Shown here in pieces: positions 1-64,000 of a stretch of DNA of 64,000 nucleotides; position 1 is the first letter of the stretch, and every line of letters begins with the position of its first letter. The position numbers and the translations under genes are program-made. The notes beneath the pieces are model-generated. The model had not been told where the DNA came from. It searched no databases and saw only the letters and a list, made by a program, of their open reading frames with translations. The stretch covers positions 3,393,501 to 3,457,500 of the forward strand of contig NZ_OW485601.1 in the NCBI RefSeq assembly GCF_937425535.1, read 5' to 3'. This DNA is from Rhodovastum atsumiense (lineage in GTDB: Bacteria; Pseudomonadota; Alphaproteobacteria; Acetobacterales; Acetobacteraceae).

Positions 1-1414
1 GGCGCTCCGTCCGGGGACCAAGCTGCCGGACGATCGAGGACTGCAGTGTGCCATGCCAGCCGATATCCACGATGCCGACCCTGCCCGTGGATGGCAGTGT
101 CTGGTGGAGATAGCCCGCCGCCGCTTCGTGGAAAGGCTGTAACGCCCGAAGCACATCGGTCTGGTGCCGGGTCAACAAGTCACGGAAACGCCATGTTCCT
201 TCAGGCCATTTTAGTAAAGTATCGAGTCCACCGAATTCTTGTGCTGCATCGGCACGCAGACGCTCGCATTGCAGCAGGTTCGAGCGTGACAGCAAAGTTC
301 TGACCGGCAACTCGCCTGCCGCAAGCCGCTCCAGTGACCGCGCCGACAGCTTGCCGCGCTCCTCATCCAGCGCTGCCTCCGCAAGATTGAGCGCACGTCG
401 CGAGACATACAGATAGCCGGTTTCGACTCCGGTGCGGGTGTCGCATCCTGCTGCCTTCCACGCGTGGTAGGGCAGCCACCCGTCGCGGGCGCAGAAGAAA
501 AGATGGGTCAGTCGGTGCTGCCGGGCCTTTTCTTCCAGCCATCGGATGAAGGATCCGACGACGACAGCCCCCCAGGTCTCGCCGAGTCGGCGCATGAAGT
601 CGGCCGGATCCCTCTCTGCATCCGCCGTGACGGGGCACGCGCCGGTACCGGTGGCTGGGTCTGCGAGCCGTGCCGCCCGCGCGAGGCGCGAGTAAGGCAG
701 GATGGCAGGCGTCAGTGGTCCTCCCAGCCGACGGTCGGACCGTGCGGCGGAGAACAACCACCCGCCAATCCCGTGCTTGCGTGGCGAGGCGACGTCGCTC
801 CACTGATCGTCGCCGATGTGCAAGATGCGTGCGCTTTCGCCGACCAGCTTCCGCAGCACGGCCCATTGTGAACCCGTCGCCTTCGTGCGCCCCGTCTCCG
901 AGGAAACCAGCAGGCCCTCTGACGGGTCAAAGCCGCAGGCACGGAGCAGGCGGTCGATCTCGGCCCCGGGCAGATACATGTCCGATACGAAGACAACACG
1001 CCTTCCCTTCGCCCGTACCCGGGCCACGAGTTCGGCGATCTCCGGAACGGGGCGCAGGACTGAGGTTTCGGCGGCGATCTCCTCGTGCCAGATCGCCGCG
1101 CCATGCGGACGCAGCTCGGGTCGGAGGGGCCACAGGCATGCGTGGATGTCGGCAAGCGACACCTCCTCGCGCCCCGCGGCGCGGGCGAGGGCACGGGCTT
1201 CTTCCTCGGCGCGCTCGCGCAACCAGCCGAATCCATGGGCCACCGCACCGATAGCACCGACCAGCCGCTGTTCCGTCAGAGCAAAGACGTCAACAGGCGT
1301 TTCCAGGCACCGTGTAATCGCGGTGTCGAAGACGTCCACGGAAAGGACATCGAATCCGAGCCTGGGAAGCTCCGCGAGAAGACAGCCGTCAGGTTCCATC
1401 AGATCGACATGCAT
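1..1414 (-). CDS. HAD-superfamily hydrolase-like protein (COG5610 type), C-terminus beyond window edge
   Basis: 471 residues are visible, and the reading frame stays open to the window edge, so the C-terminus is missing. A HAD motif I (DVFDT, Asp27/Asp30) lies near the N-terminus, followed by a motif II-like VSDMY near residue 145 and a motif IV-like IGDDQWSD. This is the pattern of the large HAD proteins found in polysaccharide loci. Close to the edge is a conserved-looking stretch, VGIVDIGWHGTLQSS, typical of the second domain of that family. The start is the ATG followed by HVDLMEP; no strong ribosome site was seen. The large glycosyltransferase at 2649-6323, on the same strand, supports a role in surface glycan synthesis. 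The substrate is unknown. The HAD assignment is firm; the pathway is inference. Confidence 0.72.
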   Translation of the reverse strand, partial: MHVDLMEPDGCLLAELPRLGFDVLSVDVFDTAITRCLETPVDVFALTEQRLVGAIGAVAHGFGWLRERAEEEARALARAAGREEVSLADIHACLWPLRPELRPHGAAIWHEEIAAETSVLRPVPEIAELVARVRAKGRRVVFVSDMYLPGAEIDRLLRACGFDPSEGLLVSSETGRTKATGSQWAVLRKLVGESARILHIGDDQWSDVASPRKHGIGGWLFSAARSDRRLGGPLTPAILPYSRLARAARLADPATGTGACPVTADAERDPADFMRRLGETWGAVVVGSFIRWLEEKARQHRLTHLFFCARDGWLPYHAWKAAGCDTRTGVETGYLYVSRRALNLAEAALDEERGKLSARSLERLAAGELPVRTLLSRSNLLQCERLRADAAQEFGGLDTLLKWPEGTWRFRDLLTRHQTDVLRALQPFHEAAAGYLHQTLPSTGRVGIVDIGWHGTLQSSIVRQLGPRTER

Positions 1415-2069
1415 AAGTGTGCTTCTTTGTTGGCTCTGCTGCGGCTCAGGGAGCGGCGGCGGGATCGTGTCCTGGCGTGTCGGGATCGGCATGACGTCGA
1501 GCATTGCACGGGGATGGTCCGACAGCGCGGCTTTCGCTGAAATCGTCCAATAGATGGAGAAGCTTGCGATGCCCATATCCATGGGCACCAGCAACCAGAA
1601 CAGGATTCGGTGACGCCGGTTTGCTTGGTCGAGGCAAGAGACGTTCCACGCGCGCACTCGTTTGTATCACGCGCCTCACTCCAACCTGGACTCGATGCCA
1701 CAATGGCTTTCAGCGGTTGCCGCGTATCACTAACGAAGACCCGTGACCTTGGCAGCACAATCCCGATCATGTTATGGTTTCAGAACGGTTTTTAAGCGTT
1801 TTGCACGATTGATGTCAATCGCCTGACCTGGGGCGACGACAACGACTGTGGCGACCGTCCAGACATTCTAATCTTGACCATGAAGGCGGCGGCTCCGTGC
1901 ACACGATCGGCGGCGCTTCGTCCGGCCGCGAGGTGTTAGCTCGCTCACTGCGCCGTCCCGTCGTCAGGAGCTTATCTGTTCGCGAGCCACAGCATCGCTG
2001 TCCGGCTGACCATCGGAAAAGACGAAGCCTCGCAAACACCGAAGCCATGCTCCGCAGCGGGAGAGACAA
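1415..2069. other. Intergenic stretch without a convincing gene
   Basis: Only short, low-quality open frames occur on either strand, none with a good ribosome site or a recognisable domain. It separates the minus-strand HAD gene from the plus-strand PPC-domain gene, so promoters for both probably lie here. No clear promoter or structured RNA could be identified by eye. Confidence 0.4.
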
Positions 2070-2525
2070 ATGCCAGATACAACATCCACCCAGTTCCCGG
2101 CCGGCCCGATCACCGCGTCGCCGTCATCCGCCCTGGCGGCCGTGGCCCAGGGAACCATCAGCGCGCCCTATGAAATCGACCGCTACCCGGTGTTCATCTC
2201 GCAACCCGGCCATTACCAGATCAGTGTCAACGGTACTTCCGGCCTCGATCCGACGGCGGCGCTGTTCAACTCGGCCGGACAGAACATCGCCTTCGATGAC
2301 GACAGCGGCCCCGGCTACAATTCGCTCCTCGATTTCACCGTGGGGACGGGCGGCATCTACCTGATGCTGGGCGTGACCGGTTACGACGGATCCACCGGGG
2401 CCTACACCATCACCGGGGGCACCCTGACGAGCACCGGCACGGTCGCGCCTTCCGCCGATCTCACCATCGGTGCGCCCGGGCCCTCGACCTTCGGCGGCAG
2501 CCTGCTCAACCAGACGATCGTCTGA
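2070..2525 (+). CDS. Small PPC-domain (pre-peptidase C-terminal-like) protein
   Basis: The 151-residue protein is almost entirely one beta-sandwich of the bacterial pre-peptidase C-terminal type. It shows YPVFISQPGHYQISVNGTSG, then a DPTAALFN block, the acidic turn FDDDSGPGYNS, and the closing LDFTVGTGGIYLMLGVTGYDG strand pattern. Such domains normally sit at the end of secreted proteases or RTX-like proteins; here the domain stands alone. There is no classical signal peptide, so export, if it occurs, would need a type I or other route; this is inference. A GGGAGAG sequence lies four bases upstream of the ATG. Two strong hairpins follow the stop codon. Confidence 0.7.
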   Translation: MPDTTSTQFPAGPITASPSSALAAVAQGTISAPYEIDRYPVFISQPGHYQISVNGTSGLDPTAALFNSAGQNIAFDDDSGPGYNSLLDFTVGTGGIYLMLGVTGYDGSTGAYTITGGTLTSTGTVAPSADLTIGAPGPSTFGGSLLNQTIV

Positions 2526-2532
2526 CCCACGC

Positions 2533-2602
2533 CGGCAGACCGCGCGCGGCACGGCGTGCCGGTCTGCCGAAGGGGAGGGAGCGGTCGTGATCCGACCGCT
2601 CC
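2533..2602. terminator. Two consecutive hairpins between convergent genes
   Basis: The first hairpin has a perfect 10-bp stem (2533-2542 with 2560-2569, CGGCAGACCG) and a long loop. The second has a perfect 10-bp stem (2578-2587 with 2593-2602, GGAGCGGTCG) and a 5-nt loop. Neither is followed by a clear T run. Their position between the convergent PPC and glycosyltransferase genes suggests a bidirectional terminator. Confidence 0.55.
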
Positions 2603-2648
2603 TGCCGCCTCGCCTGGGCGGGGGGCGTGCGAATTTCCTGACATCCGC

Positions 2649-5600
2649 TCAGGAAAGCGCGCGCCGGATCGTCCGGGCGACGGAATGCAACTGCGAATGC
2701 CGCAGCAGGAAGGCGCGTGTGCGGCCCCACAGCGTCAGCCGCGCCGCTTCCAGCCAGTGGGTGCGTTCGGCCGGATCATCCTCGATGCCGCCGCTCAGCG
2801 TTGCCATGATCAGGTCGTAGGTGGCGCCGACATCCTGGTTGAACTGGTCAGGATCCTCGGTGCGCGCATAGATGCCCAGCCGGCCGGCCGGACCTGGCAG
2901 CCGCGCGCGGGCGCGCAGATACGTCATCGCCATCGGCGCATAGGCAGACGCCTGCTTCTGGTCTTTGACGAAATCGGAAACCGCCTGCCAGGCCGCGCGC
3001 CGGCGGAACCACACCTGACTCAGCCGCGCCGGATCGATGACATGCTCGACCGCCGCCTCCGGGGCATAGGCGGCGCGATGGCCGGCCGCCCGCAGCCGAT
3101 CGATCACGGCGGTTTCCTCGTTCGACATCAGCGACAGGCCCTCGCCGGTGCGGCCGAGCTGGCGGTTGAAGCCGCCGACCGACATCACCGGCCCGCGCCG
3201 GAACGCAAGGTTGCAGCCGGCAAGCCATTCCCGCTCGCCCAGCTCGCGCAGCCTGCCGCCCCAGTCGACGATCGACAGGTAGCCGAGCAGCGTATCGGGC
3301 AGCCAGGCCGGCCGGGGCGTGACCCAGCGCGGCCGCACCCGTCCGCCGATCACGGCGATGTCGCTGCCGATGCTGTCGAAGGCGCGCACCATCTGCACGG
3401 CCCAGTCCGGCGCGGCGATGGCGTCGTCGTCGATGAAGGCGACGAGATCGGCCCGTGCTTCCTCAAGGCCGCGGTTGCGCGCGTTGGACAGGCCCGGCAC
3501 CGGCTCGAGCAGGTAGCGCAGCCCCGGCTCCCCGGCGTAGCGTTCGCCGAATTGTCCGGCCGCGGCCTGGTCGGCGGAATTGTCCACCACCACGATCTCG
3601 AGGAACCCGGCGGGGCATTGCTGGCGCAGCAGCGAGTCGAGCGCGTCCGGCAGCACGTCGTAGCGGTTATAGGTGCAGACGACGACGCTCAGCCGCGGCT
3701 GCGCGGTGGACGGGATCGGATCGGGCAAGCTTTCCTCCTGCGCGCGCGGCGCATCGTTCCGGGGCCCGGGCGCAACCAGGGGCGGCGCCTGCCGCGAGAC
3801 CTCGTCGGTCCTGGCGGTGATCATCCCGGGCAGCGTGGCGTCCGCTGCGGGGGCGGCGATCGCCGCGGCGACGGCTGCGGCCGCGCCATCCGGCGCCATC
3901 GCCCAGGCCAGGGCCTCGTTCATCGCCCGGGCATGTGCCTCGGCCGAGTAGTTCAGTGCGTACAGGCGTCGCGCGGTCGCGGTGCGCCGGCGTCGCGCCT
4001 CGGCCGAGCCGAGCAGGGCGGCGATGTCTCCGGCCAGGCCGGCCGCATCCGTGGCCGGGCGGTACTCGCTGTCGCCCAGCTCGAGCCCGCGCAGGCCGCA
4101 GGCGGTGCTGGCGAAGCAGGCGCCGGCGGCGAGGGCCTCCATCGCCTTGATGGAGAGGCCGGTCCCCGCCTGGTCGGGAATCACCAGCACGCGGGAACGC
4201 GCGAAGACATCCTCGAGCCGATCGACGAAGCCGGCGCAGATCACGTTGCGCTCCGGCAGCCGCGCGCGGTCGAGGCCCTGCACCACCCGGCCAGCGATGA
4301 TGATGCGGGCATTCGCCAGGGCCGGATGCAGCGGCCGCACCTGGTCGAGGAACCAGTGCACGCCATCGACATTGACCTGGTGCCAGCCGCCCCAGACCAG
4401 GATGTCGCAGCCGGAGACCTCGCGGCATGCATCCGGCAGCCGGTTTGCCGCCACGATCTCCGGCCAGGAGCGGTCGGAGGGCAGGCGCGGCGCGGCATAG
4501 GGACGGACCAGCACGGCGTGGCGCGCGTCGCGCCGGATCAGGGCATGTTCCTCGGTCGAGATGTTGGCGCAGACGGCGACGCGGTGCCAGCACTCCCGTT
4601 CCTCGCGCCGGCAGGCGGCATCGTCGATGGCGCCGTGCGGCACGAACTCGGGCACGCCGTGGGAACGGATCAGGTCCGAATAGATGTCATGCGTTGCCAG
4701 GACGACCGGCGCGCGCGTCAGCGTTTCGGTCAGCAGTAACTGCGGCAGATGGTTCACCAGCGCGACCGCGGCACGACGGCCTGCCCAGGCGAGCGCCTCC
4801 GGCTCGGTCGTCACCGGGTCGCGCAGCAGCAGTTGTACCCGCGTCACCACCGAGGCCGCCCGGAACGCGGCGGAGCGGACCATGCGCGCGATCGAGGCGG
4901 CGCGGTCGTCGCGCTCGGCAACGATGTGCAGATGCGGCCGCACGTTCTCGAAATTCTCGGAGAGGAAGGCCGAGATGCGCCGGCTGCGCTGCGGCTCGCG
5001 GTGCGGCCAGTGCTCCACCAGCAGGCGCACCACCAGATAGCCATGGTCGATCAGGTGGCGGAGCTGCGCGTCGAAGATGGCGGAGCTGCCGACCCGGCCC
5101 CAGAGCGCGCTGACCACCAGCGCGACCGGCCCGAACGCGTCGATGCAGACCGAGGTGCCGGACGGGCTGGTGAAGGCCCGCAGTCTCGCCTCCACCCGCG
5201 TCGGGGGGGCGCCCGTCGCCGGAGCCGTCCCGGCGGGAAGGGCGAAGACCGGCAGCCGCAATGCCTCCTGCAGCCGCGCGGCTTCGGCTTCGGTCGCGGC
5301 ATGCAGGATCAGCCTGCGGAACGGACAGCCGGTGGCAAGCCGCCGGCCCAGCGTGGCGGCATCCAGCTCGCCGGGGCCGATGTCGAGACGGGGGTGGGGG
5401 GTCAGCAGCAGGTGCAACGTCGCGCGCAGCGGCGTGTCCAGGTCGAGATGCGGCAGCAATTGCAGCAGCAGTTCGAGATGGATCGGCTCGGCGGCGGGCA
5501 TGAGGACGAGGTCATCCGGCCCCATGCCCCTGAGCAGGGCGACCAGTCGGGCCCGGTCGGCCGCGTCACGGACCAGCGCCGTGGCATTCCCCGGGCCGGG

Positions 5601-6323
5601 CGTCGCGCCGGCCGGCGTGCTGTCCGTCGTCTCGGCCGGGCCGGTCAGGGTGCGGTACAGGTGGCGCAGCACCGGGGCGACAGGCGCCAGGACGGGCAGG
5701 TGGACCAGCGCGTGCAGGCGTTGCCGCGCCCGGACCGCGACCGCGCCGAGCAGGCGCCGGACCAGCCGGGCGGGGCGGTCCAGCAGGCACGCGGCGAATT
5801 GCCTGGCCCGGTGCCGCAGATGGTAGGTCGCCGTCGCGAACAGCCGCCGGATGCGGTACTGCAGCCGGATCAGCACCCAGACCCCCAGCGCCAGCAGGCG
5901 TGCCGGGATTCCGGTGCTGGTCTTCCAGGTTTGGCGCGCCCAGGCATCCAGGCGGGAGACCAAGGTTTCCTGCGTGCTGTCGGCGGCCGCCGCGTCGGCC
6001 GGCGGCGAGTCGCAGGCGGTGGCGTCCCGACGGATCAGCCGCAGCTCCGGCCTGATCCGGTTGGCTGCGAGCAGGCGGTGGATGGTGACGCCGGGCTGGC
6101 CAGGCAGGGCGGGCAGGGGATCGGCGCGATCGATAACCCACTCGATCTGCCAGCCCGCGGCGACGAAATCGCGGATCAGTGCCAGGGCGTCATTTTGCTC
6201 TTCGTCCCTGGCATGTTGGCGGGCGGGGTCCAACAGCAGCAGGCGGCGTGGTGTCCTGGCGCTCGTGACGGCGTCGTGTCCCGTGCCCGCCCGAACCGCA
6301 CCGTGGTCCTGACTGGTCTTCAT
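2649..6323 (-). CDS. Giant two-domain glycosyltransferase (GT4-like plus GT2)
   Basis: About 1224 residues. An N-terminal region of roughly 380 residues, rich in Arg/Leu with no recognised fold, precedes a GT4-like domain at about 390-810. That domain contains DILVWGGWHQVNVDG, IIIAGRVVQG and GTGLSIKAMEALAAG, the last being the usual nucleotide-sugar binding helix. A GT2 domain follows at about 876-1190 with VVVCTYNRYDVL, a DDD metal-binding motif in VAFIDDDAIAAPDW, and the ED-like acceptor block SNEETAV. The protein probably transfers two sugars in assembling a surface polysaccharide or glycan. The chosen start (followed by KTSQDHG) has AGGAG upstream; another in-frame ATG at 6428 lacks a ribosome site. 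Acceptor and sugars cannot be read from sequence. Confidence 0.82.
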   Translation of the reverse strand: MKTSQDHGAVRAGTGHDAVTSARTPRRLLLLDPARQHARDEEQNDALALIRDFVAAGWQIEWVIDRADPLPALPGQPGVTIHRLLAANRIRPELRLIRRDATACDSPPADAAAADSTQETLVSRLDAWARQTWKTSTGIPARLLALGVWVLIRLQYRIRRLFATATYHLRHRARQFAACLLDRPARLVRRLLGAVAVRARQRLHALVHLPVLAPVAPVLRHLYRTLTGPAETTDSTPAGATPGPGNATALVRDAADRARLVALLRGMGPDDLVLMPAAEPIHLELLLQLLPHLDLDTPLRATLHLLLTPHPRLDIGPGELDAATLGRRLATGCPFRRLILHAATEAEAARLQEALRLPVFALPAGTAPATGAPPTRVEARLRAFTSPSGTSVCIDAFGPVALVVSALWGRVGSSAIFDAQLRHLIDHGYLVVRLLVEHWPHREPQRSRRISAFLSENFENVRPHLHIVAERDDRAASIARMVRSAAFRAASVVTRVQLLLRDPVTTEPEALAWAGRRAAVALVNHLPQLLLTETLTRAPVVLATHDIYSDLIRSHGVPEFVPHGAIDDAACRREERECWHRVAVCANISTEEHALIRRDARHAVLVRPYAAPRLPSDRSWPEIVAANRLPDACREVSGCDILVWGGWHQVNVDGVHWFLDQVRPLHPALANARIIIAGRVVQGLDRARLPERNVICAGFVDRLEDVFARSRVLVIPDQAGTGLSIKAMEALAAGACFASTACGLRGLELGDSEYRPATDAAGLAGDIAALLGSAEARRRRTATARRLYALNYSAEAHARAMNEALAWAMAPDGAAAAVAAAIAAPAADATLPGMITARTDEVSRQAPPLVAPGPRNDAPRAQEESLPDPIPSTAQPRLSVVVCTYNRYDVLPDALDSLLRQQCPAGFLEIVVVDNSADQAAAGQFGERYAGEPGLRYLLEPVPGLSNARNRGLEEARADLVAFIDDDAIAAPDWAVQMVRAFDSIGSDIAVIGGRVRPRWVTPRPAWLPDTLLGYLSIVDWGGRLRELGEREWLAGCNLAFRRGPVMSVGGFNRQLGRTGEGLSLMSNEETAVIDRLRAAGHRAAYAPEAAVEHVIDPARLSQVWFRRRAAWQAVSDFVKDQKQASAYAPMAMTYLRARARLPGPAGRLGIYARTEDPDQFNQDVGATYDLIMATLSGGIEDDPAERTHWLEAARLTLWGRTRAFLLRHSQLHSVARTIRRALS

Positions 6324-6834
6324 TCCGGCTGATCCGCTCCTGCATTCAACGCAGGCACCCCGTGGCGCCTGCCGGGATCGGACAGGTCGCCGGACCTGAA
6401 TCCGGCACTTCTGTCCAAGGCCTGGCATTCATTGCCATTATCAAATCAATCTAACAACCCTTCACGAACGCTCTTGTGCCGATAGTTTGCTGCAATCCCG
6501 TAACTATACCTGGGAGGCTTTGCCGATCCTTGCCAAGTCACAGGTCAGAACGATGGCAAAATCAGATGAAAACCGGTGCAGTCAAAACTTATTCGTGCTG
6601 CAAACAAAATGGTACCATCGGGTCGGTGGCGAATAACGTTGTCGCATGAAAATTAATTCTGCGGCCAGGCCGGTCGGGGCGACGCAGCGATGCTGCCGGT
6701 CCGATGTGCTGCTGGTTCCACCACTCCCGCCGGCCGGCCGGCCGGTTTGCGTGCCGCGGCCTGTCGCTGTCATCGCCGTGGTCGCAAGGCGAGCCCGGGT
6801 ATGCGGGACGCACAGGGCAGTCTCATTGCTGACC
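6324..6834. other. Long divergent intergenic region, AT-rich in part
   Basis: This 0.5-kb stretch lies between divergently transcribed genes and is clearly lower in GC around 6440-6660 than its surroundings. No supported open frame was found on either strand. It probably holds the promoter of the large glycosyltransferase. Confidence 0.4.
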
Positions 6835-6867
6835 AAATTAGATATATCTTGAAATTAGATATATCTT
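6835..6867. promoter_or_regulatory. Tandem 16-nt repeats carrying AGATATATCT palindromes
   Basis: AAATTAGATATATCTT occurs twice, at 6835-6850 and 6852-6867, each copy containing the palindrome AGATATATCT. The copies start 17 bases apart. They lie about 120 bases upstream of the LTXXQ gene. The same palindrome recurs before the Rieske gene (7552-7579), which suggests a shared repressor or activator. No regulator gene is adjacent. Confidence 0.55.
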
Positions 6868-6988
6868 ATGCGATAAGGTATCTGCCATGCCCTCGGGTCC
6901 TGCGTCCCGCGCGGGGCCGTCGGCCGGCCGGGAACGACGGCAAGCCGGATCCCGCAACGACAACAACGCTCAGGCGAAGGAGGATCTC

Positions 6989-7519
6989 ATGCGCGGCATG
7001 AGCAGGCGTCTTGTCCTCGGCACCATTCCCATGTTGCTGGCGGGCACGGCCATTGCGTGGGCCCAGCCGATGGGGCCGGGAATGGGGGGCGGCCCCGGAA
7101 TGGGCGGCGGCATGGGGCGGGGGGGTGGCCCCGGTTTCGGGCGCGGCCTGAACGACCCGGCCAGCTACCTGGCAGGGCTCAAGACCGAGCTGGGCATTAC
7201 CCCAGCCCAGGAACCGGCCTGGAACGAGTATGCCGATACGGTGCAGAGCATGGCCGGCCAGATGCAGGGCATGCGTGCCAACGTATTCCAGGCGATGCCC
7301 TCGGCGAGTTGGGAAGATCGCCAGGCCATGATGAACCAGATGTTCGAATCCCACACGGAAGCGCATCGCAGGGTGCAGGAAGCGGCGCATACGCTGATGC
7401 CCTCCCTCACGCCGGAACAGCAGGCGAAGGCGGCCACCCGTCTGCCCGGCCTGATCACCCCGCCCGGACCCGGCCCGGGTGGCGGACGCATGCAGCCTCC
7501 CGCACCGCAAAAGCCGTAA
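6989..7519 (+). CDS. Periplasmic LTXXQ (Spy/CpxP-like) protein
   Basis: 176 residues beginning with a signal peptide (MRGMSRRLVLGTIP then a hydrophobic run ending AWAQ) that directs export. A Met/Gly-rich linker with repeated GPGMGGG units follows, then a helical domain with ELGITPAQEPAWNEYAD and later SLTPEQQAKAATRL, the two LTxxQ-type motifs of the family. CpxP and Spy act as periplasmic chaperones or metal/envelope stress sensors; the Met-rich segment might bind copper, which is inference. An AAGGAGGATCTC ribosome site fixes the start, although the frame is open further upstream. Twin AGATATATCT repeats upstream suggest regulation together with the following Rieske gene. Confidence 0.8.
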   Translation: MRGMSRRLVLGTIPMLLAGTAIAWAQPMGPGMGGGPGMGGGMGRGGGPGFGRGLNDPASYLAGLKTELGITPAQEPAWNEYADTVQSMAGQMQGMRANVFQAMPSASWEDRQAMMNQMFESHTEAHRRVQEAAHTLMPSLTPEQQAKAATRLPGLITPPGPGPGGGRMQPPAPQKP

Positions 7520-7551
7520 CACAAGATCACCATTGCAATGATCCCTGGCGC

Positions 7552-7579
7552 GATATATCTAACGGAATAAGATATATCT
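7552..7579. promoter_or_regulatory. Inverted pair of GATATATCT elements upstream of the Rieske gene
   Basis: GATATATCT at 7552-7560 and AGATATATCT at 7570-7579 are separated by nine bases. They match the palindromes at 6835-6867 before the LTXXQ gene. They lie roughly 85-110 bases before the Rieske start codon. A common operator is likely; the binding protein is unknown. Confidence 0.5.
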
Positions 7580-7596
7580 CGTTTGGAGATGGTGCC

Positions 7597-7621
7597 GCCG
7601 GCCCGGCCCACCCGGGCCGGC
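7597..7621 (+). terminator. Strong GC hairpin between the LTXXQ and Rieske genes
   Basis: A perfect 10-bp stem (GCCGGCCCGG at 7597-7606 with 7612-7621) encloses a five-base loop. There is no T tract. It may end the LTXXQ transcript or act in the 5' leader of the Rieske mRNA. Confidence 0.4.
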
Positions 7622-7662
7622 CACCCCCACATGTTTTCACGGGTCAGCAATAAGGAGCGGAC

Positions 7663-8223
7663 ATGACCGCGATTCCCCTCGGCCAGGGGCCTGATGCCGA
7701 AATCCAGCCAACCCGGCGCGACTTCCTGTCGCTGATGGCGGCCAGCTCGGCCGCGATCGGGGCCGGGGCGGTGGTGTGGCCGCTGGTCGGCAGCATGAAT
7801 CCCTCGGCCGATGTGCTGGCGCTGTCGCAGACCGAGGTCGACCTGACCCCGATCGAGCCGGGCCAGGGCATCGTGGTGATGTGGCAGGGCAAGCCGGTGT
7901 TCGTCCGCCACCGCACCGAAACCGAGATCAAAATGGCCCAGGAAGCCCCTGTCGCGGACATGCGCGACCCGGCCCCCGACTCCGACCGGGTCAAGGACGG
8001 CCACGAGCAATGGCTGGTGACCAGCGCCGTCTGCACCCATCTCGGCTGCGTGCCGGGCGGCAGCAAGTCGAGCGAACCACGCGGCGACTTCGGCGGCTGG
8101 TTCTGCGCCTGCCACGGCAGCCAGTACGACACCGCCGGACGCATCCGCAAAGGGCCGGCACCCGCCAACCTGCCGATCCCGCCGTACGACTTCCTCAGCG
8201 ATACCAAGATCCAGATCGGGTAA
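7663..8223 (+). CDS. petA: Rieske [2Fe-2S] protein, ubiquinol-cytochrome c reductase type, orphan copy
   Basis: 186 residues. A twin-arginine-like N-terminus (RRDFLSLMAASSAA) leads into a single membrane anchor (IGAGAVVWPLVGSM). The C-terminal half has both cluster-binding loops, CTHLGC and CACHGSQYD, supplying two Cys and two His, and the family's NLPIPPYDF tail. It would carry electrons from quinol to cytochrome c1 in the bc1 complex. Normally petA is followed by cytochrome b and c1 genes; here none follow, so this is an orphan or alternative Rieske subunit. The paired GATATATCT elements upstream suggest conditional expression. AAGGAGCGGAC precedes the ATG. Confidence 0.93.
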   Translation: MTAIPLGQGPDAEIQPTRRDFLSLMAASSAAIGAGAVVWPLVGSMNPSADVLALSQTEVDLTPIEPGQGIVVMWQGKPVFVRHRTETEIKMAQEAPVADMRDPAPDSDRVKDGHEQWLVTSAVCTHLGCVPGGSKSSEPRGDFGGWFCACHGSQYDTAGRIRKGPAPANLPIPPYDFLSDTKIQIG

Positions 8224-8300
8224 GGCAAGGCCAGGGCGCTGCCCTGGACCCGGCAGGGGCCACACGGCCCCTGCACCCCAGTCTCGCTGCGCGGCGGGAA
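8224..8300. repeat. Dispersed GC-rich palindromic repeat, copy 1
   Basis: It begins with CCAGGGCGCTGCCCTGG, a short inverted repeat, followed by AGGGGCCACACGGCCCCT and the block TCGCTGCGCGGC. Closely related sequences occur at 25520-25590 and 37474-37640, all in intergenic DNA just after a stop codon. It could also act as a terminator for the Rieske gene. Confidence 0.6.
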
Positions 8301-8316
8301 ACCCCGCCGCCACGGG

Positions 8317-8529
8317 TCATACCAGGGTTGCGATCAGGTGCAGCAGCGCCTGATGCTCGGGGCCGTGTCCGCCACGGGTCAGGAACTCCCCGATCCCGAT
8401 CTCGCTCCTCCGCCCGCCCGAGGCCACGTTGGGCTCGTGCCGGACGAACACCCGCTCCGTGTCGGGATCACTGACAAGAAGCCAGCGATCGCCGCTGGAA
8501 CTTTCATAAAGTTCCCGTGTTCGCGTCAT
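8317..8529 (-). CDS. Small conserved hypothetical protein
   Basis: About 70 residues (MTRTRELYESSSGDRWLLV...) with a two-strand pattern, a DTERVFVRHEPN segment and a helical tail GPEHQALLHLI. Short proteins of this pattern are common in alphaproteobacteria, but I know of no function. AAGGAG lies eight bases before the chosen ATG; an upstream in-frame ATG at 8565 lacks a ribosome site. It is divergent from the cupin gene. Confidence 0.6.
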   Translation of the reverse strand: MTRTRELYESSSGDRWLLVSDPDTERVFVRHEPNVASGGRRSEIGIGEFLTRGGHGPEHQALLHLIATLV

Positions 8530-8723
8530 GGCCTCCGCTCCTTCCACATCCCCCTCCGGGGACATCGATCATATCCCGCAGACAGGATCGGCGTGTCACG
8601 GATGTCACGCTTCGGAGCAGACGTTACCTCTGCCGGCATGACCGGTGCGGCTCAATCGGTGTGCCCCATCGGGGGGCACGCCGGTTGCGGGGGCCTTGCA
8701 CGGAATGTCCGAGGAGAACGAGC

Positions 8724-9170
8724 ATGTCCGCCACCACGCCGCCTCCGCTGGCGCCGCAATGCCGGGTTGTCCGGGCCGGAGAGGGTTTCATCGGGAAGCA
8801 GGGGCTGACCTACACCGTCGGAATCTCGGCGGGATCGGTTGGTGCCCGGGGCATCCACCTGCAGATCGTCCGGATCCCACCGGGCGGGCGGGCCAGGGCG
8901 CACAAGCACGAGGCCCATGAAACCGCGATCTACGCCCTGGAAGGGGTCTCGCATGTGTGGCACGGCGAACGGCTGGAACATCATGCGGTGGTACGCGCGG
9001 GTGATTTCTTTTATATCCCGGCGAATGTTCCGCATCTGCCGTACAACCCCAGCCTGACCGAGGAATGCGTGGCGGTGATCGCGCGCACCGACCCCAACGA
9101 GCAGGAAAGCGTCGTGTTGTTGCCGGAGCTGGAGGCGAACGTGGACGCGATGCGGCCGGTGCCGGCCTAA
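8724..9170 (+). CDS. Single-domain cupin protein
   Basis: 148 residues with both cupin motifs. Motif 1 is GGRARAHKHEAHETAIYALEG, giving HxH and the following Glu/His for metal binding; motif 2 is GDFFYIPANVPH. The protein is probably a small metal-dependent beta-barrel acting as an enzyme or a sensor; the substrate is unknown. A GAGGAG ribosome site sits before the ATG, and a stem-loop (GTGCCCC at 8661-8667 with 8673-8679) lies about 45 bases upstream. Its stop codon overlaps by a few bases the end of the convergent MFS gene. Confidence 0.8.
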   Translation: MSATTPPPLAPQCRVVRAGEGFIGKQGLTYTVGISAGSVGARGIHLQIVRIPPGGRARAHKHEAHETAIYALEGVSHVWHGERLEHHAVVRAGDFFYIPANVPHLPYNPSLTEECVAVIARTDPNEQESVVLLPELEANVDAMRPVPA

Positions 9171-10351
9171 GCCCGTGGCCTGCGGGGGCGCAGTTCAGTG
9201 AGGAAGCCGGCCAGGGCCAGGGCGGGCAGGGCGAGTCCGGCCCAGATCGTCAGTGGCCAGCCGCCCCGGGCGTAGGTCCAGCCGCCGAGGGCCGAGCCGA
9301 AGGCGCCGCCGGCGAAGAAGGTGGCCATGTAGAGGCCATTGAGCCGGCCGCGGACGGCGGCACCGAGGCTGTAGATGGCGCGTTGGCCGAGCACGAGGTT
9401 CGCGGTTACGGCGAAGTCGAGCAGGATCGCCGCCAGCACCAGGATGGCCAGGGCGATGGGTGAGCCGGAGTCGGCGGTCAGGCAGAGCAGCAGGGCGGCG
9501 GCGGTGCCCAGCATGGCGGCGCCGGTGGCGGGGCGGCTCCAGCCGCGGTCAGCGGCGCGGCCGGCGATCGGGGCGGAGATGGCGCCGGCCACGCCGGCCA
9601 GGGCGAACAGGGCGATGCCGTTCTGCGAGAGCTGGAACGGGCCGGCCAGCAGCAGCGGCACCGTGGTCCAGAACAGGCTGAAGGTGCCGAACAGGCAGGC
9701 GTGGTAGAAGGCGCGGCGTTGCAGGATGGGGGTATGGCGGGCCAGCCGTCCCATCGACAGCAGCAGGGTGGCGTAGCTCGGGCCGCTGCCGGGGTGGCGG
9801 CGAGGCAGGGCGAATCGCAGCACCGTGGCCAGTCCGGCCATCACCATGGCCGAGATGATGAAGACGGCGTGCCAGGACAAAGCGTGGGTGACGAAGCTGG
9901 CGGCGGGGCGGGCGAGCATGATGCCCAGCATCAGCCCGCTCATGACGTTGCCGACGACGCGGCCGCGGGTGGCTTCCGGGGCGAGGTGGGCGGCGTAGGG
10001 CACCAGCACCTGGACGGCCACCGAGCCGAGGCCGATCAGCAGGGCTGTGGCAAGGAAGAGTGTCGGCCTGGTGGAGAGTCCGGCGCCCAGCAGGGCGAGA
10101 ATGGCGAGCCCGAGGATGCAGACCACCAGGGTGCGGTTTTCGATCCGGTCGGCGAGGGGCACGATCAGCAGCAATCCGGTGCCGTAGCCGATCTGGGTCA
10201 TGGTCACGATCAGTCCGGCGGCCTGGGGCGAGAGCCCGAGGGAGAGGCTGATGGGTCCGATCAGGGGCTGGGCGTAGTAGATATTGGCGACGATGAGCCC
10301 GCAGGCGGAGGCGAGCAGCAGGGTCAGCCAGGTCGGGAGGGGCGTATTCAA
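9167..10351 (-). CDS. Major facilitator superfamily transporter
   Basis: 394 residues with about twelve hydrophobic segments and little else. The loop after the second helix carries the MFS signature PLADRIENR, and a second-half equivalent GRAADRGW is visible. It resembles the AraJ/YnfM-like drug and sugar efflux proteins in layout, including the early ANIYYAQPL segment. It would be an inner-membrane proton-coupled exporter with unknown substrate. It lies just downstream of the cbb operon on the same strand, separated by a palindromic repeat, so it is probably transcribed separately. Confidence 0.85.
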   Translation of the reverse strand: MNTPLPTWLTLLLASACGLIVANIYYAQPLIGPISLSLGLSPQAAGLIVTMTQIGYGTGLLLIVPLADRIENRTLVVCILGLAILALLGAGLSTRPTLFLATALLIGLGSVAVQVLVPYAAHLAPEATRGRVVGNVMSGLMLGIMLARPAASFVTHALSWHAVFIISAMVMAGLATVLRFALPRRHPGSGPSYATLLLSMGRLARHTPILQRRAFYHACLFGTFSLFWTTVPLLLAGPFQLSQNGIALFALAGVAGAISAPIAGRAADRGWSRPATGAAMLGTAAALLLCLTADSGSPIALAILVLAAILLDFAVTANLVLGQRAIYSLGAAVRGRLNGLYMATFFAGGAFGSALGGWTYARGGWPLTIWAGLALPALALAGFLTELRPRRPRA

Positions 10352-10360
10352 GGATATCTC

Positions 10361-10438
10361 TGGGATCCAAGGGCTTTGCCCTTGGTGGAGGTGCAGGAGG
10401 CGAAGCCTCCTGCCGGGGCCGGGGCAGCGCCCCGGGAG
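10361..10438. repeat. Dispersed GC-rich palindromic repeat, copy 2
   Basis: It contains GGGATCCAAGGGCTTTGCCCTTGG, then GGTGCAGGAGGCGAAGCCTCCTG and finally GGGGCAGCGCCCCGG: three nested inverted repeats in a row. The same order of palindromes appears at 37560-37640 and 56498-56578. It lies between cbbE and the MFS gene. Confidence 0.65.
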
Positions 10439-10443
10439 TCTTC

Positions 10444-11118
10444 TCAGGCCGCCTGATTGATGGCCGGTGTCGCCGCGTCCCGGATCGCCTTGATAGCGTT
10501 GGCGTAGGGCGGTCGCCCAAACACGGCCGACCCCGCGACCAGCGCATCCGCCCCCGCGCCGACGACCAGTGGCGCGGTTTCCGGCGTGACGCCTCCGTCC
10601 ACTTCGATATGGATGTCGCGATCGCCGATCATCTGGCGGATGCGCCGGATCTTATCGACGCAGGACGGGATGAATTTCTGTCCCCCGAAGCCGGGGTTGA
10701 CCGACATCACCAGCACGAGGTCGACGGCGTCGAGCACGTAGGCCAGGGTGGATTCCGGCGTTGCCGGATTGAGTGCCACGCCCGCCTTCACCCCAAGGGC
10801 GCGGATCGCCTGCAGGGTGCGGTCGAGATGGGTGGTGGCTTCGACGTGGACGGTGATGCGGTCCGATCCGGCCTTGGCGAAGGCTTCGAGGTAGGCGTCC
10901 ACCGGGGAGATCATCAGGTGGGCGTCGAAGCATTTGCCGGTGCTCTTGCGGATGGCCCGCACGATTTCCGGACCAAAGGTGATGTTGGGCACGTAGTGCC
11001 CGTCCATCACGTCGAGGTGGATCCAGTCGGCGCCCGCCTCGTCCACGGCGCGCACTTCCTCGCCAAGGCGGGCGAAGTCGGCGGAGAGGATGGAGGGGGC
11101 GATCAGGACGCCGCTCAT
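10444..11118 (-). CDS. cbbE: Ribulose-phosphate 3-epimerase, last gene of the cbb operon
   Basis: 224 residues, the normal family length. It interconverts ribulose 5-phosphate and xylulose 5-phosphate in the regenerative part of the Calvin cycle. The catalytic and metal sites are visible in [31 protein letters not shown] and EVDGGV, with the phosphate loop AGSAVFG near the end. The start lies two bases after the cbbX stop, so it is part of the same transcript. It may be the only epimerase copy, serving the pentose phosphate pathway as well; that cannot be judged here. Confidence 0.95.
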
Positions 11119-11120
11119 TG

Positions 11121-12029
11121 TTACGTCTCCGTGGGGCGTTGCCCCGTGGCAGGGGCGGCGAGGACGCGGCTCGCCAGGATCTCGCCCGCCTCGATCGTCA
11201 TCAGGTCCTCGACCGAGAGCGCCCGGTCGCGGCGGTCGAACAGCCGCACCGCCTGACGCAGCCGGGCGCGGTCGAGGGCGTTGCGGATCGAGCGGGCGTT
11301 GGCGAAGTGGGGCTGTTGCATGCGGGCGTCGATATAACGCGTGAAGGCTGCTTCCGCCTCCGGGCTCAGACGGTAACCCTGGGATGCGAGCATCTTCTGG
11401 CCGATCTGCATCAGCTCGGCGGGCGCGTAGTCGGGGAAGTCGATGTGGTGGGCGATGCGCGAGCGGAAGCCGGGGTTGGAGGAGAAGAAGCGGTCCATGC
11501 GGTCGGCGTAGCCGGCGAGGATCACCACCAGGTCGTCGCGGCGGTTTTCCATGATCTGCAGCAGGATCTCGATGGCTTCCTGGCCGTAGTCGCGCTCGTT
11601 CTCCGGCCGGTACAGGTAGTAGGCTTCGTCGATGAACAGCACGCCGCCCATCGCCTTCTTCAGGATCTCCTTGGTCTTGGGGGCGGTGTGGCCGATGTAC
11701 TGGCCCACCAGGTCGTCGCGGGTCACCGCCACCAGGTGGCCCGACCGCACATAGCCCAGCCGGTGCAGGATGTCGGCCATGCGCAGCGCGACCGTCGTCT
11801 TGCCCGTGCCCGGGTTGCCGGTGAAGGACATGTGCAGGGTCGGCGGCTGCGCCGAGAGTCCCAGCTCCCGGCGCAGCTTGTCCACCAGCAGCAGCGCCGC
11901 GATCTCGCGGATACGGGCCTTGACCGGTGCCAGCCCGACCAGCTCGGCGTCGAGCTGGGCCAGCACCTCGCCCACGCCTGATTCGGCGAAGGCGCGGCCG
12001 AGGTCCACGGTTTGCGGCGCGTCGCCCAT
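11121..12029 (-). CDS. cbbX: Rubisco activase CbbX (AAA+ ATPase)
   Basis: 302 residues. This is the red-type Rubisco activase, which removes inhibitory sugar phosphates by tugging the C-terminus of CbbL. Walker [10 protein letters not shown] lies near residue 70, the pore loop is YIGHTA, Walker B is [10 protein letters not shown], and a sensor region has NPGFRSRI. The gene overlaps the cbbS stop codon by one base, indicating translational coupling. Its presence agrees with the form IC/ID Rubisco upstream. Confidence 0.96.
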
Positions 12030-12448
12030 CAGTAGCGCTCGCCCGCCGGCTTCGCCGCGGCGGCGTAGGGACGGACGGTGTAGTTGACGCTGCGGCCGTT
12101 CACCTCGTTGCGGTCAAGGAAGAAGCCGGGTTCCTCGGCCGGGCGGTTGACGATGAAGGACAGGCGGATCGATTCCCAGCCGTGGGTGGCGTCGAAGGCC
12201 GAGACGCGGATGTAGGAATTGCCGAAGACCTTCCGGCATTCCGCGATCTCGTGCAGCACCCCGGCGGGGTCCTTGAGGTCGAACATCGGCAGGCCCCACA
12301 TCTCCCAGTAGGTGTTCCGGGGATGCGCGTCGTCGGTGTATTCGATGTTCACCGCCCAGCCGTTGCGCTGGGCGTAGGCGATCTGGGCGCGGATCTGCTC
12401 GTCGGTCAGGTCGGGCAGGTAGCTGAAGGTACCTTGGGTCAGACGCAT
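12029..12448 (-). CDS. cbbS: Rubisco small subunit, red type
   Basis: 139 residues, beginning with the red-type signature [19 protein letters not shown]. It carries [13 protein letters not shown] and a C-terminal extension after residue 110 (SVNYTVRPY), which forms the extra beta hairpin of form IC/ID small subunits. It assembles as four-by-two caps on the CbbL octamer. The gene starts 16 bases after cbbL and its stop overlaps cbbX. Confidence 0.96.
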
Positions 12449-12464
12449 GGCGCGGGGCTCCGGG

Positions 12465-15027
<2,563 letters not shown>

Positions 15028-15045
15028 ATCGGGTTCTCCCTTTTC

Positions 15046-17037
15046 TCAGGCGGCGTCCGGGCGGGCCAGCTTCGCGCGGGCCAGCTCCACCAGGCGGTCG
15101 GCGGTGATGCCGAATTCCTTGTAGAGCGCCGGGGCCGGAGCCGAGGCGCCGAAGCCGCGCATGCCGACGACGTCGTCCTCGCTCGCGACATAACGCGTCC
15201 AGCCGAGCGTCGATGCCGCCTCGATCGCCAGGCGCGGGGCGGTGCCGAGCACCCCGGCGCGCCAGGCGGCGTCCTGGCGTTCGAACAGTTCCCAGCACGG
15301 CAGGGAGACGACGGCGGTGGGGACGCCTTCGGCTTCCAGCCGGGTCCGGGCCTCGATGGCCAGCACCACTTCCGATCCGGTGGCCAGGATGGTGATCGCG
15401 CGCGGCCCGCTCGCCTCGGCCAGCACATAGCCGCCACGGGCGGTCAGGTTCTCGCTGACGTCGGTGCGCAGCGTCGGCAGGTTCTGCCGTGACAGCGCCA
15501 GCAGCGAGGGCGCGTGCGCCTCGGTCAGCGCCACTTCCCAGGCTTCCGCCGTCTCCACCGCGTCGGCCGGGCGGAACACCAGCAGGTTGGGGATGGCGCG
15601 CAGCGAGATCAGGTGCTCGATCGGCTGGTGGGTCGGCCCGTCTTCCCCGAGGCCGATGCTGTCATGCGTCATGACATAGACCACGCGCGCGCCCATCAGC
15701 GCCGAGAGGCGGATGCCGCCGCGGGCGTAGTCGGAGAACACCAGGAAGGTGCCGCCATAGGGGATCAGCCCGCCATGCAGGGCGATGCCGTTCATCCCCG
15801 CCGCCATCGCGTGCTCGCGCACGCCCCAGTGGATGTAGCTGCCGCCGTAGCTGCCCGGCCCCACCGGCTTCTGGCCGTGCACCACGGTCAGGTTGGAATG
15901 GGTCAGGTCGGCCGAGCCGCCCACCAGCTCCGGCACCACCCCGGCGAGTACCTTCAGCGTTTCCTCGCTGGACTTGCGGGTGGCGAGCGACGGCTTCGTT
16001 TCCACCAGCTTGCGGCGGAACGCGGCGAGCGCCTCGGTGGCGGCTTCGGTCAGGGTGCCGCGCTGCGCCTGCTCGAAGGCCGCGCGCCGCTGCGGCGCCG
16101 CCGTCTCCAGGCGCTGTTCCCAGGCCAGCCGCTCGGCCTGTCCGCGCGCGCCCGTCGCCGCCCAGGCCTGCTGGATCGCGGGGGGAATGACGAAAGGCGG
16201 GAACGGCCAGTTCAGCCGGTCGCGGGCGCCGAGGATCTCGGCCTCACCCAGCGGGGCGCCGTGGCTGCTCTCCTTGCCGGCCTTGGTCGGCGCGCCGTAG
16301 CCGATGGTGGTGCGGCAGGCGATCAGCGAGGGCCGCGTATCCGCCTTGGCCGCGGTGATCGCCGCGGCGACGGCGGCGGGGTCGTGCCCGTCCACCGACT
16401 GCACGTGCCAGCCATAGGCGGCGAAGCGCTTCGGCGTGTCCTCGGAGATGGTCAGGCTGGTCGGGCCGTCGATGGAGATGCCGTTGTCGTCCCACAGCAC
16501 GACCAGCCGCCCCAGCCCGAGATGCCCCGCGAGCGAGGCCGCCTCGTGCGAGATGCCTTCCATCAGGCAGCCATCGCCGGCGATCACGTAGGTCCAGTGG
16601 TCGACCAGGTCGCTGCCGTGGCGCTCCGCCAGCATGCGCTCGGCCAGCGCCATGCCGACTGCGGTGGAGATGCCCTGGCCGAGCGGGCCGGTGGTGGTTT
16701 CGATGCCGGGCGCGTGGCCGTATTCGGGATGGCCGGCGGTCTTCGCGCCGAGCTGGCGGAAGCGCTTCAGCTCCTCGATATCGATACCGGGGAAGCCGGT
16801 CAGGTGCAGCAGCGCATAGAGCAGCATGGAGCCGTGTCCGGCCGAGAGCACGAAGCGGTCACGGTCCGGCCAGTCCGGCTGCTGCGGGTCGAAGCGCAGG
16901 AACTGCGTCCACAACACCGTCGCCACGTCGGCCATGCCCATGGGCATGCCGGGATGGCCGGACTTGGCGCGCTCCACCGCATCCATCGCCAGGGCGCGCA
17001 CGGCATTCGCCATGTCGCGGGTGGTCACGTCGGTCAT
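15046..17037 (-). CDS. cbbT: Transketolase
   Basis: 663 residues, full length. It transfers two-carbon units with thiamine diphosphate during ribulose 5-phosphate regeneration. The N-terminal domain shows [13 protein letters not shown], the TPP-binding block [23 protein letters not shown] with DDNGISIDG, and ATKxSS-like [10 protein letters not shown]. The pyrimidine domain has [19 protein letters not shown] and the catalytic [17 protein letters not shown]. It lies 21 bases after cbbP. Confidence 0.96.
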
Positions 17038-17058
17038 GTCGGGGGGTCTCCGTGCTGC

Positions 17059-17934
17059 TTACGCCGCGCGCCGCCGGCGCTCGATCAGCTTGAGGATCAT
17101 CGGCGTGAGAATGAGCTGCATCGCCAGGTCGAGCTTGTTGCCCGGGATGACGATGGAATTGGCGCGCGACATGAAGCTGTCACGGATCATCGATACGAGA
17201 TAGGAGAAATCGATGCCGCGCGGGTTGGCGAAGCGGATCACCACCATCGACTCGTCGGGGGTGGGAATCCAGCGCGCCATGAAGGGGTTGGAGGTGTCCA
17301 CCGTCGGCACCCGCTGGAAGTTCACGTCGCTGATGCCGAACTGCGGGCAGATGTAGTTCACGTAGTCGGGCATGCGGCGGAGGATGGTGTCGACCACCGC
17401 CTCCACCGAATAGCCGCGCGTGGCACGGTCGCGGTGGATCTTCTGGATCCACTCCAGGTTGATGACCGGCACCACGCCGATCTTGAGGTCGGCGTGTTTG
17501 GCGACGTTGACCGTGTCGGTCACCACCGCGCCGTGCAGCCCTTCGTAGAACAGCACGTCGGTGTCGGAGGGAAGCTGCTTCCAGTCGGTGAAGGTGCCGG
17601 GCGGGGAGCCGTACAGCTCGGCCTCGCGCTGGTCGTGCACGTAGTGGCGGGTGCGGCCGGTGCCGGTGCGGCCATAGGTCTCGAAGGTTTCCTCCAGCTC
17701 GGCCAGCAGGTTCGTCTCCGGGCCGAAATGGCTGAGATGGTTGTTGCCGGCCGCGCCCGCCTCGGCGATGACGCGGCGCATGCCCTCGCGGTCGTAGCGG
17801 TGATAGGCGTCGCCCTCGATGAAGGCGGCGGTGATGCCCTCGCGGCGGAAGATCTGCTCGAAGGTGTGCTTGACCGTGGTGGTACCGGCCCCGGAGGAGC
17901 CGGTGATCGAGATGATGGGATGGCGGATGGACAT
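17059..17934 (-). CDS. cbbP: Phosphoribulokinase
   Basis: 291 residues, the size of the octameric bacterial enzyme. It phosphorylates ribulose 5-phosphate to the Rubisco substrate. Starting at MSIRHPIISITGSSGAG, the P-loop GSSGAGTTT is followed by IEGDAYHRYDR, the lid arginines, and LFYEGLHGAV with its catalytic acidic residues. The open frame runs far upstream antisense of cbbF, but this start is the family's usual one and lies eight bases after the cbbF stop. Confidence 0.96.
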   Translation of the reverse strand: MSIRHPIISITGSSGAGTTTVKHTFEQIFRREGITAAFIEGDAYHRYDREGMRRVIAEAGAAGNNHLSHFGPETNLLAELEETFETYGRTGTGRTRHYVHDQREAELYGSPPGTFTDWKQLPSDTDVLFYEGLHGAVVTDTVNVAKHADLKIGVVPVINLEWIQKIHRDRATRGYSVEAVVDTILRRMPDYVNYICPQFGISDVNFQRVPTVDTSNPFMARWIPTPDESMVVIRFANPRGIDFSYLVSMIRDSFMSRANSIVIPGNKLDLAMQLILTPMILKLIERRRRAA

Positions 17935-17942
17935 TCTGTGCC

Positions 17943-18956
17943 TCAGACCCGGAAAAGACCGCGCTTGCCGAACAGTGGGGAACGTTCCCCGAGCGGCAGT
18001 TTCATCGTCTCGTAGTCGGCGATCCGCGCCACCTTGTCGCGGGCGCCGAAGATCAGCGGCGTGCGTTCCTGCAGGCGGCGCGGGGCGGTCTGCAGGAGCG
18101 GCTCGACGCCGTCGCTGGCGGCACCGCCGGCCTGCTCCACCAGCAGCGCCAGCGGCTGGGCGTGGAACGCCAGGCGCAGCCGCCCGCTGGTGTGGTCGGG
18201 GCGGGAATCGGCGGGATAGAGATAGATGCCGCCGCGCTGCAGGATGCGGATCACCTCGGCGGCGACGCAGCCCATCCAGCGCATCTTGAAGTCCGCCCCG
18301 CGCGGGCCGTCCTCGCCGGCGATGCAGTCGTCGACGTAGGTGCGCACCCCCTCGGTCCAGTAGCGGTAATTGGCGGCGTTGACCGCGTAGGTGCGGCGGC
18401 CCTCCGGGATGCGCATGTCGCGCCGGCGCAGGCGGAAGGTGCCGCTCGCGCGGTCGAGCACGAACAGATGCGTGCCCTCGCGGACCGTCAGCGCCAGGGT
18501 GGTGTGCGGGCCATACAGCACCACCCCGGCCGCGAGCTGCCGCTCGCCCCGCTGCAGGAAAGCCAGCGTGCCATCGCTGCCGGACACCGAGGGGGTGGGC
18601 AGGATCGAGAAGATGGTGCCGACCGGCGCCGCGGTGCCGGCGTTCAGCGCGCCGTCGAGCGGTTCCAGCGCAACCGCGAGCGGCGCGCCCGGCTGCAGTG
18701 CGACCGGGGTATCGACCCCTTCCAGCGCGGCCCAGGCGACCGGCGTCCCGGACAGGGCGGCGAGCATGATCTTTCCGGCACGGCCGGCGGCCTGGCTGGC
18801 GATCTCCTCGCCTTCGCCGTCCTGCTCCGGTCCATCGGCAAGCATGGCGGCGACCCTCACGGCGCCCTCGGTCAGCGCCGCCAGCGTGGTGGCGACCTGC
18901 CGGCGTGCGGCCAGGCCTTCCGCCCAGCCGCTCAGGCACTCGGCCAGTGTGGTCAT
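17943..18956 (-). CDS. cbbF: Fructose-1,6-bisphosphatase class I, first gene of the cbb operon, with altered metal site
   Basis: 337 residues. It dephosphorylates fructose 1,6-bisphosphate (and perhaps sedoheptulose 1,7-bisphosphate). Family landmarks are VGTIFSILPTPS, GVVLYGPHTTLAL, the substrate-binding YAVNAANYRYW and MRWMGCVAAEV, and LLVEQAGGAASDG. The metal-binding motif normally read DPLDGSSN is here EPLDGALN (Glu98, Asp101), and the usual S-E-E loop reads A-L-E-G (Leu78, Glu79). At least two metal ligands are thus substituted, which could lower or alter activity. It is divergent from cbbR across 144 bases. Confidence 0.9.
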   Translation of the reverse strand: MTTLAECLSGWAEGLAARRQVATTLAALTEGAVRVAAMLADGPEQDGEGEEIASQAAGRAGKIMLAALSGTPVAWAALEGVDTPVALQPGAPLAVALEPLDGALNAGTAAPVGTIFSILPTPSVSGSDGTLAFLQRGERQLAAGVVLYGPHTTLALTVREGTHLFVLDRASGTFRLRRRDMRIPEGRRTYAVNAANYRYWTEGVRTYVDDCIAGEDGPRGADFKMRWMGCVAAEVIRILQRGGIYLYPADSRPDHTSGRLRLAFHAQPLALLVEQAGGAASDGVEPLLQTAPRRLQERTPLIFGARDKVARIADYETMKLPLGERSPLFGKRGLFRV

Positions 18957-19100
18957 TGTGGCTTTCCGCTCCCCTGGTCAGGGCACACGGAATCGTGGCC
19001 CCTGGGACCATGCCGCCCTCGGCGGGGCAACCTCTGCGGAACGGTCGGCGCCATCTTGCCGGATTTGAGCGGAAAGAGAATTCGTTTATTCTTGCATTCA
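18957..19100. promoter_or_regulatory. Divergent cbbF-cbbR control region
   Basis: 144 bases between divergent start codons. The half nearest cbbR is AT-rich (TTCGTTTATTCTTGCATTCA), fitting a promoter plus LysR-type binding site. In known cbb operons the CbbR operator lies in this position. I did not identify the exact operator repeats with confidence. Confidence 0.55.
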
Positions 19101-20129
19101 ATGAAAGAAAATCTTCATCCCGCGCTCCGGGGGGTCACGCTCAAGCAGTTGCGCGCCTTCGCCGCGGTGATCCGCACCGGCACGGTGGCGGGGGCGGCGG
19201 ACGTGCTGGCGGTGACCTCCCCCGCCGTCAGCCAGCAGCTCCGGCAGCTGGAGGAGGGGCTCGGCGTGCCGCTGGCCGAGCGCACCGCCGGCGGCATGCG
19301 TGCCACCGCGGCCGGGCAGGAAGTGCTGGGCGCGCTGGGGCGGATCGAGGCGGCGCTGGCCGATTGCATGGGGGCGATTGACGCATTGCGCGGCATGCAG
19401 GGCGGGCGCGTGGTGGTGGGGGCGATCAGCACCGCCAAGTATTTCGTGCCCCGGGCGCTGGCGGCCTTCATGCGCAGCCAGCCTGGGGTGGATATCCGCC
19501 TGCTGGTCGGCAACCGCAGCGACATCATCGGGGCGCTGCGCGACCTGGAGATCGACATCGCCGTGATGGGCCGCACGCCAGAGGACTTCCCGGTGGTGCG
19601 CGCGGTGATCGGCCCGCACCCGCACGTGCTGATCGCGCCCCCCGACCACCCCTTGGCCGGCGCCGGCCGCATTTCCCTCTCGGCGCTGGCGGGGGAGACC
19701 ATCCTGCTGCGCGAGGCCGGTTCCGGCACCCGCGAATTGCTGCGCACCCTGCTGGCCGGGGCCGGGCTCGATCCCGGCATGGGCATGGAAATGGGCAGCA
19801 ATGAAACCATCAAGCAGGCGGTGATGGCGGGCATGGGGGTCGCACTGCTCTCGGCGCACACGGTCGCGGCGGAACTGGCTGATGGCCGGCTGGTGGCACT
19901 GGACCTGCCCGGCCTGCCGGTGCTGCGGCAATGGTACGTGGTGCGCAGCCGCGAGAAGCGCCTGCTGCCGCCGGCGCAGGCGCTGTGGGACCACCTGGCC
20001 GCGCACGGCGCCGCCTTCCTGCCGGAGGTGCGGCTCGGCCCCGCCGGATCATTGACGCCGCCGGACGCGGCCGCTAGCAGGGAAGCACCGCGGCTCGCGC
20101 CGGCCGCGAGGGGAGTTGCCATGCCATGA
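19101..20129 (+). CDS. cbbR: LysR-type regulator of the cbb operon
   Basis: 342 residues. The N-terminal winged helix-turn-helix spans about residues 12-70 (TLKQLRAFAAVIRTGTVAGAADVLAVTSPAVSQQLRQLEE), and an effector-binding domain of the periplasmic-binding type follows (VVGAISTAKYFVPRALAAF and MGRTPEDFPVVRAVIGPHPH). CbbR senses a Calvin-cycle metabolite or redox signal and activates the divergent operon. The start was set at MKENLHP, where the conserved region begins; the frame continues upstream antisense of cbbF. It overlaps the next gene by four bases (ATGA). Confidence 0.95.
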   Translation: MKENLHPALRGVTLKQLRAFAAVIRTGTVAGAADVLAVTSPAVSQQLRQLEEGLGVPLAERTAGGMRATAAGQEVLGALGRIEAALADCMGAIDALRGMQGGRVVVGAISTAKYFVPRALAAFMRSQPGVDIRLLVGNRSDIIGALRDLEIDIAVMGRTPEDFPVVRAVIGPHPHVLIAPPDHPLAGAGRISLSALAGETILLREAGSGTRELLRTLLAGAGLDPGMGMEMGSNETIKQAVMAGMGVALLSAHTVAAELADGRLVALDLPGLPVLRQWYVVRSREKRLLPPAQALWDHLAAHGAAFLPEVRLGPAGSLTPPDAAASREAPRLAPAARGVAMP

Positions 20130-20437
20130 CGAACCGTGCCCGGATCTTCCAGCAGCCCAAGAACGCCATGCAGTCGGGCACGGCAGGAACCCAGGATTGG
20201 GTCCTGGAGTTCGAACCGGCCGAGCCCCGCAAGGCGGACCCGCTGATGGGCTGGATCGGCAGCGCTGATACCCAGACCCAGGTGAAGCTGCGCTTCGAGA
20301 CGCGCGAGGACGCGGTGGCCTATGCCGAAAAGAACGGCATCGACTATGAAGTGGAACTGCCGAAAACCCGGCACGTCCGCCCCAAGGCCTACGCCGACAA
20401 CTTCCGCTTTGGTCGGCGTGAGAACTGGACACACTGA
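20126..20437 (+). CDS. Complex I NDUFS4-type (ETC complex I subunit) protein
   Basis: 103 residues. It begins with RARIFQQPKNAMQSG and contains WVLEFEP, PLMGWIGSADTQTQV and FETREDAVAYAEKNGI, then a C-terminal KAYADNFRFGRRENWTH. These are the landmarks of the 18-kDa accessory subunit of NADH:quinone oxidoreductase, shared by alphaproteobacteria and mitochondria, where it stabilises the NADH-oxidising arm. It is coupled to cbbR by a 4-base overlap, probably a matter of genome packing. tRNA-Arg follows 18 bases later. Confidence 0.93.
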   Translation: MTNRARIFQQPKNAMQSGTAGTQDWVLEFEPAEPRKADPLMGWIGSADTQTQVKLRFETREDAVAYAEKNGIDYEVELPKTRHVRPKAYADNFRFGRRENWTH

Positions 20438-20455
20438 AGTATAAAATCAGGCTAA

Positions 20456-20532
20456 GCGCCCTTAGCTCAGTTGGATAGAGCAACAGCCTTCTAAGCTGTG
20501 GGTCACTGGTTCGAATCCAGTAGGGCGCGCCA
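20456..20532 (+). tRNA. tRNA-Arg (anticodon UCU)
   Basis: A complete cloverleaf is drawn by hand. The acceptor stem is GCGCCCU with AGGGCGC, the D arm GCTC...GAGC, the anticodon arm ACAGC-CTTCTAA-GCTGT giving UCU, and the T arm ACTGG-TTCGAAT-CCAGT; discriminator G and an encoded CCA follow. It reads AGA arginine codons. Its 3' 41 bases are repeated at 25441-25481, marking it as the integration site of a mobile island. Confidence 0.95.
20492..20532 (+). repeat. Island boundary repeat inside tRNA-Arg (att-like)
   Basis: The segment from the anticodon loop to the CCA end (TAAGCTGTGGGTC...CGCCA) is matched at 38 of 41 positions by 25441-25481. Duplication of a tRNA 3' end is the classical footprint of tyrosine-recombinase integration. 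Confidence 0.75.
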
Positions 20533-20592
20533 ACTTTCCAATGACTTATTAGGCCGCGCCGGCCAGAGTGTTGAGTATCGTGGTCGGGGCAT

Positions 20593-21075
20593 TCATCTCG
20601 CCCGTGCCGGGATGCTGACAACCTTCTCCCCGCCACGCTCCCATGCATCGATCGCACCGGCTGCCACCTCGCCGCGGCGGGGGATGTAGGTGTCGAGAAT
20701 GCGGGATGTCTGGTCGATGGTGTGGCTGCTCACGACGGCGATCTGCGCTGTGGTGGCGTCGGCCTCTGCCATTCGCACCATCGCTGTGCGCCGAAGGTCG
20801 CGCCGTTGCAGCCCTTTCAGCAAGCGCTCGCGGATCTCGGGCTTTGGCAGTTTGGCAGCCAGCAGTTCCCGCGCCAGATGCCAGTCTGCTCGAGCGCGTG
20901 CGCGGTCCCACGTCAAGGCGCCTCCGCGTGCGCCGCGGCGCAACGGTGGTGGCCATCTGCCATTGGCGACTTCGGCGGCAAAAGTGCGGACAGAAACACC
21001 AACGTAGGCCGCCGCCTGTTCTTGGGTCAGATAGCGAGCCGGCGGCAGCGGCAGGCCAGAACGTCCCTCAGGCGG
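20593..21075 (-). pseudogene. Helix-turn-helix domain fused to the C-terminal remnant of a tyrosine recombinase
   Basis: The first 60 residues look like an excisionase/AlpA-type DNA-binding domain (YLTQEQAAAYVGVSVRTF...NGRWPPPLRRG). Then comes a piece resembling the last catalytic segment of phage integrases: RDLRRTAMVRMAEADATTAQ, SSHT in place of GHS, and DTYIPRR with the likely catalytic Tyr. The upstream catalytic Arg region is missing and the His of HxLR is Arg, so it is probably inactive. The likely cause is a deletion joining xis and int. The start codon overlaps the end of the upstream small gene by eight bases; a longer start at 21123 exists. Confidence 0.6.
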
Positions 21076-21334
21076 CATCCCGATCCTCCAGAAGGTCGCA
21101 CAGGTTTCCCTGGTCGGGGGCATGGTTGGGACGGCGTCCCCATCGAGACAGTGTCTCCGCAGCGGGCCGCATCAGTTCTCGGTCCCGGCGGAGCATGGCG
21201 CCCCATCCCCCCCTCGCGGTGACGGGCTTCGCTGCTTCACGGGCGAGTTCCCGCACCAACTCGGCGAGCGGGTCGGGCCGCCGTCCGAGGCGGTGGATCT
21301 TGTGGTCACTGTGCCCGCATCGCGGGGTAGACAT
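21068..21334 (-). CDS. Small hypothetical island protein
   Basis: 88 residues, Arg-rich, with a helical PLAELVRELAREAAKP segment and no known domain. It overlaps its neighbours on both sides (29 bases with the upstream Cys-rich gene, eight with the integrase remnant), a layout typical of phage or integrative-element accessory genes. Function unknown. Confidence 0.45.
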   Translation of the reverse strand: MSTPRCGHSDHKIHRLGRRPDPLAELVRELAREAAKPVTARGGWGAMLRRDRELMRPAAETLSRWGRRPNHAPDQGNLCDLLEDRDAA

Positions 21335-21512
21335 ACATCATCGGCGGTTCCCGGCCGGCGGCGTCGGTGACGGTGCCGTTCCGGAGGCAACCGTGGTCGG
21401 GCGCGCTGAAATGGCGGCAGGTCAGGCACCGGCCGCTGTCACCGGCCGTGGCCTCGATCCCGTTCTGCGACGGGTTTGTCAGCATAAAGTCAAGCATTGT
21501 TGAAATTCTCAT
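21306..21512 (-). CDS. Small Cys-rich protein, possible zinc ribbon
   Basis: 68 residues. It carries CLTCRHFSAPDHGCLRNG, a CxxC-x8-C pattern with a nearby His that could bind one zinc, as in many phage-encoded small zinc proteins. No further domain is visible. It lies at the promoter-proximal end of the minus-strand cassette, next to the AT-rich region at 21513-21620. Function unknown. Confidence 0.45.
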   Translation of the reverse strand: MRISTMLDFMLTNPSQNGIEATAGDSGRCLTCRHFSAPDHGCLRNGTVTDAAGREPPMMYVYPAMRAQ

Positions 21513-21814
21513 TGCATATATTCGTCTTTTTTATCTCTTCATGTGTTATAAATTTAAATATGGAAGGTGTGTAATGTTTACAGATATATTGAATCTTGCC
21601 GCAGAAAAAGGAGGTTTGACTGCAAGTAACTTGCAGAGACCTATGGGCGGGCGCGGTTCTGGATTGCTCGGCAGCCTTCGGACCGTGGCGGAAAGTGTTC
21701 GCGGCCAGATGGCGAACAGGCACCACAACCTGAGCCATCCAGCGACGACTGCGGATCGCCACCGTAAGTCGACGCCGTTCCGGCCGAGTTGAGGCAGTCT
21801 CGCGGCGGAGGGCG
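21513..21814. other. AT-rich gap within the island
   Basis: Bases 21510-21620 are markedly AT-rich (for example GTTATAAATTTAAATATGG), far from the window average. They probably hold the promoter for the minus-strand genes 21306-20593. No convincing gene was found. Confidence 0.4.
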
Positions 21815-22063
21815 TCAGGCATCGCCGCTTCCCTCCGCCGGGGTCTGGGCGGGCGGCGCCGGCAGCGGCATCCGGCGGATATGTGTGGCATGTGCCGCAT
21901 GGCTTGCCGACGCCCATGCGAATTTGGCGCGGTCCTCGGCGGTCATGCATATGTTCGGGCGCGGGGTGCCGAACCATCGCGACTGCTCGGCGTGCCACGC
22001 AGCGATCGCCTCCTGCATCGCCCTGGTGCCGGCCAGCCAAGCTGCCGTTTGCTGGTCAGTCAT
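21815..22063 (-). CDS. Small phage-like protein with MTDQQT start
   Basis: 82 residues. The helical N-terminal half MTDQQTAAWLAGTRAMQEA and AAWHAEQSRWFG is followed by a Pro/Ala-rich tail. The start overlaps the upstream stop in a GATGA arrangement, so the three genes 22490-21815 are translationally coupled. The first codons share TGACCAGCAAACG with the gene at 22490. No known function. Confidence 0.5.
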   Translation of the reverse strand: MTDQQTAAWLAGTRAMQEAIAAWHAEQSRWFGTPRPNICMTAEDRAKFAWASASHAAHATHIRRMPLPAPPAQTPAEGSGDA

Positions 22064-22269
22064 CCTCGCGCCTCCATGTCAGCCGGCAGCATCCATGCAT
22101 CAAAGTCGTCATCTCCGCGTCGTTGAATGCGGCGCGCTTCGGCGTCGGTAATGGCCTCGTCCTCGGTGAGCCCAGCGCCGCAGAACACCCCCGCACAGTG
22201 CGCGATGAACAGATGACCACTGTGCGAGATGCTGTAGGCCGGGCGGGTTGTTTGCTGCTCGCCGGTCAT
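22060..22269 (-). CDS. Small phage-like protein with MTGEQQT start
   Basis: 69 residues from the ATG that overlaps the upstream stop (ATGA). The sequence YSISHSGHLFIAHCAGVFCGAG looks like a short beta-hairpin protein, followed by an acidic helical segment LTEDEAITDAEARRI. A longer frame starting at 22326 exists but would overlap the upstream gene heavily. Function unknown. Confidence 0.5.
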   Translation of the reverse strand: MTGEQQTTRPAYSISHSGHLFIAHCAGVFCGAGLTEDEAITDAEARRIQRRGDDDFDAWMLPADMEARG

Positions 22270-22490
22270 GCTGCACCTCGCACCTTGGCGAGCCAGGGCC
22301 AAAGCTCTGCAGGATCGAAGCCGCACGCCCGCGCTGCTTTCTCCAGGTTGCCCATACAGAGCGGGAACGGGATGCCGAGAAAGTCGGAAACCTCGCCGCC
22401 GGTCTTGCTGTGCCCGCCCTGGAAGGACGGGGCCATCACCAGCACAAGCCGCATGGCTTCACGCGGGTCGGTCGTTTGCTGGTCAGGCAT
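22266..22490 (-). CDS. Small phage-like protein with MPDQQT start
   Basis: 74 residues: MPDQQTTDPREAMRLVLVM, then a GFDPAELWPWLAKVRG tail. It overlaps the frame upstream by about 55 bases and the next gene by four. The start region repeats the TGACCAGCAAACG sequence of the other cassette members. No recognised domain. Confidence 0.5.
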   Translation of the reverse strand: MPDQQTTDPREAMRLVLVMAPSFQGGHSKTGGEVSDFLGIPFPLCMGNLEKAARACGFDPAELWPWLAKVRGAA

Positions 22491-22738
22491 GGCTGAGCGC
22501 CTCCCTCCGCCTTGGCAGCATCGCGCGCTGCCGCCAGCGCGTCGGCCAGCACGCCCTTTTCCTTCGCTCGGATCAGCCAGTCACGGGCGCGGTCGAGATC
22601 GCTCTGCGTCGGGTCGTCGCCAAGCGTGAGCCCGAACTGCCCGGCAATGCGACGGCGTTTGAAGGCTGGCTCACGGAGGCCAGGGGAAGTTTGCTCGCGG
22701 CGTTTGCCCCGCAGACCGTGGCGCGGTCGCAGCTGCGA
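22436..22738 (-). pseudogene. Open frame without a normal start codon, probable 5'-truncated gene
   Basis: A 100-codon open frame encodes a plausible helical protein (FKRRRIAGQFGLTLGDDP, then DLDRARDWLIRAKEKG and ALAAARDAAKAEGG). There is no ATG, GTG or TTG between the upstream stop at 22739-22741 and the conserved-looking part. Either a CTG is used or the gene has lost its beginning. Its 3' end overlaps the start of the gene at 22490, as in the rest of the cassette. Confidence 0.35.
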
Positions 22739-22961
22739 TCACCGAACCATGGTCGAACGGTCAAACCGAAGGGCAGATCACCAAGGTGAAGCTCCTGAAA
22801 CGACCGATCTTCTGCGTGCCCGGCTCATCTCTGCATGACAGCATAAGGCAAAGCCTGCACCGGGAATGCGGAAGAGCCCTTTTCCCACGCCGAACCACAC
22901 ATGAAGGCGCCACCCACCAGCCCCCACAGCGCCGGATGATCTCTGCACCTCGGCGTCATGT

Positions 22962-23612
22962 TCATGAAGCGCTCGAATGCGGCTGTTCGACGCCACTGTG
23001 CATTTCGGCTTCCAGATCGTCCGCCAAGGTCTGGCATTTCGTCATTTGGCCCCAGGCGGGTGCGAGTTTGAGCCGGAACGGAGGCAAGACGACAGCCACG
23101 CCGCGGTGCACGAAACGGGCCTCTGCCGGCGTCACCGCGACCGCTCCGGAACCGAGCGTATCGGCGCGATCCTGCCACAACACGCCAGTTCTGATGCAGA
23201 TAGTGATGGCGTTCAGTTGGTCCGGCACGGCTCTGGTGGCGAAGTTAACCCGATACCAGCCCTGGTCGTCCGTCCCATCCCAGGGGACCGGCGGCAATTG
23301 CGGTTCGGTTCCGACAATTTCCAGGTGCCCAGCAATGTCTTTGTAGACTGGGTGCGTCCAGTGCCGAAAGGCGAATCCGGCCGCCAGCCTTGGCGTCGTT
23401 GGACGCCCCAGGGCCTTCGGCCACAGCAGTGTCCCCCAGACTGTGCCGCCCAGCATTCTTTGCCGGTTTTCCATATCGGGCAGAAGTTGCGCCAATCTCT
23501 CGGCCGTAACGGTGCCCGTGATCTGGGCGATCACCTGCTGCAGATCAAACGTTTCGGGCGAGCCAAACTGTTCATCGCCCAAGCGCATTGGCCTGTGCGT
23601 CGTTGCACCCAT
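22962..23612 (-). CDS. Unknown 216-residue island protein
   Basis: No family was recognised. The sequence is moderately hydrophilic with scattered Trp (GGTVWGTLLWPKALG, HWTHPVYKDIAG, PWDGTDDQGWYRV) and a C-terminal VALPPF-like strand, followed by a helical acidic tail. No signal peptide or membrane segment was seen. A GGGGGA ribosome site lies about eight bases before the ATG. It sits between the phage-like cassette and the HTH gene, so an accessory island function is likely. Confidence 0.45.
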   Translation of the reverse strand: MGATTHRPMRLGDEQFGSPETFDLQQVIAQITGTVTAERLAQLLPDMENRQRMLGGTVWGTLLWPKALGRPTTPRLAAGFAFRHWTHPVYKDIAGHLEIVGTEPQLPPVPWDGTDDQGWYRVNFATRAVPDQLNAITICIRTGVLWQDRADTLGSGAVAVTPAEARFVHRGVAVVLPPFRLKLAPAWGQMTKCQTLADDLEAEMHSGVEQPHSSAS

Positions 23613-23869
23613 TCACGCTATCCCCCGTTCTGATGTCTTTTGTTCAGCGGCACCGCATTCGCGATGTGGCAGACGCTAACCCGAGCGGGAGGGATGCTCC
23701 CACCTTCCCCACAAAAATCTGAACGGGACCTCGCCTTTGTCGTTTCAGCCCTCTCATCTGTATCCGAGTCCGCAGGCAGTCGCCCGCGTGACGCGCGACC
23801 GCAACGCCCTGTCATGCGCGCGCCAGCGCCGGGCGTGATAGATCCGGTCCGAACGGGGAGGGACCGGAC

Positions 23870-24076
23870 GTGACGGCCGAGAGACTGCGCGAGATCCTGT
23901 GCCAATTGGGTTGGTCCAAAGACCACCTGCAGCAACGCCTGCGAGTTGACCCGCGCGTCGTCCGCCGCTGGATCAGTGGAGGCGCCGATATTCCCGAGTC
24001 GATCGCGCTGTGGCTGGAGCGGGCCGCGGTGCTGGACGCGAGCAACCCGCCGCCGGTGCGGAACAGCGCCAGGTAG
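23870..24076 (+). CDS. Small helix-turn-helix protein
   Basis: 68 residues. RLREILCQLGWSKDHLQQRL and VDPRVVRRWISGG fit two helices of a Cro/XRE-type DNA-binding domain, followed by a third helix ALWLERAAVL. It may regulate island genes. It overlaps no other supported gene. The 23613-23869 gap before it shows nothing clear. Confidence 0.5.
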   Translation: MTAERLREILCQLGWSKDHLQQRLRVDPRVVRRWISGGADIPESIALWLERAAVLDASNPPPVRNSAR

Positions 24077-24235
24077 CGCGAGAGGCTGCCCATATTATAG
24101 GGCAGGGGAGAGGGGCCGGCGCAGGCCCGCATTCTGCGCGCCGCGCCGGCGTGCCTGGCCCCCGCGGTTTCATGGAGCGGTTCAGGCTGGGCGCATTCCT
24201 ACGGCATTTGCCGCCGGGGCGCGGGGCAAGAATTT

Positions 24236-25087
24236 TCAGGAACAGTCAACCGAAGCGTTGGTCCGGATCGGCACGATGCCCCCCTCGGGCGGCGGTCCAG
24301 ACAGCAGTCTCGACGCGGGTGCCAGCGGCGAGCGCGCGGGCCATGAGATCGCCTCGGACACGACGACGGCCTCAAAGGCCGGGCGCGCGAAGAAAAAGCC
24401 CTGCATGTAACGCACGCCCGCCTGCCGCAGTGCCTCGACCTCGCCAATCCGCTCGACGCCTTCGACGACGAGCTTGATCCCGAGTTCGCTGGTAAGCGTG
24501 ACGAGGCTGGCGACGATGGCGAACCGCGTGCGGTCCTGGTCGCAATCCACGATGATCTGACGGTCGAGCTTGATGATGTCTGGCTTCAACTCAACGAGGC
24601 GGGCAAGGCCGGAATACCCGGTTCCGAAATCGTCGAGCGCGACCTTGAAGTGGTGGCGGTGGTATTCTTCGATAATGGCGCGCGTGTGCGCGGTATCTGT
24701 GATGCTCTCGTTTTCCGTAAACTCGAAAGTCAGGCGTTCGAGCAAGAAGCCGTTCGCGGCGGCGGCGGCGAGAGTGCGGCGGATGCAGGCGCGCGGCTCG
24801 TAGACGGCATTGGGCAGGAAGTTGATATTGAGCCGGCCATCAAGACCCAGCCGGGCGGCCATCTCGATTGCCTTGACGCGGCAGGCTTGGTCGAAGGCAT
24901 AAAGGCTCCCGTCGTCGACCTGCGCCAGAATCGATTCCGCGCTCTCGCCGAAGGGGCCGCGCACCAGAGCCTCGTGCCCATCGATGCGCATCTCTGCAAG
25001 ATCGACGATGGGCTGGAAAGCCATTGTGAAGGGGAACAACGGCCCCTCGTTGTGGCACCGCCCACAGCCCCATCGTTCGTCCGTCAT
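24236..25087 (-). CDS. Stand-alone EAL-domain c-di-GMP phosphodiesterase
   Basis: 283 residues, nearly all EAL domain. All catalytic positions appear present: HEALVRG (EAL), the Asn in NINFLPN, the Glu in FEFTENES, the Asp pair in ALDDFGTGYS, the Lys in DIIKLDR, EGVE and MQGFFFARP. It should hydrolyse cyclic di-GMP to pGpG. The N-terminus has a short CGRCHNEG segment that might bind a metal or sense redox state; this is inference. The start at MTDERWG was preferred to an ATG 15 codons upstream. It is the only recognisable cargo enzyme of the tRNA island. Confidence 0.85.
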   Translation of the reverse strand: MTDERWGCGRCHNEGPLFPFTMAFQPIVDLAEMRIDGHEALVRGPFGESAESILAQVDDGSLYAFDQACRVKAIEMAARLGLDGRLNINFLPNAVYEPRACIRRTLAAAAANGFLLERLTFEFTENESITDTAHTRAIIEEYHRHHFKVALDDFGTGYSGLARLVELKPDIIKLDRQIIVDCDQDRTRFAIVASLVTLTSELGIKLVVEGVERIGEVEALRQAGVRYMQGFFFARPAFEAVVVSEAISWPARSPLAPASRLLSGPPPEGGIVPIRTNASVDCS

Positions 25088-25440
25088 GACCGCTCTTGTG
25101 GACAACCATAGATAGAGAATGGTGGCCTGCATAACACGCGCAAGGGGCTACCTCGAAGCCTTTTCGGTGGAGAGCGATCGTATTCGGTTGCGGCTGACGG
25201 CCGGGAGTAGCCGTGACGCAGCCTACCTAATGACACGTGATTTGGCTTATCGCGTCTAATATCCCGCACCACAATTGATGCAGATCTGCACCGGCGCGCG
25301 CTCCTCTGGGCGGCTTTGCCCCTTGAGAAAATGGGGCTGCATCTCGTCGAATATCTATCATCGCATGCCTGCGATACTCAACGCCATGCGGCTGAAACTT
25401 AACAATAAGCGCTGAAAATAAACGGAATTCTCAATTATTT
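25088..25440. other. Gap between the EAL gene and the island end
   Basis: No supported gene is seen. The last 60 bases before the tRNA-like repeat are AT-rich. It probably carries the EAL promoter and the inner flank of the island boundary. Confidence 0.4.
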
Positions 25441-25481
25441 TAAGCTGTGGGTCGCTGGTTCGAATCCAGTGGGGCACGCCA
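25441..25481 (+). repeat. Partial tRNA-Arg copy, distal island boundary (att-like)
   Basis: 41 bases (TAAGCTGTGGGTC...ACGCCA) match the 3' half of tRNA-Arg at 20492-20532 with three purine transitions. There is no 5' half, so it cannot fold as a tRNA. It is best read as the duplicated integration site. Confidence 0.7.
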
Positions 25482-25519
25482 GATTTCAGTAAATTAGCGA
25501 ATATTAAGGAAAGTATTTT

Positions 25520-25590
25520 AAGGCAAGGGCTCCGCCCTTGACCCGCCAAGGGCCATAAGGCCCTTGGATCCCATTCGCGCTGCGCGGCAC
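25520..25590. repeat. Dispersed GC-rich palindromic repeat, copy 3
   Basis: It holds CAAGGGCTCCGCCCTTG, AAGGGCCATAAGGCCCTT, GGATCCC and TCGCGCTGCGCGGC: the same modules as copies 1 and 4, in this orientation. It lies between the island end and the NifD-like gene. Confidence 0.65.
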
Positions 25591-25749
25591 AGCACCATCC
25601 ACCATCATCGCCCCCCGTCTGACCGCCTTCCATGGCCGGACGTTGTCCGCCCACCAGCATCTGATTGATAACGTACGTCGTATGTATTATAACTAAATCA
25701 CCATCGGCCAATCGTATTTTCAAGCCGGCCATCAGGGACGGGGAACGGC

Positions 25750-27273
25750 ATGGCGATCAATCTCAGGACGGCAGTGGTCGAGAACCGCGAGCAGCGGCTC
25801 GGCACCATCATAGGGTGGGATGAAGGCAGCGCGTCGCTGCTGGCCGAGCAGTCGGAATTCTCGCGCGGCGGCTGCGGCAGCAAATGCGGTCCGGGCAGCA
25901 AAGGGGCCCGCATCTGCGAGTTGCAGAGCCCCTTCACCCAGGGCGGCAGTTGCAGCGAGCAGGTGGTGCAGGCACTCGGCAGCTCTATCCTCGATGCCGT
26001 GCTGGTCCAGCATTCCCCGATCGGGTGTGCTGCGAACATGGCCAGCAACAACGCCAATTTCCGCAACGCGCTCAACCGCCTCGGCCGGCCGGTGCGCAAC
26101 AATACCGCGGTGTCGACCAACCTGACCGAACGCGACATGGTCTATGGCGGCGTCGACAAGTTGCAGGCTGCCATCCGCGAAGCCTATCGCCGGCACCAGC
26201 CCAAGGCCGTATTCATCGCCACCTCCTGCGCCACCGGCATCATCGGCGATGACGTCGAGACCGCCGCCCGCGAGGTCGAGGAGGAGATCGGCATCCCGGT
26301 GATCCCGGTGTTCTGCGAAGGCTTCAAGTCGAAGCACTGGAGCACCGGCTTCGATGCCATCCAGCACGGCATCCTGCGCAAGCTCGTCCGCCGCAACCCG
26401 GAACGCAAGCAGAAGGACCTTGTCAACGTCGTTATCCTTCCCGGCAGCGACGTCTACACGCCGATGCTGGCCGAACTCGGGCTGCGGGCCAATCTCGTGG
26501 TCAACCAGGCCACGGTGGAGCAACTGCAGCAGATGTCCGAAGCCGCCGCCTCGGTGACTTTCTGCTACACCCTCGCGAGCTACATCACCGCGGCGCTGGA
26601 ACAGGAATTCGGCGTGCCCGAGGTCAAGGCACCGCAGCCCTACGGCTTTTCCGGCACCGATGCCTGGCTGCGCGCCCTCGGCAAGGTGACCGACCGCGAG
26701 GCCGCGGTCGAAGCCTACATCGCCCGCGAAAAGGCCCGGGTCACGCCGATCATCGAGGACCTGCGCCGCCAGCTTGCCGGCCTGCGCGGCTATGTCGCGA
26801 TGGGGGCTTCCTTTGCGCATGGCGTCGTGGTGGTGCTGCGCGAACTCGGCATCGAGGTGCCCGGCACGCTGGTGTTCCACCACGACCCCACCTACGACAG
26901 CGGCTCGCCGGAGCGCGACACGCTCGGCCACCTGGTCGATGCCACCGGCGATGTCGACACCTTCACCGTCGGCGTCCGGCAGCATTATCAGTTCTACAAC
27001 CTGCTGCAGCGGGTGAACCCGGATTTCGTCGTCATCCGCCATGGCGGGCTGTCGCCACTGGCCTCCCGGCTCGGCATGCCATCGCTGCAGCTCGGAGATT
27101 CCAGCTTCGCCCTCGGCTATCAGGGGATCGTCAATCTTGGATACGAGATCCTGACCGCCCTGCAGCACCGGAAATTCCATGAAGACCTGAAGGCCCACAG
27201 CTCGTTGCCCTATCGGGAATCCTGGCTGGCCGAGAAAGATCCGTTCGCGCTCGCCCGCGCCGCCACGGAGTAA
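25750..27273 (+). CDS. Solitary nitrogenase component 1 alpha-like (NifD-like) protein
   Basis: 507 residues, the length of NifD. The three P-cluster-type cysteines are placed as in NifD: Cys68 (GSCSEQ), Cys93 (HSPIGCAAN) and Cys160 (SCATGIIGDD). The block TNLTERDMVYGGVDKLQAAI closely mirrors the corresponding NifD segment, and Cys272 (FCYTLASYITAALEQEFGVP) matches the FeMo-cofactor ligand Cys275. The FeMo-co His442 position (SLQLGDSS) lacks His, and the His195 region (STGFDA) also lacks it. Extra N-terminal cysteines (Cys42, Cys46, Cys56) are unusual. No nifH, nifK or nifB lies in the window. Sulfur-type neighbours suggest a reductase acting on a C-S or other compound. A terminator follows. 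Confidence 0.88.
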   Translation: MAINLRTAVVENREQRLGTIIGWDEGSASLLAEQSEFSRGGCGSKCGPGSKGARICELQSPFTQGGSCSEQVVQALGSSILDAVLVQHSPIGCAANMASNNANFRNALNRLGRPVRNNTAVSTNLTERDMVYGGVDKLQAAIREAYRRHQPKAVFIATSCATGIIGDDVETAAREVEEEIGIPVIPVFCEGFKSKHWSTGFDAIQHGILRKLVRRNPERKQKDLVNVVILPGSDVYTPMLAELGLRANLVVNQATVEQLQQMSEAAASVTFCYTLASYITAALEQEFGVPEVKAPQPYGFSGTDAWLRALGKVTDREAAVEAYIAREKARVTPIIEDLRRQLAGLRGYVAMGASFAHGVVVVLRELGIEVPGTLVFHHDPTYDSGSPERDTLGHLVDATGDVDTFTVGVRQHYQFYNLLQRVNPDFVVIRHGGLSPLASRLGMPSLQLGDSSFALGYQGIVNLGYEILTALQHRKFHEDLKAHSSLPYRESWLAEKDPFALARAATE

Positions 27274-27279
27274 GCCGCT

Positions 27280-27308
27280 GCCCCGCCGCCCGCCAGGGCC
27301 GGCGGGGC
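27280..27308 (+). terminator. Rho-independent terminator after the NifD-like gene
   Basis: A 9-bp stem (GCCCCGCCG at 27280-27288 with 27300-27308) and an 11-base loop are followed directly by ATTTTC. The downstream aldo/keto reductase starts 40 bases later, so it may be only partly co-transcribed. Confidence 0.65.
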
Positions 27309-27348
27309 ATTTTCGAAGTTGCGTTTGTCTGACAGGATATCACGGATC

Positions 27349-28404
27349 ATGGTGGAATACCGACCGCTTGGGCGCACCGATCTCCGGGTGTCGGCGCTTT
27401 GCCTCGGCACGATGACCTGGGGCCAGCAGAACACGGAGCAGGAGGGGCATGCGCAACTCGACGTCGCCCGTGAGCGTGGCCTCAACTTTCTCGACACCGC
27501 CGAGAGCTATTCGATTCCGCCGCGTGCCGAGACCCAGGGCTCCACCGAGCGGATCATCGGCACCTGGCTGAAAAGCCGCGGCGGACGCGACAAGGTGGTG
27601 ATCGCCACCAAGGTTTCCGGGCGCAGCACCAGCACCTACCTGCGGCCCGGCGGCGCCCATCCGGAGCTGAACCGCGCGAATATCCATCATGCGGTGGAAG
27701 GGTCGCTGCGGCGGCTGCAGACCGACTACATCGATCTCTATCAGTTGCACTGGCCCGACCGGGCCTTGCCGCTGTTTGCAGAAAGTTCCACGGTGTTTCG
27801 TGATCTGCCGCCGGGGCCGGAAAACCCGATCGAGGAAACCCTCGCCGCGCTGCAGGATCTGGTGGCCGCCGGCAAGGTGCGCCATGTCGGCCTGTCCAAC
27901 GAAACCGCCTGGGGCACCACGCGGTTTCTCGCCGCCGCCGCGGCCGGGCATGGGCCGCGGGTGGTGAGCATCCAGAACGCCTATCACCTGCTCAATCGGA
28001 CTTTCGAGATCGGGCTGGCCGAGATCGCCCTGCGCGAGCAGGTCGGGCTGCTGGCCTATTCGCCGCTTGCCCAGGGCTACCTGACCGGCAAGTACCGCAA
28101 CGGCAGCCTGCCGCCCGGTGCCCGCGCCACCCTCTTCGGACGGACCCAGCGCTACCAGAAACCCGGAGTGAGCGAGGCGATCGAGCGCTACCTGCGGCTG
28201 GCCGACGACATCGGCGTGCCGCCGGCGCAGCTTGCGCTGGCCTTCGTGCTGACCCGAAAATTCGTGACCTCGGTGATCATCGGCGCCACCACGCCGGCAC
28301 AATTGGCCGAGAACCTCGGCGTGCTGGACCGGACGATCATCACGCCGGAGGTGGAAGCGGTGATCGATGCGATCCATCAGGTCCACAGCAATCCGGCACC
28401 TTGA
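27349..28404 (+). CDS. Aldo/keto reductase, Tas-like
   Basis: 351 residues forming a TIM barrel. The catalytic tetrad is visible: Asp and Tyr in FLDTAESYSIP, Lys in VIATKVSG, and His in YQLHWPDRAL. The C-terminal NADPH-binding loop reads IIGATTPAQLAENL. The insert after the fourth strand and the overall length resemble E. coli Tas. It would reduce a carbonyl with NADPH; the substrate is unknown. It immediately follows the NifD-like gene on the same strand. The start at MVEYRPLGRTDLRVS is the family's usual one; a TTG 30 bases upstream is less likely. Confidence 0.9.
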   Translation: MVEYRPLGRTDLRVSALCLGTMTWGQQNTEQEGHAQLDVARERGLNFLDTAESYSIPPRAETQGSTERIIGTWLKSRGGRDKVVIATKVSGRSTSTYLRPGGAHPELNRANIHHAVEGSLRRLQTDYIDLYQLHWPDRALPLFAESSTVFRDLPPGPENPIEETLAALQDLVAAGKVRHVGLSNETAWGTTRFLAAAAAGHGPRVVSIQNAYHLLNRTFEIGLAEIALREQVGLLAYSPLAQGYLTGKYRNGSLPPGARATLFGRTQRYQKPGVSEAIERYLRLADDIGVPPAQLALAFVLTRKFVTSVIIGATTPAQLAENLGVLDRTIITPEVEAVIDAIHQVHSNPAP

Positions 28405-28422
28405 TCCGGCGGCCTGCGCGGG

Positions 28423-28446
28423 GGGAGGGGGGAATCCGCCCCTCCC
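28423..28446. terminator. Hairpin between convergent aldo/keto reductase and binding-protein genes
   Basis: An 8-bp stem (GGGAGGGG at 28423-28430 with 28439-28446) encloses an 8-base loop. It lies between two stop codons and could serve both directions. Confidence 0.5.
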
Positions 28447-28461
28447 TGGACGGCCTTCCCC

Positions 28462-29559
28462 TCAACTGGTGAGCAGATCCAGGACGATCCGATTGGTGAA
28501 CTGATCCGGATCCGTGCCCGACCTGAGGACGCCGGTTTCCTTCAGCCCCTGCGCGTACCAGAGGATTTGACGGCGCAACGCTTCACCGGTCGGGCAGCCG
28601 CGTTCCTCGTCGTAGGGATAGGCCGCGATCATTTCCCCCAGTTCTTCCGGCTTGACCTGACGGGGTGAAAAGAATTGTGCGGCCTCGACAGCCAGGAAGT
28701 TGTTGTGATCAACGGCGAGCGAGGCTTCGACCATGGCGCGGGTGAGTGCTGCTGCCGCCGGGCGGTTGTCACGGATCAACCGGCCGCTGATCCCCAGCGC
28801 ACAGCACGTGCGTTTCCCCAGTTCGCCCGTGCCGTTGGCGGCCAGTTCGAACAATGTCCCGTTGCTGCGTTTGATCGCGAAATAGGCGTTGGGATAGCCG
28901 TCGGCAAAGGCATCGATCTCGCCTTTCTGGACGGCAATGGTGAAGACGTCAGGCGGATACTGCCGCCAGGTGTACGAGTCGGGCGGCAAGCCGTTGCGAC
29001 CGAGATGGATGTCGTAAAGCATCTTCATCGGGCTGGTCAGGTCTTTCATGCCGATCCGCTTGCCGCGCAAATCCTGCAGCGTGGCGATGCCGGCCGCACG
29101 CGAGGCCACCAGGATCGAGCAGCCGCCATGTGTCCCCGCGGTCAGCTTCATGTCGAAGCCGCCTTCGAGCGGCTTGAGCATGCTCAGCACGAAATTGGAT
29201 GTGGCGTCCGCCTTGCCGAGTGCGACGGCCTGGACGACCGTTGTGGTGTCGTATCCAACATCGAGGATGTCCACATCCAGCCCGTACTTGTCGAAGATGC
29301 CTTGCCGCTTCGCCAGTCCGATCACCACGAGGCACAGTGCGGACGGCGACCAGATGATGGTGATTTTGGTGCGGGTCTGGATCAACGCCGGCGCGGCCAG
29401 ATCGGCGGCGCGAAGCAACCGCGGCAATGCGCCGACCATTCCTGCGGTGCCGACAACGGCCCCGAGCTTCAACAGATTGCGCCGACGCGGCCCCGATGCG
29501 GCAGGCGGCCGTTCAGGGGCAGGGCTACCGGCGACCACGCCGTTGGCGTTTGAATCCAT
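28462..29559 (-). CDS. SsuA/NMT1-type ABC substrate-binding protein, copy A
   Basis: 365 residues from MDSNANG. A twin-arginine-like signal (GPRRRNLLKLGAVVGTAG) precedes a binding-protein fold of the nitrate/sulfonate/taurine class. Landmarks are TIIWSPSALCLVVIGLAKRQG, LGKADATSNFVLS, GGCSILVASRAAGI and DLRGKRIGMKDLTSP. It ends in LKETGVLRSGTDPDQFTNRI, the usual closing helix. It is clearly paralogous to the protein at 31920-33020. No permease or ATPase of the Ssu/Tau type is nearby, so it may dock on a distant transporter. AAGGA ten bases upstream supports the start. TAGTC elements lie in its promoter. Confidence 0.85.
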   Translation of the reverse strand: MDSNANGVVAGSPAPERPPAASGPRRRNLLKLGAVVGTAGMVGALPRLLRAADLAAPALIQTRTKITIIWSPSALCLVVIGLAKRQGIFDKYGLDVDILDVGYDTTTVVQAVALGKADATSNFVLSMLKPLEGGFDMKLTAGTHGGCSILVASRAAGIATLQDLRGKRIGMKDLTSPMKMLYDIHLGRNGLPPDSYTWRQYPPDVFTIAVQKGEIDAFADGYPNAYFAIKRSNGTLFELAANGTGELGKRTCCALGISGRLIRDNRPAAAALTRAMVEASLAVDHNNFLAVEAAQFFSPRQVKPEELGEMIAAYPYDEERGCPTGEALRRQILWYAQGLKETGVLRSGTDPDQFTNRIVLDLLTS

Positions 29560-30288
29560 CGCGATCCGGTCCTTGTGCATGCGCAAGCGCGGGCAAGACG
29601 ATGGCAGGACAAGCGCCGCGGCAGGCTGACACGACGCAATGCCTCAGGGCGACGGGTGATAACTATTATACTTTATTTAATCGTAGTCAAGTTTATTCCA
29701 CGTATAATTATCTTATAATGTAGTCGGGAAGTGATATTTGGGATTGGCTTTATCTCCTTCTGGTGGCATGGCGGGCGCGCAGCCTCGGCAGCAAGGCTGG
29801 GACCCAATGTCGTGGCCGGGTCGACCGCCATTCGGTTCTGCTTCGAGACGAACCCTGGCGGGCAGCATGAGGCGGGCAGCCTGAAGGGGGGGCGGGCAAC
29901 CGTACCGTCCCCATCTTTCCGCTTACTGGTGTGTCGACGCGTGAATACGATTTTGTGGTGTGCAATCCAGGCTCTCTGCCCACATATTCGTGGTTCACTT
30001 TCCTCGGCCGGATGGGCGGAGACGCTCATCTTGTTCGAAGGTCCGTCCAAACATATCCACGCCGTCCAATCGCTGCTGCAATGGAACGGCCATAAACGGG
30101 GGAGACGGAAAATGAAACGGCAGGAAATCTTTGCAATAAACTTACCAACGACAACAAAAATGTATCTATGGCGCCACGGATCTGTTCCGTTTCTGGGGTG
30201 GTCATAAAGAATTGGTGTTGCGGTCGACCATGCTTGCCCATGGTTGGGTTAACCGATTACGCTAACACCTGAAATGTGAGGCTAAGCC
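29560..30288. other. Long non-coding stretch with AT-rich promoter segment
   Basis: About 730 bases without a supported gene. Bases 29655-29725 are strongly AT-rich with TATAAT-like boxes and a TAGTCAA element at 29684-29690 plus TAGTC at 29721-29725, matching elements seen in other promoters of this region. The remainder holds only poor open frames. Confidence 0.45.
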
Positions 30289-30786
30289 ATGAGACCTTCC
30301 ATTGCTGGTGGCGAGCCCGGAGCCGAACGGAACGATCCATTTTCTCTGCGTATTCTGCTCGTGGAGGACGATCTGCTGGTATCGACCACCGAAGAAGAAC
30401 TTCTGGGCGAAATGGGGCATCAGGTTATCGCCCGCGCCACCAATGCGCGGGAAGCGTTGGAGGCGGCGGCCCGGGACTGCCCGGATGTCGCCCTGGTCGA
30501 TATCCGCCTCGCCGACGGCGACAGCGGCCTTGATGTCGCCCGGGCCCTGCTCAGCCGGTTCCAGGTGCGGTCGATCTTTGTCAGCGGCAGCCTGCTTGCC
30601 GGGGACGGGGGTGGCTCCTTCCAGGGAACGTTCCCGATCGCGCTGGTCTACAAGCCGTTCACCATGTCGAGCCTGCGGACGGCACTGGTCCTGGCCGGCG
30701 ACGTGCTGCGCAATGCCGGCGCCCCTCTGGCCCATCAGCCCCGCGCGCTGGCCGGTAACCAGGCGGCGGCACGCTGTATCGGCTGA
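30289..30786 (+). CDS. Single-domain CheY-like response regulator
   Basis: 165 residues: a receiver domain at about 20-130 with an acidic pocket (LLVEDDLLV), the phosphoacceptor Asp in VALVDIRLADGDSG, a switch Ser in FVSGSLL and the conserved Lys in LVYKPFTMSS. No output domain follows; the last 30 residues look disordered. It would relay phosphate from an unlinked kinase. No kinase gene is adjacent. A GAGGCTAAGCC sequence precedes the ATG. Confidence 0.88.
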   Translation: MRPSIAGGEPGAERNDPFSLRILLVEDDLLVSTTEEELLGEMGHQVIARATNAREALEAAARDCPDVALVDIRLADGDSGLDVARALLSRFQVRSIFVSGSLLAGDGGGSFQGTFPIALVYKPFTMSSLRTALVLAGDVLRNAGAPLAHQPRALAGNQAAARCIG

Positions 30787-30807
30787 GACGCCGGCCGGCG
30801 CGCCGGT

Positions 30808-31746
30808 TCAGGGTGCGGCACTGCGGGCGAGGCGGAAGCCGAAGTAATCCAACCGCAGATCGGCGGCCACGCCGGCGCGATAGCCGGCGCGCAGCCACCA
30901 GGGGTAATGGATCCACGATCCGCCCCGCAACACCCGTGACGTGCAGGCGCCCGACTGGTCCGCCGTGCCGTCCGCCGGCGCCTGTTCGTAGCTGGTGTGC
31001 CAGCAATCCTGCACCCACTGGGTGGCGTTGCCGAGCATGTCGTGCAGCCCGAAGGCGTTCGGCCGGAACCGGCCCACCGGCGCGGTGAATTCGTACCCGT
31101 CCTCGCAGGATGGCGTGCCGGCCCGGCTCACCCCGGATTGCGCCGACTGGTCCCAGCCATTGGCGAACAGGCATTGGCCTTCCGGGCTGTCGCCCCAGTA
31201 GCGTGCGGTGACGGTACCCGCGCGGGCGGCATATTCCCATTCCGCCTCGCTCGGCAGCCGGTAGGCCCGGCCGGTCCGCTGGCTCAGCCAGGCGGCGTAG
31301 GCGACCGCGTCCGCCCAGGCGATGTTGACCGCGGGATGGTCATCGGCCTGGGGGAAGACGGGCGGCTTCACCGGGCGCCCGGTGGCGTGCGCGAAGGCGG
31401 CGTACTGCCCGCGCGTGACGTGATATTTGCCGAGATAGAACGCCTGGGTGATCCGCACCGGATGCACCGGGCGCGCATCGGCGTCGCGGGTGCCTTCGCG
31501 CCGGTCTTCGTCCCGGGGCACGCCCATCTCGAAACTGCCCGCTTGGATCAACACCATGTCCGGGCAGTCGGCGCAGTCGCGGATCACCTCCAGGGGCGCG
31601 GCGACCGGGGCGGGGGCTGGCCGGGGCCGGTCGGCCTGACCCAGGCCCGGCAACCATCCCCGCAAGGTCTCGCGCCAGTCCGCCCGGGCCGGCGCCGTCG
31701 CCGCCAGCAGCAGGGCCAGTCCGAGCCCCATCCGGCCCGGAATCAT
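30808..31746 (-). CDS. Secreted formylglycine-generating-enzyme-like (SUMF1 fold) protein lacking the catalytic cysteines
   Basis: 312 residues with a signal peptide (LGLALLLAATAPARAD). The SUMF1/FGE-sulfatase fold is clear: MVLIQAGSFEMGVPRDEDR, YLGKYHVTRGQYAAF, HPAVNIAWADAVAYAAWLS, YRLPSEAEWEYAARAG, HDMLGNATQWVQD and RVLRGGSW. In true aerobic FGE the last motif is followed by two active-site cysteines; here GGSWIHYPWWLRAGYRAG has none. It is therefore more likely a binding or structural relative than a sulfatase-maturing enzyme. It is convergent with the receiver gene. Confidence 0.85.
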   Translation of the reverse strand: MIPGRMGLGLALLLAATAPARADWRETLRGWLPGLGQADRPRPAPAPVAAPLEVIRDCADCPDMVLIQAGSFEMGVPRDEDRREGTRDADARPVHPVRITQAFYLGKYHVTRGQYAAFAHATGRPVKPPVFPQADDHPAVNIAWADAVAYAAWLSQRTGRAYRLPSEAEWEYAARAGTVTARYWGDSPEGQCLFANGWDQSAQSGVSRAGTPSCEDGYEFTAPVGRFRPNAFGLHDMLGNATQWVQDCWHTSYEQAPADGTADQSGACTSRVLRGGSWIHYPWWLRAGYRAGVAADLRLDYFGFRLARSAAP

Positions 31747-31919
31747 CCTGGTTGCCCAGGGACAGAAGGGGAGTCGGGTGCTGGCATTATAACCATTGAT
31801 GACCGTACAATTTCATTGACTCCGATACAATGCCGTATAATCCTTTCCCGAGCCGCCGAACAAGTCCGTGCTCCGCGGCTCACCACATTCCATTCACCGA
31901 GACGAACGAGAGCGGCATC

Positions 31920-33020
31920 ATGACGTCGTATCCGCATCAGATCGGCAGCCTGCCCCGCGTCGGTTCGGCCGGTGGGCATGGGACGGTCCGGCGCCGCGGC
32001 CTGCTGCGCCTGGGCATGGTGGCCGCCGTGACGGCGCCGTTCGGGCTGCGCCCGTCGCCGGCCAGCGCCGCCGCGGAGCTGGGGGCCCCGGCAATCCTGC
32101 AGGGGCGCAACAAGCTGACCATCATCTGGACCCCCTCTTCGCTGTGCAACGTGGTCATCGGCTTGGCGCAGCGGCAGGGCATCTACGAAAAGCATGGGCT
32201 GGACGTCACCACGCTCAATGTCGGGTCGGACACCTCGGCCATCCTGGAGGCTCTGGCCCTGGGCAAGGCCGATGCCACCTCGAATTTCCTGTTGCGTTTC
32301 CTCAAGCCGCTGGAAGCTGGGTTCGACGTGAAGCTGACCGCCGGCGTGCATGGTGGCTGCTCGATCCTGATCGGCTCGCGCGATGCCGGGATCGAGAAGC
32401 TGCAGGACCTGGCCGGCAAGCGCATCGGCATGAGCGACCTCAGCAGCCCGATGAAGCTGCTGTACGAAATCCACCTGAGGAAGAACGGGGTGCCGCCGGA
32501 TTCGATCACCTGGCGGCAGTTTCCCGCCGACGTCTTCCCCCTTGCCGTGCAGAAGAAGGAGATCGAAGCCTTCGCCGACGGCCATCCCACGGCCTATTAC
32601 GCGATCAAGCGCAGCAATGGCCGGCTGTTCGAGCTTGCCTCGAACGGCACCGGCGAGCTTGGCCAGTACACCTGCTGCGTGCTGGCGGTCAGCGGCAAGC
32701 TGCTGCGCGAGAACCGCCCGGCCGCCGTCGCGCTGACGCGCGCCATGGTCGAAGCTTCAAAAATGGTCGACCGCAACAACAGCCTTGCCGTCGACGCGGC
32801 GCAGCACTACTCCCCGCGCCAGGTCAAGCCGGAGGAGATCGGCGAGATGATCGCGAGCTACCCATACGACGAGGTGCGCGGTTGCCCGACCGGCGAGGCC
32901 TTCCGCAAGCACGTGCTCTATTTCGCGCAAGGGCTGAAGGAGACCGGCATTCTCAAGCCCAGCACCGACGTGGTGAAATTCACCAACCGCATCACCCTCG
33001 ACATCCTGTCGACGAGCTGA
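31920..33020 (+). CDS. SsuA/NMT1-type ABC substrate-binding protein, copy B
   Basis: 366 residues from MTSYPHQ. A signal with TVRRRGLLRLGMVAAV and SAAAELG leads into a fold nearly superimposable on copy A: TIIWTPSSLCNVVIGLAQRQG, GCSILIGSRDAGI, LAGKRIGMSDLSSPMK. By eye more than half the residues are identical to copy A, with the same conserved Cys positions (TCCVLAVSG, EVRGCPTGEA). Ligands of this class include sulfonates, nitrate and pyrimidine precursors. No membrane partners are adjacent. TATAAT at 31836-31841 lies in the promoter. Confidence 0.87.
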   Translation: MTSYPHQIGSLPRVGSAGGHGTVRRRGLLRLGMVAAVTAPFGLRPSPASAAAELGAPAILQGRNKLTIIWTPSSLCNVVIGLAQRQGIYEKHGLDVTTLNVGSDTSAILEALALGKADATSNFLLRFLKPLEAGFDVKLTAGVHGGCSILIGSRDAGIEKLQDLAGKRIGMSDLSSPMKLLYEIHLRKNGVPPDSITWRQFPADVFPLAVQKKEIEAFADGHPTAYYAIKRSNGRLFELASNGTGELGQYTCCVLAVSGKLLRENRPAAVALTRAMVEASKMVDRNNSLAVDAAQHYSPRQVKPEEIGEMIASYPYDEVRGCPTGEAFRKHVLYFAQGLKETGILKPSTDVVKFTNRITLDILSTS

Positions 33021-33053
33021 CGCCGGGCGCCCGGCTGCGACCTGGGGGGGCGG

Positions 33054-33386
33054 ATGCGCATCTTCTACGTGACCCTCAACACGGCGGAGGAAGCGGGCCG
33101 CATCGCCCGTCTCCTGCTCGAACGCAAGGTTGCTGTCTGCTGCAACTGGTTTCCCATCACCTGCGCCTATCGCTGGGAAGGTCGCATCGTCGAGGAAGCG
33201 GAGACGGTGCTGCTGGTCAAGACACAGCCCGGCCGGCGCGCGGCGATCGAACAGGCCGTCGCCGAAGTCGTCAGCTTCACCAATTGCATCGCCGAACTCG
33301 CCCCGGAATCGGTCAATGCGCCGTTCCGGGCCTGGCTCGACGCCGAGGTCCCGGTCACGCCGGAGAGTGACCTGCCCCGATCCTGA
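33054..33386 (+). CDS. cutA: CutA divalent-cation tolerance protein
   Basis: 110 residues, the normal size. It shows FYVTLNTAEEAGRIARLLLERKVAVCCNW, CAYRWEGRIVEEAETVLLVKT and the closing strand of the trimeric ferredoxin-like fold. CutA proteins are trimeric and bind Cu(II); their exact role is unsettled. It starts 33 bases after the binding-protein gene and may be co-transcribed. A G-rich ribosome site (GGGGGGGCGG) precedes the ATG. Confidence 0.92.
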   Translation: MRIFYVTLNTAEEAGRIARLLLERKVAVCCNWFPITCAYRWEGRIVEEAETVLLVKTQPGRRAAIEQAVAEVVSFTNCIAELAPESVNAPFRAWLDAEVPVTPESDLPRS

Positions 33387-33389
33387 CGG

Positions 33390-34460
33390 TCACGCGGGCA
33401 CGGCGCGGCGGGAGCGGGCCCGCTCGGCCGGGGGCCGGTGCGGCGCCCTCGTCCTGGCCGGAAGGCCGAGATCGAGGCGCAGCAGCGGGCGGTCAACGGC
33501 GCCCCAGGCATATTTGTAGGGCTCCGGGCCGCGCAGGAAGTCGAATTCGCGGGCGCCTTCCGCATGTGCGGCCTCGATGGCGGCGCCGATCAGCACCGTG
33601 CCCAGGGAAAGCCGTGCATAATCCGGATCGGTGCCGCTGAGATAGGCATAGGTGCGGCCCCTCACATGGAAGCCGTAGAGCATGGCAATGGTGCGGTCGT
33701 GATGGCGGATCCGGTGCAGGCGCAGCGCGCCCGCCCGCTCCAGTTCCCGCGCGGCCTCGATGTGGAAATTCTGCAGGTTGCGTGCGGCAAGAACGCCCTC
33801 CTCGCCGCGCGCGTGCCATTGCAGCCCGTGCAGGATGAACAGGCTCTCCATGGCCTCGCTGCCGGGGCGGTCGAGCACCAGGTCCGCCATCGCGGCGATG
33901 CCCTGCGCGCGGCGCAGCCGCCGCTGCGGGCCGGCGCGGGCCGAAAGCGAGGCGAATCGTGGAACGTCCAGCACCGGCGCCGTACTCTGCACCGTGGTGC
34001 GACGGGCGAGCGAGCAAAGCGCGCTGCTCGCCGGCACTTCGTGGAACTCGCAGCGGTAGCAGCGGAATCCCGCGAGCGCAGCGGCCAGTGCCGTCACCGC
34101 CTCTTCCGTGCGGCCGGGGGCGACCAGCAGGTCGAACATGTCGGAGACGCTGATGCCCAGCGGCAGCAGCCGCGCGCCCTCCGGTCCCTCGTGGCCGAAC
34201 ATGGGCAGCACCGCGATCAGCCTGCTGCGGTCGCGCACCGTCAGCACGCAGAGCGGGCCGCCACCGAGATGGCGCCACCACGCCACCAGCCATCCGGGCG
34301 AGGTGAAGGGCAACGGATTTTCCGCGATGTGCCAGAGTCCCCACCAGTCTGGCACCAGGTCCGGCAACTGGGTCGGATCCGTCAGTGCGGTGACGGCCAA
34401 AGGCGGATCGGCCGGCGAGCCTGCGCTCGCTGCGATCCGGCGCGTCATGTCGGCCACCAT
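33390..34460 (-). CDS. GNAT-fold acetyltransferase, CelD/BcsL type
   Basis: About 356 residues. FTSPGWLVAWWRHLGGGPLCV and later AMLYGFHVRGRTYAYLSGTDPDY with FDFLRGPEPYKYAWGA are hallmarks of the large acetyltransferase family linked to cellulose and exopolysaccharide loci. It probably acylates an amino sugar or lipid precursor. The start is uncertain: ATG at 34460 or 34448, with the frame open to 34646. It sits among sulfur-type genes without an obvious link. Confidence 0.75.
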   Translation of the reverse strand: MVADMTRRIAASAGSPADPPLAVTALTDPTQLPDLVPDWWGLWHIAENPLPFTSPGWLVAWWRHLGGGPLCVLTVRDRSRLIAVLPMFGHEGPEGARLLPLGISVSDMFDLLVAPGRTEEAVTALAAALAGFRCYRCEFHEVPASSALCSLARRTTVQSTAPVLDVPRFASLSARAGPQRRLRRAQGIAAMADLVLDRPGSEAMESLFILHGLQWHARGEEGVLAARNLQNFHIEAARELERAGALRLHRIRHHDRTIAMLYGFHVRGRTYAYLSGTDPDYARLSLGTVLIGAAIEAAHAEGAREFDFLRGPEPYKYAWGAVDRPLLRLDLGLPARTRAPHRPPAERARSRRAVPA

Positions 34461-34854
34461 CCCCGGCCGCCTCGATCCTGGTGGATCCGGCGCGAGAGGT
34501 TTCCCATCATGGTGCAGGGCCGGAATGCCGTGCCGGTCTCCATCGTTCCGATCTCCGCCGGGCATGGCCCGGGCTTGCTGGGCGGCAAGGGTACCGAATA
34601 CCGAACGGGTCTGTGACGCGTTGGCCAGGCATGCATGGCGGAACACGTCCGTTGGATCCGGAGGAGCAGTATAATGTACGATTCAATTTCATACAATACA
34701 TGTAAACACCATTTGTTGTCGTGTTTTCCAATTGCGCGCCCGGCGTCGCCGACGTTAATGTTTCAGGGTGCCTGTGTCCGCATGGCCGGACGAGGCTGTG
34801 GCGCATCCCGTCGGATCACGCGGATGCGCCGGAAACACAGGGGGAGATCCGATC
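34461..34854. promoter_or_regulatory. Promoter region of the flavin monooxygenase operon
   Basis: Nearly 400 bases without a supported gene. An AT-rich core at 34668-34715 contains TATAAT and CAATTTCATACAATAC, a probable promoter for 34855-37467. The divergent acetyltransferase promoter also lies here. Confidence 0.4.
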
Positions 34855-36198
34855 GTGCCTGCCGGCCGCCGGCTGCATCTGGGGGCGTTCATGCGCCCTG
34901 TCGGCATCCATACCGGATGGTGGCGCTATCCGGGCGCCTATGCCGATGCGAACTTCAACTTCGCGCATCTGCGACGTTTCGCGCAGACCCTCGAACGCGG
35001 CTGCTTCGACGCGTTCTTCATGGCGGATCATCTCGCCGTGCTGAACATGCCGGTGGCGGCGCTGCGCCGCAGCGCGACGGTGACGTCCTTCGAGCCGCTG
35101 ACGCTGCTGGCCGCCCTTTCGGCGGTCACCGAGCGGATTGGGCTGGTCGCCACCGCCTCGACCACCTTCGAGGCGCCCTACCACATCGCCCGCCGTTTCG
35201 CCTCCCTCGATCACCTCAGCCGCGGGCGGGCCGGCTGGAACGTGGTCACCACCGCCAATCCCGACGCGGCGCTGAATTTCGGTCTGGAGGAGCATGTCGA
35301 GCACGGTGCGCGCTATCGCCGCGCGCGCGAGTTCCTCGACGTGGTCACCGGGCTGTGGGACAGTTGGGCCGACGATGCCTTCCTGCGTGATGCTGAAAGC
35401 GGCCTCTTTTTCGATCCGGCGCGGCTGCACGTGCTCGACCACAAGGGGCCGCATTTCTCGGTGCGCGGCCCGCTGAACATCGCCCGGCCGGTGCAGGGCT
35501 GGCCGGTCATCGTGCAGGCCGGGGCGTCGGAGGCCGGGCGGCAACTGGCGGCGGAGACCGCGGAGGTCGTGTTCGCCGCCGGCGGCCGCATCGAGGATGC
35601 CCGCGCCTTCTACGCCGATGTCAAAGCCCGGCTCGACCGTCTCGGCCGCCCCCGCGATGAGCTGAAGATCCTGCCCGGCGCGCTGGTGGTGGTGGGCGGG
35701 ACGGACGCCGAGGCGCGCGAGAAGAAGGCGCTGCTCGACAGCCTGGTGCATCCCGACAGCGGCCTTGCCTCGCTTTCGATCGCGCTCGGCCACGATGCCT
35801 CTGGCTTCGATCTCGACGCGCCGCTACCCGATATTCCCGAGACCAACGCGAGCAAGAGCAGCCGCGACCGCGTGCTGGCCCTGGCACGGCGCGAGAACCT
35901 CACGGTGCGGCAACTCGCCGAACGCGCCGGCAGTTATGGCGGCCTCGCCTTCGTCGGCACGCCGCGCCGCATCGCCGACGAGATGGAGGCCTGGCTCGCC
36001 GCCGAGGCCTGCGACGGCTTCAACATCATGTTCCACACCGTACCGGAGGGCCTCGACGCCTTCGTCGACACGGTGGTGCCTGAACTGCAGCGCCGGGGCC
36101 TGTTCCGCACGGCCTACGAGGGGAAGACGCTGCGCGACCACCTGGGACTTCGCCGCCCCGGCAACCGCTTCTTTCCACGGCCGCGCGCGGCGACCTAG
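34855..36198 (+). CDS. FMN-dependent monooxygenase of the NtaA/SnaA/DszA family
   Basis: 447 residues, typical family length. The TIM-barrel landmarks are FMRPVGIHTGWWRYPGAY, GCFDAFFMADHLAV, SFEPLTLLAALSAVTERIGL, TASTTFEAPYHIARRFASLD and GRAGWNVVTTANPDAALNFG. DszA, NtaA and SnaA use FMNH2 supplied by a separate reductase to oxidise sulfones, nitrilotriacetate and related compounds. The GTG start was chosen because GGGGAG lies nine bases upstream and it gives the usual N-terminus; an ATG at 34768 would add 29 unlikely residues. It is followed by an SfnB/DszC-like gene, which supports a desulfurization role (inference). Confidence 0.9.
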   Translation: MPAGRRLHLGAFMRPVGIHTGWWRYPGAYADANFNFAHLRRFAQTLERGCFDAFFMADHLAVLNMPVAALRRSATVTSFEPLTLLAALSAVTERIGLVATASTTFEAPYHIARRFASLDHLSRGRAGWNVVTTANPDAALNFGLEEHVEHGARYRRAREFLDVVTGLWDSWADDAFLRDAESGLFFDPARLHVLDHKGPHFSVRGPLNIARPVQGWPVIVQAGASEAGRQLAAETAEVVFAAGGRIEDARAFYADVKARLDRLGRPRDELKILPGALVVVGGTDAEAREKKALLDSLVHPDSGLASLSIALGHDASGFDLDAPLPDIPETNASKSSRDRVLALARRENLTVRQLAERAGSYGGLAFVGTPRRIADEMEAWLAAEACDGFNIMFHTVPEGLDAFVDTVVPELQRRGLFRTAYEGKTLRDHLGLRRPGNRFFPRPRAAT

Positions 36199-36237
36199 GC
36201 CGCCCTTGGCGGGCTGCGCAACAAGGAAGGGATGTTG

Positions 36238-37467
36238 ATGACCATAGCGACTGCTGCCGTCATTTCGCCGGCCGCGCCGGCGCCGCTCGATCCGGACAGC
36301 GCGGGCTTCCAGGCGCTGCTGGACGGCATCGCCCTCGGTGCCGTCGAACGCGAGCGCGAGCGGATCCATCCCTTCGAACCGCTCGCGCAGATCCGCGCCG
36401 CCCGCCTCGGCGCGCTGCGGCTGCCGCGCGCGGATGGTGGCCTGGGGGCAAGCAACCGCCAGCTCTATGATGTGATCATCCGGCTGGCCGACGCCGATGC
36501 CAATGTCGCGCATTCCCTGCGCAGCCACTTTATCTTCGTCGAACGCTACCTGCTCGGCCCGCGCCTCGGCCCGGTGCAGGAAACGTGGCGGCAGGCGGTG
36601 GCCGAGGGCGCGATCTTCGGCATCGCCTCCGGCGAGACGCAGACCAAAACCGTCGGCAACGCCGTCGAGAACACGCTGCTCACGCCGGATGGCGACGGGT
36701 TCCGCCTCAACGGCACCAAGTTCTACAGCACCGGCACGCTGTATGCGGATTACGTGCAGGTGCGCGCCCGGCTGCCGGACGGCGCACTGGCCTCGGCGAT
36801 CCTGCCGATCAGCCGTCCCGGTGTGGAGGCGGTGGACGATTGGGACGGGTTCGGGCAGCGCGTCACCGGCTCCGGCACCACGCTGTTCCAGGACGTGCGG
36901 GTGGAGCCGCACGAGGTGATCCCGGACGAGGCGGACGGCTTCGCCCGCGCGCCCTATTCCAACACCGCCGCGCAACTCTTCCTGACCGCGGTCAACGCCG
37001 GCATCCTCCGCGCCACCCTGCGCGACGCCGCGGCGCTGGTGCGGCGGCGCGACCGCAATTTCTACTACGCCCCGAGCGAGCGCCCGGCGGACGACCCGGT
37101 GCTGCAGCAGACGGTCGGCGTGATCGCCAGCAACGCCTTCGTCGCCGGCGCGGCCGTGCTGGCGGCGGCCGACGCCCTGGACCGGCTGGATGCCCGGCGG
37201 CATGGCCCGGACGCGGCGGCGGCGGCCCACGAGGCGGCTTTGCTGGCGGCCCAGGCCAAGATCGTGGTCGACGACCTCGCCATCCGCTCCGGCTCGCTGC
37301 TGTTCGACGTGGGCGGGGCTTCGGCGACCCGGCGCGGCCCGGATCTCGACCGCCACTGGCGCAACGCCCGCACCATCTCCTCGCATAACCCGGCGACCTA
37401 CAAGGCGGTATGGGTCGGCAACCACGTCATCAACGGCACGCCCTTGCCGGCGAACAGTTTTTTCTGA
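36238..37467 (+). CDS. DszC/SfnB-type acyl-CoA-dehydrogenase-like flavoprotein A
   Basis: 409 residues. It has an N-terminal helical domain (RLGALRLPRADGGLGASN), a middle beta domain (IASGETQTKTVGN, FRLNGTKFYSTGTLYADYV) and a C-terminal four-helix domain ending with HWRNARTISSHNPATYKAVWVGNHVING. The last motif is typical of the DszC/SfnB monooxygenases rather than true acyl-CoA dehydrogenases. These proteins use reduced flavin to oxygenate sulfur compounds such as dibenzothiophene or dimethylsulfone. The second ATG is used because AGGAAGG is seven bases away. It lies 39 bases after the DszA-like gene, so they probably form one operon. Confidence 0.88.
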   Translation: MTIATAAVISPAAPAPLDPDSAGFQALLDGIALGAVERERERIHPFEPLAQIRAARLGALRLPRADGGLGASNRQLYDVIIRLADADANVAHSLRSHFIFVERYLLGPRLGPVQETWRQAVAEGAIFGIASGETQTKTVGNAVENTLLTPDGDGFRLNGTKFYSTGTLYADYVQVRARLPDGALASAILPISRPGVEAVDDWDGFGQRVTGSGTTLFQDVRVEPHEVIPDEADGFARAPYSNTAAQLFLTAVNAGILRATLRDAAALVRRRDRNFYYAPSERPADDPVLQQTVGVIASNAFVAGAAVLAAADALDRLDARRHGPDAAAAAHEAALLAAQAKIVVDDLAIRSGSLLFDVGGASATRRGPDLDRHWRNARTISSHNPATYKAVWVGNHVINGTPLPANSFF

Positions 37468-37473
37468 AAGAAG

Positions 37474-37640
37474 GAAGGCCAGGGCTCTGCCCTGGACCCG
37501 GCAGGGGGCAGGGGACCCCTGCACCCCAATTCGCGCTGCGCGGCAAAGAATGGGATCCAAGGGCCCTCGGCCCTTGGTGGGAGTCCAGAGGGCAAAGCCC
37601 TCTGGTGGGGTTTGGGGCAACGCCCCAACGCTGAAGACCC
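37474..37640. repeat. Dispersed GC-rich palindromic repeat, copy 4 (two units)
   Basis: The first unit (CCAGGGCTCTGCCCTGG, then the TCGCGCTGCGCGGC block) matches copies 1 and 3. The second unit (GGGATCCAAGGGCCCTCGGCCCTTGG, CCAGAGGGCAAAGCCCTCTGG, GGGGCAACGCCCC) matches copies 2 and 6. It shows how the two halves belong to one larger repeat. Confidence 0.7.
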
Positions 37641-37665
37641 TGGATTTCCTATAGAAAATAAACCA

Positions 37666-37674
37666 AATAGACTA
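37666..37674. promoter_or_regulatory. AATAGACTA element before the Rrf2 gene
   Basis: AATAGACTA lies 57 bases before the start of the Rrf2 regulator. The identical nonamer occurs at 43045-43053 between two divergent genes of the same region. A site for autoregulation by the Rrf2 protein is likely but unproven. Confidence 0.4.
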
Positions 37675-37730
37675 CGATAGCCCGCGCGCTCTGCCGCGGG
37701 CCGGGGTCGTTGCGGCGGGGATGCGCGGGC

Positions 37731-38186
37731 ATGCTGACGAACAAGGCCAAGTATGGCGTGAAGGCGGTGGTGTATCTTGCCGGCCTGCCGCCGGGCGAGA
37801 CGGCGCTGATCGCCGACATTGCCGCGCGCAACAACATCCCCAAGAAGTTCCTCGACGCCATCCTGCTGGAGTTGCGCAATGCCGGTCTGGTGCGGTCGCG
37901 CAAGGGGCCGGGTGGCGGCTATGCGCTGGCGCGCAGTGCGCGGGAGATCAAGGTCGGCGAGGTGATCCGGGCGCTCGACGGCCCGTTGGTGCCGCTGGCC
38001 TGTGCCAATGCCGAGACCGCCGTTTCCTGCGAGGACTGTGCGACCATGGCGGTCTGTCCGGTGCGGATGGTGATGTCGGAGGTCAATGACGCGGTGTCCG
38101 CCATCCTCGACCGCACCAGCCTCTCCGCCCTGGTGGCGCAGACCCCGGTGCCGCGGCGCCGCGACGCCTGGGCCTACGAGATCTGA
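37731..38186 (+). CDS. Rrf2-family transcription regulator, possible Fe-S sensor
   Basis: 151 residues from MLTNKAKYGVKAV. The winged helix (ALIADIAARNNIPKKFLDAILLELRNAGLVRSRKGPGGGYALA) is the Rrf2 signature. Four cysteines (CANAETAVSC, EDC, AVC) follow the dimerisation helix, a pattern that often holds an iron-sulfur cluster. Rrf2 proteins such as CymR and IscR sense cysteine supply or cluster status, which fits the surrounding sulfur-type genes. Candidate operators occur at 37666, 40135 and 43040. An ATG seven codons upstream is less likely. Confidence 0.88.
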   Translation: MLTNKAKYGVKAVVYLAGLPPGETALIADIAARNNIPKKFLDAILLELRNAGLVRSRKGPGGGYALARSAREIKVGEVIRALDGPLVPLACANAETAVSCEDCATMAVCPVRMVMSEVNDAVSAILDRTSLSALVAQTPVPRRRDAWAYEI

Positions 38187-39089
38187 TCAGGACGCGGCGA
38201 GGCGCGGGTTGAGCGCCTCGTTCAGCCCATCGCCGATCAGGTTCAGCGCCAGCACCGTGACCACGATGGCGAGGCCCGGGACGGCGCTGAGGTACCACGC
38301 GCTGCGCAGCAGCTCGCGGCCGGCGCCGATCATCGAGCCCCAGCTGATCACGTTGGGATCGCCCAGCCCCATGAAGGACAGCGCGCTTTCCATCAGGATC
38401 GCGGTGGCGACGCCGACCGAGGCCATGACGATCACCGGTGGCAGGGCGTTGGGCAGGATCTCGCGCAGGATGATGTGGGCATGGCCGAAGCCCAGGGCGC
38501 GTGCCGCCAGCACGAACTCGGCCTCGCGCAGGCTGCGGAACTCGCCGCGCACCAGCCGCGCGATCGCCGGCCAGGCGACCAGGCCGATGGCGCCGGTGAT
38601 CGCCGGCACCGAGGGCCCGGCGATGGCGACGACCACGATCAGCAGGATGAAGCCGGGCACGGTCTGGAAGATCTCGACCAGCCGCACCAGCACGTCGTCG
38701 GTGCGCCCGCCGAAATAGCCGGCGAGCGCGCCGACCGTGGTGCCCAGCAGCAGGCTGACCAGCGTCGCCGCGGCCCCTACCAGCAGGCTGACCCGCGCGC
38801 CGTGCACCAGCCCGGCCAGCACGTCGCGGCCGAGCGCGTCCGTCCCCAGCGGGAAGCGCGCATCCTGCCCCGGCCACAGCAGCGGCCGTGCCACCATGTC
38901 GAGCGGGTCGCCGGGAAAGGTCAGGGGGGCCGTCAGTGCCGCCAGCGTCACCAGCAGCAGGATCAGCAGCCCGGTCAGGGCGGCCGGGTTGGCGGCGGTG
39001 CGCCGCAGGGCGCGGCCACGGTCGCCGCGCGGGGGATGCCGTACGGCGATCGTGGCCGGGGCGGGCAGGTCCAGCTCGATCCCGCTCAT
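38187..39089 (-). CDS. Peptide/nickel-type ABC transporter permease (DppC-like)
   Basis: 300 residues with six membrane segments. The family N-terminus TAANPAALTGLLILLLVTLAAL and PLGTDALGRDVLAGLVHGARVSL is followed by the EAA coupling loop EFVLAARALGFGHAHIILREILPNALPP and WGSMIGAGRE. It imports small peptides, metal complexes or other solutes together with the DppB-like gene. It overlaps that gene's end by one base. Its binding protein is probably the one at 41388-42983. No DppD/F ATPase is found in the window. Confidence 0.9.
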   Translation of the reverse strand: MSGIELDLPAPATIAVRHPPRGDRGRALRRTAANPAALTGLLILLLVTLAALTAPLTFPGDPLDMVARPLLWPGQDARFPLGTDALGRDVLAGLVHGARVSLLVGAAATLVSLLLGTTVGALAGYFGGRTDDVLVRLVEIFQTVPGFILLIVVVAIAGPSVPAITGAIGLVAWPAIARLVRGEFRSLREAEFVLAARALGFGHAHIILREILPNALPPVIVMASVGVATAILMESALSFMGLGDPNVISWGSMIGAGRELLRSAWYLSAVPGLAIVVTVLALNLIGDGLNEALNPRLAAS

Positions 39090-40075
39090 CAGCGCAGTTC
39101 CAGGCGCGGATCAAGCCAGGCCTGCACCACGTCGCTCAGGGCGTTGACCGCCACCACCAGCAGCGAGGACAGCAGCAGGATGCCCAGCAGCAGGGTGAAG
39201 TCGCGTCCCATCACCGCCTCGAAGGCGAGCCGTCCCAGCCCCGGCCAGCTATAGACCGTCTCCACCACCACCGCCCCGCCCATCAGCCCGCCGAGATGGA
39301 TCCCCGCCATGGTGGCCACCGGCAGCAGCGCGTTGGGCAAGGCGTGGCGGAAGGTGACGGCCAGCCGCGACAGCCCCTTGGCGCGGGCGGTGCGCACGAA
39401 ATCCTGTGACTGCACCTCCAGCATCACCCCGCGGGTCAGGCGCGCGTAGATGGCGACGTAGAACAGCGCGAGCGAAAGCGCCGGCAGCACCATGTGGCGG
39501 GCGCGGTCGAGCAGGGCGGCGAGGCCACCGAGCCCGGCGCCGATCGTCTCCGCCCCGCCGCTTGGCAGCCAGCCGAGGTGGACCGAGAACAGCACGATCA
39601 GCATCAGTCCGATCCAGAACCCCGGCGTGGAGTAGAACAGCAACGCGCCGACCGAGAGCACGCGGTCGATCCAGCCCCCGGCGAAGCGCGCCATCAGCGC
39701 CCCCACGGCGACGCCCAGCACCAGGGCGAGCGCCAGGGCGACCCCCATCAGCAGCAGTGTGTTGGGCATGCGCTGCCCGATCAGCGCCGCCACCGGCATG
39801 TTGTAGCGCGGTGACTGGCCGAGGCTGAAATGCGCGAGGGCATCGAGGTAGTTCAGGAACTGCCCGAGCGCCGGCAGGTCGAGGCCGAACCGGGCCCGCA
39901 GCGCCGTCATCGTCTCCGCCGTCGCCGCGCCGGCCTCGCCGGCCAGCACGTCGGCGACGTCGCCCGGCGCCAGCCGCAGCAGGAAGAAATCCAGCAGGAC
40001 GATGCCCGCCACGGTCGGGATCGCCTGCCACGCGGTGCGGCACAACGCCTTCAGCACGCGCGGGGAACCGGTCAT
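39089..40075 (-). CDS. Peptide/nickel-type ABC transporter permease (DppB-like)
   Basis: 328 residues from MTGSPRV, with about six membrane segments. It shows FFLLRLAPGDVADVLAGEAG, a periplasmic loop, FYSTPGFWIGLMLIVLFSVHLGWLPSGG and the coupling loop DFVRTARAKGLSRLAVTFRHALPNALLPV. AAGG before the chosen ATG supports the start; an ATG 16 codons upstream would include a non-conserved leader. The TTAGTCAA element upstream at 40135 suggests control by the Rrf2 regulator. Confidence 0.9.
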   Translation of the reverse strand: MTGSPRVLKALCRTAWQAIPTVAGIVLLDFFLLRLAPGDVADVLAGEAGAATAETMTALRARFGLDLPALGQFLNYLDALAHFSLGQSPRYNMPVAALIGQRMPNTLLLMGVALALALVLGVAVGALMARFAGGWIDRVLSVGALLFYSTPGFWIGLMLIVLFSVHLGWLPSGGAETIGAGLGGLAALLDRARHMVLPALSLALFYVAIYARLTRGVMLEVQSQDFVRTARAKGLSRLAVTFRHALPNALLPVATMAGIHLGGLMGGAVVVETVYSWPGLGRLAFEAVMGRDFTLLLGILLLSSLLVVAVNALSDVVQAWLDPRLELR

Positions 40076-40115
40076 GCCCTGCCTTTCCGCTGTCCGGGGG
40101 ATCATCGCCGCGAAG

Positions 40116-40146
40116 GTTGACAAACTCTATAAAATTAGTCAACTAA
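40116..40146. promoter_or_regulatory. Inverted repeat and TAGTCAA element before the ABC permease genes
   Basis: GTTGAC at 40116-40121 pairs with GTCAAC at 40138-40143, and TTAGTCAACTAA spans 40135-40146. It lies 40-70 bases upstream of the DppB-like start on the minus strand. The TTAGTCAA part matches the site at 43039. Confidence 0.4.
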
Positions 40147-40237
40147 AGCCCTTCCCGGCAAACAGGGCGGCGTCCATGGCAGGCTGGCTTTCCCGATCCA
40201 GGCGTCACGACAGGATGGTCACGCGAGGCCGGGCGGC

Positions 40238-41380
40238 GTGAGCGACACGGCGCTGGAAACGGCGCAGCAGTTGTCGCGCCGTTTCGCGACGACGGCGGCG
40301 GAACTCGACGCCTCCGGGGCCTTCCCACGCGACAACGTCGCCGCGCTGCATGCCGCCGGGCTGACCAATCTGGTGGTTGCGGCGGAACACGGCGGCGGTG
40401 GGGCCGGGCTGGTCACGGCGCGCCGCGTCGTTTCCGAAATCGCGCGGGGCGAACCGTCCACGGCGCTGATCCTGGCGATGCACCTGGCGCAGCACGCCAC
40501 CATCCGCGCCGGGCGGCGCTGGCCCGCCCATCTGGCCGACCGTCTGGTCACGGAGAGCCTGCGCGGCCCGGCGCTGGTGAATGCGCTGCAGGTGGAGCCG
40601 GAGGCCGGCTCGCCCTCCTACGGCACGCTGCCGCACACCACGGCGCGGCGGGATGGGGAGGGGTGGCGCGTCAGCGGCCGCAAGCGCTTCGCCACCGGCT
40701 GCGAGGGGTTGCACTGGTTCATCGTCTCGGCGGTGACCGACGAGCCGGTGCCGCGCCATGGCTCCTTCGCGATCCCGCATCGCGCCCCCGGCATCCGCAT
40801 CCTGCGGACCTGGGACAGCGCGGGCATGCGCGCCACCGGCAGCCACGACGTCGTGTTCGAGGATGTGCCGGTGCCGTACGAGGACACGCTCGATCTTGCC
40901 CCGGCTTCGCTCGGGCCACGGCGGGACGAGGCGCAGATGGTCTGGTTCATGGCGCTGATCGGCGCGGTCTATCACGGCGTGGCGCGGGCGCTGCGCGACG
41001 ACATCCTTGCCTTTGCCGCGCGCCAGTCCCCCGGTGGGCTTGGTGCATCCCTGGCCACGCTGCCGCGCATCCAGGACGAGCTCGGCGCCATCGAGGTGCT
41101 GGTGGAAAGCAGCGAGCGCCTGCTCGATTCCCTCGCCGCCGAGGCCGATGCCGGCGGCACCCCAGGGGCGGTGGCGGCGATGCTGCGGCTGGTCGTGCTG
41201 GAGAACGCCCTGCGCGCCGCCGAACGGGCGCTGGTGATCGCCGGCAATGCCGGGGTATCCCGGCAATTCCCCTTCGAGCGGCATCACCGCAACCTGCTGT
41301 GCGGGCGCACCCACGCGCCCAATCCCGTGCTGGTGCGCGCCAACGCGGCGAAGACGGCGCTGGCCCGGCTGGACACCTGA
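40238..41380 (+). CDS. Acyl-CoA-dehydrogenase-like flavoprotein B (DszC/SfnB class)
   Basis: 380 residues starting at a GTG with GAGG upstream. It begins with a helical domain (LSRRFATTAAELDASGAFP, ALHAAGLTNLVVAAEHGGGG). A middle beta domain contains WRVSGRKRFATGCEGLHWFIV and DSAGMRATGSHDVVFEDVPVP, and a C-terminal helical bundle ends in FERHHRNLLCGRTHAPNP. The last piece replaces the normal acyl-CoA dehydrogenase glutamate region, as in flavin-dependent monooxygenases. It likely oxygenates an organosulfur or related compound. Divergent from the permease operon; convergent with the binding-protein gene. Confidence 0.85.
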   Translation: MSDTALETAQQLSRRFATTAAELDASGAFPRDNVAALHAAGLTNLVVAAEHGGGGAGLVTARRVVSEIARGEPSTALILAMHLAQHATIRAGRRWPAHLADRLVTESLRGPALVNALQVEPEAGSPSYGTLPHTTARRDGEGWRVSGRKRFATGCEGLHWFIVSAVTDEPVPRHGSFAIPHRAPGIRILRTWDSAGMRATGSHDVVFEDVPVPYEDTLDLAPASLGPRRDEAQMVWFMALIGAVYHGVARALRDDILAFAARQSPGGLGASLATLPRIQDELGAIEVLVESSERLLDSLAAEADAGGTPGAVAAMLRLVVLENALRAAERALVIAGNAGVSRQFPFERHHRNLLCGRTHAPNPVLVRANAAKTALARLDT

Positions 41381-41387
41381 AAGCGGA

Positions 41388-42983
41388 TCAGGACTCCAGC
41401 CAGAGATCGGCGAAATTGCCGTTCATGCCGGTGACGCCGGTGGTCTGGTCGTGGACCCGCCGGTTGAACACGGTGATGTCGTCCGGCGCGATCAGGTGGA
41501 TGGCGGCGACATCCTCGTGGATCCGCCGCTGGAATTCGAACCAGATCGCCCGCCGCCGCAGCGGGTCGGGCTCCACCGCCGCCGCTTCCAGCAGCCGGTC
41601 GATTTCCGGGTTGTCGTAGTGCGAGACATTGGAAAACGGCAGGCCGATGCGGAAGTTCTTCGACCAGAACACGCGCTGGATGCCCGGCGTCGGGTCGAAG
41701 GTGTTGGACAGCGATTCCAGCGTCAGATCGAAGGCGCGGCCGGTATAGGCCTTCTGGATGTAGGTGGGGAAATCGAAGAACTGGAAATCGACGGCGATAC
41801 CGATGCGTTGCAGCGCCTGCTTGACGAAATCGCCGCTCGCCTGGCCGTTGAACGGATTGGCATAGAGCCGCAGCGTGAGCCTGCTGCCGCCGCCCCGGCG
41901 CGGGAAGCCGGCTTCGTCGAGCAGCCGTCCGGCGCGGCCCGGGTCGAAGGTGTGCGGCCGGATCGACGGATCGACGAAATTCACCAGCCGGGGACTGACC
42001 GCCGAGGGCGCGACTTCGCCATAGCCGAAGAACACCACCTCCAGCAGCCGGCTGGTGTCGATCGCATGCGCGATCGCCTCGCGCACGCGCCGGTCCCGTA
42101 GCACCGGGGTTTCGTAGTTGAAGTAAAGCTGGGTCATGCCGCCGTTGTATTCGCCGCCGCGCCGCTCCGAGCCGATCTGCGGCAAGGCCAGCAGCCGCGC
42201 GAGATCCGATCGCGGCACCGGCGGGCCGCCGCCCAGATCCAGTTCGCCGGTCTCGAACGCCGCCGAGCGCGCCGCCTGGTCGGCGATGAAGCGCACCACG
42301 ATGCGGTCGAGATAGGGCTTCGGCGCGTCCCAGTAGCGGGGATTGCGTTCCAGGATCACGTGGCTGCCCTTGACCCATTCGCGGAACACGAAGGGCCCGG
42401 TGCCGATCGGCGCGCTGGCGTTGCGGTTGGTCAGCGGGTCGGTGTCCTCGTAGACATGCCGTGGCACGATCGGGGATTCGGAGGCGTCGAGCGCATTCAG
42501 CAAATAGGGCGCGGGCTTGGACAGGCGCAGGATCACCGTCAGCGGATCGGGCGTTTCCACCGCGGCGAGGCTGGCGAAGGTGCCGCGTCCGCGCGGGTGG
42601 TATTGCCGCAGCAGCTCGAAGGAATGCGCCACGTCGGCGGCGGTGAAATCTTCGCCGTCATGCCATTTGACGCCGCGGCGCAGCCAGAACGTGTAGCTCA
42701 GCCCGTCCGGCGTCACCGCCCATTGCGTCGCCAGCGCCGGCCGCGGCGTGAAGTTCAGGTCGTAGGTGAGCAGCCCTTCGGTGATCTTGGGCGAGATCCG
42801 CGTCGACGGCCCGGCGGTATGGGCGATGGTCACCAGCGTGGTCGGGTCCTGCTCGACCAGGAAGCGCAGCGTGCCGCCGCGCACCGGCGCCGCCCGTGCG
42901 CCCGCCACCGGCAGCAACGCGGTCCCGAGCCCCAGTGCGGCGGTGCCGAGCAGCGGGCGCCGGCGATACATCCGGTGGTGCAT
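41388..42983 (-). CDS. Peptide-type ABC substrate-binding protein (SBP family 5)
   Basis: 531 residues with a signal peptide (RRRPLLGTAALGLGTALLPVAGARA). The family-5 layout is complete: GGTLRFLVEQDPTTLV, ITEGLLTYDLNFTPRPALATQW, YTFWLRRGVKWHDGEDFTAADV, GTGPFVFREWVKG, YFNYETPVLRDRRVREAIAHAID and a WLES C-terminus. It should deliver solute to the DppBC-like permeases. GGAAGGAAG upstream of the ATG fixes the start. The reading frame stays open far upstream, antisense to the FAD gene, but that part is not coding. Confidence 0.9.
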   Translation of the reverse strand: MHHRMYRRRPLLGTAALGLGTALLPVAGARAAPVRGGTLRFLVEQDPTTLVTIAHTAGPSTRISPKITEGLLTYDLNFTPRPALATQWAVTPDGLSYTFWLRRGVKWHDGEDFTAADVAHSFELLRQYHPRGRGTFASLAAVETPDPLTVILRLSKPAPYLLNALDASESPIVPRHVYEDTDPLTNRNASAPIGTGPFVFREWVKGSHVILERNPRYWDAPKPYLDRIVVRFIADQAARSAAFETGELDLGGGPPVPRSDLARLLALPQIGSERRGGEYNGGMTQLYFNYETPVLRDRRVREAIAHAIDTSRLLEVVFFGYGEVAPSAVSPRLVNFVDPSIRPHTFDPGRAGRLLDEAGFPRRGGGSRLTLRLYANPFNGQASGDFVKQALQRIGIAVDFQFFDFPTYIQKAYTGRAFDLTLESLSNTFDPTPGIQRVFWSKNFRIGLPFSNVSHYDNPEIDRLLEAAAVEPDPLRRRAIWFEFQRRIHEDVAAIHLIAPDDITVFNRRVHDQTTGVTGMNGNFADLWLES

Positions 42984-43030
42984 GCGCGCTTCCTTCCTGC
43001 TTGACAGCCCCGGCGGGGACGATACGGTAT

Positions 43031-43053
43031 TAGTCGATTTAGTCAATAGACTA
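43031..43053. promoter_or_regulatory. Palindrome TAGTCAATAGACTA in a divergent promoter
   Basis: TAGTCAATAGACTA at 43040-43053 is a perfect inverted repeat of TAGTC around four bases; another TAGTC starts at 43031. It lies between the divergent binding-protein and FAD-enzyme genes, about 50 bases from each start. It is the best candidate operator for the Rrf2 regulator. Confidence 0.5.
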
Positions 43054-43100
43054 TAAGGTTTGGCTCTCCTTTGTGGCGCAGCCGGACGGAGGCATCCCCC

Positions 43101-44528
43101 ATGAGCGATCCTGATTTCCTCGCCCGCGAAACCCTGCGCCTGATCGGGCCCGATCCCGAGAACTGGGTGCCGGACCGGCCCGGCATCGACCACAACGTGG
43201 TCGTGGTCGGCGGCGGCCATGCCGGCAGCACCTTCGCCTTCGCGCTCCGCCGCGCCGGCATCGGCAAGGTGGCGGTGATCGACACGGCGGCGGACGAGGC
43301 GGAGGCGGGGATCTGGCGCAGCACCGCGCGCATGCAGCGCCTGCGCACGCCCAAGTCGCTGCCGGGGCCGGAACTCGGCCATGTCGGGCTTGGCGTGCAG
43401 GCCTGGTACGAGGCCCGCCATGGCCAGGAGGCCTGGGCGGCGATCGACCGCATCGCCCGCACCGACTGGGTGGAGTACCTGGCCTGGTACCGGCGCACGC
43501 TGGGCATCACCCTCCGCACCGCGACGCGGCTGGAACGCATCGAGCCGGCATCGGACCATTTTCGCCTGCATCTGACCGTGGCTGGCACGCCGCGCGTCGA
43601 GACCGCGCGCAAGGTGGTGCTGGCCACCGGCTTCCTCGGCGCCGGCGGCGCCTATGTCCCGTCGGAATTCGCGCAACTGCCGGCGACGCATCTCGCGCAC
43701 ACCTCCGGGCGCATCGATTTCGCTGCCCTGGCCGGCCGCACTGTCGCCGTGGTCGGCGCCGCCGCCTCGGCCTTCGACGCCGCGGCGGTGGCGCTGGAGG
43801 CGGGGGCGGCCTCGGTGCATTTGTTCTCGCGGCGGGCCCGGCTTGCCGCGCTGCCGGTGATCAAGCCGCGCCTCTATCCCGGCGCCTACGACCATTACCC
43901 GGCGCTGCCGGATGCCCTGCGCTGGCGCCAGGCGCGGCGCTTCCGCGAGGCGGGCAGCACGGCGCCGGCGGACGCCATCGCGCGGGTCACGCGCTTCGCC
44001 AATTTCCACCTGCATCTCGGCGCTGCCTGGGACGGTACGGCGGTGGTGGGGGAGACGGTGGAAGCCTATGTCGGTGGCACCACGCACCGCTTCGATTTCG
44101 TCATCGCCGGCACCGGCTATTTCGTCGATCCGGCGGTGCGGCCGGAGCTGCGCGATTTTGCCGGCGACATCCTGCTCTGGCGCGACCGCTACACGCCCCC
44201 GCCGGAGGAAGCCGACGCGGCGCTGGGCCGCTATCCCTATCTGGATCCGGCGCTGGCCTATCAGGAGAAGCAGCCGGGCGCGGCGCCGTTCCTGCGCGAC
44301 ATCCATGCCTTCAATCCTTCGGGCTTTCTCTCCCACGGCCTGCCCATCGGCGACGTGCCGAGTTTCCGCCGCGACATCCCGGCGGTGGTGGCGCGGATCG
44401 GCCGCGACCTGTTCCTTGCCGACCTCGCCCAGCATGAACGGCGCATCGAGGCCGAGGTGACGCCGGATTTCGACGAGACGCTCTATGCCGGCGCGGTCCG
44501 GACGCCGGCGCGCATCGCCGCGGAATGA
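43101..44528 (+). CDS. FAD/NAD(P)-binding monooxygenase-like flavoprotein
   Basis: 475 residues. The FAD Rossmann motif HNVVVVGGGHAGSTFAFALRRAG lies near residue 40, KVVLATGFLGAGGAYVP in the middle, and a second dinucleotide motif TVAVVGAAASAFDAAAVALE further on. FVIAGTGYFVD near residue 340 is typical of N-hydroxylases and Baeyer-Villiger-type enzymes. It could oxidise an amine or sulfur compound imported by the neighbouring ABC system. A GGAGG ribosome site fixes the start. The palindrome upstream suggests regulation with the ABC genes. Confidence 0.85.
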   Translation: MSDPDFLARETLRLIGPDPENWVPDRPGIDHNVVVVGGGHAGSTFAFALRRAGIGKVAVIDTAADEAEAGIWRSTARMQRLRTPKSLPGPELGHVGLGVQAWYEARHGQEAWAAIDRIARTDWVEYLAWYRRTLGITLRTATRLERIEPASDHFRLHLTVAGTPRVETARKVVLATGFLGAGGAYVPSEFAQLPATHLAHTSGRIDFAALAGRTVAVVGAAASAFDAAAVALEAGAASVHLFSRRARLAALPVIKPRLYPGAYDHYPALPDALRWRQARRFREAGSTAPADAIARVTRFANFHLHLGAAWDGTAVVGETVEAYVGGTTHRFDFVIAGTGYFVDPAVRPELRDFAGDILLWRDRYTPPPEEADAALGRYPYLDPALAYQEKQPGAAPFLRDIHAFNPSGFLSHGLPIGDVPSFRRDIPAVVARIGRDLFLADLAQHERRIEAEVTPDFDETLYAGAVRTPARIAAE

Positions 44529-44548
44529 CGGTGGGCGCGTGACGCGAG

Positions 44549-44580
44549 GGGGACGGCGGGGCGCCCCACCCGCCGTCCCC
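44549..44580. terminator. Perfect 12-bp hairpin between convergent genes
   Basis: GGGGACGGCGGG (44549-44560) pairs with CCCGCCGTCCCC (44569-44580) around an 8-base loop. It lies between the stop codons of the FAD flavoprotein and the flavin monooxygenase genes and likely ends both transcripts. Confidence 0.6.
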
Positions 44581-44585
44581 GGCCG

Positions 44586-45725
44586 TCACAGCCGCAGCCC
44601 GGCCTCGCGCAGCAACGGCAGGGTGGTGGCGGCGAAGCGGTCGAAGTCGGGGGCGAAATCGTAGAAGTTCAACTGCACGCCATCGATTCCGGCGCGCTTC
44701 AGCGCCGCGAACTGCGCCACCACCTGTTCCGGCGTGCCGATCACCTCGATGTTGCCGCCCAGCCCGTAGCCCTGCTTGTGGCGCGGATCGTCGCGTCCCT
44801 TCCAGGCCACGGCGTCGCTGTCGTAGCCGCGATGGCCGAAGGAAGTACTGTTCGGTGGGATCTTGTGCGCGACGATGGCATCGAGATAGGCCCGCGTCTC
44901 CGCCTCGGTCTCGCGGCTGATGACGATCGGGTTGATGATGGTTTTCACCTCGCGCCCGCGCGCCCGCGCCCGGTCCTTGATGCGCGCGACATGCGCGGGC
45001 AGCGTTTCCAGCGCGCTGTCGATATGCGCCCCGCCCGGCGAGGTGATGAACACCAGGTCCGAATGCGCGGCGGCGAACTCGATGCCCGCCTCCGATCCGG
45101 TCGCCGTCACCAGGATCGGCCGCCCATACAGCGGCTTGGGCGTGATGTAGCCGTCCTTGAGCTTCCACGATGACAGCCTGGAGTCGTGGGAATAGTTCTC
45201 GGTGTCGGTCCACAGCCGCTGCAGCACCTCGAACAGCTCGGCCGCCATCTCGTAGCGCCGGTCGTGCTCGATCCGCGTCCAACCGAACATCTCGTGCTCG
45301 ACAGCGCGGTGGCCGGTGACGATGTTGATGCCCCAGCGGCCCTTGGCGATGTGGTCGAAGGTGGCGCCGAGCTTGGCGATGTGCAGCGGATGCCACGGCC
45401 CGTACAGCACGTGCAGCGTCGAGATCAGCAGGATGTTGCGCGTGGCCGGCGCCATGGCGCCGAGGGCGACGAAGCTGTCGAGCGACGCCTCGCCATCATA
45501 GCCGCCCTTGGGCAGCCACTGGGTGCGGCTGAAGGCGATGTCGAAGCCCAGCGCATCGGCCTTCTGCACGATCGCCGCGTTGTAGTCATAGGTCCAGGAC
45601 GAGCTGTTCGGCAGCGTCGAGACATGGATGTCCTGCAGGCTGAGGAACAGCCCGAGCATGAGCGGCTGCCGGATCGCGCGGGAGAGCGGGCTGTCGGGGA
45701 AATCGAGCGGTCCACGCTGGGACAT
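44586..45725 (-). CDS. FMNH2-dependent luciferase-type monooxygenase (SsuD/SfnG/RutA-like)
   Basis: 379 residues from MSQRGPL. Bacterial luciferase-fold landmarks are YNAAIVQKADALGFDIAFSR, LISTLHVLYGPWHPLHIAKL, ATFDHIAKGRWGINIVTGHR, FGWTRIEHDRRYEMAAELFEV and PILVTATGSEAGIEFAA. Enzymes of this subgroup cleave C-S bonds of alkanesulfonates or dimethylsulfone, or open the pyrimidine ring, using reduced FMN. No flavin reductase gene is present in the window. GGAG seven bases before the ATG supports the start. AATAGTATA and AAATAGATT, imperfect relatives of the AATAGACTA element, lie upstream. Confidence 0.88.
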   Translation of the reverse strand: MSQRGPLDFPDSPLSRAIRQPLMLGLFLSLQDIHVSTLPNSSSWTYDYNAAIVQKADALGFDIAFSRTQWLPKGGYDGEASLDSFVALGAMAPATRNILLISTLHVLYGPWHPLHIAKLGATFDHIAKGRWGINIVTGHRAVEHEMFGWTRIEHDRRYEMAAELFEVLQRLWTDTENYSHDSRLSSWKLKDGYITPKPLYGRPILVTATGSEAGIEFAAAHSDLVFITSPGGAHIDSALETLPAHVARIKDRARARGREVKTIINPIVISRETEAETRAYLDAIVAHKIPPNSTSFGHRGYDSDAVAWKGRDDPRHKQGYGLGGNIEVIGTPEQVVAQFAALKRAGIDGVQLNFYDFAPDFDRFAATTLPLLREAGLRL

Positions 45726-45970
45726 GACGGTCTCCGGATGAGGGCGAGGGCAGCCTGCCACGTCGATTTCTAATAGTATATGGATTAAATAGATTGCTGC
45801 CGGGCTCCCATCGGGCGGGGCGACGCCGCGCCATCCGCCGTTGCATCGCGCCGCCAGGTGATCGCCCTGATGGCTTTGTTCCGCCGCATTTGCCGGGTCA
45901 TGTGCTGCCGGACGGGCTCGTTGCGGCAGCCGCCGCGGGGAGTCGCGTCGTTGCGAAGACAGGAGTGATC

Positions 45971-46186
45971 ATGCCGGCGTTACGTGTGCTGATGGTGGGT
46001 GTGGCGATTCTTGGCCTGGCGGGATGTTCGGGATTGTCCAGGACCCAGCAGCGGGCGCTGAGCGGTGGTGCCATCGGGGCCGCGGCGGGCGTGGGCATCG
46101 CCGCGGCGACCGGCGGCAGCAGCCTGTTGCTGGGCGGCCTGCTCGGCGGCGCGGGGGGCGCCGTGGTCGGCGCGGTCACGCACTGA
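45971..46186 (+). CDS. Small glycine-zipper lipoprotein
   Basis: 71 residues. The signal peptide ends with the lipobox ILGLAGC, giving an N-terminal lipid-anchored cysteine. The mature part has GGAIGAAAGVGIAAATGG and LLGGAGGAVVGAV, glycine-zipper repeats that insert in or span a membrane. Such small outer-membrane lipoproteins are common near envelope genes; their role is unknown. AGGAG seven bases before the ATG. Confidence 0.8.
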   Translation: MPALRVLMVGVAILGLAGCSGLSRTQQRALSGGAIGAAAGVGIAAATGGSSLLLGGLLGGAGGAVVGAVTH

Positions 46187-46383
46187 ATCGAGGCGTGCCG
46201 CCATCGCCATGCAGGCGGAATGATCCGTTTCGGATGGTGTTCGCAGCCGTGGATCAACCGAAAGGTTTCACTGCCGGCGGCTTCAAGGAGTTCTTACCCG
46301 TTTTCGTTCCGGTATCGGTGCGGAACCGCAACCGGACGGGCTAGAAGGAGGGCCGGCAACACCCCGAGAGGAGAATGGCCCGG

Positions 46384-47838
46384 ATGAGCCAGGACGAGCT
46401 GGCGGCACGCCCCTGCTCCGGATCCGCTGCGGCGCAGGACGGCATCCTGGCGCGCATCGCCCTGCGCTTCACCCGCTGGGCCGAGACCTGGTTCCCGGAT
46501 GCCTATGTGTTCGCCGCCGTGGCGCTGGTCGTCGTCGCCGCGGCCGCGCTGCTGAACGGCGCCAGTCCCGCCACAGTCAGCCGGACCTTCGGCGACGGGT
46601 TCTGGAGCCTGATCCCCTTCACCATGCAGATGGTCTTTGTCGCCGTCACCGGCTACGTGGTGGCGACCTCGCCGCCGGCGGCGCGGCTGATCGACCGGCT
46701 CGCCGCCTGGCCGCGCAACGGACGCGGCGCCGTGGCCTTCGTCGCCGCCGTCAGCATGCTGTCCTCGTTGCTGAACTGGGGGCTGAGCCTGATCTTCAGC
46801 GGCCTGCTGGTGCGCGCGCTGGCGCGGCGGGCCGACCTGCCGATGGATTACCGTGCCGCCGGGGCGGCTGCCTATCTCGGCCTCGGCGCGACCTGGGCGC
46901 TCGGCCTCAGTTCCTCGGCGGCGCAGTTGCAGGCCAATCCCGCCAGCCTGCCGAAGCCGCTGCTGGCGATCACCGGCGTGCTGCCCTTCACCGAGACGAT
47001 CTTCCTGTGGCAGTCGCTGGTGATGGCGGCGGTGCTGCTGGTGGTCTCGATCGCGGTCGCCTGGGCGTCCGCCCCGGCCCCCGCCCATGCCATGACCGCG
47101 CGTGACCTGGGGATCGAGGTCGCGGCGGCGGAGACGGCCCTGCCGCCGCGCCGCCGCCCCGGGGAATGGCTCGAATACAGCCCGCTGCTGACACTGCTGA
47201 TCGTGGCGCTGGCCGTGGGCTGGATGGTGCAGGAATTCACCAGCAAGAATCCGCTGGTCGCGATTTCCGGGCTGAACAGCTACAACCTGATCTTCCTGAT
47301 GCTGGGGCTGCTGCTGCACTGGCGGCCGCGGCGCTTCCTGGATGCGGTGGCGCGGGCGGTGCCGGCGACCACCGGCGTGCTGATCCAGTTCCCGCTCTAC
47401 GGCGCGATCGCGGTGATCATGACCACGGCCAAAGGCGCCGGCGGCCTCAGCGTCGCCGACCGCATCTCCGGCCTGTTCGTCAGCCTCGCCAGCGTGGACA
47501 GCTACCCGGTGCTGATGGGACTCTATTCGGCCGTGCTCGGTTTTTTCATTCCTTCCGGCGGCGGCAAGTGGCTGATCGAGGCGCCCTACGTGATGCAGGC
47601 GGCGGCCGAGCTGAAGGTGCATCTCGGCTGGGCGGTGCAGGTCTACAACGCGGCCGAGGCACTGCCGAACCTGATCAACCCGTTCTGGATGCTGCCGCTG
47701 CTCGGCGTGCTGGCGCTGCAGGCGCGCGACATCGTCGGCTTCACCTTCCTGCAGCTTCTGGTGCACGCGCCACTGGTGCTGTTCATGCTGTGGTATTTCG
47801 CCGGCACGCTGGCCTATGTGCCGCCGCTGATGCCCTGA
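46384..47838 (+). CDS. atoE: Short-chain fatty acid transporter, AtoE type
   Basis: 484 residues with about ten to twelve membrane segments. Family landmarks are WFPDAYVFAAVALVVVAAAALL, FGDGFWSLIPFTMQMVFVAVTGYV, SLLNWGLSLIFSGLL and GFFIPSGGGKWLIEAPYVM. It imports acetoacetate, butyrate or similar short-chain acids. The second ATG (MSQDELA) has GAGAGGAG ten bases upstream and is preferred over one three codons earlier. It is convergent with the following gene, which ends seven bases away. Confidence 0.9.
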   Translation: MSQDELAARPCSGSAAAQDGILARIALRFTRWAETWFPDAYVFAAVALVVVAAAALLNGASPATVSRTFGDGFWSLIPFTMQMVFVAVTGYVVATSPPAARLIDRLAAWPRNGRGAVAFVAAVSMLSSLLNWGLSLIFSGLLVRALARRADLPMDYRAAGAAAYLGLGATWALGLSSSAAQLQANPASLPKPLLAITGVLPFTETIFLWQSLVMAAVLLVVSIAVAWASAPAPAHAMTARDLGIEVAAAETALPPRRRPGEWLEYSPLLTLLIVALAVGWMVQEFTSKNPLVAISGLNSYNLIFLMLGLLLHWRPRRFLDAVARAVPATTGVLIQFPLYGAIAVIMTTAKGAGGLSVADRISGLFVSLASVDSYPVLMGLYSAVLGFFIPSGGGKWLIEAPYVMQAAAELKVHLGWAVQVYNAAEALPNLINPFWMLPLLGVLALQARDIVGFTFLQLLVHAPLVLFMLWYFAGTLAYVPPLMP

Positions 47839-47844
47839 TCCTGG

Positions 47845-48360
47845 TCAGTGCAGGGCCCGGCTCCAGGCCGGGGAGGTGCTGGCCTCGCATGGCGTGGGCA
47901 TGTCGTCGGGCATCCGCCGCCGGCGGAAGCCCAGGCCGGCATCGCTGAACAGCTCCGCGAGCTCGGCCAGCACGCCCAGCGCGAATGTGGCGGCCGCCGC
48001 GGGCAGCAGGTCGATGCGCAGCAGGCGCCCCGCCAGTCCGCCATCGCCCGCCTGCACCAGGCTTGCCGCGTGCAGCAGCAGCTTTTCGTCATGGGTCAGG
48101 TGCCGACACTGCGGGCACTGGATTCCCACCGGCGCGCGGGCGGTGTGGGCAATCAGCGTCATCAACTGGTCCACGCAGATCGCCGCGTCACGGGGGCCGG
48201 CGCAGTGCATCACCTCGCGCAGGCGGGGCATCGGATCCACGCGGTGACGATAATCCGCGACCCACCAGCGGAGCGCGAGCAGGAAGGCGCTCTCGGCCGC
48301 ATTGAGCCCATCCGTGGTGGCGGGATAGGCGGGGGCGGGAAGGGGGATGACCATGCTCAT
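47845..48360 (-). CDS. Conserved hypothetical protein with one CxxC
   Basis: 171 residues. It looks mostly helical: NAAESAFLLALRWWVADYR, DQLMTLIAHTAR, a single CPQC motif, and a Leu/Ala-rich C-terminal helix (LLPAAAATFALGVLAELAELF). No catalytic motif is seen. GGAG lies ahead of the ATG chosen. Frames beginning further upstream (48468) do not look coding. I do not recognise the family. Confidence 0.55.
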   Translation of the reverse strand: MSMVIPLPAPAYPATTDGLNAAESAFLLALRWWVADYRHRVDPMPRLREVMHCAGPRDAAICVDQLMTLIAHTARAPVGIQCPQCRHLTHDEKLLLHAASLVQAGDGGLAGRLLRIDLLPAAAATFALGVLAELAELFSDAGLGFRRRRMPDDMPTPCEASTSPAWSRALH

Positions 48361-48582
48361 GGCGGGCTCCAGCGATCCGCGACATGCTGGCGCAATTGAG
48401 AATGAGTCGCAATAGCGTTTTTGACGCGTTTTCCCTTCACCGGTCCTTTGCGCGCCGATGGTCGGCAACGGGGGATGCGAACGTCCCGAAGGATCAGATG
48501 GGACGGTGCGGGCGGGCCGGATGGCGGTTCCGCCTGTGGGGAAGCGGATGGTTTTGAAACGGCGAACCTCCGGGGCGCCCGT

Positions 48583-48843
48583 TCAGGCGGAGCCTGGTTC
48601 TCCCGCCGTGGCCTGGCGCTCGGCGCCGTGTCGTTGCGGGGGCATCAGCGCGGACCGGCTCATCGCACCCGGCCGGCCGTGACGATCCGGTTGCTCCAGC
48701 GCCATCGCTTCGTATTCGATGGCGAGTTCCTGAAGGTTGGCGCGGATCCAGGGATCCCCGGCGCCGGCGGCGAGGTCGCGCAAACGATCTGCCTCGGCAA
48801 GACAGCATTCCGGGTCGCGTCGGCAATGAATGACACATTTCAT
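48583..48843 (-). CDS. Small Cys-rich helical protein
   Basis: 86 residues. CRRDPECCLAEADRLRDLAAGAGDP then WIRANLQELAIEYEAMALE resembles the short helical proteins common in alphaproteobacteria, which pair a Cys-containing helix with an acidic second helix. No function is known for these. The start MKCVIH is chosen by similarity; the ribosome site is weak. Confidence 0.45.
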   Translation of the reverse strand: MKCVIHCRRDPECCLAEADRLRDLAAGAGDPWIRANLQELAIEYEAMALEQPDRHGRPGAMSRSALMPPQRHGAERQATAGEPGSA

Positions 48844-49632
48844 ACTGTGCGGGTGTGTCCGGGAATGCTGAAATTTCCACTTAAATTCTCGTCGCGCCGA
48901 AGTTGGCGCGCACACATCGCGGAGAGCATGGGGCCATCCGCCGCGGCGGCGGGGTGAGGCTGTCTGCGTGGCGGTTGAGCCCGTGCCGCCCGGGGCACCG
49001 GATGATGTGTGATCACCGGCAAAACTTGCCCCTTTTCAAGGAAAGCCCGGCGAGAGGACCTGCCCTGGGGGACGGGTCTCCGGGGCATGTCAAGAATCCG
49101 TGATTATCCGCCGTCATCGCCGGCATGCGGATGAACTGGCCGTCGGGCGTGAATGATCACGTCCTTCCGCTGTCGCTGGTCCTGGTGGGGGGGGCTGTTT
49201 GGCGCGCGGGGCCGGTCTGCCGGTCGCCATCGCCCGGTTCAGGGCGGAGGCTGGCGACCGGCAGGAAGGCGGCTGTGGGGGACGCAGCGGCGACGCAAAT
49301 GGCCGGCGCGGTAGGGAGATGCAGAAGGGGCCCGCGCCGGCCGGCCCGATCCATGAGCGGTTCCGTGACGAGGATCGGGATGGCGGTATTCCAGCCCGAT
49401 CCGGCGCCCGTGTCTGCCCAAGAATTATCATGAATTCTCAGTCGGACTTCGATCATCTTTGGAAAAATTCCGCCACCGCGCGGGGCGTGCGGCGGCAACA
49501 TGATTTCAGTGTGTCACATTATTATTTCAGATTATTTTGAATATATACCGCGTCTGTGTGTTTTGATTGAATTTATCGCCACAAATATGCTACCTGCGCG
49601 TGCAAATCGCCATGCACCCGGGAAGCACTTCC
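48844..49632. other. Intergenic stretch with AT-rich promoter for the chemoreceptor
   Basis: About 790 bases without a supported gene. The last 130 bases are AT-rich (ATTATTATTTCAGATTATTTTG) and probably contain the chemoreceptor promoter. The rest is GC-rich and shows only poor open frames. Confidence 0.4.
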
Positions 49633-51627
49633 ATGTTCCTGCATCGTCTCCGACTGCCTGCGAAGCTGGCTTTGTTGCTGGGGCTTTCGGCCATGGCGAT
49701 GGTCGCCATGATGGCGATGAGCGCGTCGACCCTGCACCAGCGCATGATGGATGGCCGCGTCGGCAAGCTGCGGGCCGTGGTGGAGGGGACGATCAGCATC
49801 GCCCGCTCGCTCGAAGCCCGCGTGGTGGCAGGGGAACTCACCCGCGAACAGGCGAAGGCGCAGTTGCGCCAGGTGGTGCACGGGCTGCGCTATGACGGCG
49901 GCGAGGGCTATATCTCCGTCACCGACGCCGACAGTGGCATGGTCCTGATGCATGGCGCCGATCCCGGGCGGGAAGGCAAGCCTGCCACGATCCTGCCCGG
50001 ACTGGGCCGCACCACCCAGGATCTGCTGCGCGAGGGATTGCGCGGCTCCGACCAGGCGCTGATCCATTACGCCTTCCCCAAGCCCGGCCAGACGCAGCCG
50101 TCCGACAAGATCGCGCTGGGTGTGCGCTTCGCGCCCTGGAACCTGCTCCTGCTCGCCGGCGACTACACCGATGACCTGGATGCCGCCTTCCGCGCCGCGC
50201 TCTGGCAGCTCGGGCAGGTCGCCGTCCTGATCCTGCTGGTCACCGGCGTGATCGCCTGGTTCGTCAACCGCGACATCTCGGGCTCGCTCGGCGGCATCAA
50301 GGCCGCGATGGGGCGGCTCGCGGACGGGGATCTGCGGGTCGTCGTCCCGGGGGAAGGGCGCCGCGACGAAGTGGGCGAGATGGCCGCCGCCGTGCTGGTG
50401 TTCCAGCGGCAGATGCAGCGTGCCGAGCAGCTCTCGGCCGAGGCCGAGGAGGAACGCCGCCGCGCCGCCGCCGAGAAGATGGCCGCGCTGACCGGCATGG
50501 CCGACGCGATCGAGACCGAGACTGCCAACGCCCTCGCCCAGATCGGCGAGCGGGTCGCGGCGATGACCGACACGGCCGGCAAGATGCACGACTCCGCGAC
50601 CCGCACCGGCGCCTCGGCCGAAGGCGCCGCGGCCTCCGCGGGCGAGACGCTCGCGGTCACCCAGACCGTTGCCGCCGCCGCCGAGGAACTGTCCGCCTCG
50701 ATCCAGGAGATCAGCAAGCAGGTGTCCCAGTCCACCCTCGTGGTCCGGCGCGCCGTGCAGGCCGGCGAGGAGACCCGCGGCGCGATGGACGTGCTGAACG
50801 AGAAGGTGGAGCGCATCGGCGCGGTCGCCGGCCTGATCACCGACATCGCCGCCAAGACCAACCTGCTGGCGCTGAACGCCACCATCGAGGCCGCGCGTGC
50901 CGGGGAAGCCGGCAAGGGCTTCGCCGTGGTGGCCAGCGAGGTCAAGCAACTGGCGCTGCAGACCGCGCGGTCCACCAGCGAGATCACCCATTCGCTCGGC
51001 GAGATCCGCACCGCCACCGGCGCCTCGGTCGCCGCGGTGCAGAGCATCGAGCAGACCATCCGCGAGGTCGAGGGCATCGCCGGATCGATCGCGGCGGCGG
51101 TGGAGGAACAGGGGGCGGCGACGGCGGAGATCGCCCGCAATGTCAGCAACGCCGCCGACGCCGCGCGCGCCATGTCGGGCCGGGCGGCGGAGGTGTCGGC
51201 CGAGGCCGAACGCACCGACCAGAACGCCGGCAGCGTGCAGCAGGGCGCGGCGGGGCTGTCGGTGGCCATGGCCGAGCTGCGCCGGACGGTCGTGCGGGTG
51301 GTGCGCACCTCGACCTCGGAAGTCGACCGCCGCCAGGACCTGCGTCATTCGGTCAACCTGCCCGGCCAGGTGACGGTGGCGGGGGGCGGTGCCCGGCCGG
51401 TGCGGGTCGCCGATATCTCCCATGGGGGCGCGCGTATCGTCAGCGACGTCCCCCTGGCCAAAGGCAGCCGCGGCAGCCTGTCCTTCGGCATGGTCGCCCA
51501 GCCTTTGCCGTTCATGGTGCTCTCCTGCGACGACGGCGCGGTCCATCTGGGCTTCGAGCACACCGAAGCCAGCTCGGCGGCGCTGCGTCAGGCCATCGGC
51601 GCCGTGGGAGGGGCGCGGGCGGCGTGA
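49633..51627 (+). CDS. Methyl-accepting chemotaxis protein with C-terminal PilZ domain
   Basis: 664 residues. A first membrane helix ([18 protein letters not shown]) leads to a periplasmic sCache_2-type sensor ([19 protein letters not shown]), a second helix ([16 protein letters not shown]), HAMP, and the signalling hairpin with the conserved tip [25 protein letters not shown] PilZ domain follows at about 565-655: RQDLR supplies RxxxR and DISHGG supplies DxSxxG, the c-di-GMP contacts. It probably links chemotaxis output to c-di-GMP level. GGGAAG seven bases before the chosen ATG; earlier starts are possible. Confidence 0.9.
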
Positions 51628-51753
51628 GGCCGGCCCGGTCCGGGCGGGCGCGTCTGCCGCCGGCGCAAACCACGCCGGCGTGATCAGGCCGCCTGGGCCT
51701 CGCCTTCAGGTGGTAAGGCCCGGGGACAAATTGTCTTCCATGGAGAGTCGACC

Positions 51754-52080
51754 ATGCGCCAATCCGCCCTTCTGCCGGCCATCCCGCTGGCTGTCTCGCT
51801 TGCCCTGGGGCTGGCCGCCTGCGGCAGCACCGATACCGCCTCCGGCCCGGCCATGACGGAAAGGCCGGTGCTGAAGGCCACCTGCACCCTGCAACCCGGC
51901 GAGGGAAACCGGGCCTACGATTCGGGCTATGGCGTCGTTTCGATTTCGGATCAGCAGAAGATCGAGGTCACCGGATCCAACCAGGAAGAGATCCGGGCGC
52001 GGCTGACCCGGCTCGGCGTTGCCACCAAGGAGCGTCCCTGCCTCACCCTGACGGTCGACCGCCTCGACCAGGGGCGCTGA
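51754..52080 (+). CDS. Small lipoprotein
   Basis: 108 residues. The signal peptide ends LALGLAACGS, a lipobox giving a lipidated Cys. The mature part has two Cys (KATCTLQ and RPCLTL) that may form a disulfide, and an SGYGVVSISDQQKIEVTG strand region. No known family. GGAGAG precedes the ATG. A hairpin follows at 52113-52153. Confidence 0.7.
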   Translation: MRQSALLPAIPLAVSLALGLAACGSTDTASGPAMTERPVLKATCTLQPGEGNRAYDSGYGVVSISDQQKIEVTGSNQEEIRARLTRLGVATKERPCLTLTVDRLDQGR

Positions 52081-52112
52081 CGCCCCGGGGCACGCCGCAA
52101 GGCCAGGGCCCA

Positions 52113-52153
52113 TGGCGGGGGGCACGGTGCCTTTCGGTACCATGCCCCCGCCA
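52113..52153. terminator. Long hairpin after the lipoprotein gene
   Basis: TGGCGGGGGGCA (52113-52124) pairs with TGCCCCCGCCA (52143-52153) with one bulged G, and the enclosed bases can extend the stem. No T run follows. Confidence 0.45.
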
Positions 52154-52355
52154 CGGGGTCTGGAGCGGCATATGCCTCATGGTACCGAGGGGGGATGTAA
52201 CATAATGTATCATAGACCAACATTATGATTCATGGTTTGGTATTTACGTGGAGTGCAAAAGAACAAACGAACGCACTTCAGAATCGGATGGCAGATCTCT
52301 GTAGGATTCTGTAGTCCAGCGAAAATAATTATCAAGAGAAAATGGGAAAACAATC

Positions 52356-52556
52356 ATGCAGAAGCATGAAAAAATCGATGAATTATCGAGGGTGGATCGG
52401 CCGGTTGAGCTCAGCGACGTCGAAGTGGACATGATTTCGGGTGGCCACGACGGCGGGGCGAACTGGCATCCGTTCCCGCCGCCTCACCACCACCACCACC
52501 ACCATCATCACCACCATTTCCCCGTCCCTCGGGTCTATCCTGGCCACCATCACTGA
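52356..52556 (+). CDS. Double-glycine-leader peptide with a polyhistidine core
   Basis: 66 residues. The first 30 look like a double-glycine leader as used by bacteriocin-type peptidase-transporters: VELSDVEVDMISGG, with acidic and hydrophobic residues spaced before GG. After the predicted cut comes HDGGANWHPFPPP, an unbroken run of eleven His, then FPVPRVYPGHHH. The mature peptide would be about 36 residues, nearly half histidine, and should bind Ni, Cu or Zn tightly. The gene lies in an AT-rich patch unlike its surroundings. No peptidase-transporter is nearby. It could alternatively be a chance reading frame, but the leader is convincing. Confidence 0.6.
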   Translation: MQKHEKIDELSRVDRPVELSDVEVDMISGGHDGGANWHPFPPPHHHHHHHHHHHFPVPRVYPGHHH

Positions 52557-52599
52557 TTTTCGGCTCGGAGAAAGCCGGGAACGGTTTCGCCCAGGGCTC

Positions 52600-52705
52600 C
52601 GCAAGGGTCTGGTGCTGCCCCTTGCCCTGAGCCCGCCGGGAACGGCTCTGCCCTGGATTCCACGAGGGTCTGGTGCTGCCCCTCGCCGGGGTCCAGGGCA
52701 ACACC
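52600..52705. repeat. Tandem GC-rich repeat, possible copy 5 of the dispersed family
   Basis: AGGGTCTGGTGCTGCCCCT occurs twice (around 52603 and 52665), each followed by a short inverted repeat. The core GCCCTGGA motif recalls the dispersed repeat, but the arrangement differs. It lies between the His-rich peptide gene and the GGDEF-EAL gene. Confidence 0.45.
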
Positions 52706-52754
52706 CTTGACGAAGGGGGCGAAGGGGGCGGTTGCCTGCGAAGCGGACCCGCCC

Positions 52755-55700
52755 TCACTCCGCCGCGGTGGAAAAGCGCGCGGCCTGCGCGAGCTGCTCC
52801 ATCAGGGCGGGGATCTCTCCGGCCGGGAGTGGCCTGCTGAACAGGTAGCCCTGCGCCTCGCCGCAGCCCTCGCGTGACAGCACCTGAAACTGCGCCTCGG
52901 TTTCCACGCCCTCGGCGGTGGTGGTCATGTCCAGCCCCGCGCACATCCCGGCCACGGCGCGCACGATGGCCTTGCTCTGGCGCGACCCTTCCAGATCGCG
53001 GGTGAAGCAGCGGTCGATCTTGACCTTGTCGAAGGGGAAGCGCTGCAGGTAGCTCAGGCTGGAATAGCCGGTGCCGAAATCGTCCATGGCGATGCGCACG
53101 CCCAGCGCCTTCAACTGGCGCAGCGTGGCCAGCGTCGCCTCGGTTTCCTGCAGCATCACCGTCTCGGTGATTTCCAGCTCCAGCCGCGCCGGGTCGAGTC
53201 CGGAGCGTTCCAGCGCGGCGGCGACGGCATCGACCAGGCCGCGGCTGGCGAACTGCACCGAGGACAGGTTCACCGCCACCTTGGGGGCGCCGGCCCAGGT
53301 CGTGGCCTCGGCACAGGCGCGCGCCAGCGCCCATTCGCCGATCGCGACGATCAGGCCGATTTCCTCGGCCAGCGGAATGAACGCGTCGGGCGGCACCAGG
53401 CCGCGCTCGGGATGGCGCCAGCGCAGCAGCGCCTCCAGCCCGCTGACCCGGCGCGAGGGGATTTCGACGATCGGCTGGTAGAACAGCTCGAACTCGCGCG
53501 CGACCATCGCCCGGCGCAGGTCGGTTTCGAGCGTGCGCCGGGTTTGCATGCGCGCATCCATGCCGGGCTCGAAGAAGCGCCAGCAGCCGCGCCCTTCCGC
53601 CTTGGCGCGATACAGCGCCATGTCCGCGCCCTTGAGCAGCGCGTCGGCGTCGGTGCCGTCCGCGGGGGCGAGCGCGATGCCGACGCTGCTGCCGATGACG
53701 AGCTGGTGGCCGTCGAGCTCGCAGGGCAGGCCGACCATCTCGATCACCCGGCGGGCCAGCGCGGTCACGTCCTGCGGTTGGTGCACATCGGCCTGGATGA
53801 TGGCGAACTCGTCGCCGTCGAGCCGCGCCAGCGTGTCGGTCTCGCGCAGCTCTGCCTGCAGCCGCCGCGCGACCTCGCGCAGCAGCGCATCGCCCGCCGG
53901 GTGGCCGAGGCTGTCGTTCACGTCCTTGAAGCGGTCGAGGTCAAGGCACAGCACGCCGAAGCCGCCGCCCCGCTGCGCCCGCGCCAGCGCCTCGTCCAGC
54001 CGCTCGCGGAACAGCAGCCGGTTGGGCAGGCCGGTGAGGGCGTCGTGGCGCGCGAGATGCGCGATCCGGGCTTCCGTGGCGCGCCGCTCGGTGACGTCGA
54101 TGACGACGCCGACCGAGCGCAGCGGGCGTCCCGCGGCATCGTACTCGTAGCGGGCGCGGATCTCGGCGTGGCGCACCATGTCGTCGGGCCGGTGGTGGAA
54201 GCGGTATTGCAGATCGATCTCGGGCTGGCACCGGGCGACGGCCTCGCCGATCTGCCGGCGCACCCGCGCCTGGTCCTCGGGCAGGATCCGGACCAGCAAG
54301 TCCTCCATGGAGAGCGGGGCCTCGTCCGGTGGCAGGCCGAACAGGACCCGGGTCTCCGGCCCGCACTGGATCTCGCCGCTCAGCAGGTCGCGGCTGAAAC
54401 TGCCGATATGGCCGATCTCCATGCCCAGGCGCAGCAGCGCCTCGCTGGCGCGCAGCCGCTCCGCCGCCGCCCGGCTTTCGGTGATGTCCTGCACGATGGC
54501 GAGATGGCGCAGCGGCCCGCCCTGCGCGTCGCGGGCGGAGACGGCGATGCTCAGCCGTGTCCAGATCTCCGTGCCGTCCGGGCGCAGGTGGCGCAGCTCG
54601 GTTTCCCATTTGCCGCCGCTGCCGGCCGCTTCCTGCCAGAGCGCGGCGGTGCGGGGCCAGTCCTCCGGATGCATGACATCGATCGGGGTGAGGCCGCCGA
54701 GCAGGTCCGTTTCCGTCCGCCCGGTCATCTCGCAATACCGGTGATTGACCCGCACGAAGGGCCCGGCGAACCCTTCCACTTCCGCCACCCCCGCCATGCC
54801 GTTCTCGAACACGGCGCTGAGCGCCGCGTCGCGCTCGGCCAGCGTCCGGGCGGCCCGCTCGCGTTCTTCCGAGCGGGCGAGCTTCGCCTCGGCCTCGGTC
54901 CGCGCGGCCTGCAGGGCCCGGCGCTGCCGGTCCTTGCGGTTGATGAGCAGGATGCCGCCGAGGATCAGCGCGTCGGTCAGCAGCACGCCCAGGCCGATGC
55001 GCCGCACTTCCTGCCGCCAGGGGGCCAGGACCTCGCTGGTCGCGCGGGTCGCGATCATCACCAGCGGATAAGCCTTGAGTACCCGCAGGCCCATGATCCG
55101 GTCCGTCTCGTCCACCGGGCTGCGGGCCCGCAGCGTGCCGCTTCCGTCCGCGGCGGTGACCTGCCGGAACGTGGCGCTGAGGGGGGTGGTGACGCCGATG
55201 AACGACTCATTGCGTGGATGGCGCACCAGCAGCGCGCCGTCGCTGTGATTGAGCGCGATCGAGCTGTACGTGCCCAGGTTCAGCCGGGCGAAGAAATCCT
55301 CGAAATAGGCAAGGTCGATGGAGGCGCCGATGATGCCGAGGAAGCGTCCGTCCGGGGCGGTGAGTCGGCGGGCGAAGAAGATGTTCCAGTGCCCGTTCAT
55401 CTGGCTGCGCAGGGCGCTGCTGAGTACGCTGTCGCGGCCGGGATCCGTGCGCAGCAGCTCGAAATAATCCTTTCCGGCCACGCTGACCTCTGGCGTCGGC
55501 CATGCGCCGGGGGTGGAGGTGACGATCACCTGCCCATTGGCGTCCGCGAGGAACAGGCGTTGCACCCGTGGCAGGGCCATGGTCCGCGCATGCAGGGCAT
55601 CGTGCACCTCGCGGGAGGCGAAACGTTCGCGCAACTGCCCTGTCGTGTCGATGGATTCGGAACCGACCCATTGCACGACCCCGGCCTGCAGCAGGGCGAC

Positions 55701-56003
55701 CGCACGGAAACTGTCCTCGACCCAGTTGGCCAGCACCAGGGACAGGTTCCGCAGCTCGCGCTCGGCCTCCTGCAGGTCGGCTTCCCGATGTTGTGCGAGG
55801 TAGCCCGCCGCACCGAGGGTGAGAGCAAGGCCCAGCCCGGCGCCGGCGAAGCCGCGCCAGAACCCCGGCCGCCCACCTGCCAACCGGACCGATGCGCCCT
55901 GATCCGGGTGCAAGGTCGCAGCCAGCTTCTCCCGGCATGCGATGCGCGCATGATCCAGGCGCCTCCGGGCGAGGGCAATGCCGTCCTTTAGCAACAAATG
56001 CAT
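52755..56003 (-). CDS. dCache-PAS-GGDEF-EAL signalling protein
   Basis: 1082 residues. Two membrane helices (about 50-70 and 335-355) enclose a dCache sensor (VQRLFLADANGQVIVTS, LRSQMNGHWNIFFARRL). Two PAS domains follow, then a GGDEF domain with LARLDGDEFAII near residue 728 (first Gly replaced by Asp) and LARHDALTGLPNRLLF. The EAL domain near 854 has GLEALLRWRHPERG, MDDFGTGYSSLSYL and TTTAEGVETE, so the phosphodiesterase site looks intact. It probably degrades or balances c-di-GMP in response to an external ligand. Confidence 0.93.
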   Translation of the reverse strand: MHLLLKDGIALARRRLDHARIACREKLAATLHPDQGASVRLAGGRPGFWRGFAGAGLGLALTLGAAGYLAQHREADLQEAERELRNLSLVLANWVEDSFRAVALLQAGVVQWVGSESIDTTGQLRERFASREVHDALHARTMALPRVQRLFLADANGQVIVTSTPGAWPTPEVSVAGKDYFELLRTDPGRDSVLSSALRSQMNGHWNIFFARRLTAPDGRFLGIIGASIDLAYFEDFFARLNLGTYSSIALNHSDGALLVRHPRNESFIGVTTPLSATFRQVTAADGSGTLRARSPVDETDRIMGLRVLKAYPLVMIATRATSEVLAPWRQEVRRIGLGVLLTDALILGGILLINRKDRQRRALQAARTEAEAKLARSEERERAARTLAERDAALSAVFENGMAGVAEVEGFAGPFVRVNHRYCEMTGRTETDLLGGLTPIDVMHPEDWPRTAALWQEAAGSGGKWETELRHLRPDGTEIWTRLSIAVSARDAQGGPLRHLAIVQDITESRAAAERLRASEALLRLGMEIGHIGSFSRDLLSGEIQCGPETRVLFGLPPDEAPLSMEDLLVRILPEDQARVRRQIGEAVARCQPEIDLQYRFHHRPDDMVRHAEIRARYEYDAAGRPLRSVGVVIDVTERRATEARIAHLARHDALTGLPNRLLFRERLDEALARAQRGGGFGVLCLDLDRFKDVNDSLGHPAGDALLREVARRLQAELRETDTLARLDGDEFAIIQADVHQPQDVTALARRVIEMVGLPCELDGHQLVIGSSVGIALAPADGTDADALLKGADMALYRAKAEGRGCWRFFEPGMDARMQTRRTLETDLRRAMVAREFELFYQPIVEIPSRRVSGLEALLRWRHPERGLVPPDAFIPLAEEIGLIVAIGEWALARACAEATTWAGAPKVAVNLSSVQFASRGLVDAVAAALERSGLDPARLELEITETVMLQETEATLATLRQLKALGVRIAMDDFGTGYSSLSYLQRFPFDKVKIDRCFTRDLEGSRQSKAIVRAVAGMCAGLDMTTTAEGVETEAQFQVLSREGCGEAQGYLFSRPLPAGEIPALMEQLAQAARFSTAAE

Positions 56004-56588
56004 GTATAGGATTGCAAGAAGCGCCTTGCCTCTGCTGGTGACAAATGATCTGCCAGTTCTGATAGCATTGCATCACAACAAAAACAACCAAAGACACAAG
56101 AGTGTGCGCTTCCACACATGGTGATTGGTCAAATCTTCCGGGAAGCCATGAAAAAGATACGGAGAATTATTTGAAATATATGATGCAAAATAGAAATAAT
56201 TAACCACCCTTTCCTGCAAGGAAAGGGGGCCTGGTGCCCTGTCCCTGGCGTCATGCGCGCGAACGCATGGGCACCGCACCGCCACGCGCGCCGGCATTTC
56301 CATGTCCGCAGGGCGCTCGGGATATGGCCGCTTTACGGGGCTTTCATTGCGATTGGCTCAGGCGTGTTATTGATGATCGGGCGGATCAAAATGCTGTCCG
56401 ACCTGATCTGGCTGCTGACATTCACGCACAACGGGCAACGTTTTCTCCGTGCCCGTCTGCGGTATGCATGGCCAGGCCCGGGGCCCCGAACCCGGCAATG
56501 GGTTCCAAGGGCGAAGCCCTTGGTGGAGGTCCAGGGGGCAAAGCCCCCTGGTCGGGTGCGGGGCAACGCCCCGCGACACGGCGTATCC
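56004..56588. other. Intergenic stretch with a hairpin and a palindromic repeat
   Basis: No confident gene. CCCTTTCC (56207-56214) pairs with GGAAAGGG (56220-56227); on the minus strand it is followed by a T-rich run, so it could terminate the protease transcript. A plus-strand frame from 56253 with one hydrophobic segment (GIWPLYGAFIAIGSGVLLMIG) could encode a small membrane protein but runs into the repeat at 56498. Confidence 0.35.
56498..56578. repeat. Dispersed GC-rich palindromic repeat, copy 6
   Basis: CCAAGGGCGAAGCCCTTGG, CCAGGGGGCAAAGCCCCCTGG and GCGGGGCAACGCCCCGC follow each other, the same order as copies 2 and 4. It lies directly after the protease stop codon. Confidence 0.65.
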
Positions 56589-58070
56589 TCAGCCCTTGCC
56601 GGATGTGCGGGCCAGGTTGACCGCGACGAAGGCGGTGTGGCCGTCGCGCAGGATGCGCAATGCCACCTTCTGCTCCTGCCCTGTCGTGGCCGAGCGGATC
56701 GCCGCGGCGGCGTCTTCCGGAGACCTGATCTGATGGCCGCCGACGCCAAGCAGCACGTCGCCCTCGCGCAGGCCGGCCTGGGCGGCGGGCGAGTCCGGCT
56801 GCACCTCGACCACTACCGCCCCCTGGGTGCGTGTCGGCAGTTCCAGTTGGCCGCGCAGTTGCGGCGTGAGCGGGGCCAGGGCCACGCCGAGCCCCTGCCG
56901 TTCCGGCTTGCCGGCGTCCGGGGCAGGCTGGTTGTGGTCGTGCAGCGTGGCAAGGGTGGCGCTGAGGCTCTGCGGAGTGCCGTCGCGGATGATGTCAAGC
57001 CTGGTCGTGCTGCCCGGCGGGAGGGCGGCGATGTCGATGGCAAGGTCGCGCGGCGTGGCGACCGACCGGCCGTCGACGGCCTGCACCACGTCGCCCGGCT
57101 GCAGCCCGGCCTTGGCCGCGGGCGAGTCCGGCTCCACCCCCGACACCAGCGCGCCGCCGCGCTTCGTCGCGTCGGGCAGGTGCAGGGCCGTGGCCATTTC
57201 CGGTGTCACCGGCTGCGATTCCACGCCGAGATAGCCGCGCGTGACCTCGCCATGCGCCTTCAGCTCGGCCACGACCTTGCGCACCATGTCGGAGGGGATG
57301 GCGAAGCCGATGCCGATGCTGCCGCCCGAGGGGGAGAGGATGGCGGTATTGACCCCGACCACTCTTCCGTCCTGGGTAAACAGTGGCCCGCCCGAATTGC
57401 CCTGGTTGATCGGCGCGTCGACCTGGATGAAGTCGTCATAGGGCCCGGCGCCGATGTCGCGGCCGCTTGCCGAGACGATGCCGGCAGTGACGCTGCCGCC
57501 GAGGCCGAAGGGGTTGCCCATGGCGATCACCCATTGCCCGGGCTGCACCTTCGCTGAATCGCCCAGCTCGATATAGGGCAGGTTGTGGCCGGCATCGATC
57601 TTCAGCACCGCGAGATCGGTGCGCGGGTCACGCCCGAGCACCTTCGCCGGCAGTTCGGTGCCATCGTCGAGGGTGACGCTGACCGAGCGGGCCTGCGCCA
57701 CGACGTGGTTGTTGGTGACCACGGTGCCTTCGGCATCGATGATGAAGCCGGAGCCACGGGCCTCGACAGTGCGCGGGCGTTCCGGGCGGAGATGGCCGAA
57801 CGGGAAGGGAGTCCCGTCGGCTTCCGCCGTTTCCTGCGGGCGCAGCTCGGTGGTGATGGAGACGACGGCGGGCTTCACCCGTGTCACCAGCTCGGTGAAG
57901 TCGGGCAGGGTGCGCGCCGGCGCCGCCGGCGCGATCTGGGCGGTGGCGGGATCGGCGGCGCCGGCGACGGTGGCGACAAGGCTGCCGCCGAGGATGGTGC
58001 CGGCGAGCAGGGCAGCGGCGAGGCCGGTGCGCAGGCGAGGGAGAATCGGGCCAGGCGTGGGCGATGGCAT
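56589..58070 (-). CDS. degP: Periplasmic Do/DegP-type serine protease
   Basis: 493 residues. A signal peptide (LAAALLAGTILGGSLVATVAGAA) is followed by a trypsin-like domain with the triad His near 120 (VVTNNHVV), Asp near 150 (DPRTDLAVLK) and Ser near 225 (INQGNSGGPLF), then two PDZ domains (GYLGVESQPVTPEMA and GLGVALAPLTPQLRG). It degrades or refolds damaged envelope proteins. The start at MPSPTPG gives a normal signal peptide; the frame is open another 43 codons upstream. Confidence 0.95.
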   Translation of the reverse strand: MPSPTPGPILPRLRTGLAAALLAGTILGGSLVATVAGAADPATAQIAPAAPARTLPDFTELVTRVKPAVVSITTELRPQETAEADGTPFPFGHLRPERPRTVEARGSGFIIDAEGTVVTNNHVVAQARSVSVTLDDGTELPAKVLGRDPRTDLAVLKIDAGHNLPYIELGDSAKVQPGQWVIAMGNPFGLGGSVTAGIVSASGRDIGAGPYDDFIQVDAPINQGNSGGPLFTQDGRVVGVNTAILSPSGGSIGIGFAIPSDMVRKVVAELKAHGEVTRGYLGVESQPVTPEMATALHLPDATKRGGALVSGVEPDSPAAKAGLQPGDVVQAVDGRSVATPRDLAIDIAALPPGSTTRLDIIRDGTPQSLSATLATLHDHNQPAPDAGKPERQGLGVALAPLTPQLRGQLELPTRTQGAVVVEVQPDSPAAQAGLREGDVLLGVGGHQIRSPEDAAAAIRSATTGQEQKVALRILRDGHTAFVAVNLARTSGKG

Positions 58071-58439
58071 GATAATGGCGTCCCCGCGATGATGACGGCG
58101 TGATGGTGGCGGGTCGTGGAGCGATCCGCCTGCATCGCTATCATGGCGCGGTGGGGTGCACCGGACCGTTGCCCGGGTATGAATTACCTTTAAGCGCAAT
58201 GGCAGCCGGGAAGATGGGATTGCGACATGAAACGGCGATCCATCGATGCGAATTCGATAACGCCGCTTCAGTCATCAATAAGAACCTGATCGACCATGTC
58301 GGGGTCGGTGCGATGATTTGTCATGGAAATTTATCGGACCCTGTGGCATGCCGGTCAGTAACGCCAGGGAAGTCCGGTCTTAATCTGGCCGGGTGAATAT
58401 GAAAATTCCTCGTCCCGCATAACGACAAGGGCCACCGGC
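58071..58439. other. Divergent intergenic region between protease and sensor genes
   Basis: About 370 bases between divergent genes. No supported gene; short frames only. It presumably carries both promoters. Confidence 0.4.
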
Positions 58440-60203
58440 ATGCGCAAGTCGGAGAAACCGGGAGGAAAACGGGAAGACGGTGGGCCGACATTGCGGCGGC
58501 TGTGGTGTGCCCTGGTCGCCTCGGTGGTCGTCCCGTTGCTGCTGTTCGCCGGCGCGGCCTGGTTCGACCTCGACCGCCTGATCGAGGATGCGACCGATGA
58601 CGGGCGGCGCATCGCCGCCGTGCTGCGCGAACACACGCTGAAGGCGATCGAGACCCATGAATTGCTGCTGCGCCAGGTCGAGCGCCTGACCGGGACGTTG
58701 GGCTGGGAAGAGATCCGCGCCCGTTCCGCCGCGCTGTCGGCGGAACTGGTGGGCATGCAGGCCGGATTGCCGCAGGTCTCGGCGCTTTCGCTTGCCGATG
58801 GCGAGGGGCGGGCCTGGGTGGCGAGCGTGCCGGTCGGGGGGGCGGAGGATATCTACTCCGTCGCGCACCGGGAATTCTGGATGGCGCAGCGTGATGCCGA
58901 TCGCGGCACCTTCATCAGCCGGGCCTATGTCGGCAGGCAGACGCAGCGGTTCAATTTCGGCATCAGCCGTCGTCGCGGTACCGCCGATGGCGGCTTCGAC
59001 GGCGTTGCCGTGGTCGCCGTCACGGTGGGGTACTTCACCGATTTCTGGACGGAAGCCACGCGCGGCAAGAGCGGTGCCGCCGTGCTGCTGGTGCGCGACG
59101 ACGGCGAGGTGCTGGCGCGCTCGCCCAGCGTCAGCGCCTCGCTGCCACGGCTGGCGCCGCCGGCCAGCCTGCTGATGCAGCACCTGCAGGCCGGGGCCGA
59201 GAGCGGCGTCATCCGGTCCCGCTCGACGATCGACGGCGTCGAGCGCATCACCGCCTTCGCCCGGGTCGGCCGGTATCCGGTGACGGTCACCTACGGCATC
59301 CCGGTTGCCGTGATCCAGGCGGAGTGGGGAGAGCACCTGCTATGGCTCGGGACGGTCTGCCTGCTGGCGGCCGCCGCCCTTGTCTGCACGGTGCTCTCCG
59401 CCATGCGGCAGGCACGGCGACTGATCGACGAGCAGTCGCGCCGCGCCACGGCCGAGATCGCGGCCTGGCAGGCGCAACGGATGGAATTGCTGGGCGATCT
59501 GGCCGCGGAGGTTGCCCGCGACTTCGCCAACATGGTCCAGGTCGTCGACGGCGTGGCCAGCCTGCTGCGTCGGGAGGCGGGCAGCGAGCACATGTCTTTC
59601 CTGGCCAACATGCTCGACGTCACGGTCGCTGGCGGGCGGACCCTGACATCGCGGCTGTGCGCCTTCGTCAATCCGGGCGAGGACGGGGGCGAGCGGGTGG
59701 CGGCGGTAGCCCCGGCCGAGGCCGTCGGCGACATCTGCGCCATGCTCTCGCGTGGCTTCGGCCCCGCCTGCCGGCTGCGCTGCGAGATCGAGGCCGGCGG
59801 ATTGCCCAGGTTGGTGCGGGGCGGGCGCGCGGGGCTGGAGGCAGCGGTGATCCGGCTGGTCGGCGATGCCCGCGATGCCCTGCACGGGCAGGGCGAGGTG
59901 GTGGTCCGGGTGACGCCGGAACGCGTGTCGCAGGCGGGCGGGTTGGCCCCGGGCCTCTATGCCCGGGTGGAGGTCATGGGCATTGCCCCTGGCCTGCTGC
60001 CGGGGGGCGCAGGGGCGGCGTGTGGTGGCGCCGCCGATGTCGGGCGCGCGGGGCGGACCGGGCCCCCGCTCGATGGGGTGCGGGGGTTTGCCGAACGCGC
60101 GGGGGGCGCGCTGTGGGTCGAGGCCGGGCCGGGCCGGGCGCGCCTCACGGTGTTGTGGCTGCCGGCGGTGGTGGCGGTGCCGATCGGGTCCGCGGCGGCC
60201 TGA
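58440..60203 (+). CDS. Sensor histidine-kinase-like protein lacking the phosphoacceptor His
   Basis: 587 residues. One membrane helix (VASVVVPLLLFAGAAWF), a periplasmic dCache domain (VSALSLADGEGRAWVASV, FNFGISRRRG), a second helix (LLWLGTVCLLAAAALVC) and then a kinase-like region. Where related kinases read AHDFNN, this protein reads ARDFAN near residue 360, so the phosphorylated His is Arg. The N-box equivalent (IRLVGDARDAL) is degenerate and the glycine-rich ATP loops are not recognisable. It probably senses a ligand and acts by protein contact; this is inference. It lies next to chemoreceptor genes. Confidence 0.8.
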   Translation: MRKSEKPGGKREDGGPTLRRLWCALVASVVVPLLLFAGAAWFDLDRLIEDATDDGRRIAAVLREHTLKAIETHELLLRQVERLTGTLGWEEIRARSAALSAELVGMQAGLPQVSALSLADGEGRAWVASVPVGGAEDIYSVAHREFWMAQRDADRGTFISRAYVGRQTQRFNFGISRRRGTADGGFDGVAVVAVTVGYFTDFWTEATRGKSGAAVLLVRDDGEVLARSPSVSASLPRLAPPASLLMQHLQAGAESGVIRSRSTIDGVERITAFARVGRYPVTVTYGIPVAVIQAEWGEHLLWLGTVCLLAAAALVCTVLSAMRQARRLIDEQSRRATAEIAAWQAQRMELLGDLAAEVARDFANMVQVVDGVASLLRREAGSEHMSFLANMLDVTVAGGRTLTSRLCAFVNPGEDGGERVAAVAPAEAVGDICAMLSRGFGPACRLRCEIEAGGLPRLVRGGRAGLEAAVIRLVGDARDALHGQGEVVVRVTPERVSQAGGLAPGLYARVEVMGIAPGLLPGGAGAACGGAADVGRAGRTGPPLDGVRGFAERAGGALWVEAGPGRARLTVLWLPAVVAVPIGSAAA

Positions 60204-60238
60204 TCCTTCGGGCTGTCGCCAGTGCGGCCGATGGTGTT

Positions 60239-61933
60239 TCAGGCGGCCCTGACGCCGGTGATGAAGCTGCCGACCTGACCGGCGAGCCGTTCGGCGTTCC
60301 TTGACAGGCCATCGGCCACCTCGCGCACCTGCTGCGACGCCTCGCCGGTTTCCCCGGCGGCGCGGCTGACGCCGCCGATGTTGCGGGTGACTTCGCCGGT
60401 GCCGCTGGCGGCGTGCTGGACGCTGCGGGCGATCTCGGCGGTGGCCGTGCCCTGTTCCTTCACCGCGATGGCGATCGTGCCGGTGATGCTGTTGACCTGG
60501 TCGATGGTGCGCACGATTCCGCCGATCGCGCTGACCGCGTCCTGCGTTGCCGCCTGGATGCGCGCGATCTGCGCGCCGATCTCGTCCGTTGCCCGCGCCG
60601 TCTGCGCCGCCAGGCTTTTCACTTCGGTCGCCACCACGGCGAAGCCCTTGCCGGCGTCGCCCGCCCGCGCCGCCTCGATGGTCGCGTTCAGCGCCAGCAA
60701 ATTGGTCTGGCCGGCGATGGTGGTAATCAGCCCGACCACATCGCCGATCTTCTGCGCCGATTCGGCCAGCGCGCGCACGGTGGTGTCGGTGCGCTGCGCT
60801 TCTTCCACCGCCTGCCGTGCCACGGTGGTGGATTGCCCGACCTGCCGCGTGATCTCGCCGATCGAGGCGGAGAGTTCCTCGGTCGCCGAGGCGACGGTCT
60901 GCACGCTGGAAGAGGCGTCCTGGGCGGCGGTGGCGACGGTGTTCGCCTGGGTGCTGGTCAGGTCGGCGGTGCGGGTCATCTGCCCCGCGGTCGCGGTCAT
61001 CTCGGTAGCCGAGCTGGAGAGGTGCTGCACCAGTTCGGCCACCTGCCGCTCGAAATCCTGCACCAGCGTCTCGACCCGTGCCGCGCGCCGTTCCCGCACC
61101 GCGCGTGCCTCGGCCTGTTCGGCGGCGAGGCGGTCGGCGGTGATCATGTTGTCCTTGAACACCTGCAGCGCGCCCGCCATCGCCCCGATCTCGTCGCCGC
61201 GCCCGGTGCCGGTGATCGCGGTCGCCAGGTCGTGCCCGGCGAGCCCGCGCATCGCCGCGGTCATCGAGCGGATCGGGGCGGAGATGCCGTTCACCATCAG
61301 CCAGCCGTTGAGCACGCACAGCGCGCTCATCAGCCCGAGCACGACGAAGATCCAGGTTCGCGCCGCCCCCCCCAGTTCCGCGCCGCGCTGCGCGCTGAGA
61401 CGGGCCTGCTCGGCGTTGAGCTCGATCAGGGCGTCGAGCCGTGTCAGCAGGTTGTTGTTGAACTGCTCGCGCATCTCCCCGCGCAGGAAGGCAATGGCCC
61501 CCGGCAGGTCCCCGGCCTGGACCAGGTCCCGCAGGCGCTCGTGCAGGGCGCGATACGCCGTCAGCGCCTGGGTGAACATCTCCCCCGTCTGCTGCTCGCG
61601 GCCCGGGTTCATCAGGGGGCGGTAGACGGCCAGCGCCTGGTCGATCTGCCCGCGCAGATCCCGCAGGATCCTGCCGTCCTCGGCCTGGGCCGGGCCTTCG
61701 GGCGCGAGGAGATAAGTCGCTTCGAACGCGCGGAAGCGGGTCACCAGATACTGCAGCCGGGCGAGCGCCTGGATGCTGGGAAGCTGGTCGTCGCGCATCT
61801 TGGCCGCCGCGTCGTTGACCGCATCCAGCCGCTGCACCGCGAACAGGCCGAGGCCGACGGTGCAGGCGAGGACGATCGCGAAAGCCACGATGACTTTCGC
61901 GCGGATGCTGAGATTGTCGAGGAACTGGGTCAT
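60239..61933 (-). CDS. Methyl-accepting chemotaxis protein with four-helix-bundle sensor
   Basis: 564 residues from [21 protein letters not shown]. The first helix, a 4HB_MCP-type periplasmic helical bundle ([17 protein letters not shown]), a second helix ([22 protein letters not shown]), HAMP and the signalling domain follow in order. The hairpin tip is [24 protein letters not shown]. It signals to CheA/CheW encoded elsewhere. An ATG 18 codons upstream is possible, but the normal membrane-proximal start is here. It is convergent with the kinase-like gene. Confidence 0.93.
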
Positions 61934-62110
61934 CGGGTTGTGGCGCCGCCCTTGGGGATTGCACGCGGGGGAGAAAATAAACTGCATACCAAAGCGCAGT
62001 TAACTCCGATATTCCCCCGTGCATAGACGAAGGTGAGGGCGATCCGCAACTTACAATATATGCATTCAATTCCGAAAGTATTTGGTCCGAAAATATTTGG
62101 CCTTCTTTGG

Positions 62111-62141
62111 CGCGACGGCGGGTCGAAGCTCCGCCGTCGCG
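62111..62141 (-). terminator. Hairpin after the creA-linked small gene
   Basis: An 11-bp perfect stem (CGCGACGGCGG at 62111-62121 with 62131-62141) has a 9-base loop and starts ten bases beyond the stop codon of the small gene downstream of creA. Confidence 0.5.
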
Positions 62142-62150
62142 GAGGATGCC

Positions 62151-62279
62151 TCAGCCGTCCTCGAAGGTGATGTCGTCCCGTGTGGTGCAGCCAAGGCCGC
62201 GCAGCGCCGCCTCGATGCCGGGATGTTCCTTGGTCGTGGGGGCCTCGGGTGTGGGGGACGGTCCGCGGTGACGGGTCAT
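62151..62279 (-). CDS. Small protein translationally coupled to creA
   Basis: 42 residues, with a short helical core [13 protein letters not shown] and an acidic end. Its ATG overlaps the creA stop codon in an ATGA arrangement, and a hairpin follows its stop. The coupling argues for a real gene. No family recognised. Confidence 0.45.
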
Positions 62280-62755
62280 TTCCCTGGCCATGGCATGACC
62301 GGGACGGTGGAGATGGTGTTCTGCGGCGAGCCCTCGACCACCCTGTCCGAGTAGCTCAGATACACCAACGTATTGTTCGGCTTGTCGTAGAAGCGCACCA
62401 CCTGCAGTTTCTTGAACAGCAGCGAGCGGCTTTCGCGGAACACGTCCTCGCCGTCCTCGATCCGGTCGGAGATGTTGATCGGGCCGATCTGCCGGCAGGC
62501 CACGGCGGCGTTCGAGGGATCCTCGGCAACGCCCACCGCGCCCTTGATGCCGCCGGTCTGGGCGCGGCTGATGTGGCAGACGACGCCTTCGACCTTGGGG
62601 TCGCGGAAACTCTCGACGCAGATCTTGTCGTTCAGCAGTCCAAGGCCGCGGAACGTCGTCGAGACGCAGCCGACTTCCTCGGCGCGGGCCGCGCCGCCGG
62701 CAAGGATGCCACAGGCGAGAAGGAGGGGGCCGGCCAGCCGGTTTGCTCTGCTCAT
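62276..62755 (-). CDS. creA: CreA family periplasmic protein
   Basis: 159 residues with a signal peptide ([19 protein letters not shown]). The mature protein has the CreA landmarks [45 protein letters not shown] and [19 protein letters not shown]. CreA is widely conserved but its function is unknown. It is coupled to a 42-residue protein downstream. Confidence 0.93.
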
Positions 62756-63067
62756 GACGATGCTGGTCCTGTCTGGTTCGCGGGCGGCGGCCGCCGCCTG
62801 TCATCCGGGGCGCCGATGGTATCGCGATGGCATGGCGGGAGTTCGTGTCGCCCACGCTCTTGTCACGCCACTCCGCCATGGGGGCGGCGGTTTCCCGCGG
62901 GCCGGAATCGTTACGCTGCAAAATGACTTCCGGGTGAGCGAGGCGTTCGGGGATCGTCTCCATGCCCGGGGTGTTGTGAAATCGGATCTCCAGGCCAGCA
63001 ACAATCGGGACCGACGCCATTGCCAGGCAAGCCGCCTTTCTTTCAGGATCCGGTGGGGTGGATCATC

Positions 63068-63199
63068 GTGACCCTGGTGCGATTATGGGGGCCTCAGGTC
63101 GCCGGCGCCATCATGGGGGCCATCATGGTCATCAGCGCCTATGCGATCCTGACGTGGCTGTTTGGCAAGATCGCGACGCCGCCACCCGGATTGCGCTGA
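63068..63199 (+). CDS. Small single-pass membrane protein
   Basis: 43 residues from a GTG start: VRLWGPQ, then a hydrophobic helix AGAIMGAIMVISAYAILTWLF and a KIATPPPGLR tail. GGGTGG lies before the start. It would sit in the inner membrane as a single helix; function unknown. The 312-base gap before it (62756-63067) shows nothing else. Confidence 0.45.
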   Translation: MTLVRLWGPQVAGAIMGAIMVISAYAILTWLFGKIATPPPGLR

Positions 63200-63340
63200 T
63201 CGCCCGGGGCGTGTTCGCCCGGCTCCGGTGCCGGATCACCGAAGTGGCAGAAGCCTAAAAACGCGTTCAGGACGGACGCGGTCGGGCAACCGGGGTTTTC
63301 CCCGTACGTTCTGCCTGCGAACGACCCAGGGAGGTGTGAG

Positions 63341-63526
63341 ATGGATAAGGATCGCATCAAGGGGACCTTCAAGGAAGCCAGGGGCGCGGTGAAGGAAGCG
63401 CTCGGCAAGGTCACCGGCGATCTCAAGACCCAGGCCGAAGGCAAGGCCGACAAGGCCGAGGGCAAGGCGCAGAACGCGGTGGGCGGAGCCCGGGACGCGG
63501 TGCGCGAGGCCGCCCGCAGGTCCTGA
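63341..63526 (+). CDS. CsbD-like stress-response protein
   Basis: 61 residues with the CsbD opening MDKDRIKGTFKEARGAVKEA followed by helical, Lys/Ala/Glu-rich repeats (QAEGKADKAEGKAQNAV). CsbD-like proteins are small, hydrophilic and induced under general stress; the molecular role is unclear. GGGAGGTG precedes the ATG. Confidence 0.9.
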   Translation: MDKDRIKGTFKEARGAVKEALGKVTGDLKTQAEGKADKAEGKAQNAVGGARDAVREAARRS

Positions 63527-63745
63527 CGCCGCCGCTTCGCTGCGGCATGCAAGCCTCGCGCTGGCCTGCATGCCGGTGGCCGGCGGGTGACGCTGCCATG
63601 AAACGAGGCCGTGCCGGGCAAATCCATCCCGGATGCCGCACGGGTTCGTTGCATTCGATCGATTCAGATACGTGCAGCGCCTGTACCTGCCAGGTCCCGG
63701 ACGGACCGGGCCATGGGCCGGCGCATGCCAGGAAGGAGGAAGAAC

Positions 63746-63922
63746 ATGCTGTCGATGATCGTGCTTCTCGGCGTGGGGGCGGTGGTCTGGCGCCTGGGAC
63801 AATGGCCCTTCGATCGCAGCTATCGCTATCTGCCGCGCTATGACGAAGTCCGTGCGCGCGGCCCGGGCGGGCCGCGCGGACCCGGGGCGGGCGAGGCAAA
63901 GGATGCCACCACCCGACCGTGA
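63746..63922 (+). CDS. Small membrane-anchored protein
   Basis: 58 residues. One N-terminal hydrophobic segment (MLSMIVLLGVGAVVWRLG) is followed by a charged, Gly/Pro-rich tail (YRYLPRYDEVRARG). A very good ribosome site, AAGGAGGAAGAAC, precedes the ATG. The gene ends at a strong terminator. Function unknown. Confidence 0.65.
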   Translation: MLSMIVLLGVGAVVWRLGQWPFDRSYRYLPRYDEVRARGPGGPRGPGAGEAKDATTRP

Positions 63923-63949
63923 TGCCGGATCACGCGGGACAGCCTCGCC

Positions 63950-63977
63950 GGAGGGACGGGACCTGACCCGTCCCTCC
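63950..63977. terminator. Perfect 11-bp hairpin terminator
   Basis: GGAGGGACGGG (63950-63960) pairs exactly with CCCGTCCCTCC (63967-63977) around the loop ACCTGA. It lies 28 bases after the preceding stop codon. Confidence 0.6.
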
Positions 63978-64000
63978 ACGCGTGCGACCACGGCAATTCC

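Follow-up and report, generated by a model that had tools for sequence, protein, structure and literature searches.

A solitary marD gene with no marK beside it in the purple phototroph Rhodovastum atsumiense

The marD gene and its surroundings

In this work, we analyse a 64,000-nucleotide stretch of the Rhodovastum atsumiense genome (GCF_937425535.1; 7.42 Mb in 9 contigs), here called the window, which spans C1:3393501-3457500 of the 6.48-Mb contig NZ_OW485601.1 (C1). It carries a gene without internal stop whose product matches, among Pfam families, only PF00148 (255.7 bits). The gene is an extra, intact copy, in a purple phototrophic bacterium, of the gene for the cofactor-binding subunit (MarD) of methylthio-alkane reductase (MAR), an enzyme whose original paper is reportedly that of North and colleagues, 2020. 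The initial annotation had seen here a solitary, full-length NifD-like gene, which proved real, and had found it without NifH, NifK or assembly genes, which is correct for the window and wrong for the genome as a whole, where nifB and a marB-like gene occur (Table 1).

The neighbours listed at the time are largely as described, judging by profile matches in the window. The aldo/keto reductase gene could be co-transcribed with marD. The Dpp/Nik permeases have paralogues (62-65%) at a distance of about 17-19 kb from the 4.17-Mb marDK pair. Also in the window, and absent from the earlier list, are a response-regulator piece, an FGE-sulfatase/PvdO-like protein, CutA1 and a GNAT protein. A copy of the 3' part of a tRNA-Arg gene, 88% to an intact tRNA-Arg 5 kb upstream, ends 262 bp before marD and marks an old insertion boundary; because a dispersed repeat also lies directly upstream of marD, we regard this site as rearranged. 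Nothing convincing as a common mar promoter motif was found in the compared upstream regions, the best match being 13 of 14 bases shared with a marH upstream region, near the start codon of the lone marD, in a comparison uncontrolled for chance.

Table 1 Features in the window (window coordinates) and mar-related genes elsewhere in the genome (C1 coordinates)
Feature	Location	Strand	Remarks
tRNA-Arg 3' part	25438-25487		50-bp copy
Lone marD	25750-27273	+	507 aa
Aldo/keto reductase, PRK10625-like	27319-28404	+	Starts 45-75 bp behind marD
SsuA/NMT1-like substrate-binding protein 1	28462-29586	-	Family present at mar loci
SsuA/NMT1-like substrate-binding protein 2	31830-33020	+	69% to binding protein 1
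NtaA/DmoA-family FMN monooxygenase	34768-36198	+	580.2 bits, cut-off 279.7
SfnB-like flavoprotein 1	36232-37467	+	SfnB/DszC-like; 280.6 and 124.5 bits for the two flavoproteins, both below SfnB cut-off 430.9
Rrf2-family regulator	37710-38186	+	
Dpp/Nik-type ABC permeases C and B	38187-40123	-	
SfnB-like/acyl-CoA dehydrogenase-like flavoprotein 2	40238-41380	+	See flavoprotein 1
SBP_bac_5 binding protein	41388-42980	-	Occupies the C-terminal half of a 1015-aa mechanical ORF; we set its upper limit from the domain limits
FAD/NAD(P) oxidoreductase	43071-44528	+	
SfnG-like luciferase-type monooxygenase	44586-45761	-	187.5 bits, cut-off 383
marDK-type pairs, three	0.243, 0.25, 4.17 Mb		By identity of D proteins to lone MarD and gene order
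Atypical D-K pair with own H	2.78 Mb		PF00148
Own marHDK row	C1:241663-245464	-	MarD 82% identical to lone MarD
MarK, partner of the 82% MarD paralogue	C1:241663-243039		
MarH-like reductases	C1:244661 and C1:269495		96% identical to each other
marB-like (NifB-like) gene	C1:266508		Matches only the first two-thirds or so of the nifB model
nifB, full	C1:1009916		

Family, cluster ligands and candidate partners

In phmmer searches against solved structures, the best chains for the lone protein are those of MAR (9fmg_A, E 1.2e-219; 9d9u_A, E 1.1e-218), and the next, a nitrogenase alpha chain (E 4.4e-38), follows roughly 180 orders of magnitude behind. Its AlphaFold model (32 rows; pLDDT 80, pTM 0.79) is likewise closest to 9fmg_A, with 62% identity and a TM score of 0.92 on the target, and the 9d9u chain also leads. 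Its identity to the three paired MarD-type proteins of its own genome is 82, 61 and 51%, compared to 23-27% for the NifD, VnfD, AnfD and NifE-type proteins encoded there.

According to excerpts of PMC12552129, R. rubrum MarD (from MarBHDK; 9fmg, 9d9u) binds its P-cluster through Cys66, Cys91 and Cys158 and its [Fe8S9C] cluster through Cys270 and His429, the latter put forward together with Arg428 as the MarD hallmark. The lone protein shares the fold and has the same P-cluster cysteines (C68, C93 and C160), the Fe1 ligand C272, the Fe8 ligand H431 and, in the MarD-specific loop, the hallmark pair R430-H431; its pocket residues H196, W197, F201 and H377 equal the published His194, Trp195, Phe199 and His375. 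Among 40 relatives of its clade, the hallmark His is present in all 40 and the Arg in 38, with Lys in the other 2. Since all published MarD cluster ligands and the Arg-His pair are present, the lone gene, judged by its sequence, encodes MarD, which bears out the earlier suggestion of a nitrogenase-like C-S reductase family. It differs from the R. rubrum system in having no adjoining marK, marH or marB and in carrying Ala75-Leu76 for Cys73-Gln74.

Scores (nifD 154.6 bits against a cut-off of 653.6, nifE 155.5 against 505.1), differing pocket residues and structure matches led us to reject membership of the NifD, NifE and alternative-nitrogenase families. NifD, VnfD, AnfD and NifE share the PF00148 superfamily with the lone MarD, and their P-cluster cysteines and Fe1 cysteine align with its own, but it has neither the nitrogenase pocket residues nor the NifD-type His ligand position. 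The possibility raised at the outset, of an ordinary NifD or NifE with partners elsewhere, holds in spirit, with MarD as the family and with partners elsewhere.

PF00148 matches 24 genes in the whole genome, of which one lies in the window, and PF00142 (NifH) matches nine, eight in full and one over a short stretch, all of them outside the window. Only 8 of the 24 PF00148 matches were scored with NCBIfam, and the rest were assigned by translations and gene order. VnfD and AnfD exceed their cut-offs and an extra NifE-like gene falls just below; the window MarD, the MarD and MarK at 243 kb and the pair at 2.78 Mb lie far below every model. By the same means, we take the matches at 1.00-1.01 Mb to be nif DK and EN, those at 0.33-0.345 Mb to be a vnf DK and EN set with the extra NifE-like gene (VnfD by NCBIfam), those at 5.36 Mb to be anf DK (AnfD by NCBIfam) and those at 2.46-2.50 Mb to be four bch genes. 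Three of the four MarD-type genes of the genome are paired with K (Table 1). The D protein of the 0.25-Mb pair belongs to a second MarD clade, with Asn at position 76 and Trp at 201, and the MarD of the marHDK row, unlike the lone one, is paired with K and H, has Gly-Gln at 75-76 and sits on another branch of a small Rhodopila-type clade.

The lone marD has no marK behind it or elsewhere in the window, and a relaxed tblastn search (E up to 10) of window positions 20-32 kb, queried with three K proteins and one MarH of the same genome, gave no convincing marK or marH remnant, returning the expected K-to-D-gene cross-match and chance-level pieces. The proposal that the gene borrows its reductase and cofactor machinery is supported by the candidates that the genome search for nifH-, nifK- and nifB-like genes brought up: three MarK-type and two MarH-like proteins, nifB and a marB-like gene.

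Pairing, constraint and descent

To place the gene among its relatives, we collected 49 related mar loci from 84,980 species represented by a single genome each, in a scan that demands exact peptide words of the lone-MarD query and is not exhaustive. At 48 of the 49, marK lies directly downstream of marD; the remaining one, L065, has a broken gene, and at three loci (L060, L062 and L063) marD is in pieces. The nearest named hosts of the closest relatives are uncultured Rhodopila and Acetobacteraceae MAGs. No MarD was found outside the own genome in class and phylum samples (1 of 385 and 1 of 398 genomes, respectively, the one being the own genome; E 1e-100). In a family sample of 397 genomes (E 1e-60), at least three MarD matches each came from the own genome and from two others, G227 and G394. 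Because this search recovered only three of the four own MarD-type genes, all PF00148 matches of G227 and G394 (20 and 21) were listed, and all 3 + 3 MarD-type genes among them adjoin a K-type match, one such row in G227 being broken. Of five further genomes of the genus, four lack any PF00148 match and one (G076) has eight, with no MarD match in the family-sample search at E 1e-60. Two plasmid records encode relatives at 41-43%, each followed directly by a second nitrogenase component 1 gene; on a Treponema plasmid, a binding protein lies directly 5' of a related D-K pair.

The lone marD is under ordinary purifying selection, and in rate and constraint it is similar to paired MarDs. Comparison with each of its four closest relatives gives dN/dS values of 0.17, 0.12, 0.14 and 0.20, where the six pairs among these relatives give 0.09-0.13; the synonymous divergence of the lone gene from relatives is 0.66-1.0. 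It deviates at 2 (R111L and H328K) of 148 near-invariant columns, defined as at least 97% conserved in the 40 clade MarDs, and 12 other MarDs of our choice from the 40 deviate at 0-7. None of 16 Tajima relative-rate comparisons is significant at p < 0.05 (lowest p 0.058). A pseudogene reading is thus not supported. Some relaxation is possible, as within its five-member clade the lone copy sits on the longest end branch (0.17 compared to 0.04-0.10) and shows the most singleton changes (28 compared to 5-17), and its dN/dS values are at the top of the range.

In a tree built from 56 MarD-type rows and without NifD and NifE, families that identity and scores exclude for it, the lone MarD groups with two MarDs from Rhodopila MAG marHDK rows (L018 and L019; support 99/96), both of which, unlike it, have marK directly downstream. 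Sisterhood with the 243-kb MarD is disfavoured and not formally rejected (p-AU 0.09), and blastn similarity to the 243-kb marD stops at the ORF limits. A simple, recent within-genome duplicate is the less favoured origin, as the tree prefers L018 and L019, though only at that p-AU. Because the lone MarD groups with MarDs from marHDK rows of other genomes and not with the 243-kb one, a possible source is a second marHDK row or a transfer, with the partners lost afterwards; within-genome duplication may also have been its origin.

Excerpts of PMC12552129 report Cys73-Gln74 for R. rubrum MarD where NifD has Val70, a residue that is small enough in its side chain to give substrates access to the cluster, but the hallmark proposed there is Arg428-His429. 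Position 75 varies across the MarD family, and position 76 is Gln in 38 of the 40 clade relatives, Ile in one and Leu in one, the two exceptions being L018 and L019, the sister branch of the lone MarD; it is Asn in all 14 members of the second MarD clade. A75-L76 is treated here as a variant within the MarD family and no ground for exclusion. Since the loss of Gln76 is common to the paired L018 and L019 MarDs, it need not date from the loss of the partner. Leu for Gln beside the cluster may affect the substrate range of MAR.

Recurrence of the neighbours was scored over the same 49 loci, of which only 37 are at least 15 kb long. Over all 49, the aldo/keto reductase, both SfnB-like genes, Rrf2, the FAD protein, DppC, FGE, CutA and GNAT were found at none, NtaA, DppB and SBP5 at one each and SfnG at three; comparison genes from elsewhere in the window gave one each for RbcL and Tkt and none for MFS. 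SsuA/NMT1-like binding proteins recur at 13 loci with 28-42% identity; as three pairs of these loci overlap, the distinct genes number 10. In the own genome, the distance to a mar gene is at most 10 kb for seven of nine full-length copies, in territory that makes up 1.3% of the genome, and at most 5 kb for four of nine. Without the window locus, these are five of seven within 10 kb (1.0% of the genome, p 2e-9) and two of seven within 5 kb (p 8e-4), in a binomial that takes copies as independent when some may be local duplicates.

Among the neighbours, only this family recurs at mar loci beyond 3 of 49, which makes the two binding proteins a better link between the lone marD and the mar systems than the monooxygenases are. 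The 'organosulfur island' of the initial annotation thus stands by annotation and for the most part falls as a mar neighbourhood, the monooxygenases and flavoproteins being found at 0-3 of the 49 loci, and its caveat that the neighbourhood might not be conserved mostly applies, the binding-protein family apart.

Probable assembly with partners encoded elsewhere

We consider it likely that the lone marD encodes a functional substitute MarD that works with the shared MarK, MarH and MarB of other mar loci and may differ in substrate range. As it has no MarK of its own, assembly with a MarK from elsewhere is the most likely course, and the kept P-cluster cysteines imply that it should need one. 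The best candidate would be the MarK of the own marHDK row (C1:241663-243039), because its own MarD is the 82% paralogue. The [Fe8S9C] cluster would be supplied by the product of the marB-like gene or of nifB, and electrons would come from the two MarH-like proteins. If expressed, the hybrid enzyme would cleave the C-S bonds of methylthio compounds to release methanethiol, and Leu in place of Gln beside the cluster may shift its substrate range. That mar parts are shared is already suggested by the numbers, as three marDK-type pairs face two marH-like genes and one marB-like gene.

A more tentative extension, possible if rather doubtful, is that MAR is modular in this organism, with several MarDs competing for common MarK, MarH and MarB. 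The lone MarD would then be an interchangeable catalytic subunit whose Leu76, in the place of the nitrogenase Val70 that governs substrate access, redirects the enzyme to different methylthio compounds, which may be bulkier or less polar and in whose delivery the two binding proteins beside it would assist.

That the gene is instead the leftover of a former marHDK row, its partners lost and the D gene idle or decaying, seems unlikely. Its sisterhood with the MarDs of marHDK rows, the missing adjoining K and H, the rearranged site directly upstream and the longest branch with the most singletons would all fit such a history, but the frame is intact, all ligands and 146 of the 148 near-invariant columns are kept, dN/dS is 0.12-0.20 and the relative rates do not differ significantly. 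A synonymous divergence of 0.66-1.0 also left time for decay, of which none happened, although loss of the partners could be recent.

We find it improbable that the protein is a scaffold on which the [Fe8S9C] cluster is assembled or stored in the service of other MAR enzymes. Such a NifE-like role has an analogue in the L-cluster-bearing NifEN (described in excerpts of PMC12552129) and would suit a gene that stands apart from any K, but the ligands and the pocket are those of catalytic MarD and not of NifE, and a lone MarD seems not to be generally needed, as MarD is paired at 48 of the 49 related loci. Very improbable, in our judgement, is the 'new one-subunit variant' of the initial annotation, a homomeric enzyme of the kind of CfbD, the homomeric superfamily member in the same excerpts of PMC12552129. 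The window indeed has no K, H or B, but completing a P-cluster needs a K partner and all three of its cysteines are kept; moreover, the protein is nested well within the MarD branch, surrounded by MarDs with a MarK partner, and differs from them at few near-invariant columns. Substitution of the lone MarD on shared partners thus remains our preferred reading.

Within the excerpts of each source, PMC9147875 describes several nifDK-like copies as frequent in genomes with group IV nitrogenase-like genes, PMC3464626 describes a methanogen with orphan nifD-like sequences, and PMC7005127 and PMC8777916, on relatives of the host, make no mention of MAR. In the open-licence PMC literature we found no description of an unpaired MarD.

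To our knowledge, the D and K subunits of nitrogenase-family enzymes are regarded as fixed pairs. An intact and constrained MarD that lacks a K, in a genome that encodes three marDK-type pairs, provides a natural test of subunit exchange on a common partner, and the change beside its cluster offers a direct handle on the substrate range of MAR, and with it on the release of methane, ethane and ethylene from organosulfur compounds.

Surroundings of the lone marD in the window

Upstream of the lone marD, coding quality is low in the stretch that runs from a complete tRNA-Arg(TCT) gene to a partial copy of its 3' end, and, among the 11 ORFs scanned there against Pfam, an EAL-domain gene was the sole match, with no integrase. 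The window also carries, at five positions, a dispersed repeat of ~70 bp, palindromic at least at 25520, which recurs in loci L013, L014, L015 and L016.

Features in the window, elsewhere in the Rhodovastum atsumiense genome (main contig C1) and in the relative G227
Feature	Locus	Position	C1 position	Strand
Intact tRNA-Arg(TCT)	window	20456-20532		
3' remnant of tRNA-Arg(TCT), 5 kb downstream of the intact tRNA	window	25438-25487		
Dispersed repeat	window	8222-8296, 10361-10434, 25520-25592, 37464-37626, 56497-56579		
Surroundings of second marDK-type pair	L009	11179-19644	247178-255643	
DIOX_N/2OG-Fe(II)-type oxygenase and marB-like gene, side by side	L010	3371-5396		
Extra NifE-like gene, partnerless	L011	17358-18740	343357-344739	minus
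Nitrogenase-like HDK row	L015	9134-12793	2779133-2782792	
marDK row with S/N-oxide reductase	L016	9014-16989	4168013-4175988	minus
Broken marD row	L063 (G227:C43)	1751-3095		

Nitrogenase superfamily members in the genome

The genome holds 24 matches to PF00148, the nitrogenase component 1 superfamily (20 and 21 in two relatives), and seems to be equipped with nitrogenases of the Mo, V and Fe-only types (L012, L011, L017) alongside methylthio-alkane reductase (MAR) copies and bch reductases; VnfD and AnfD score above their NCBIfam cut-offs, and nif was assigned by sequence. The HDK row of L015 combines an ordinary-looking H with a D in which, as aligned, P-cluster cysteines one and three are missing, as are the Fe1 cysteine and the His ligand of MarD; judged from these sequences, the row is a different member of the superfamily. 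Adjoining the vnf-type EN pair of L011 is an extra NifE-like gene, whose product scores 469 bits against a nifE cut-off of 505. It is a second unpaired subunit gene in this genome, besides the lone marD.

Other marDK rows and their neighbours

The marB-like gene of L010 lies beside an oxygenase, and on the Chlorohelix plasmid NZ_CP128401 an isopenicillin N synthase family oxygenase adjoins a nifB-H-D-K row (L087). In one marD row of the relative G227 (L063), the first half of D is fused, out of frame, to the last part of K, reflecting either a deletion or an assembly fault.

Adjoining the second marDK-type pair (L009) are genes for an O-acetylhomoserine sulfhydrylase, a NifX-type protein, a TauD dioxygenase and an NMT1-type importer, neighbours that could plausibly link methanethiol to methionine. 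The row at L016 comprises a NapC/NirT-type cytochrome, a bisC/TorA-family S/N-oxide reductase that exceeds its NCBIfam cut-off, an SsuA/NMT1-like binding protein, marD and marK, an arrangement that suggests a single operon in which DMSO would be reduced to DMS and DMS then cleaved to methanethiol.
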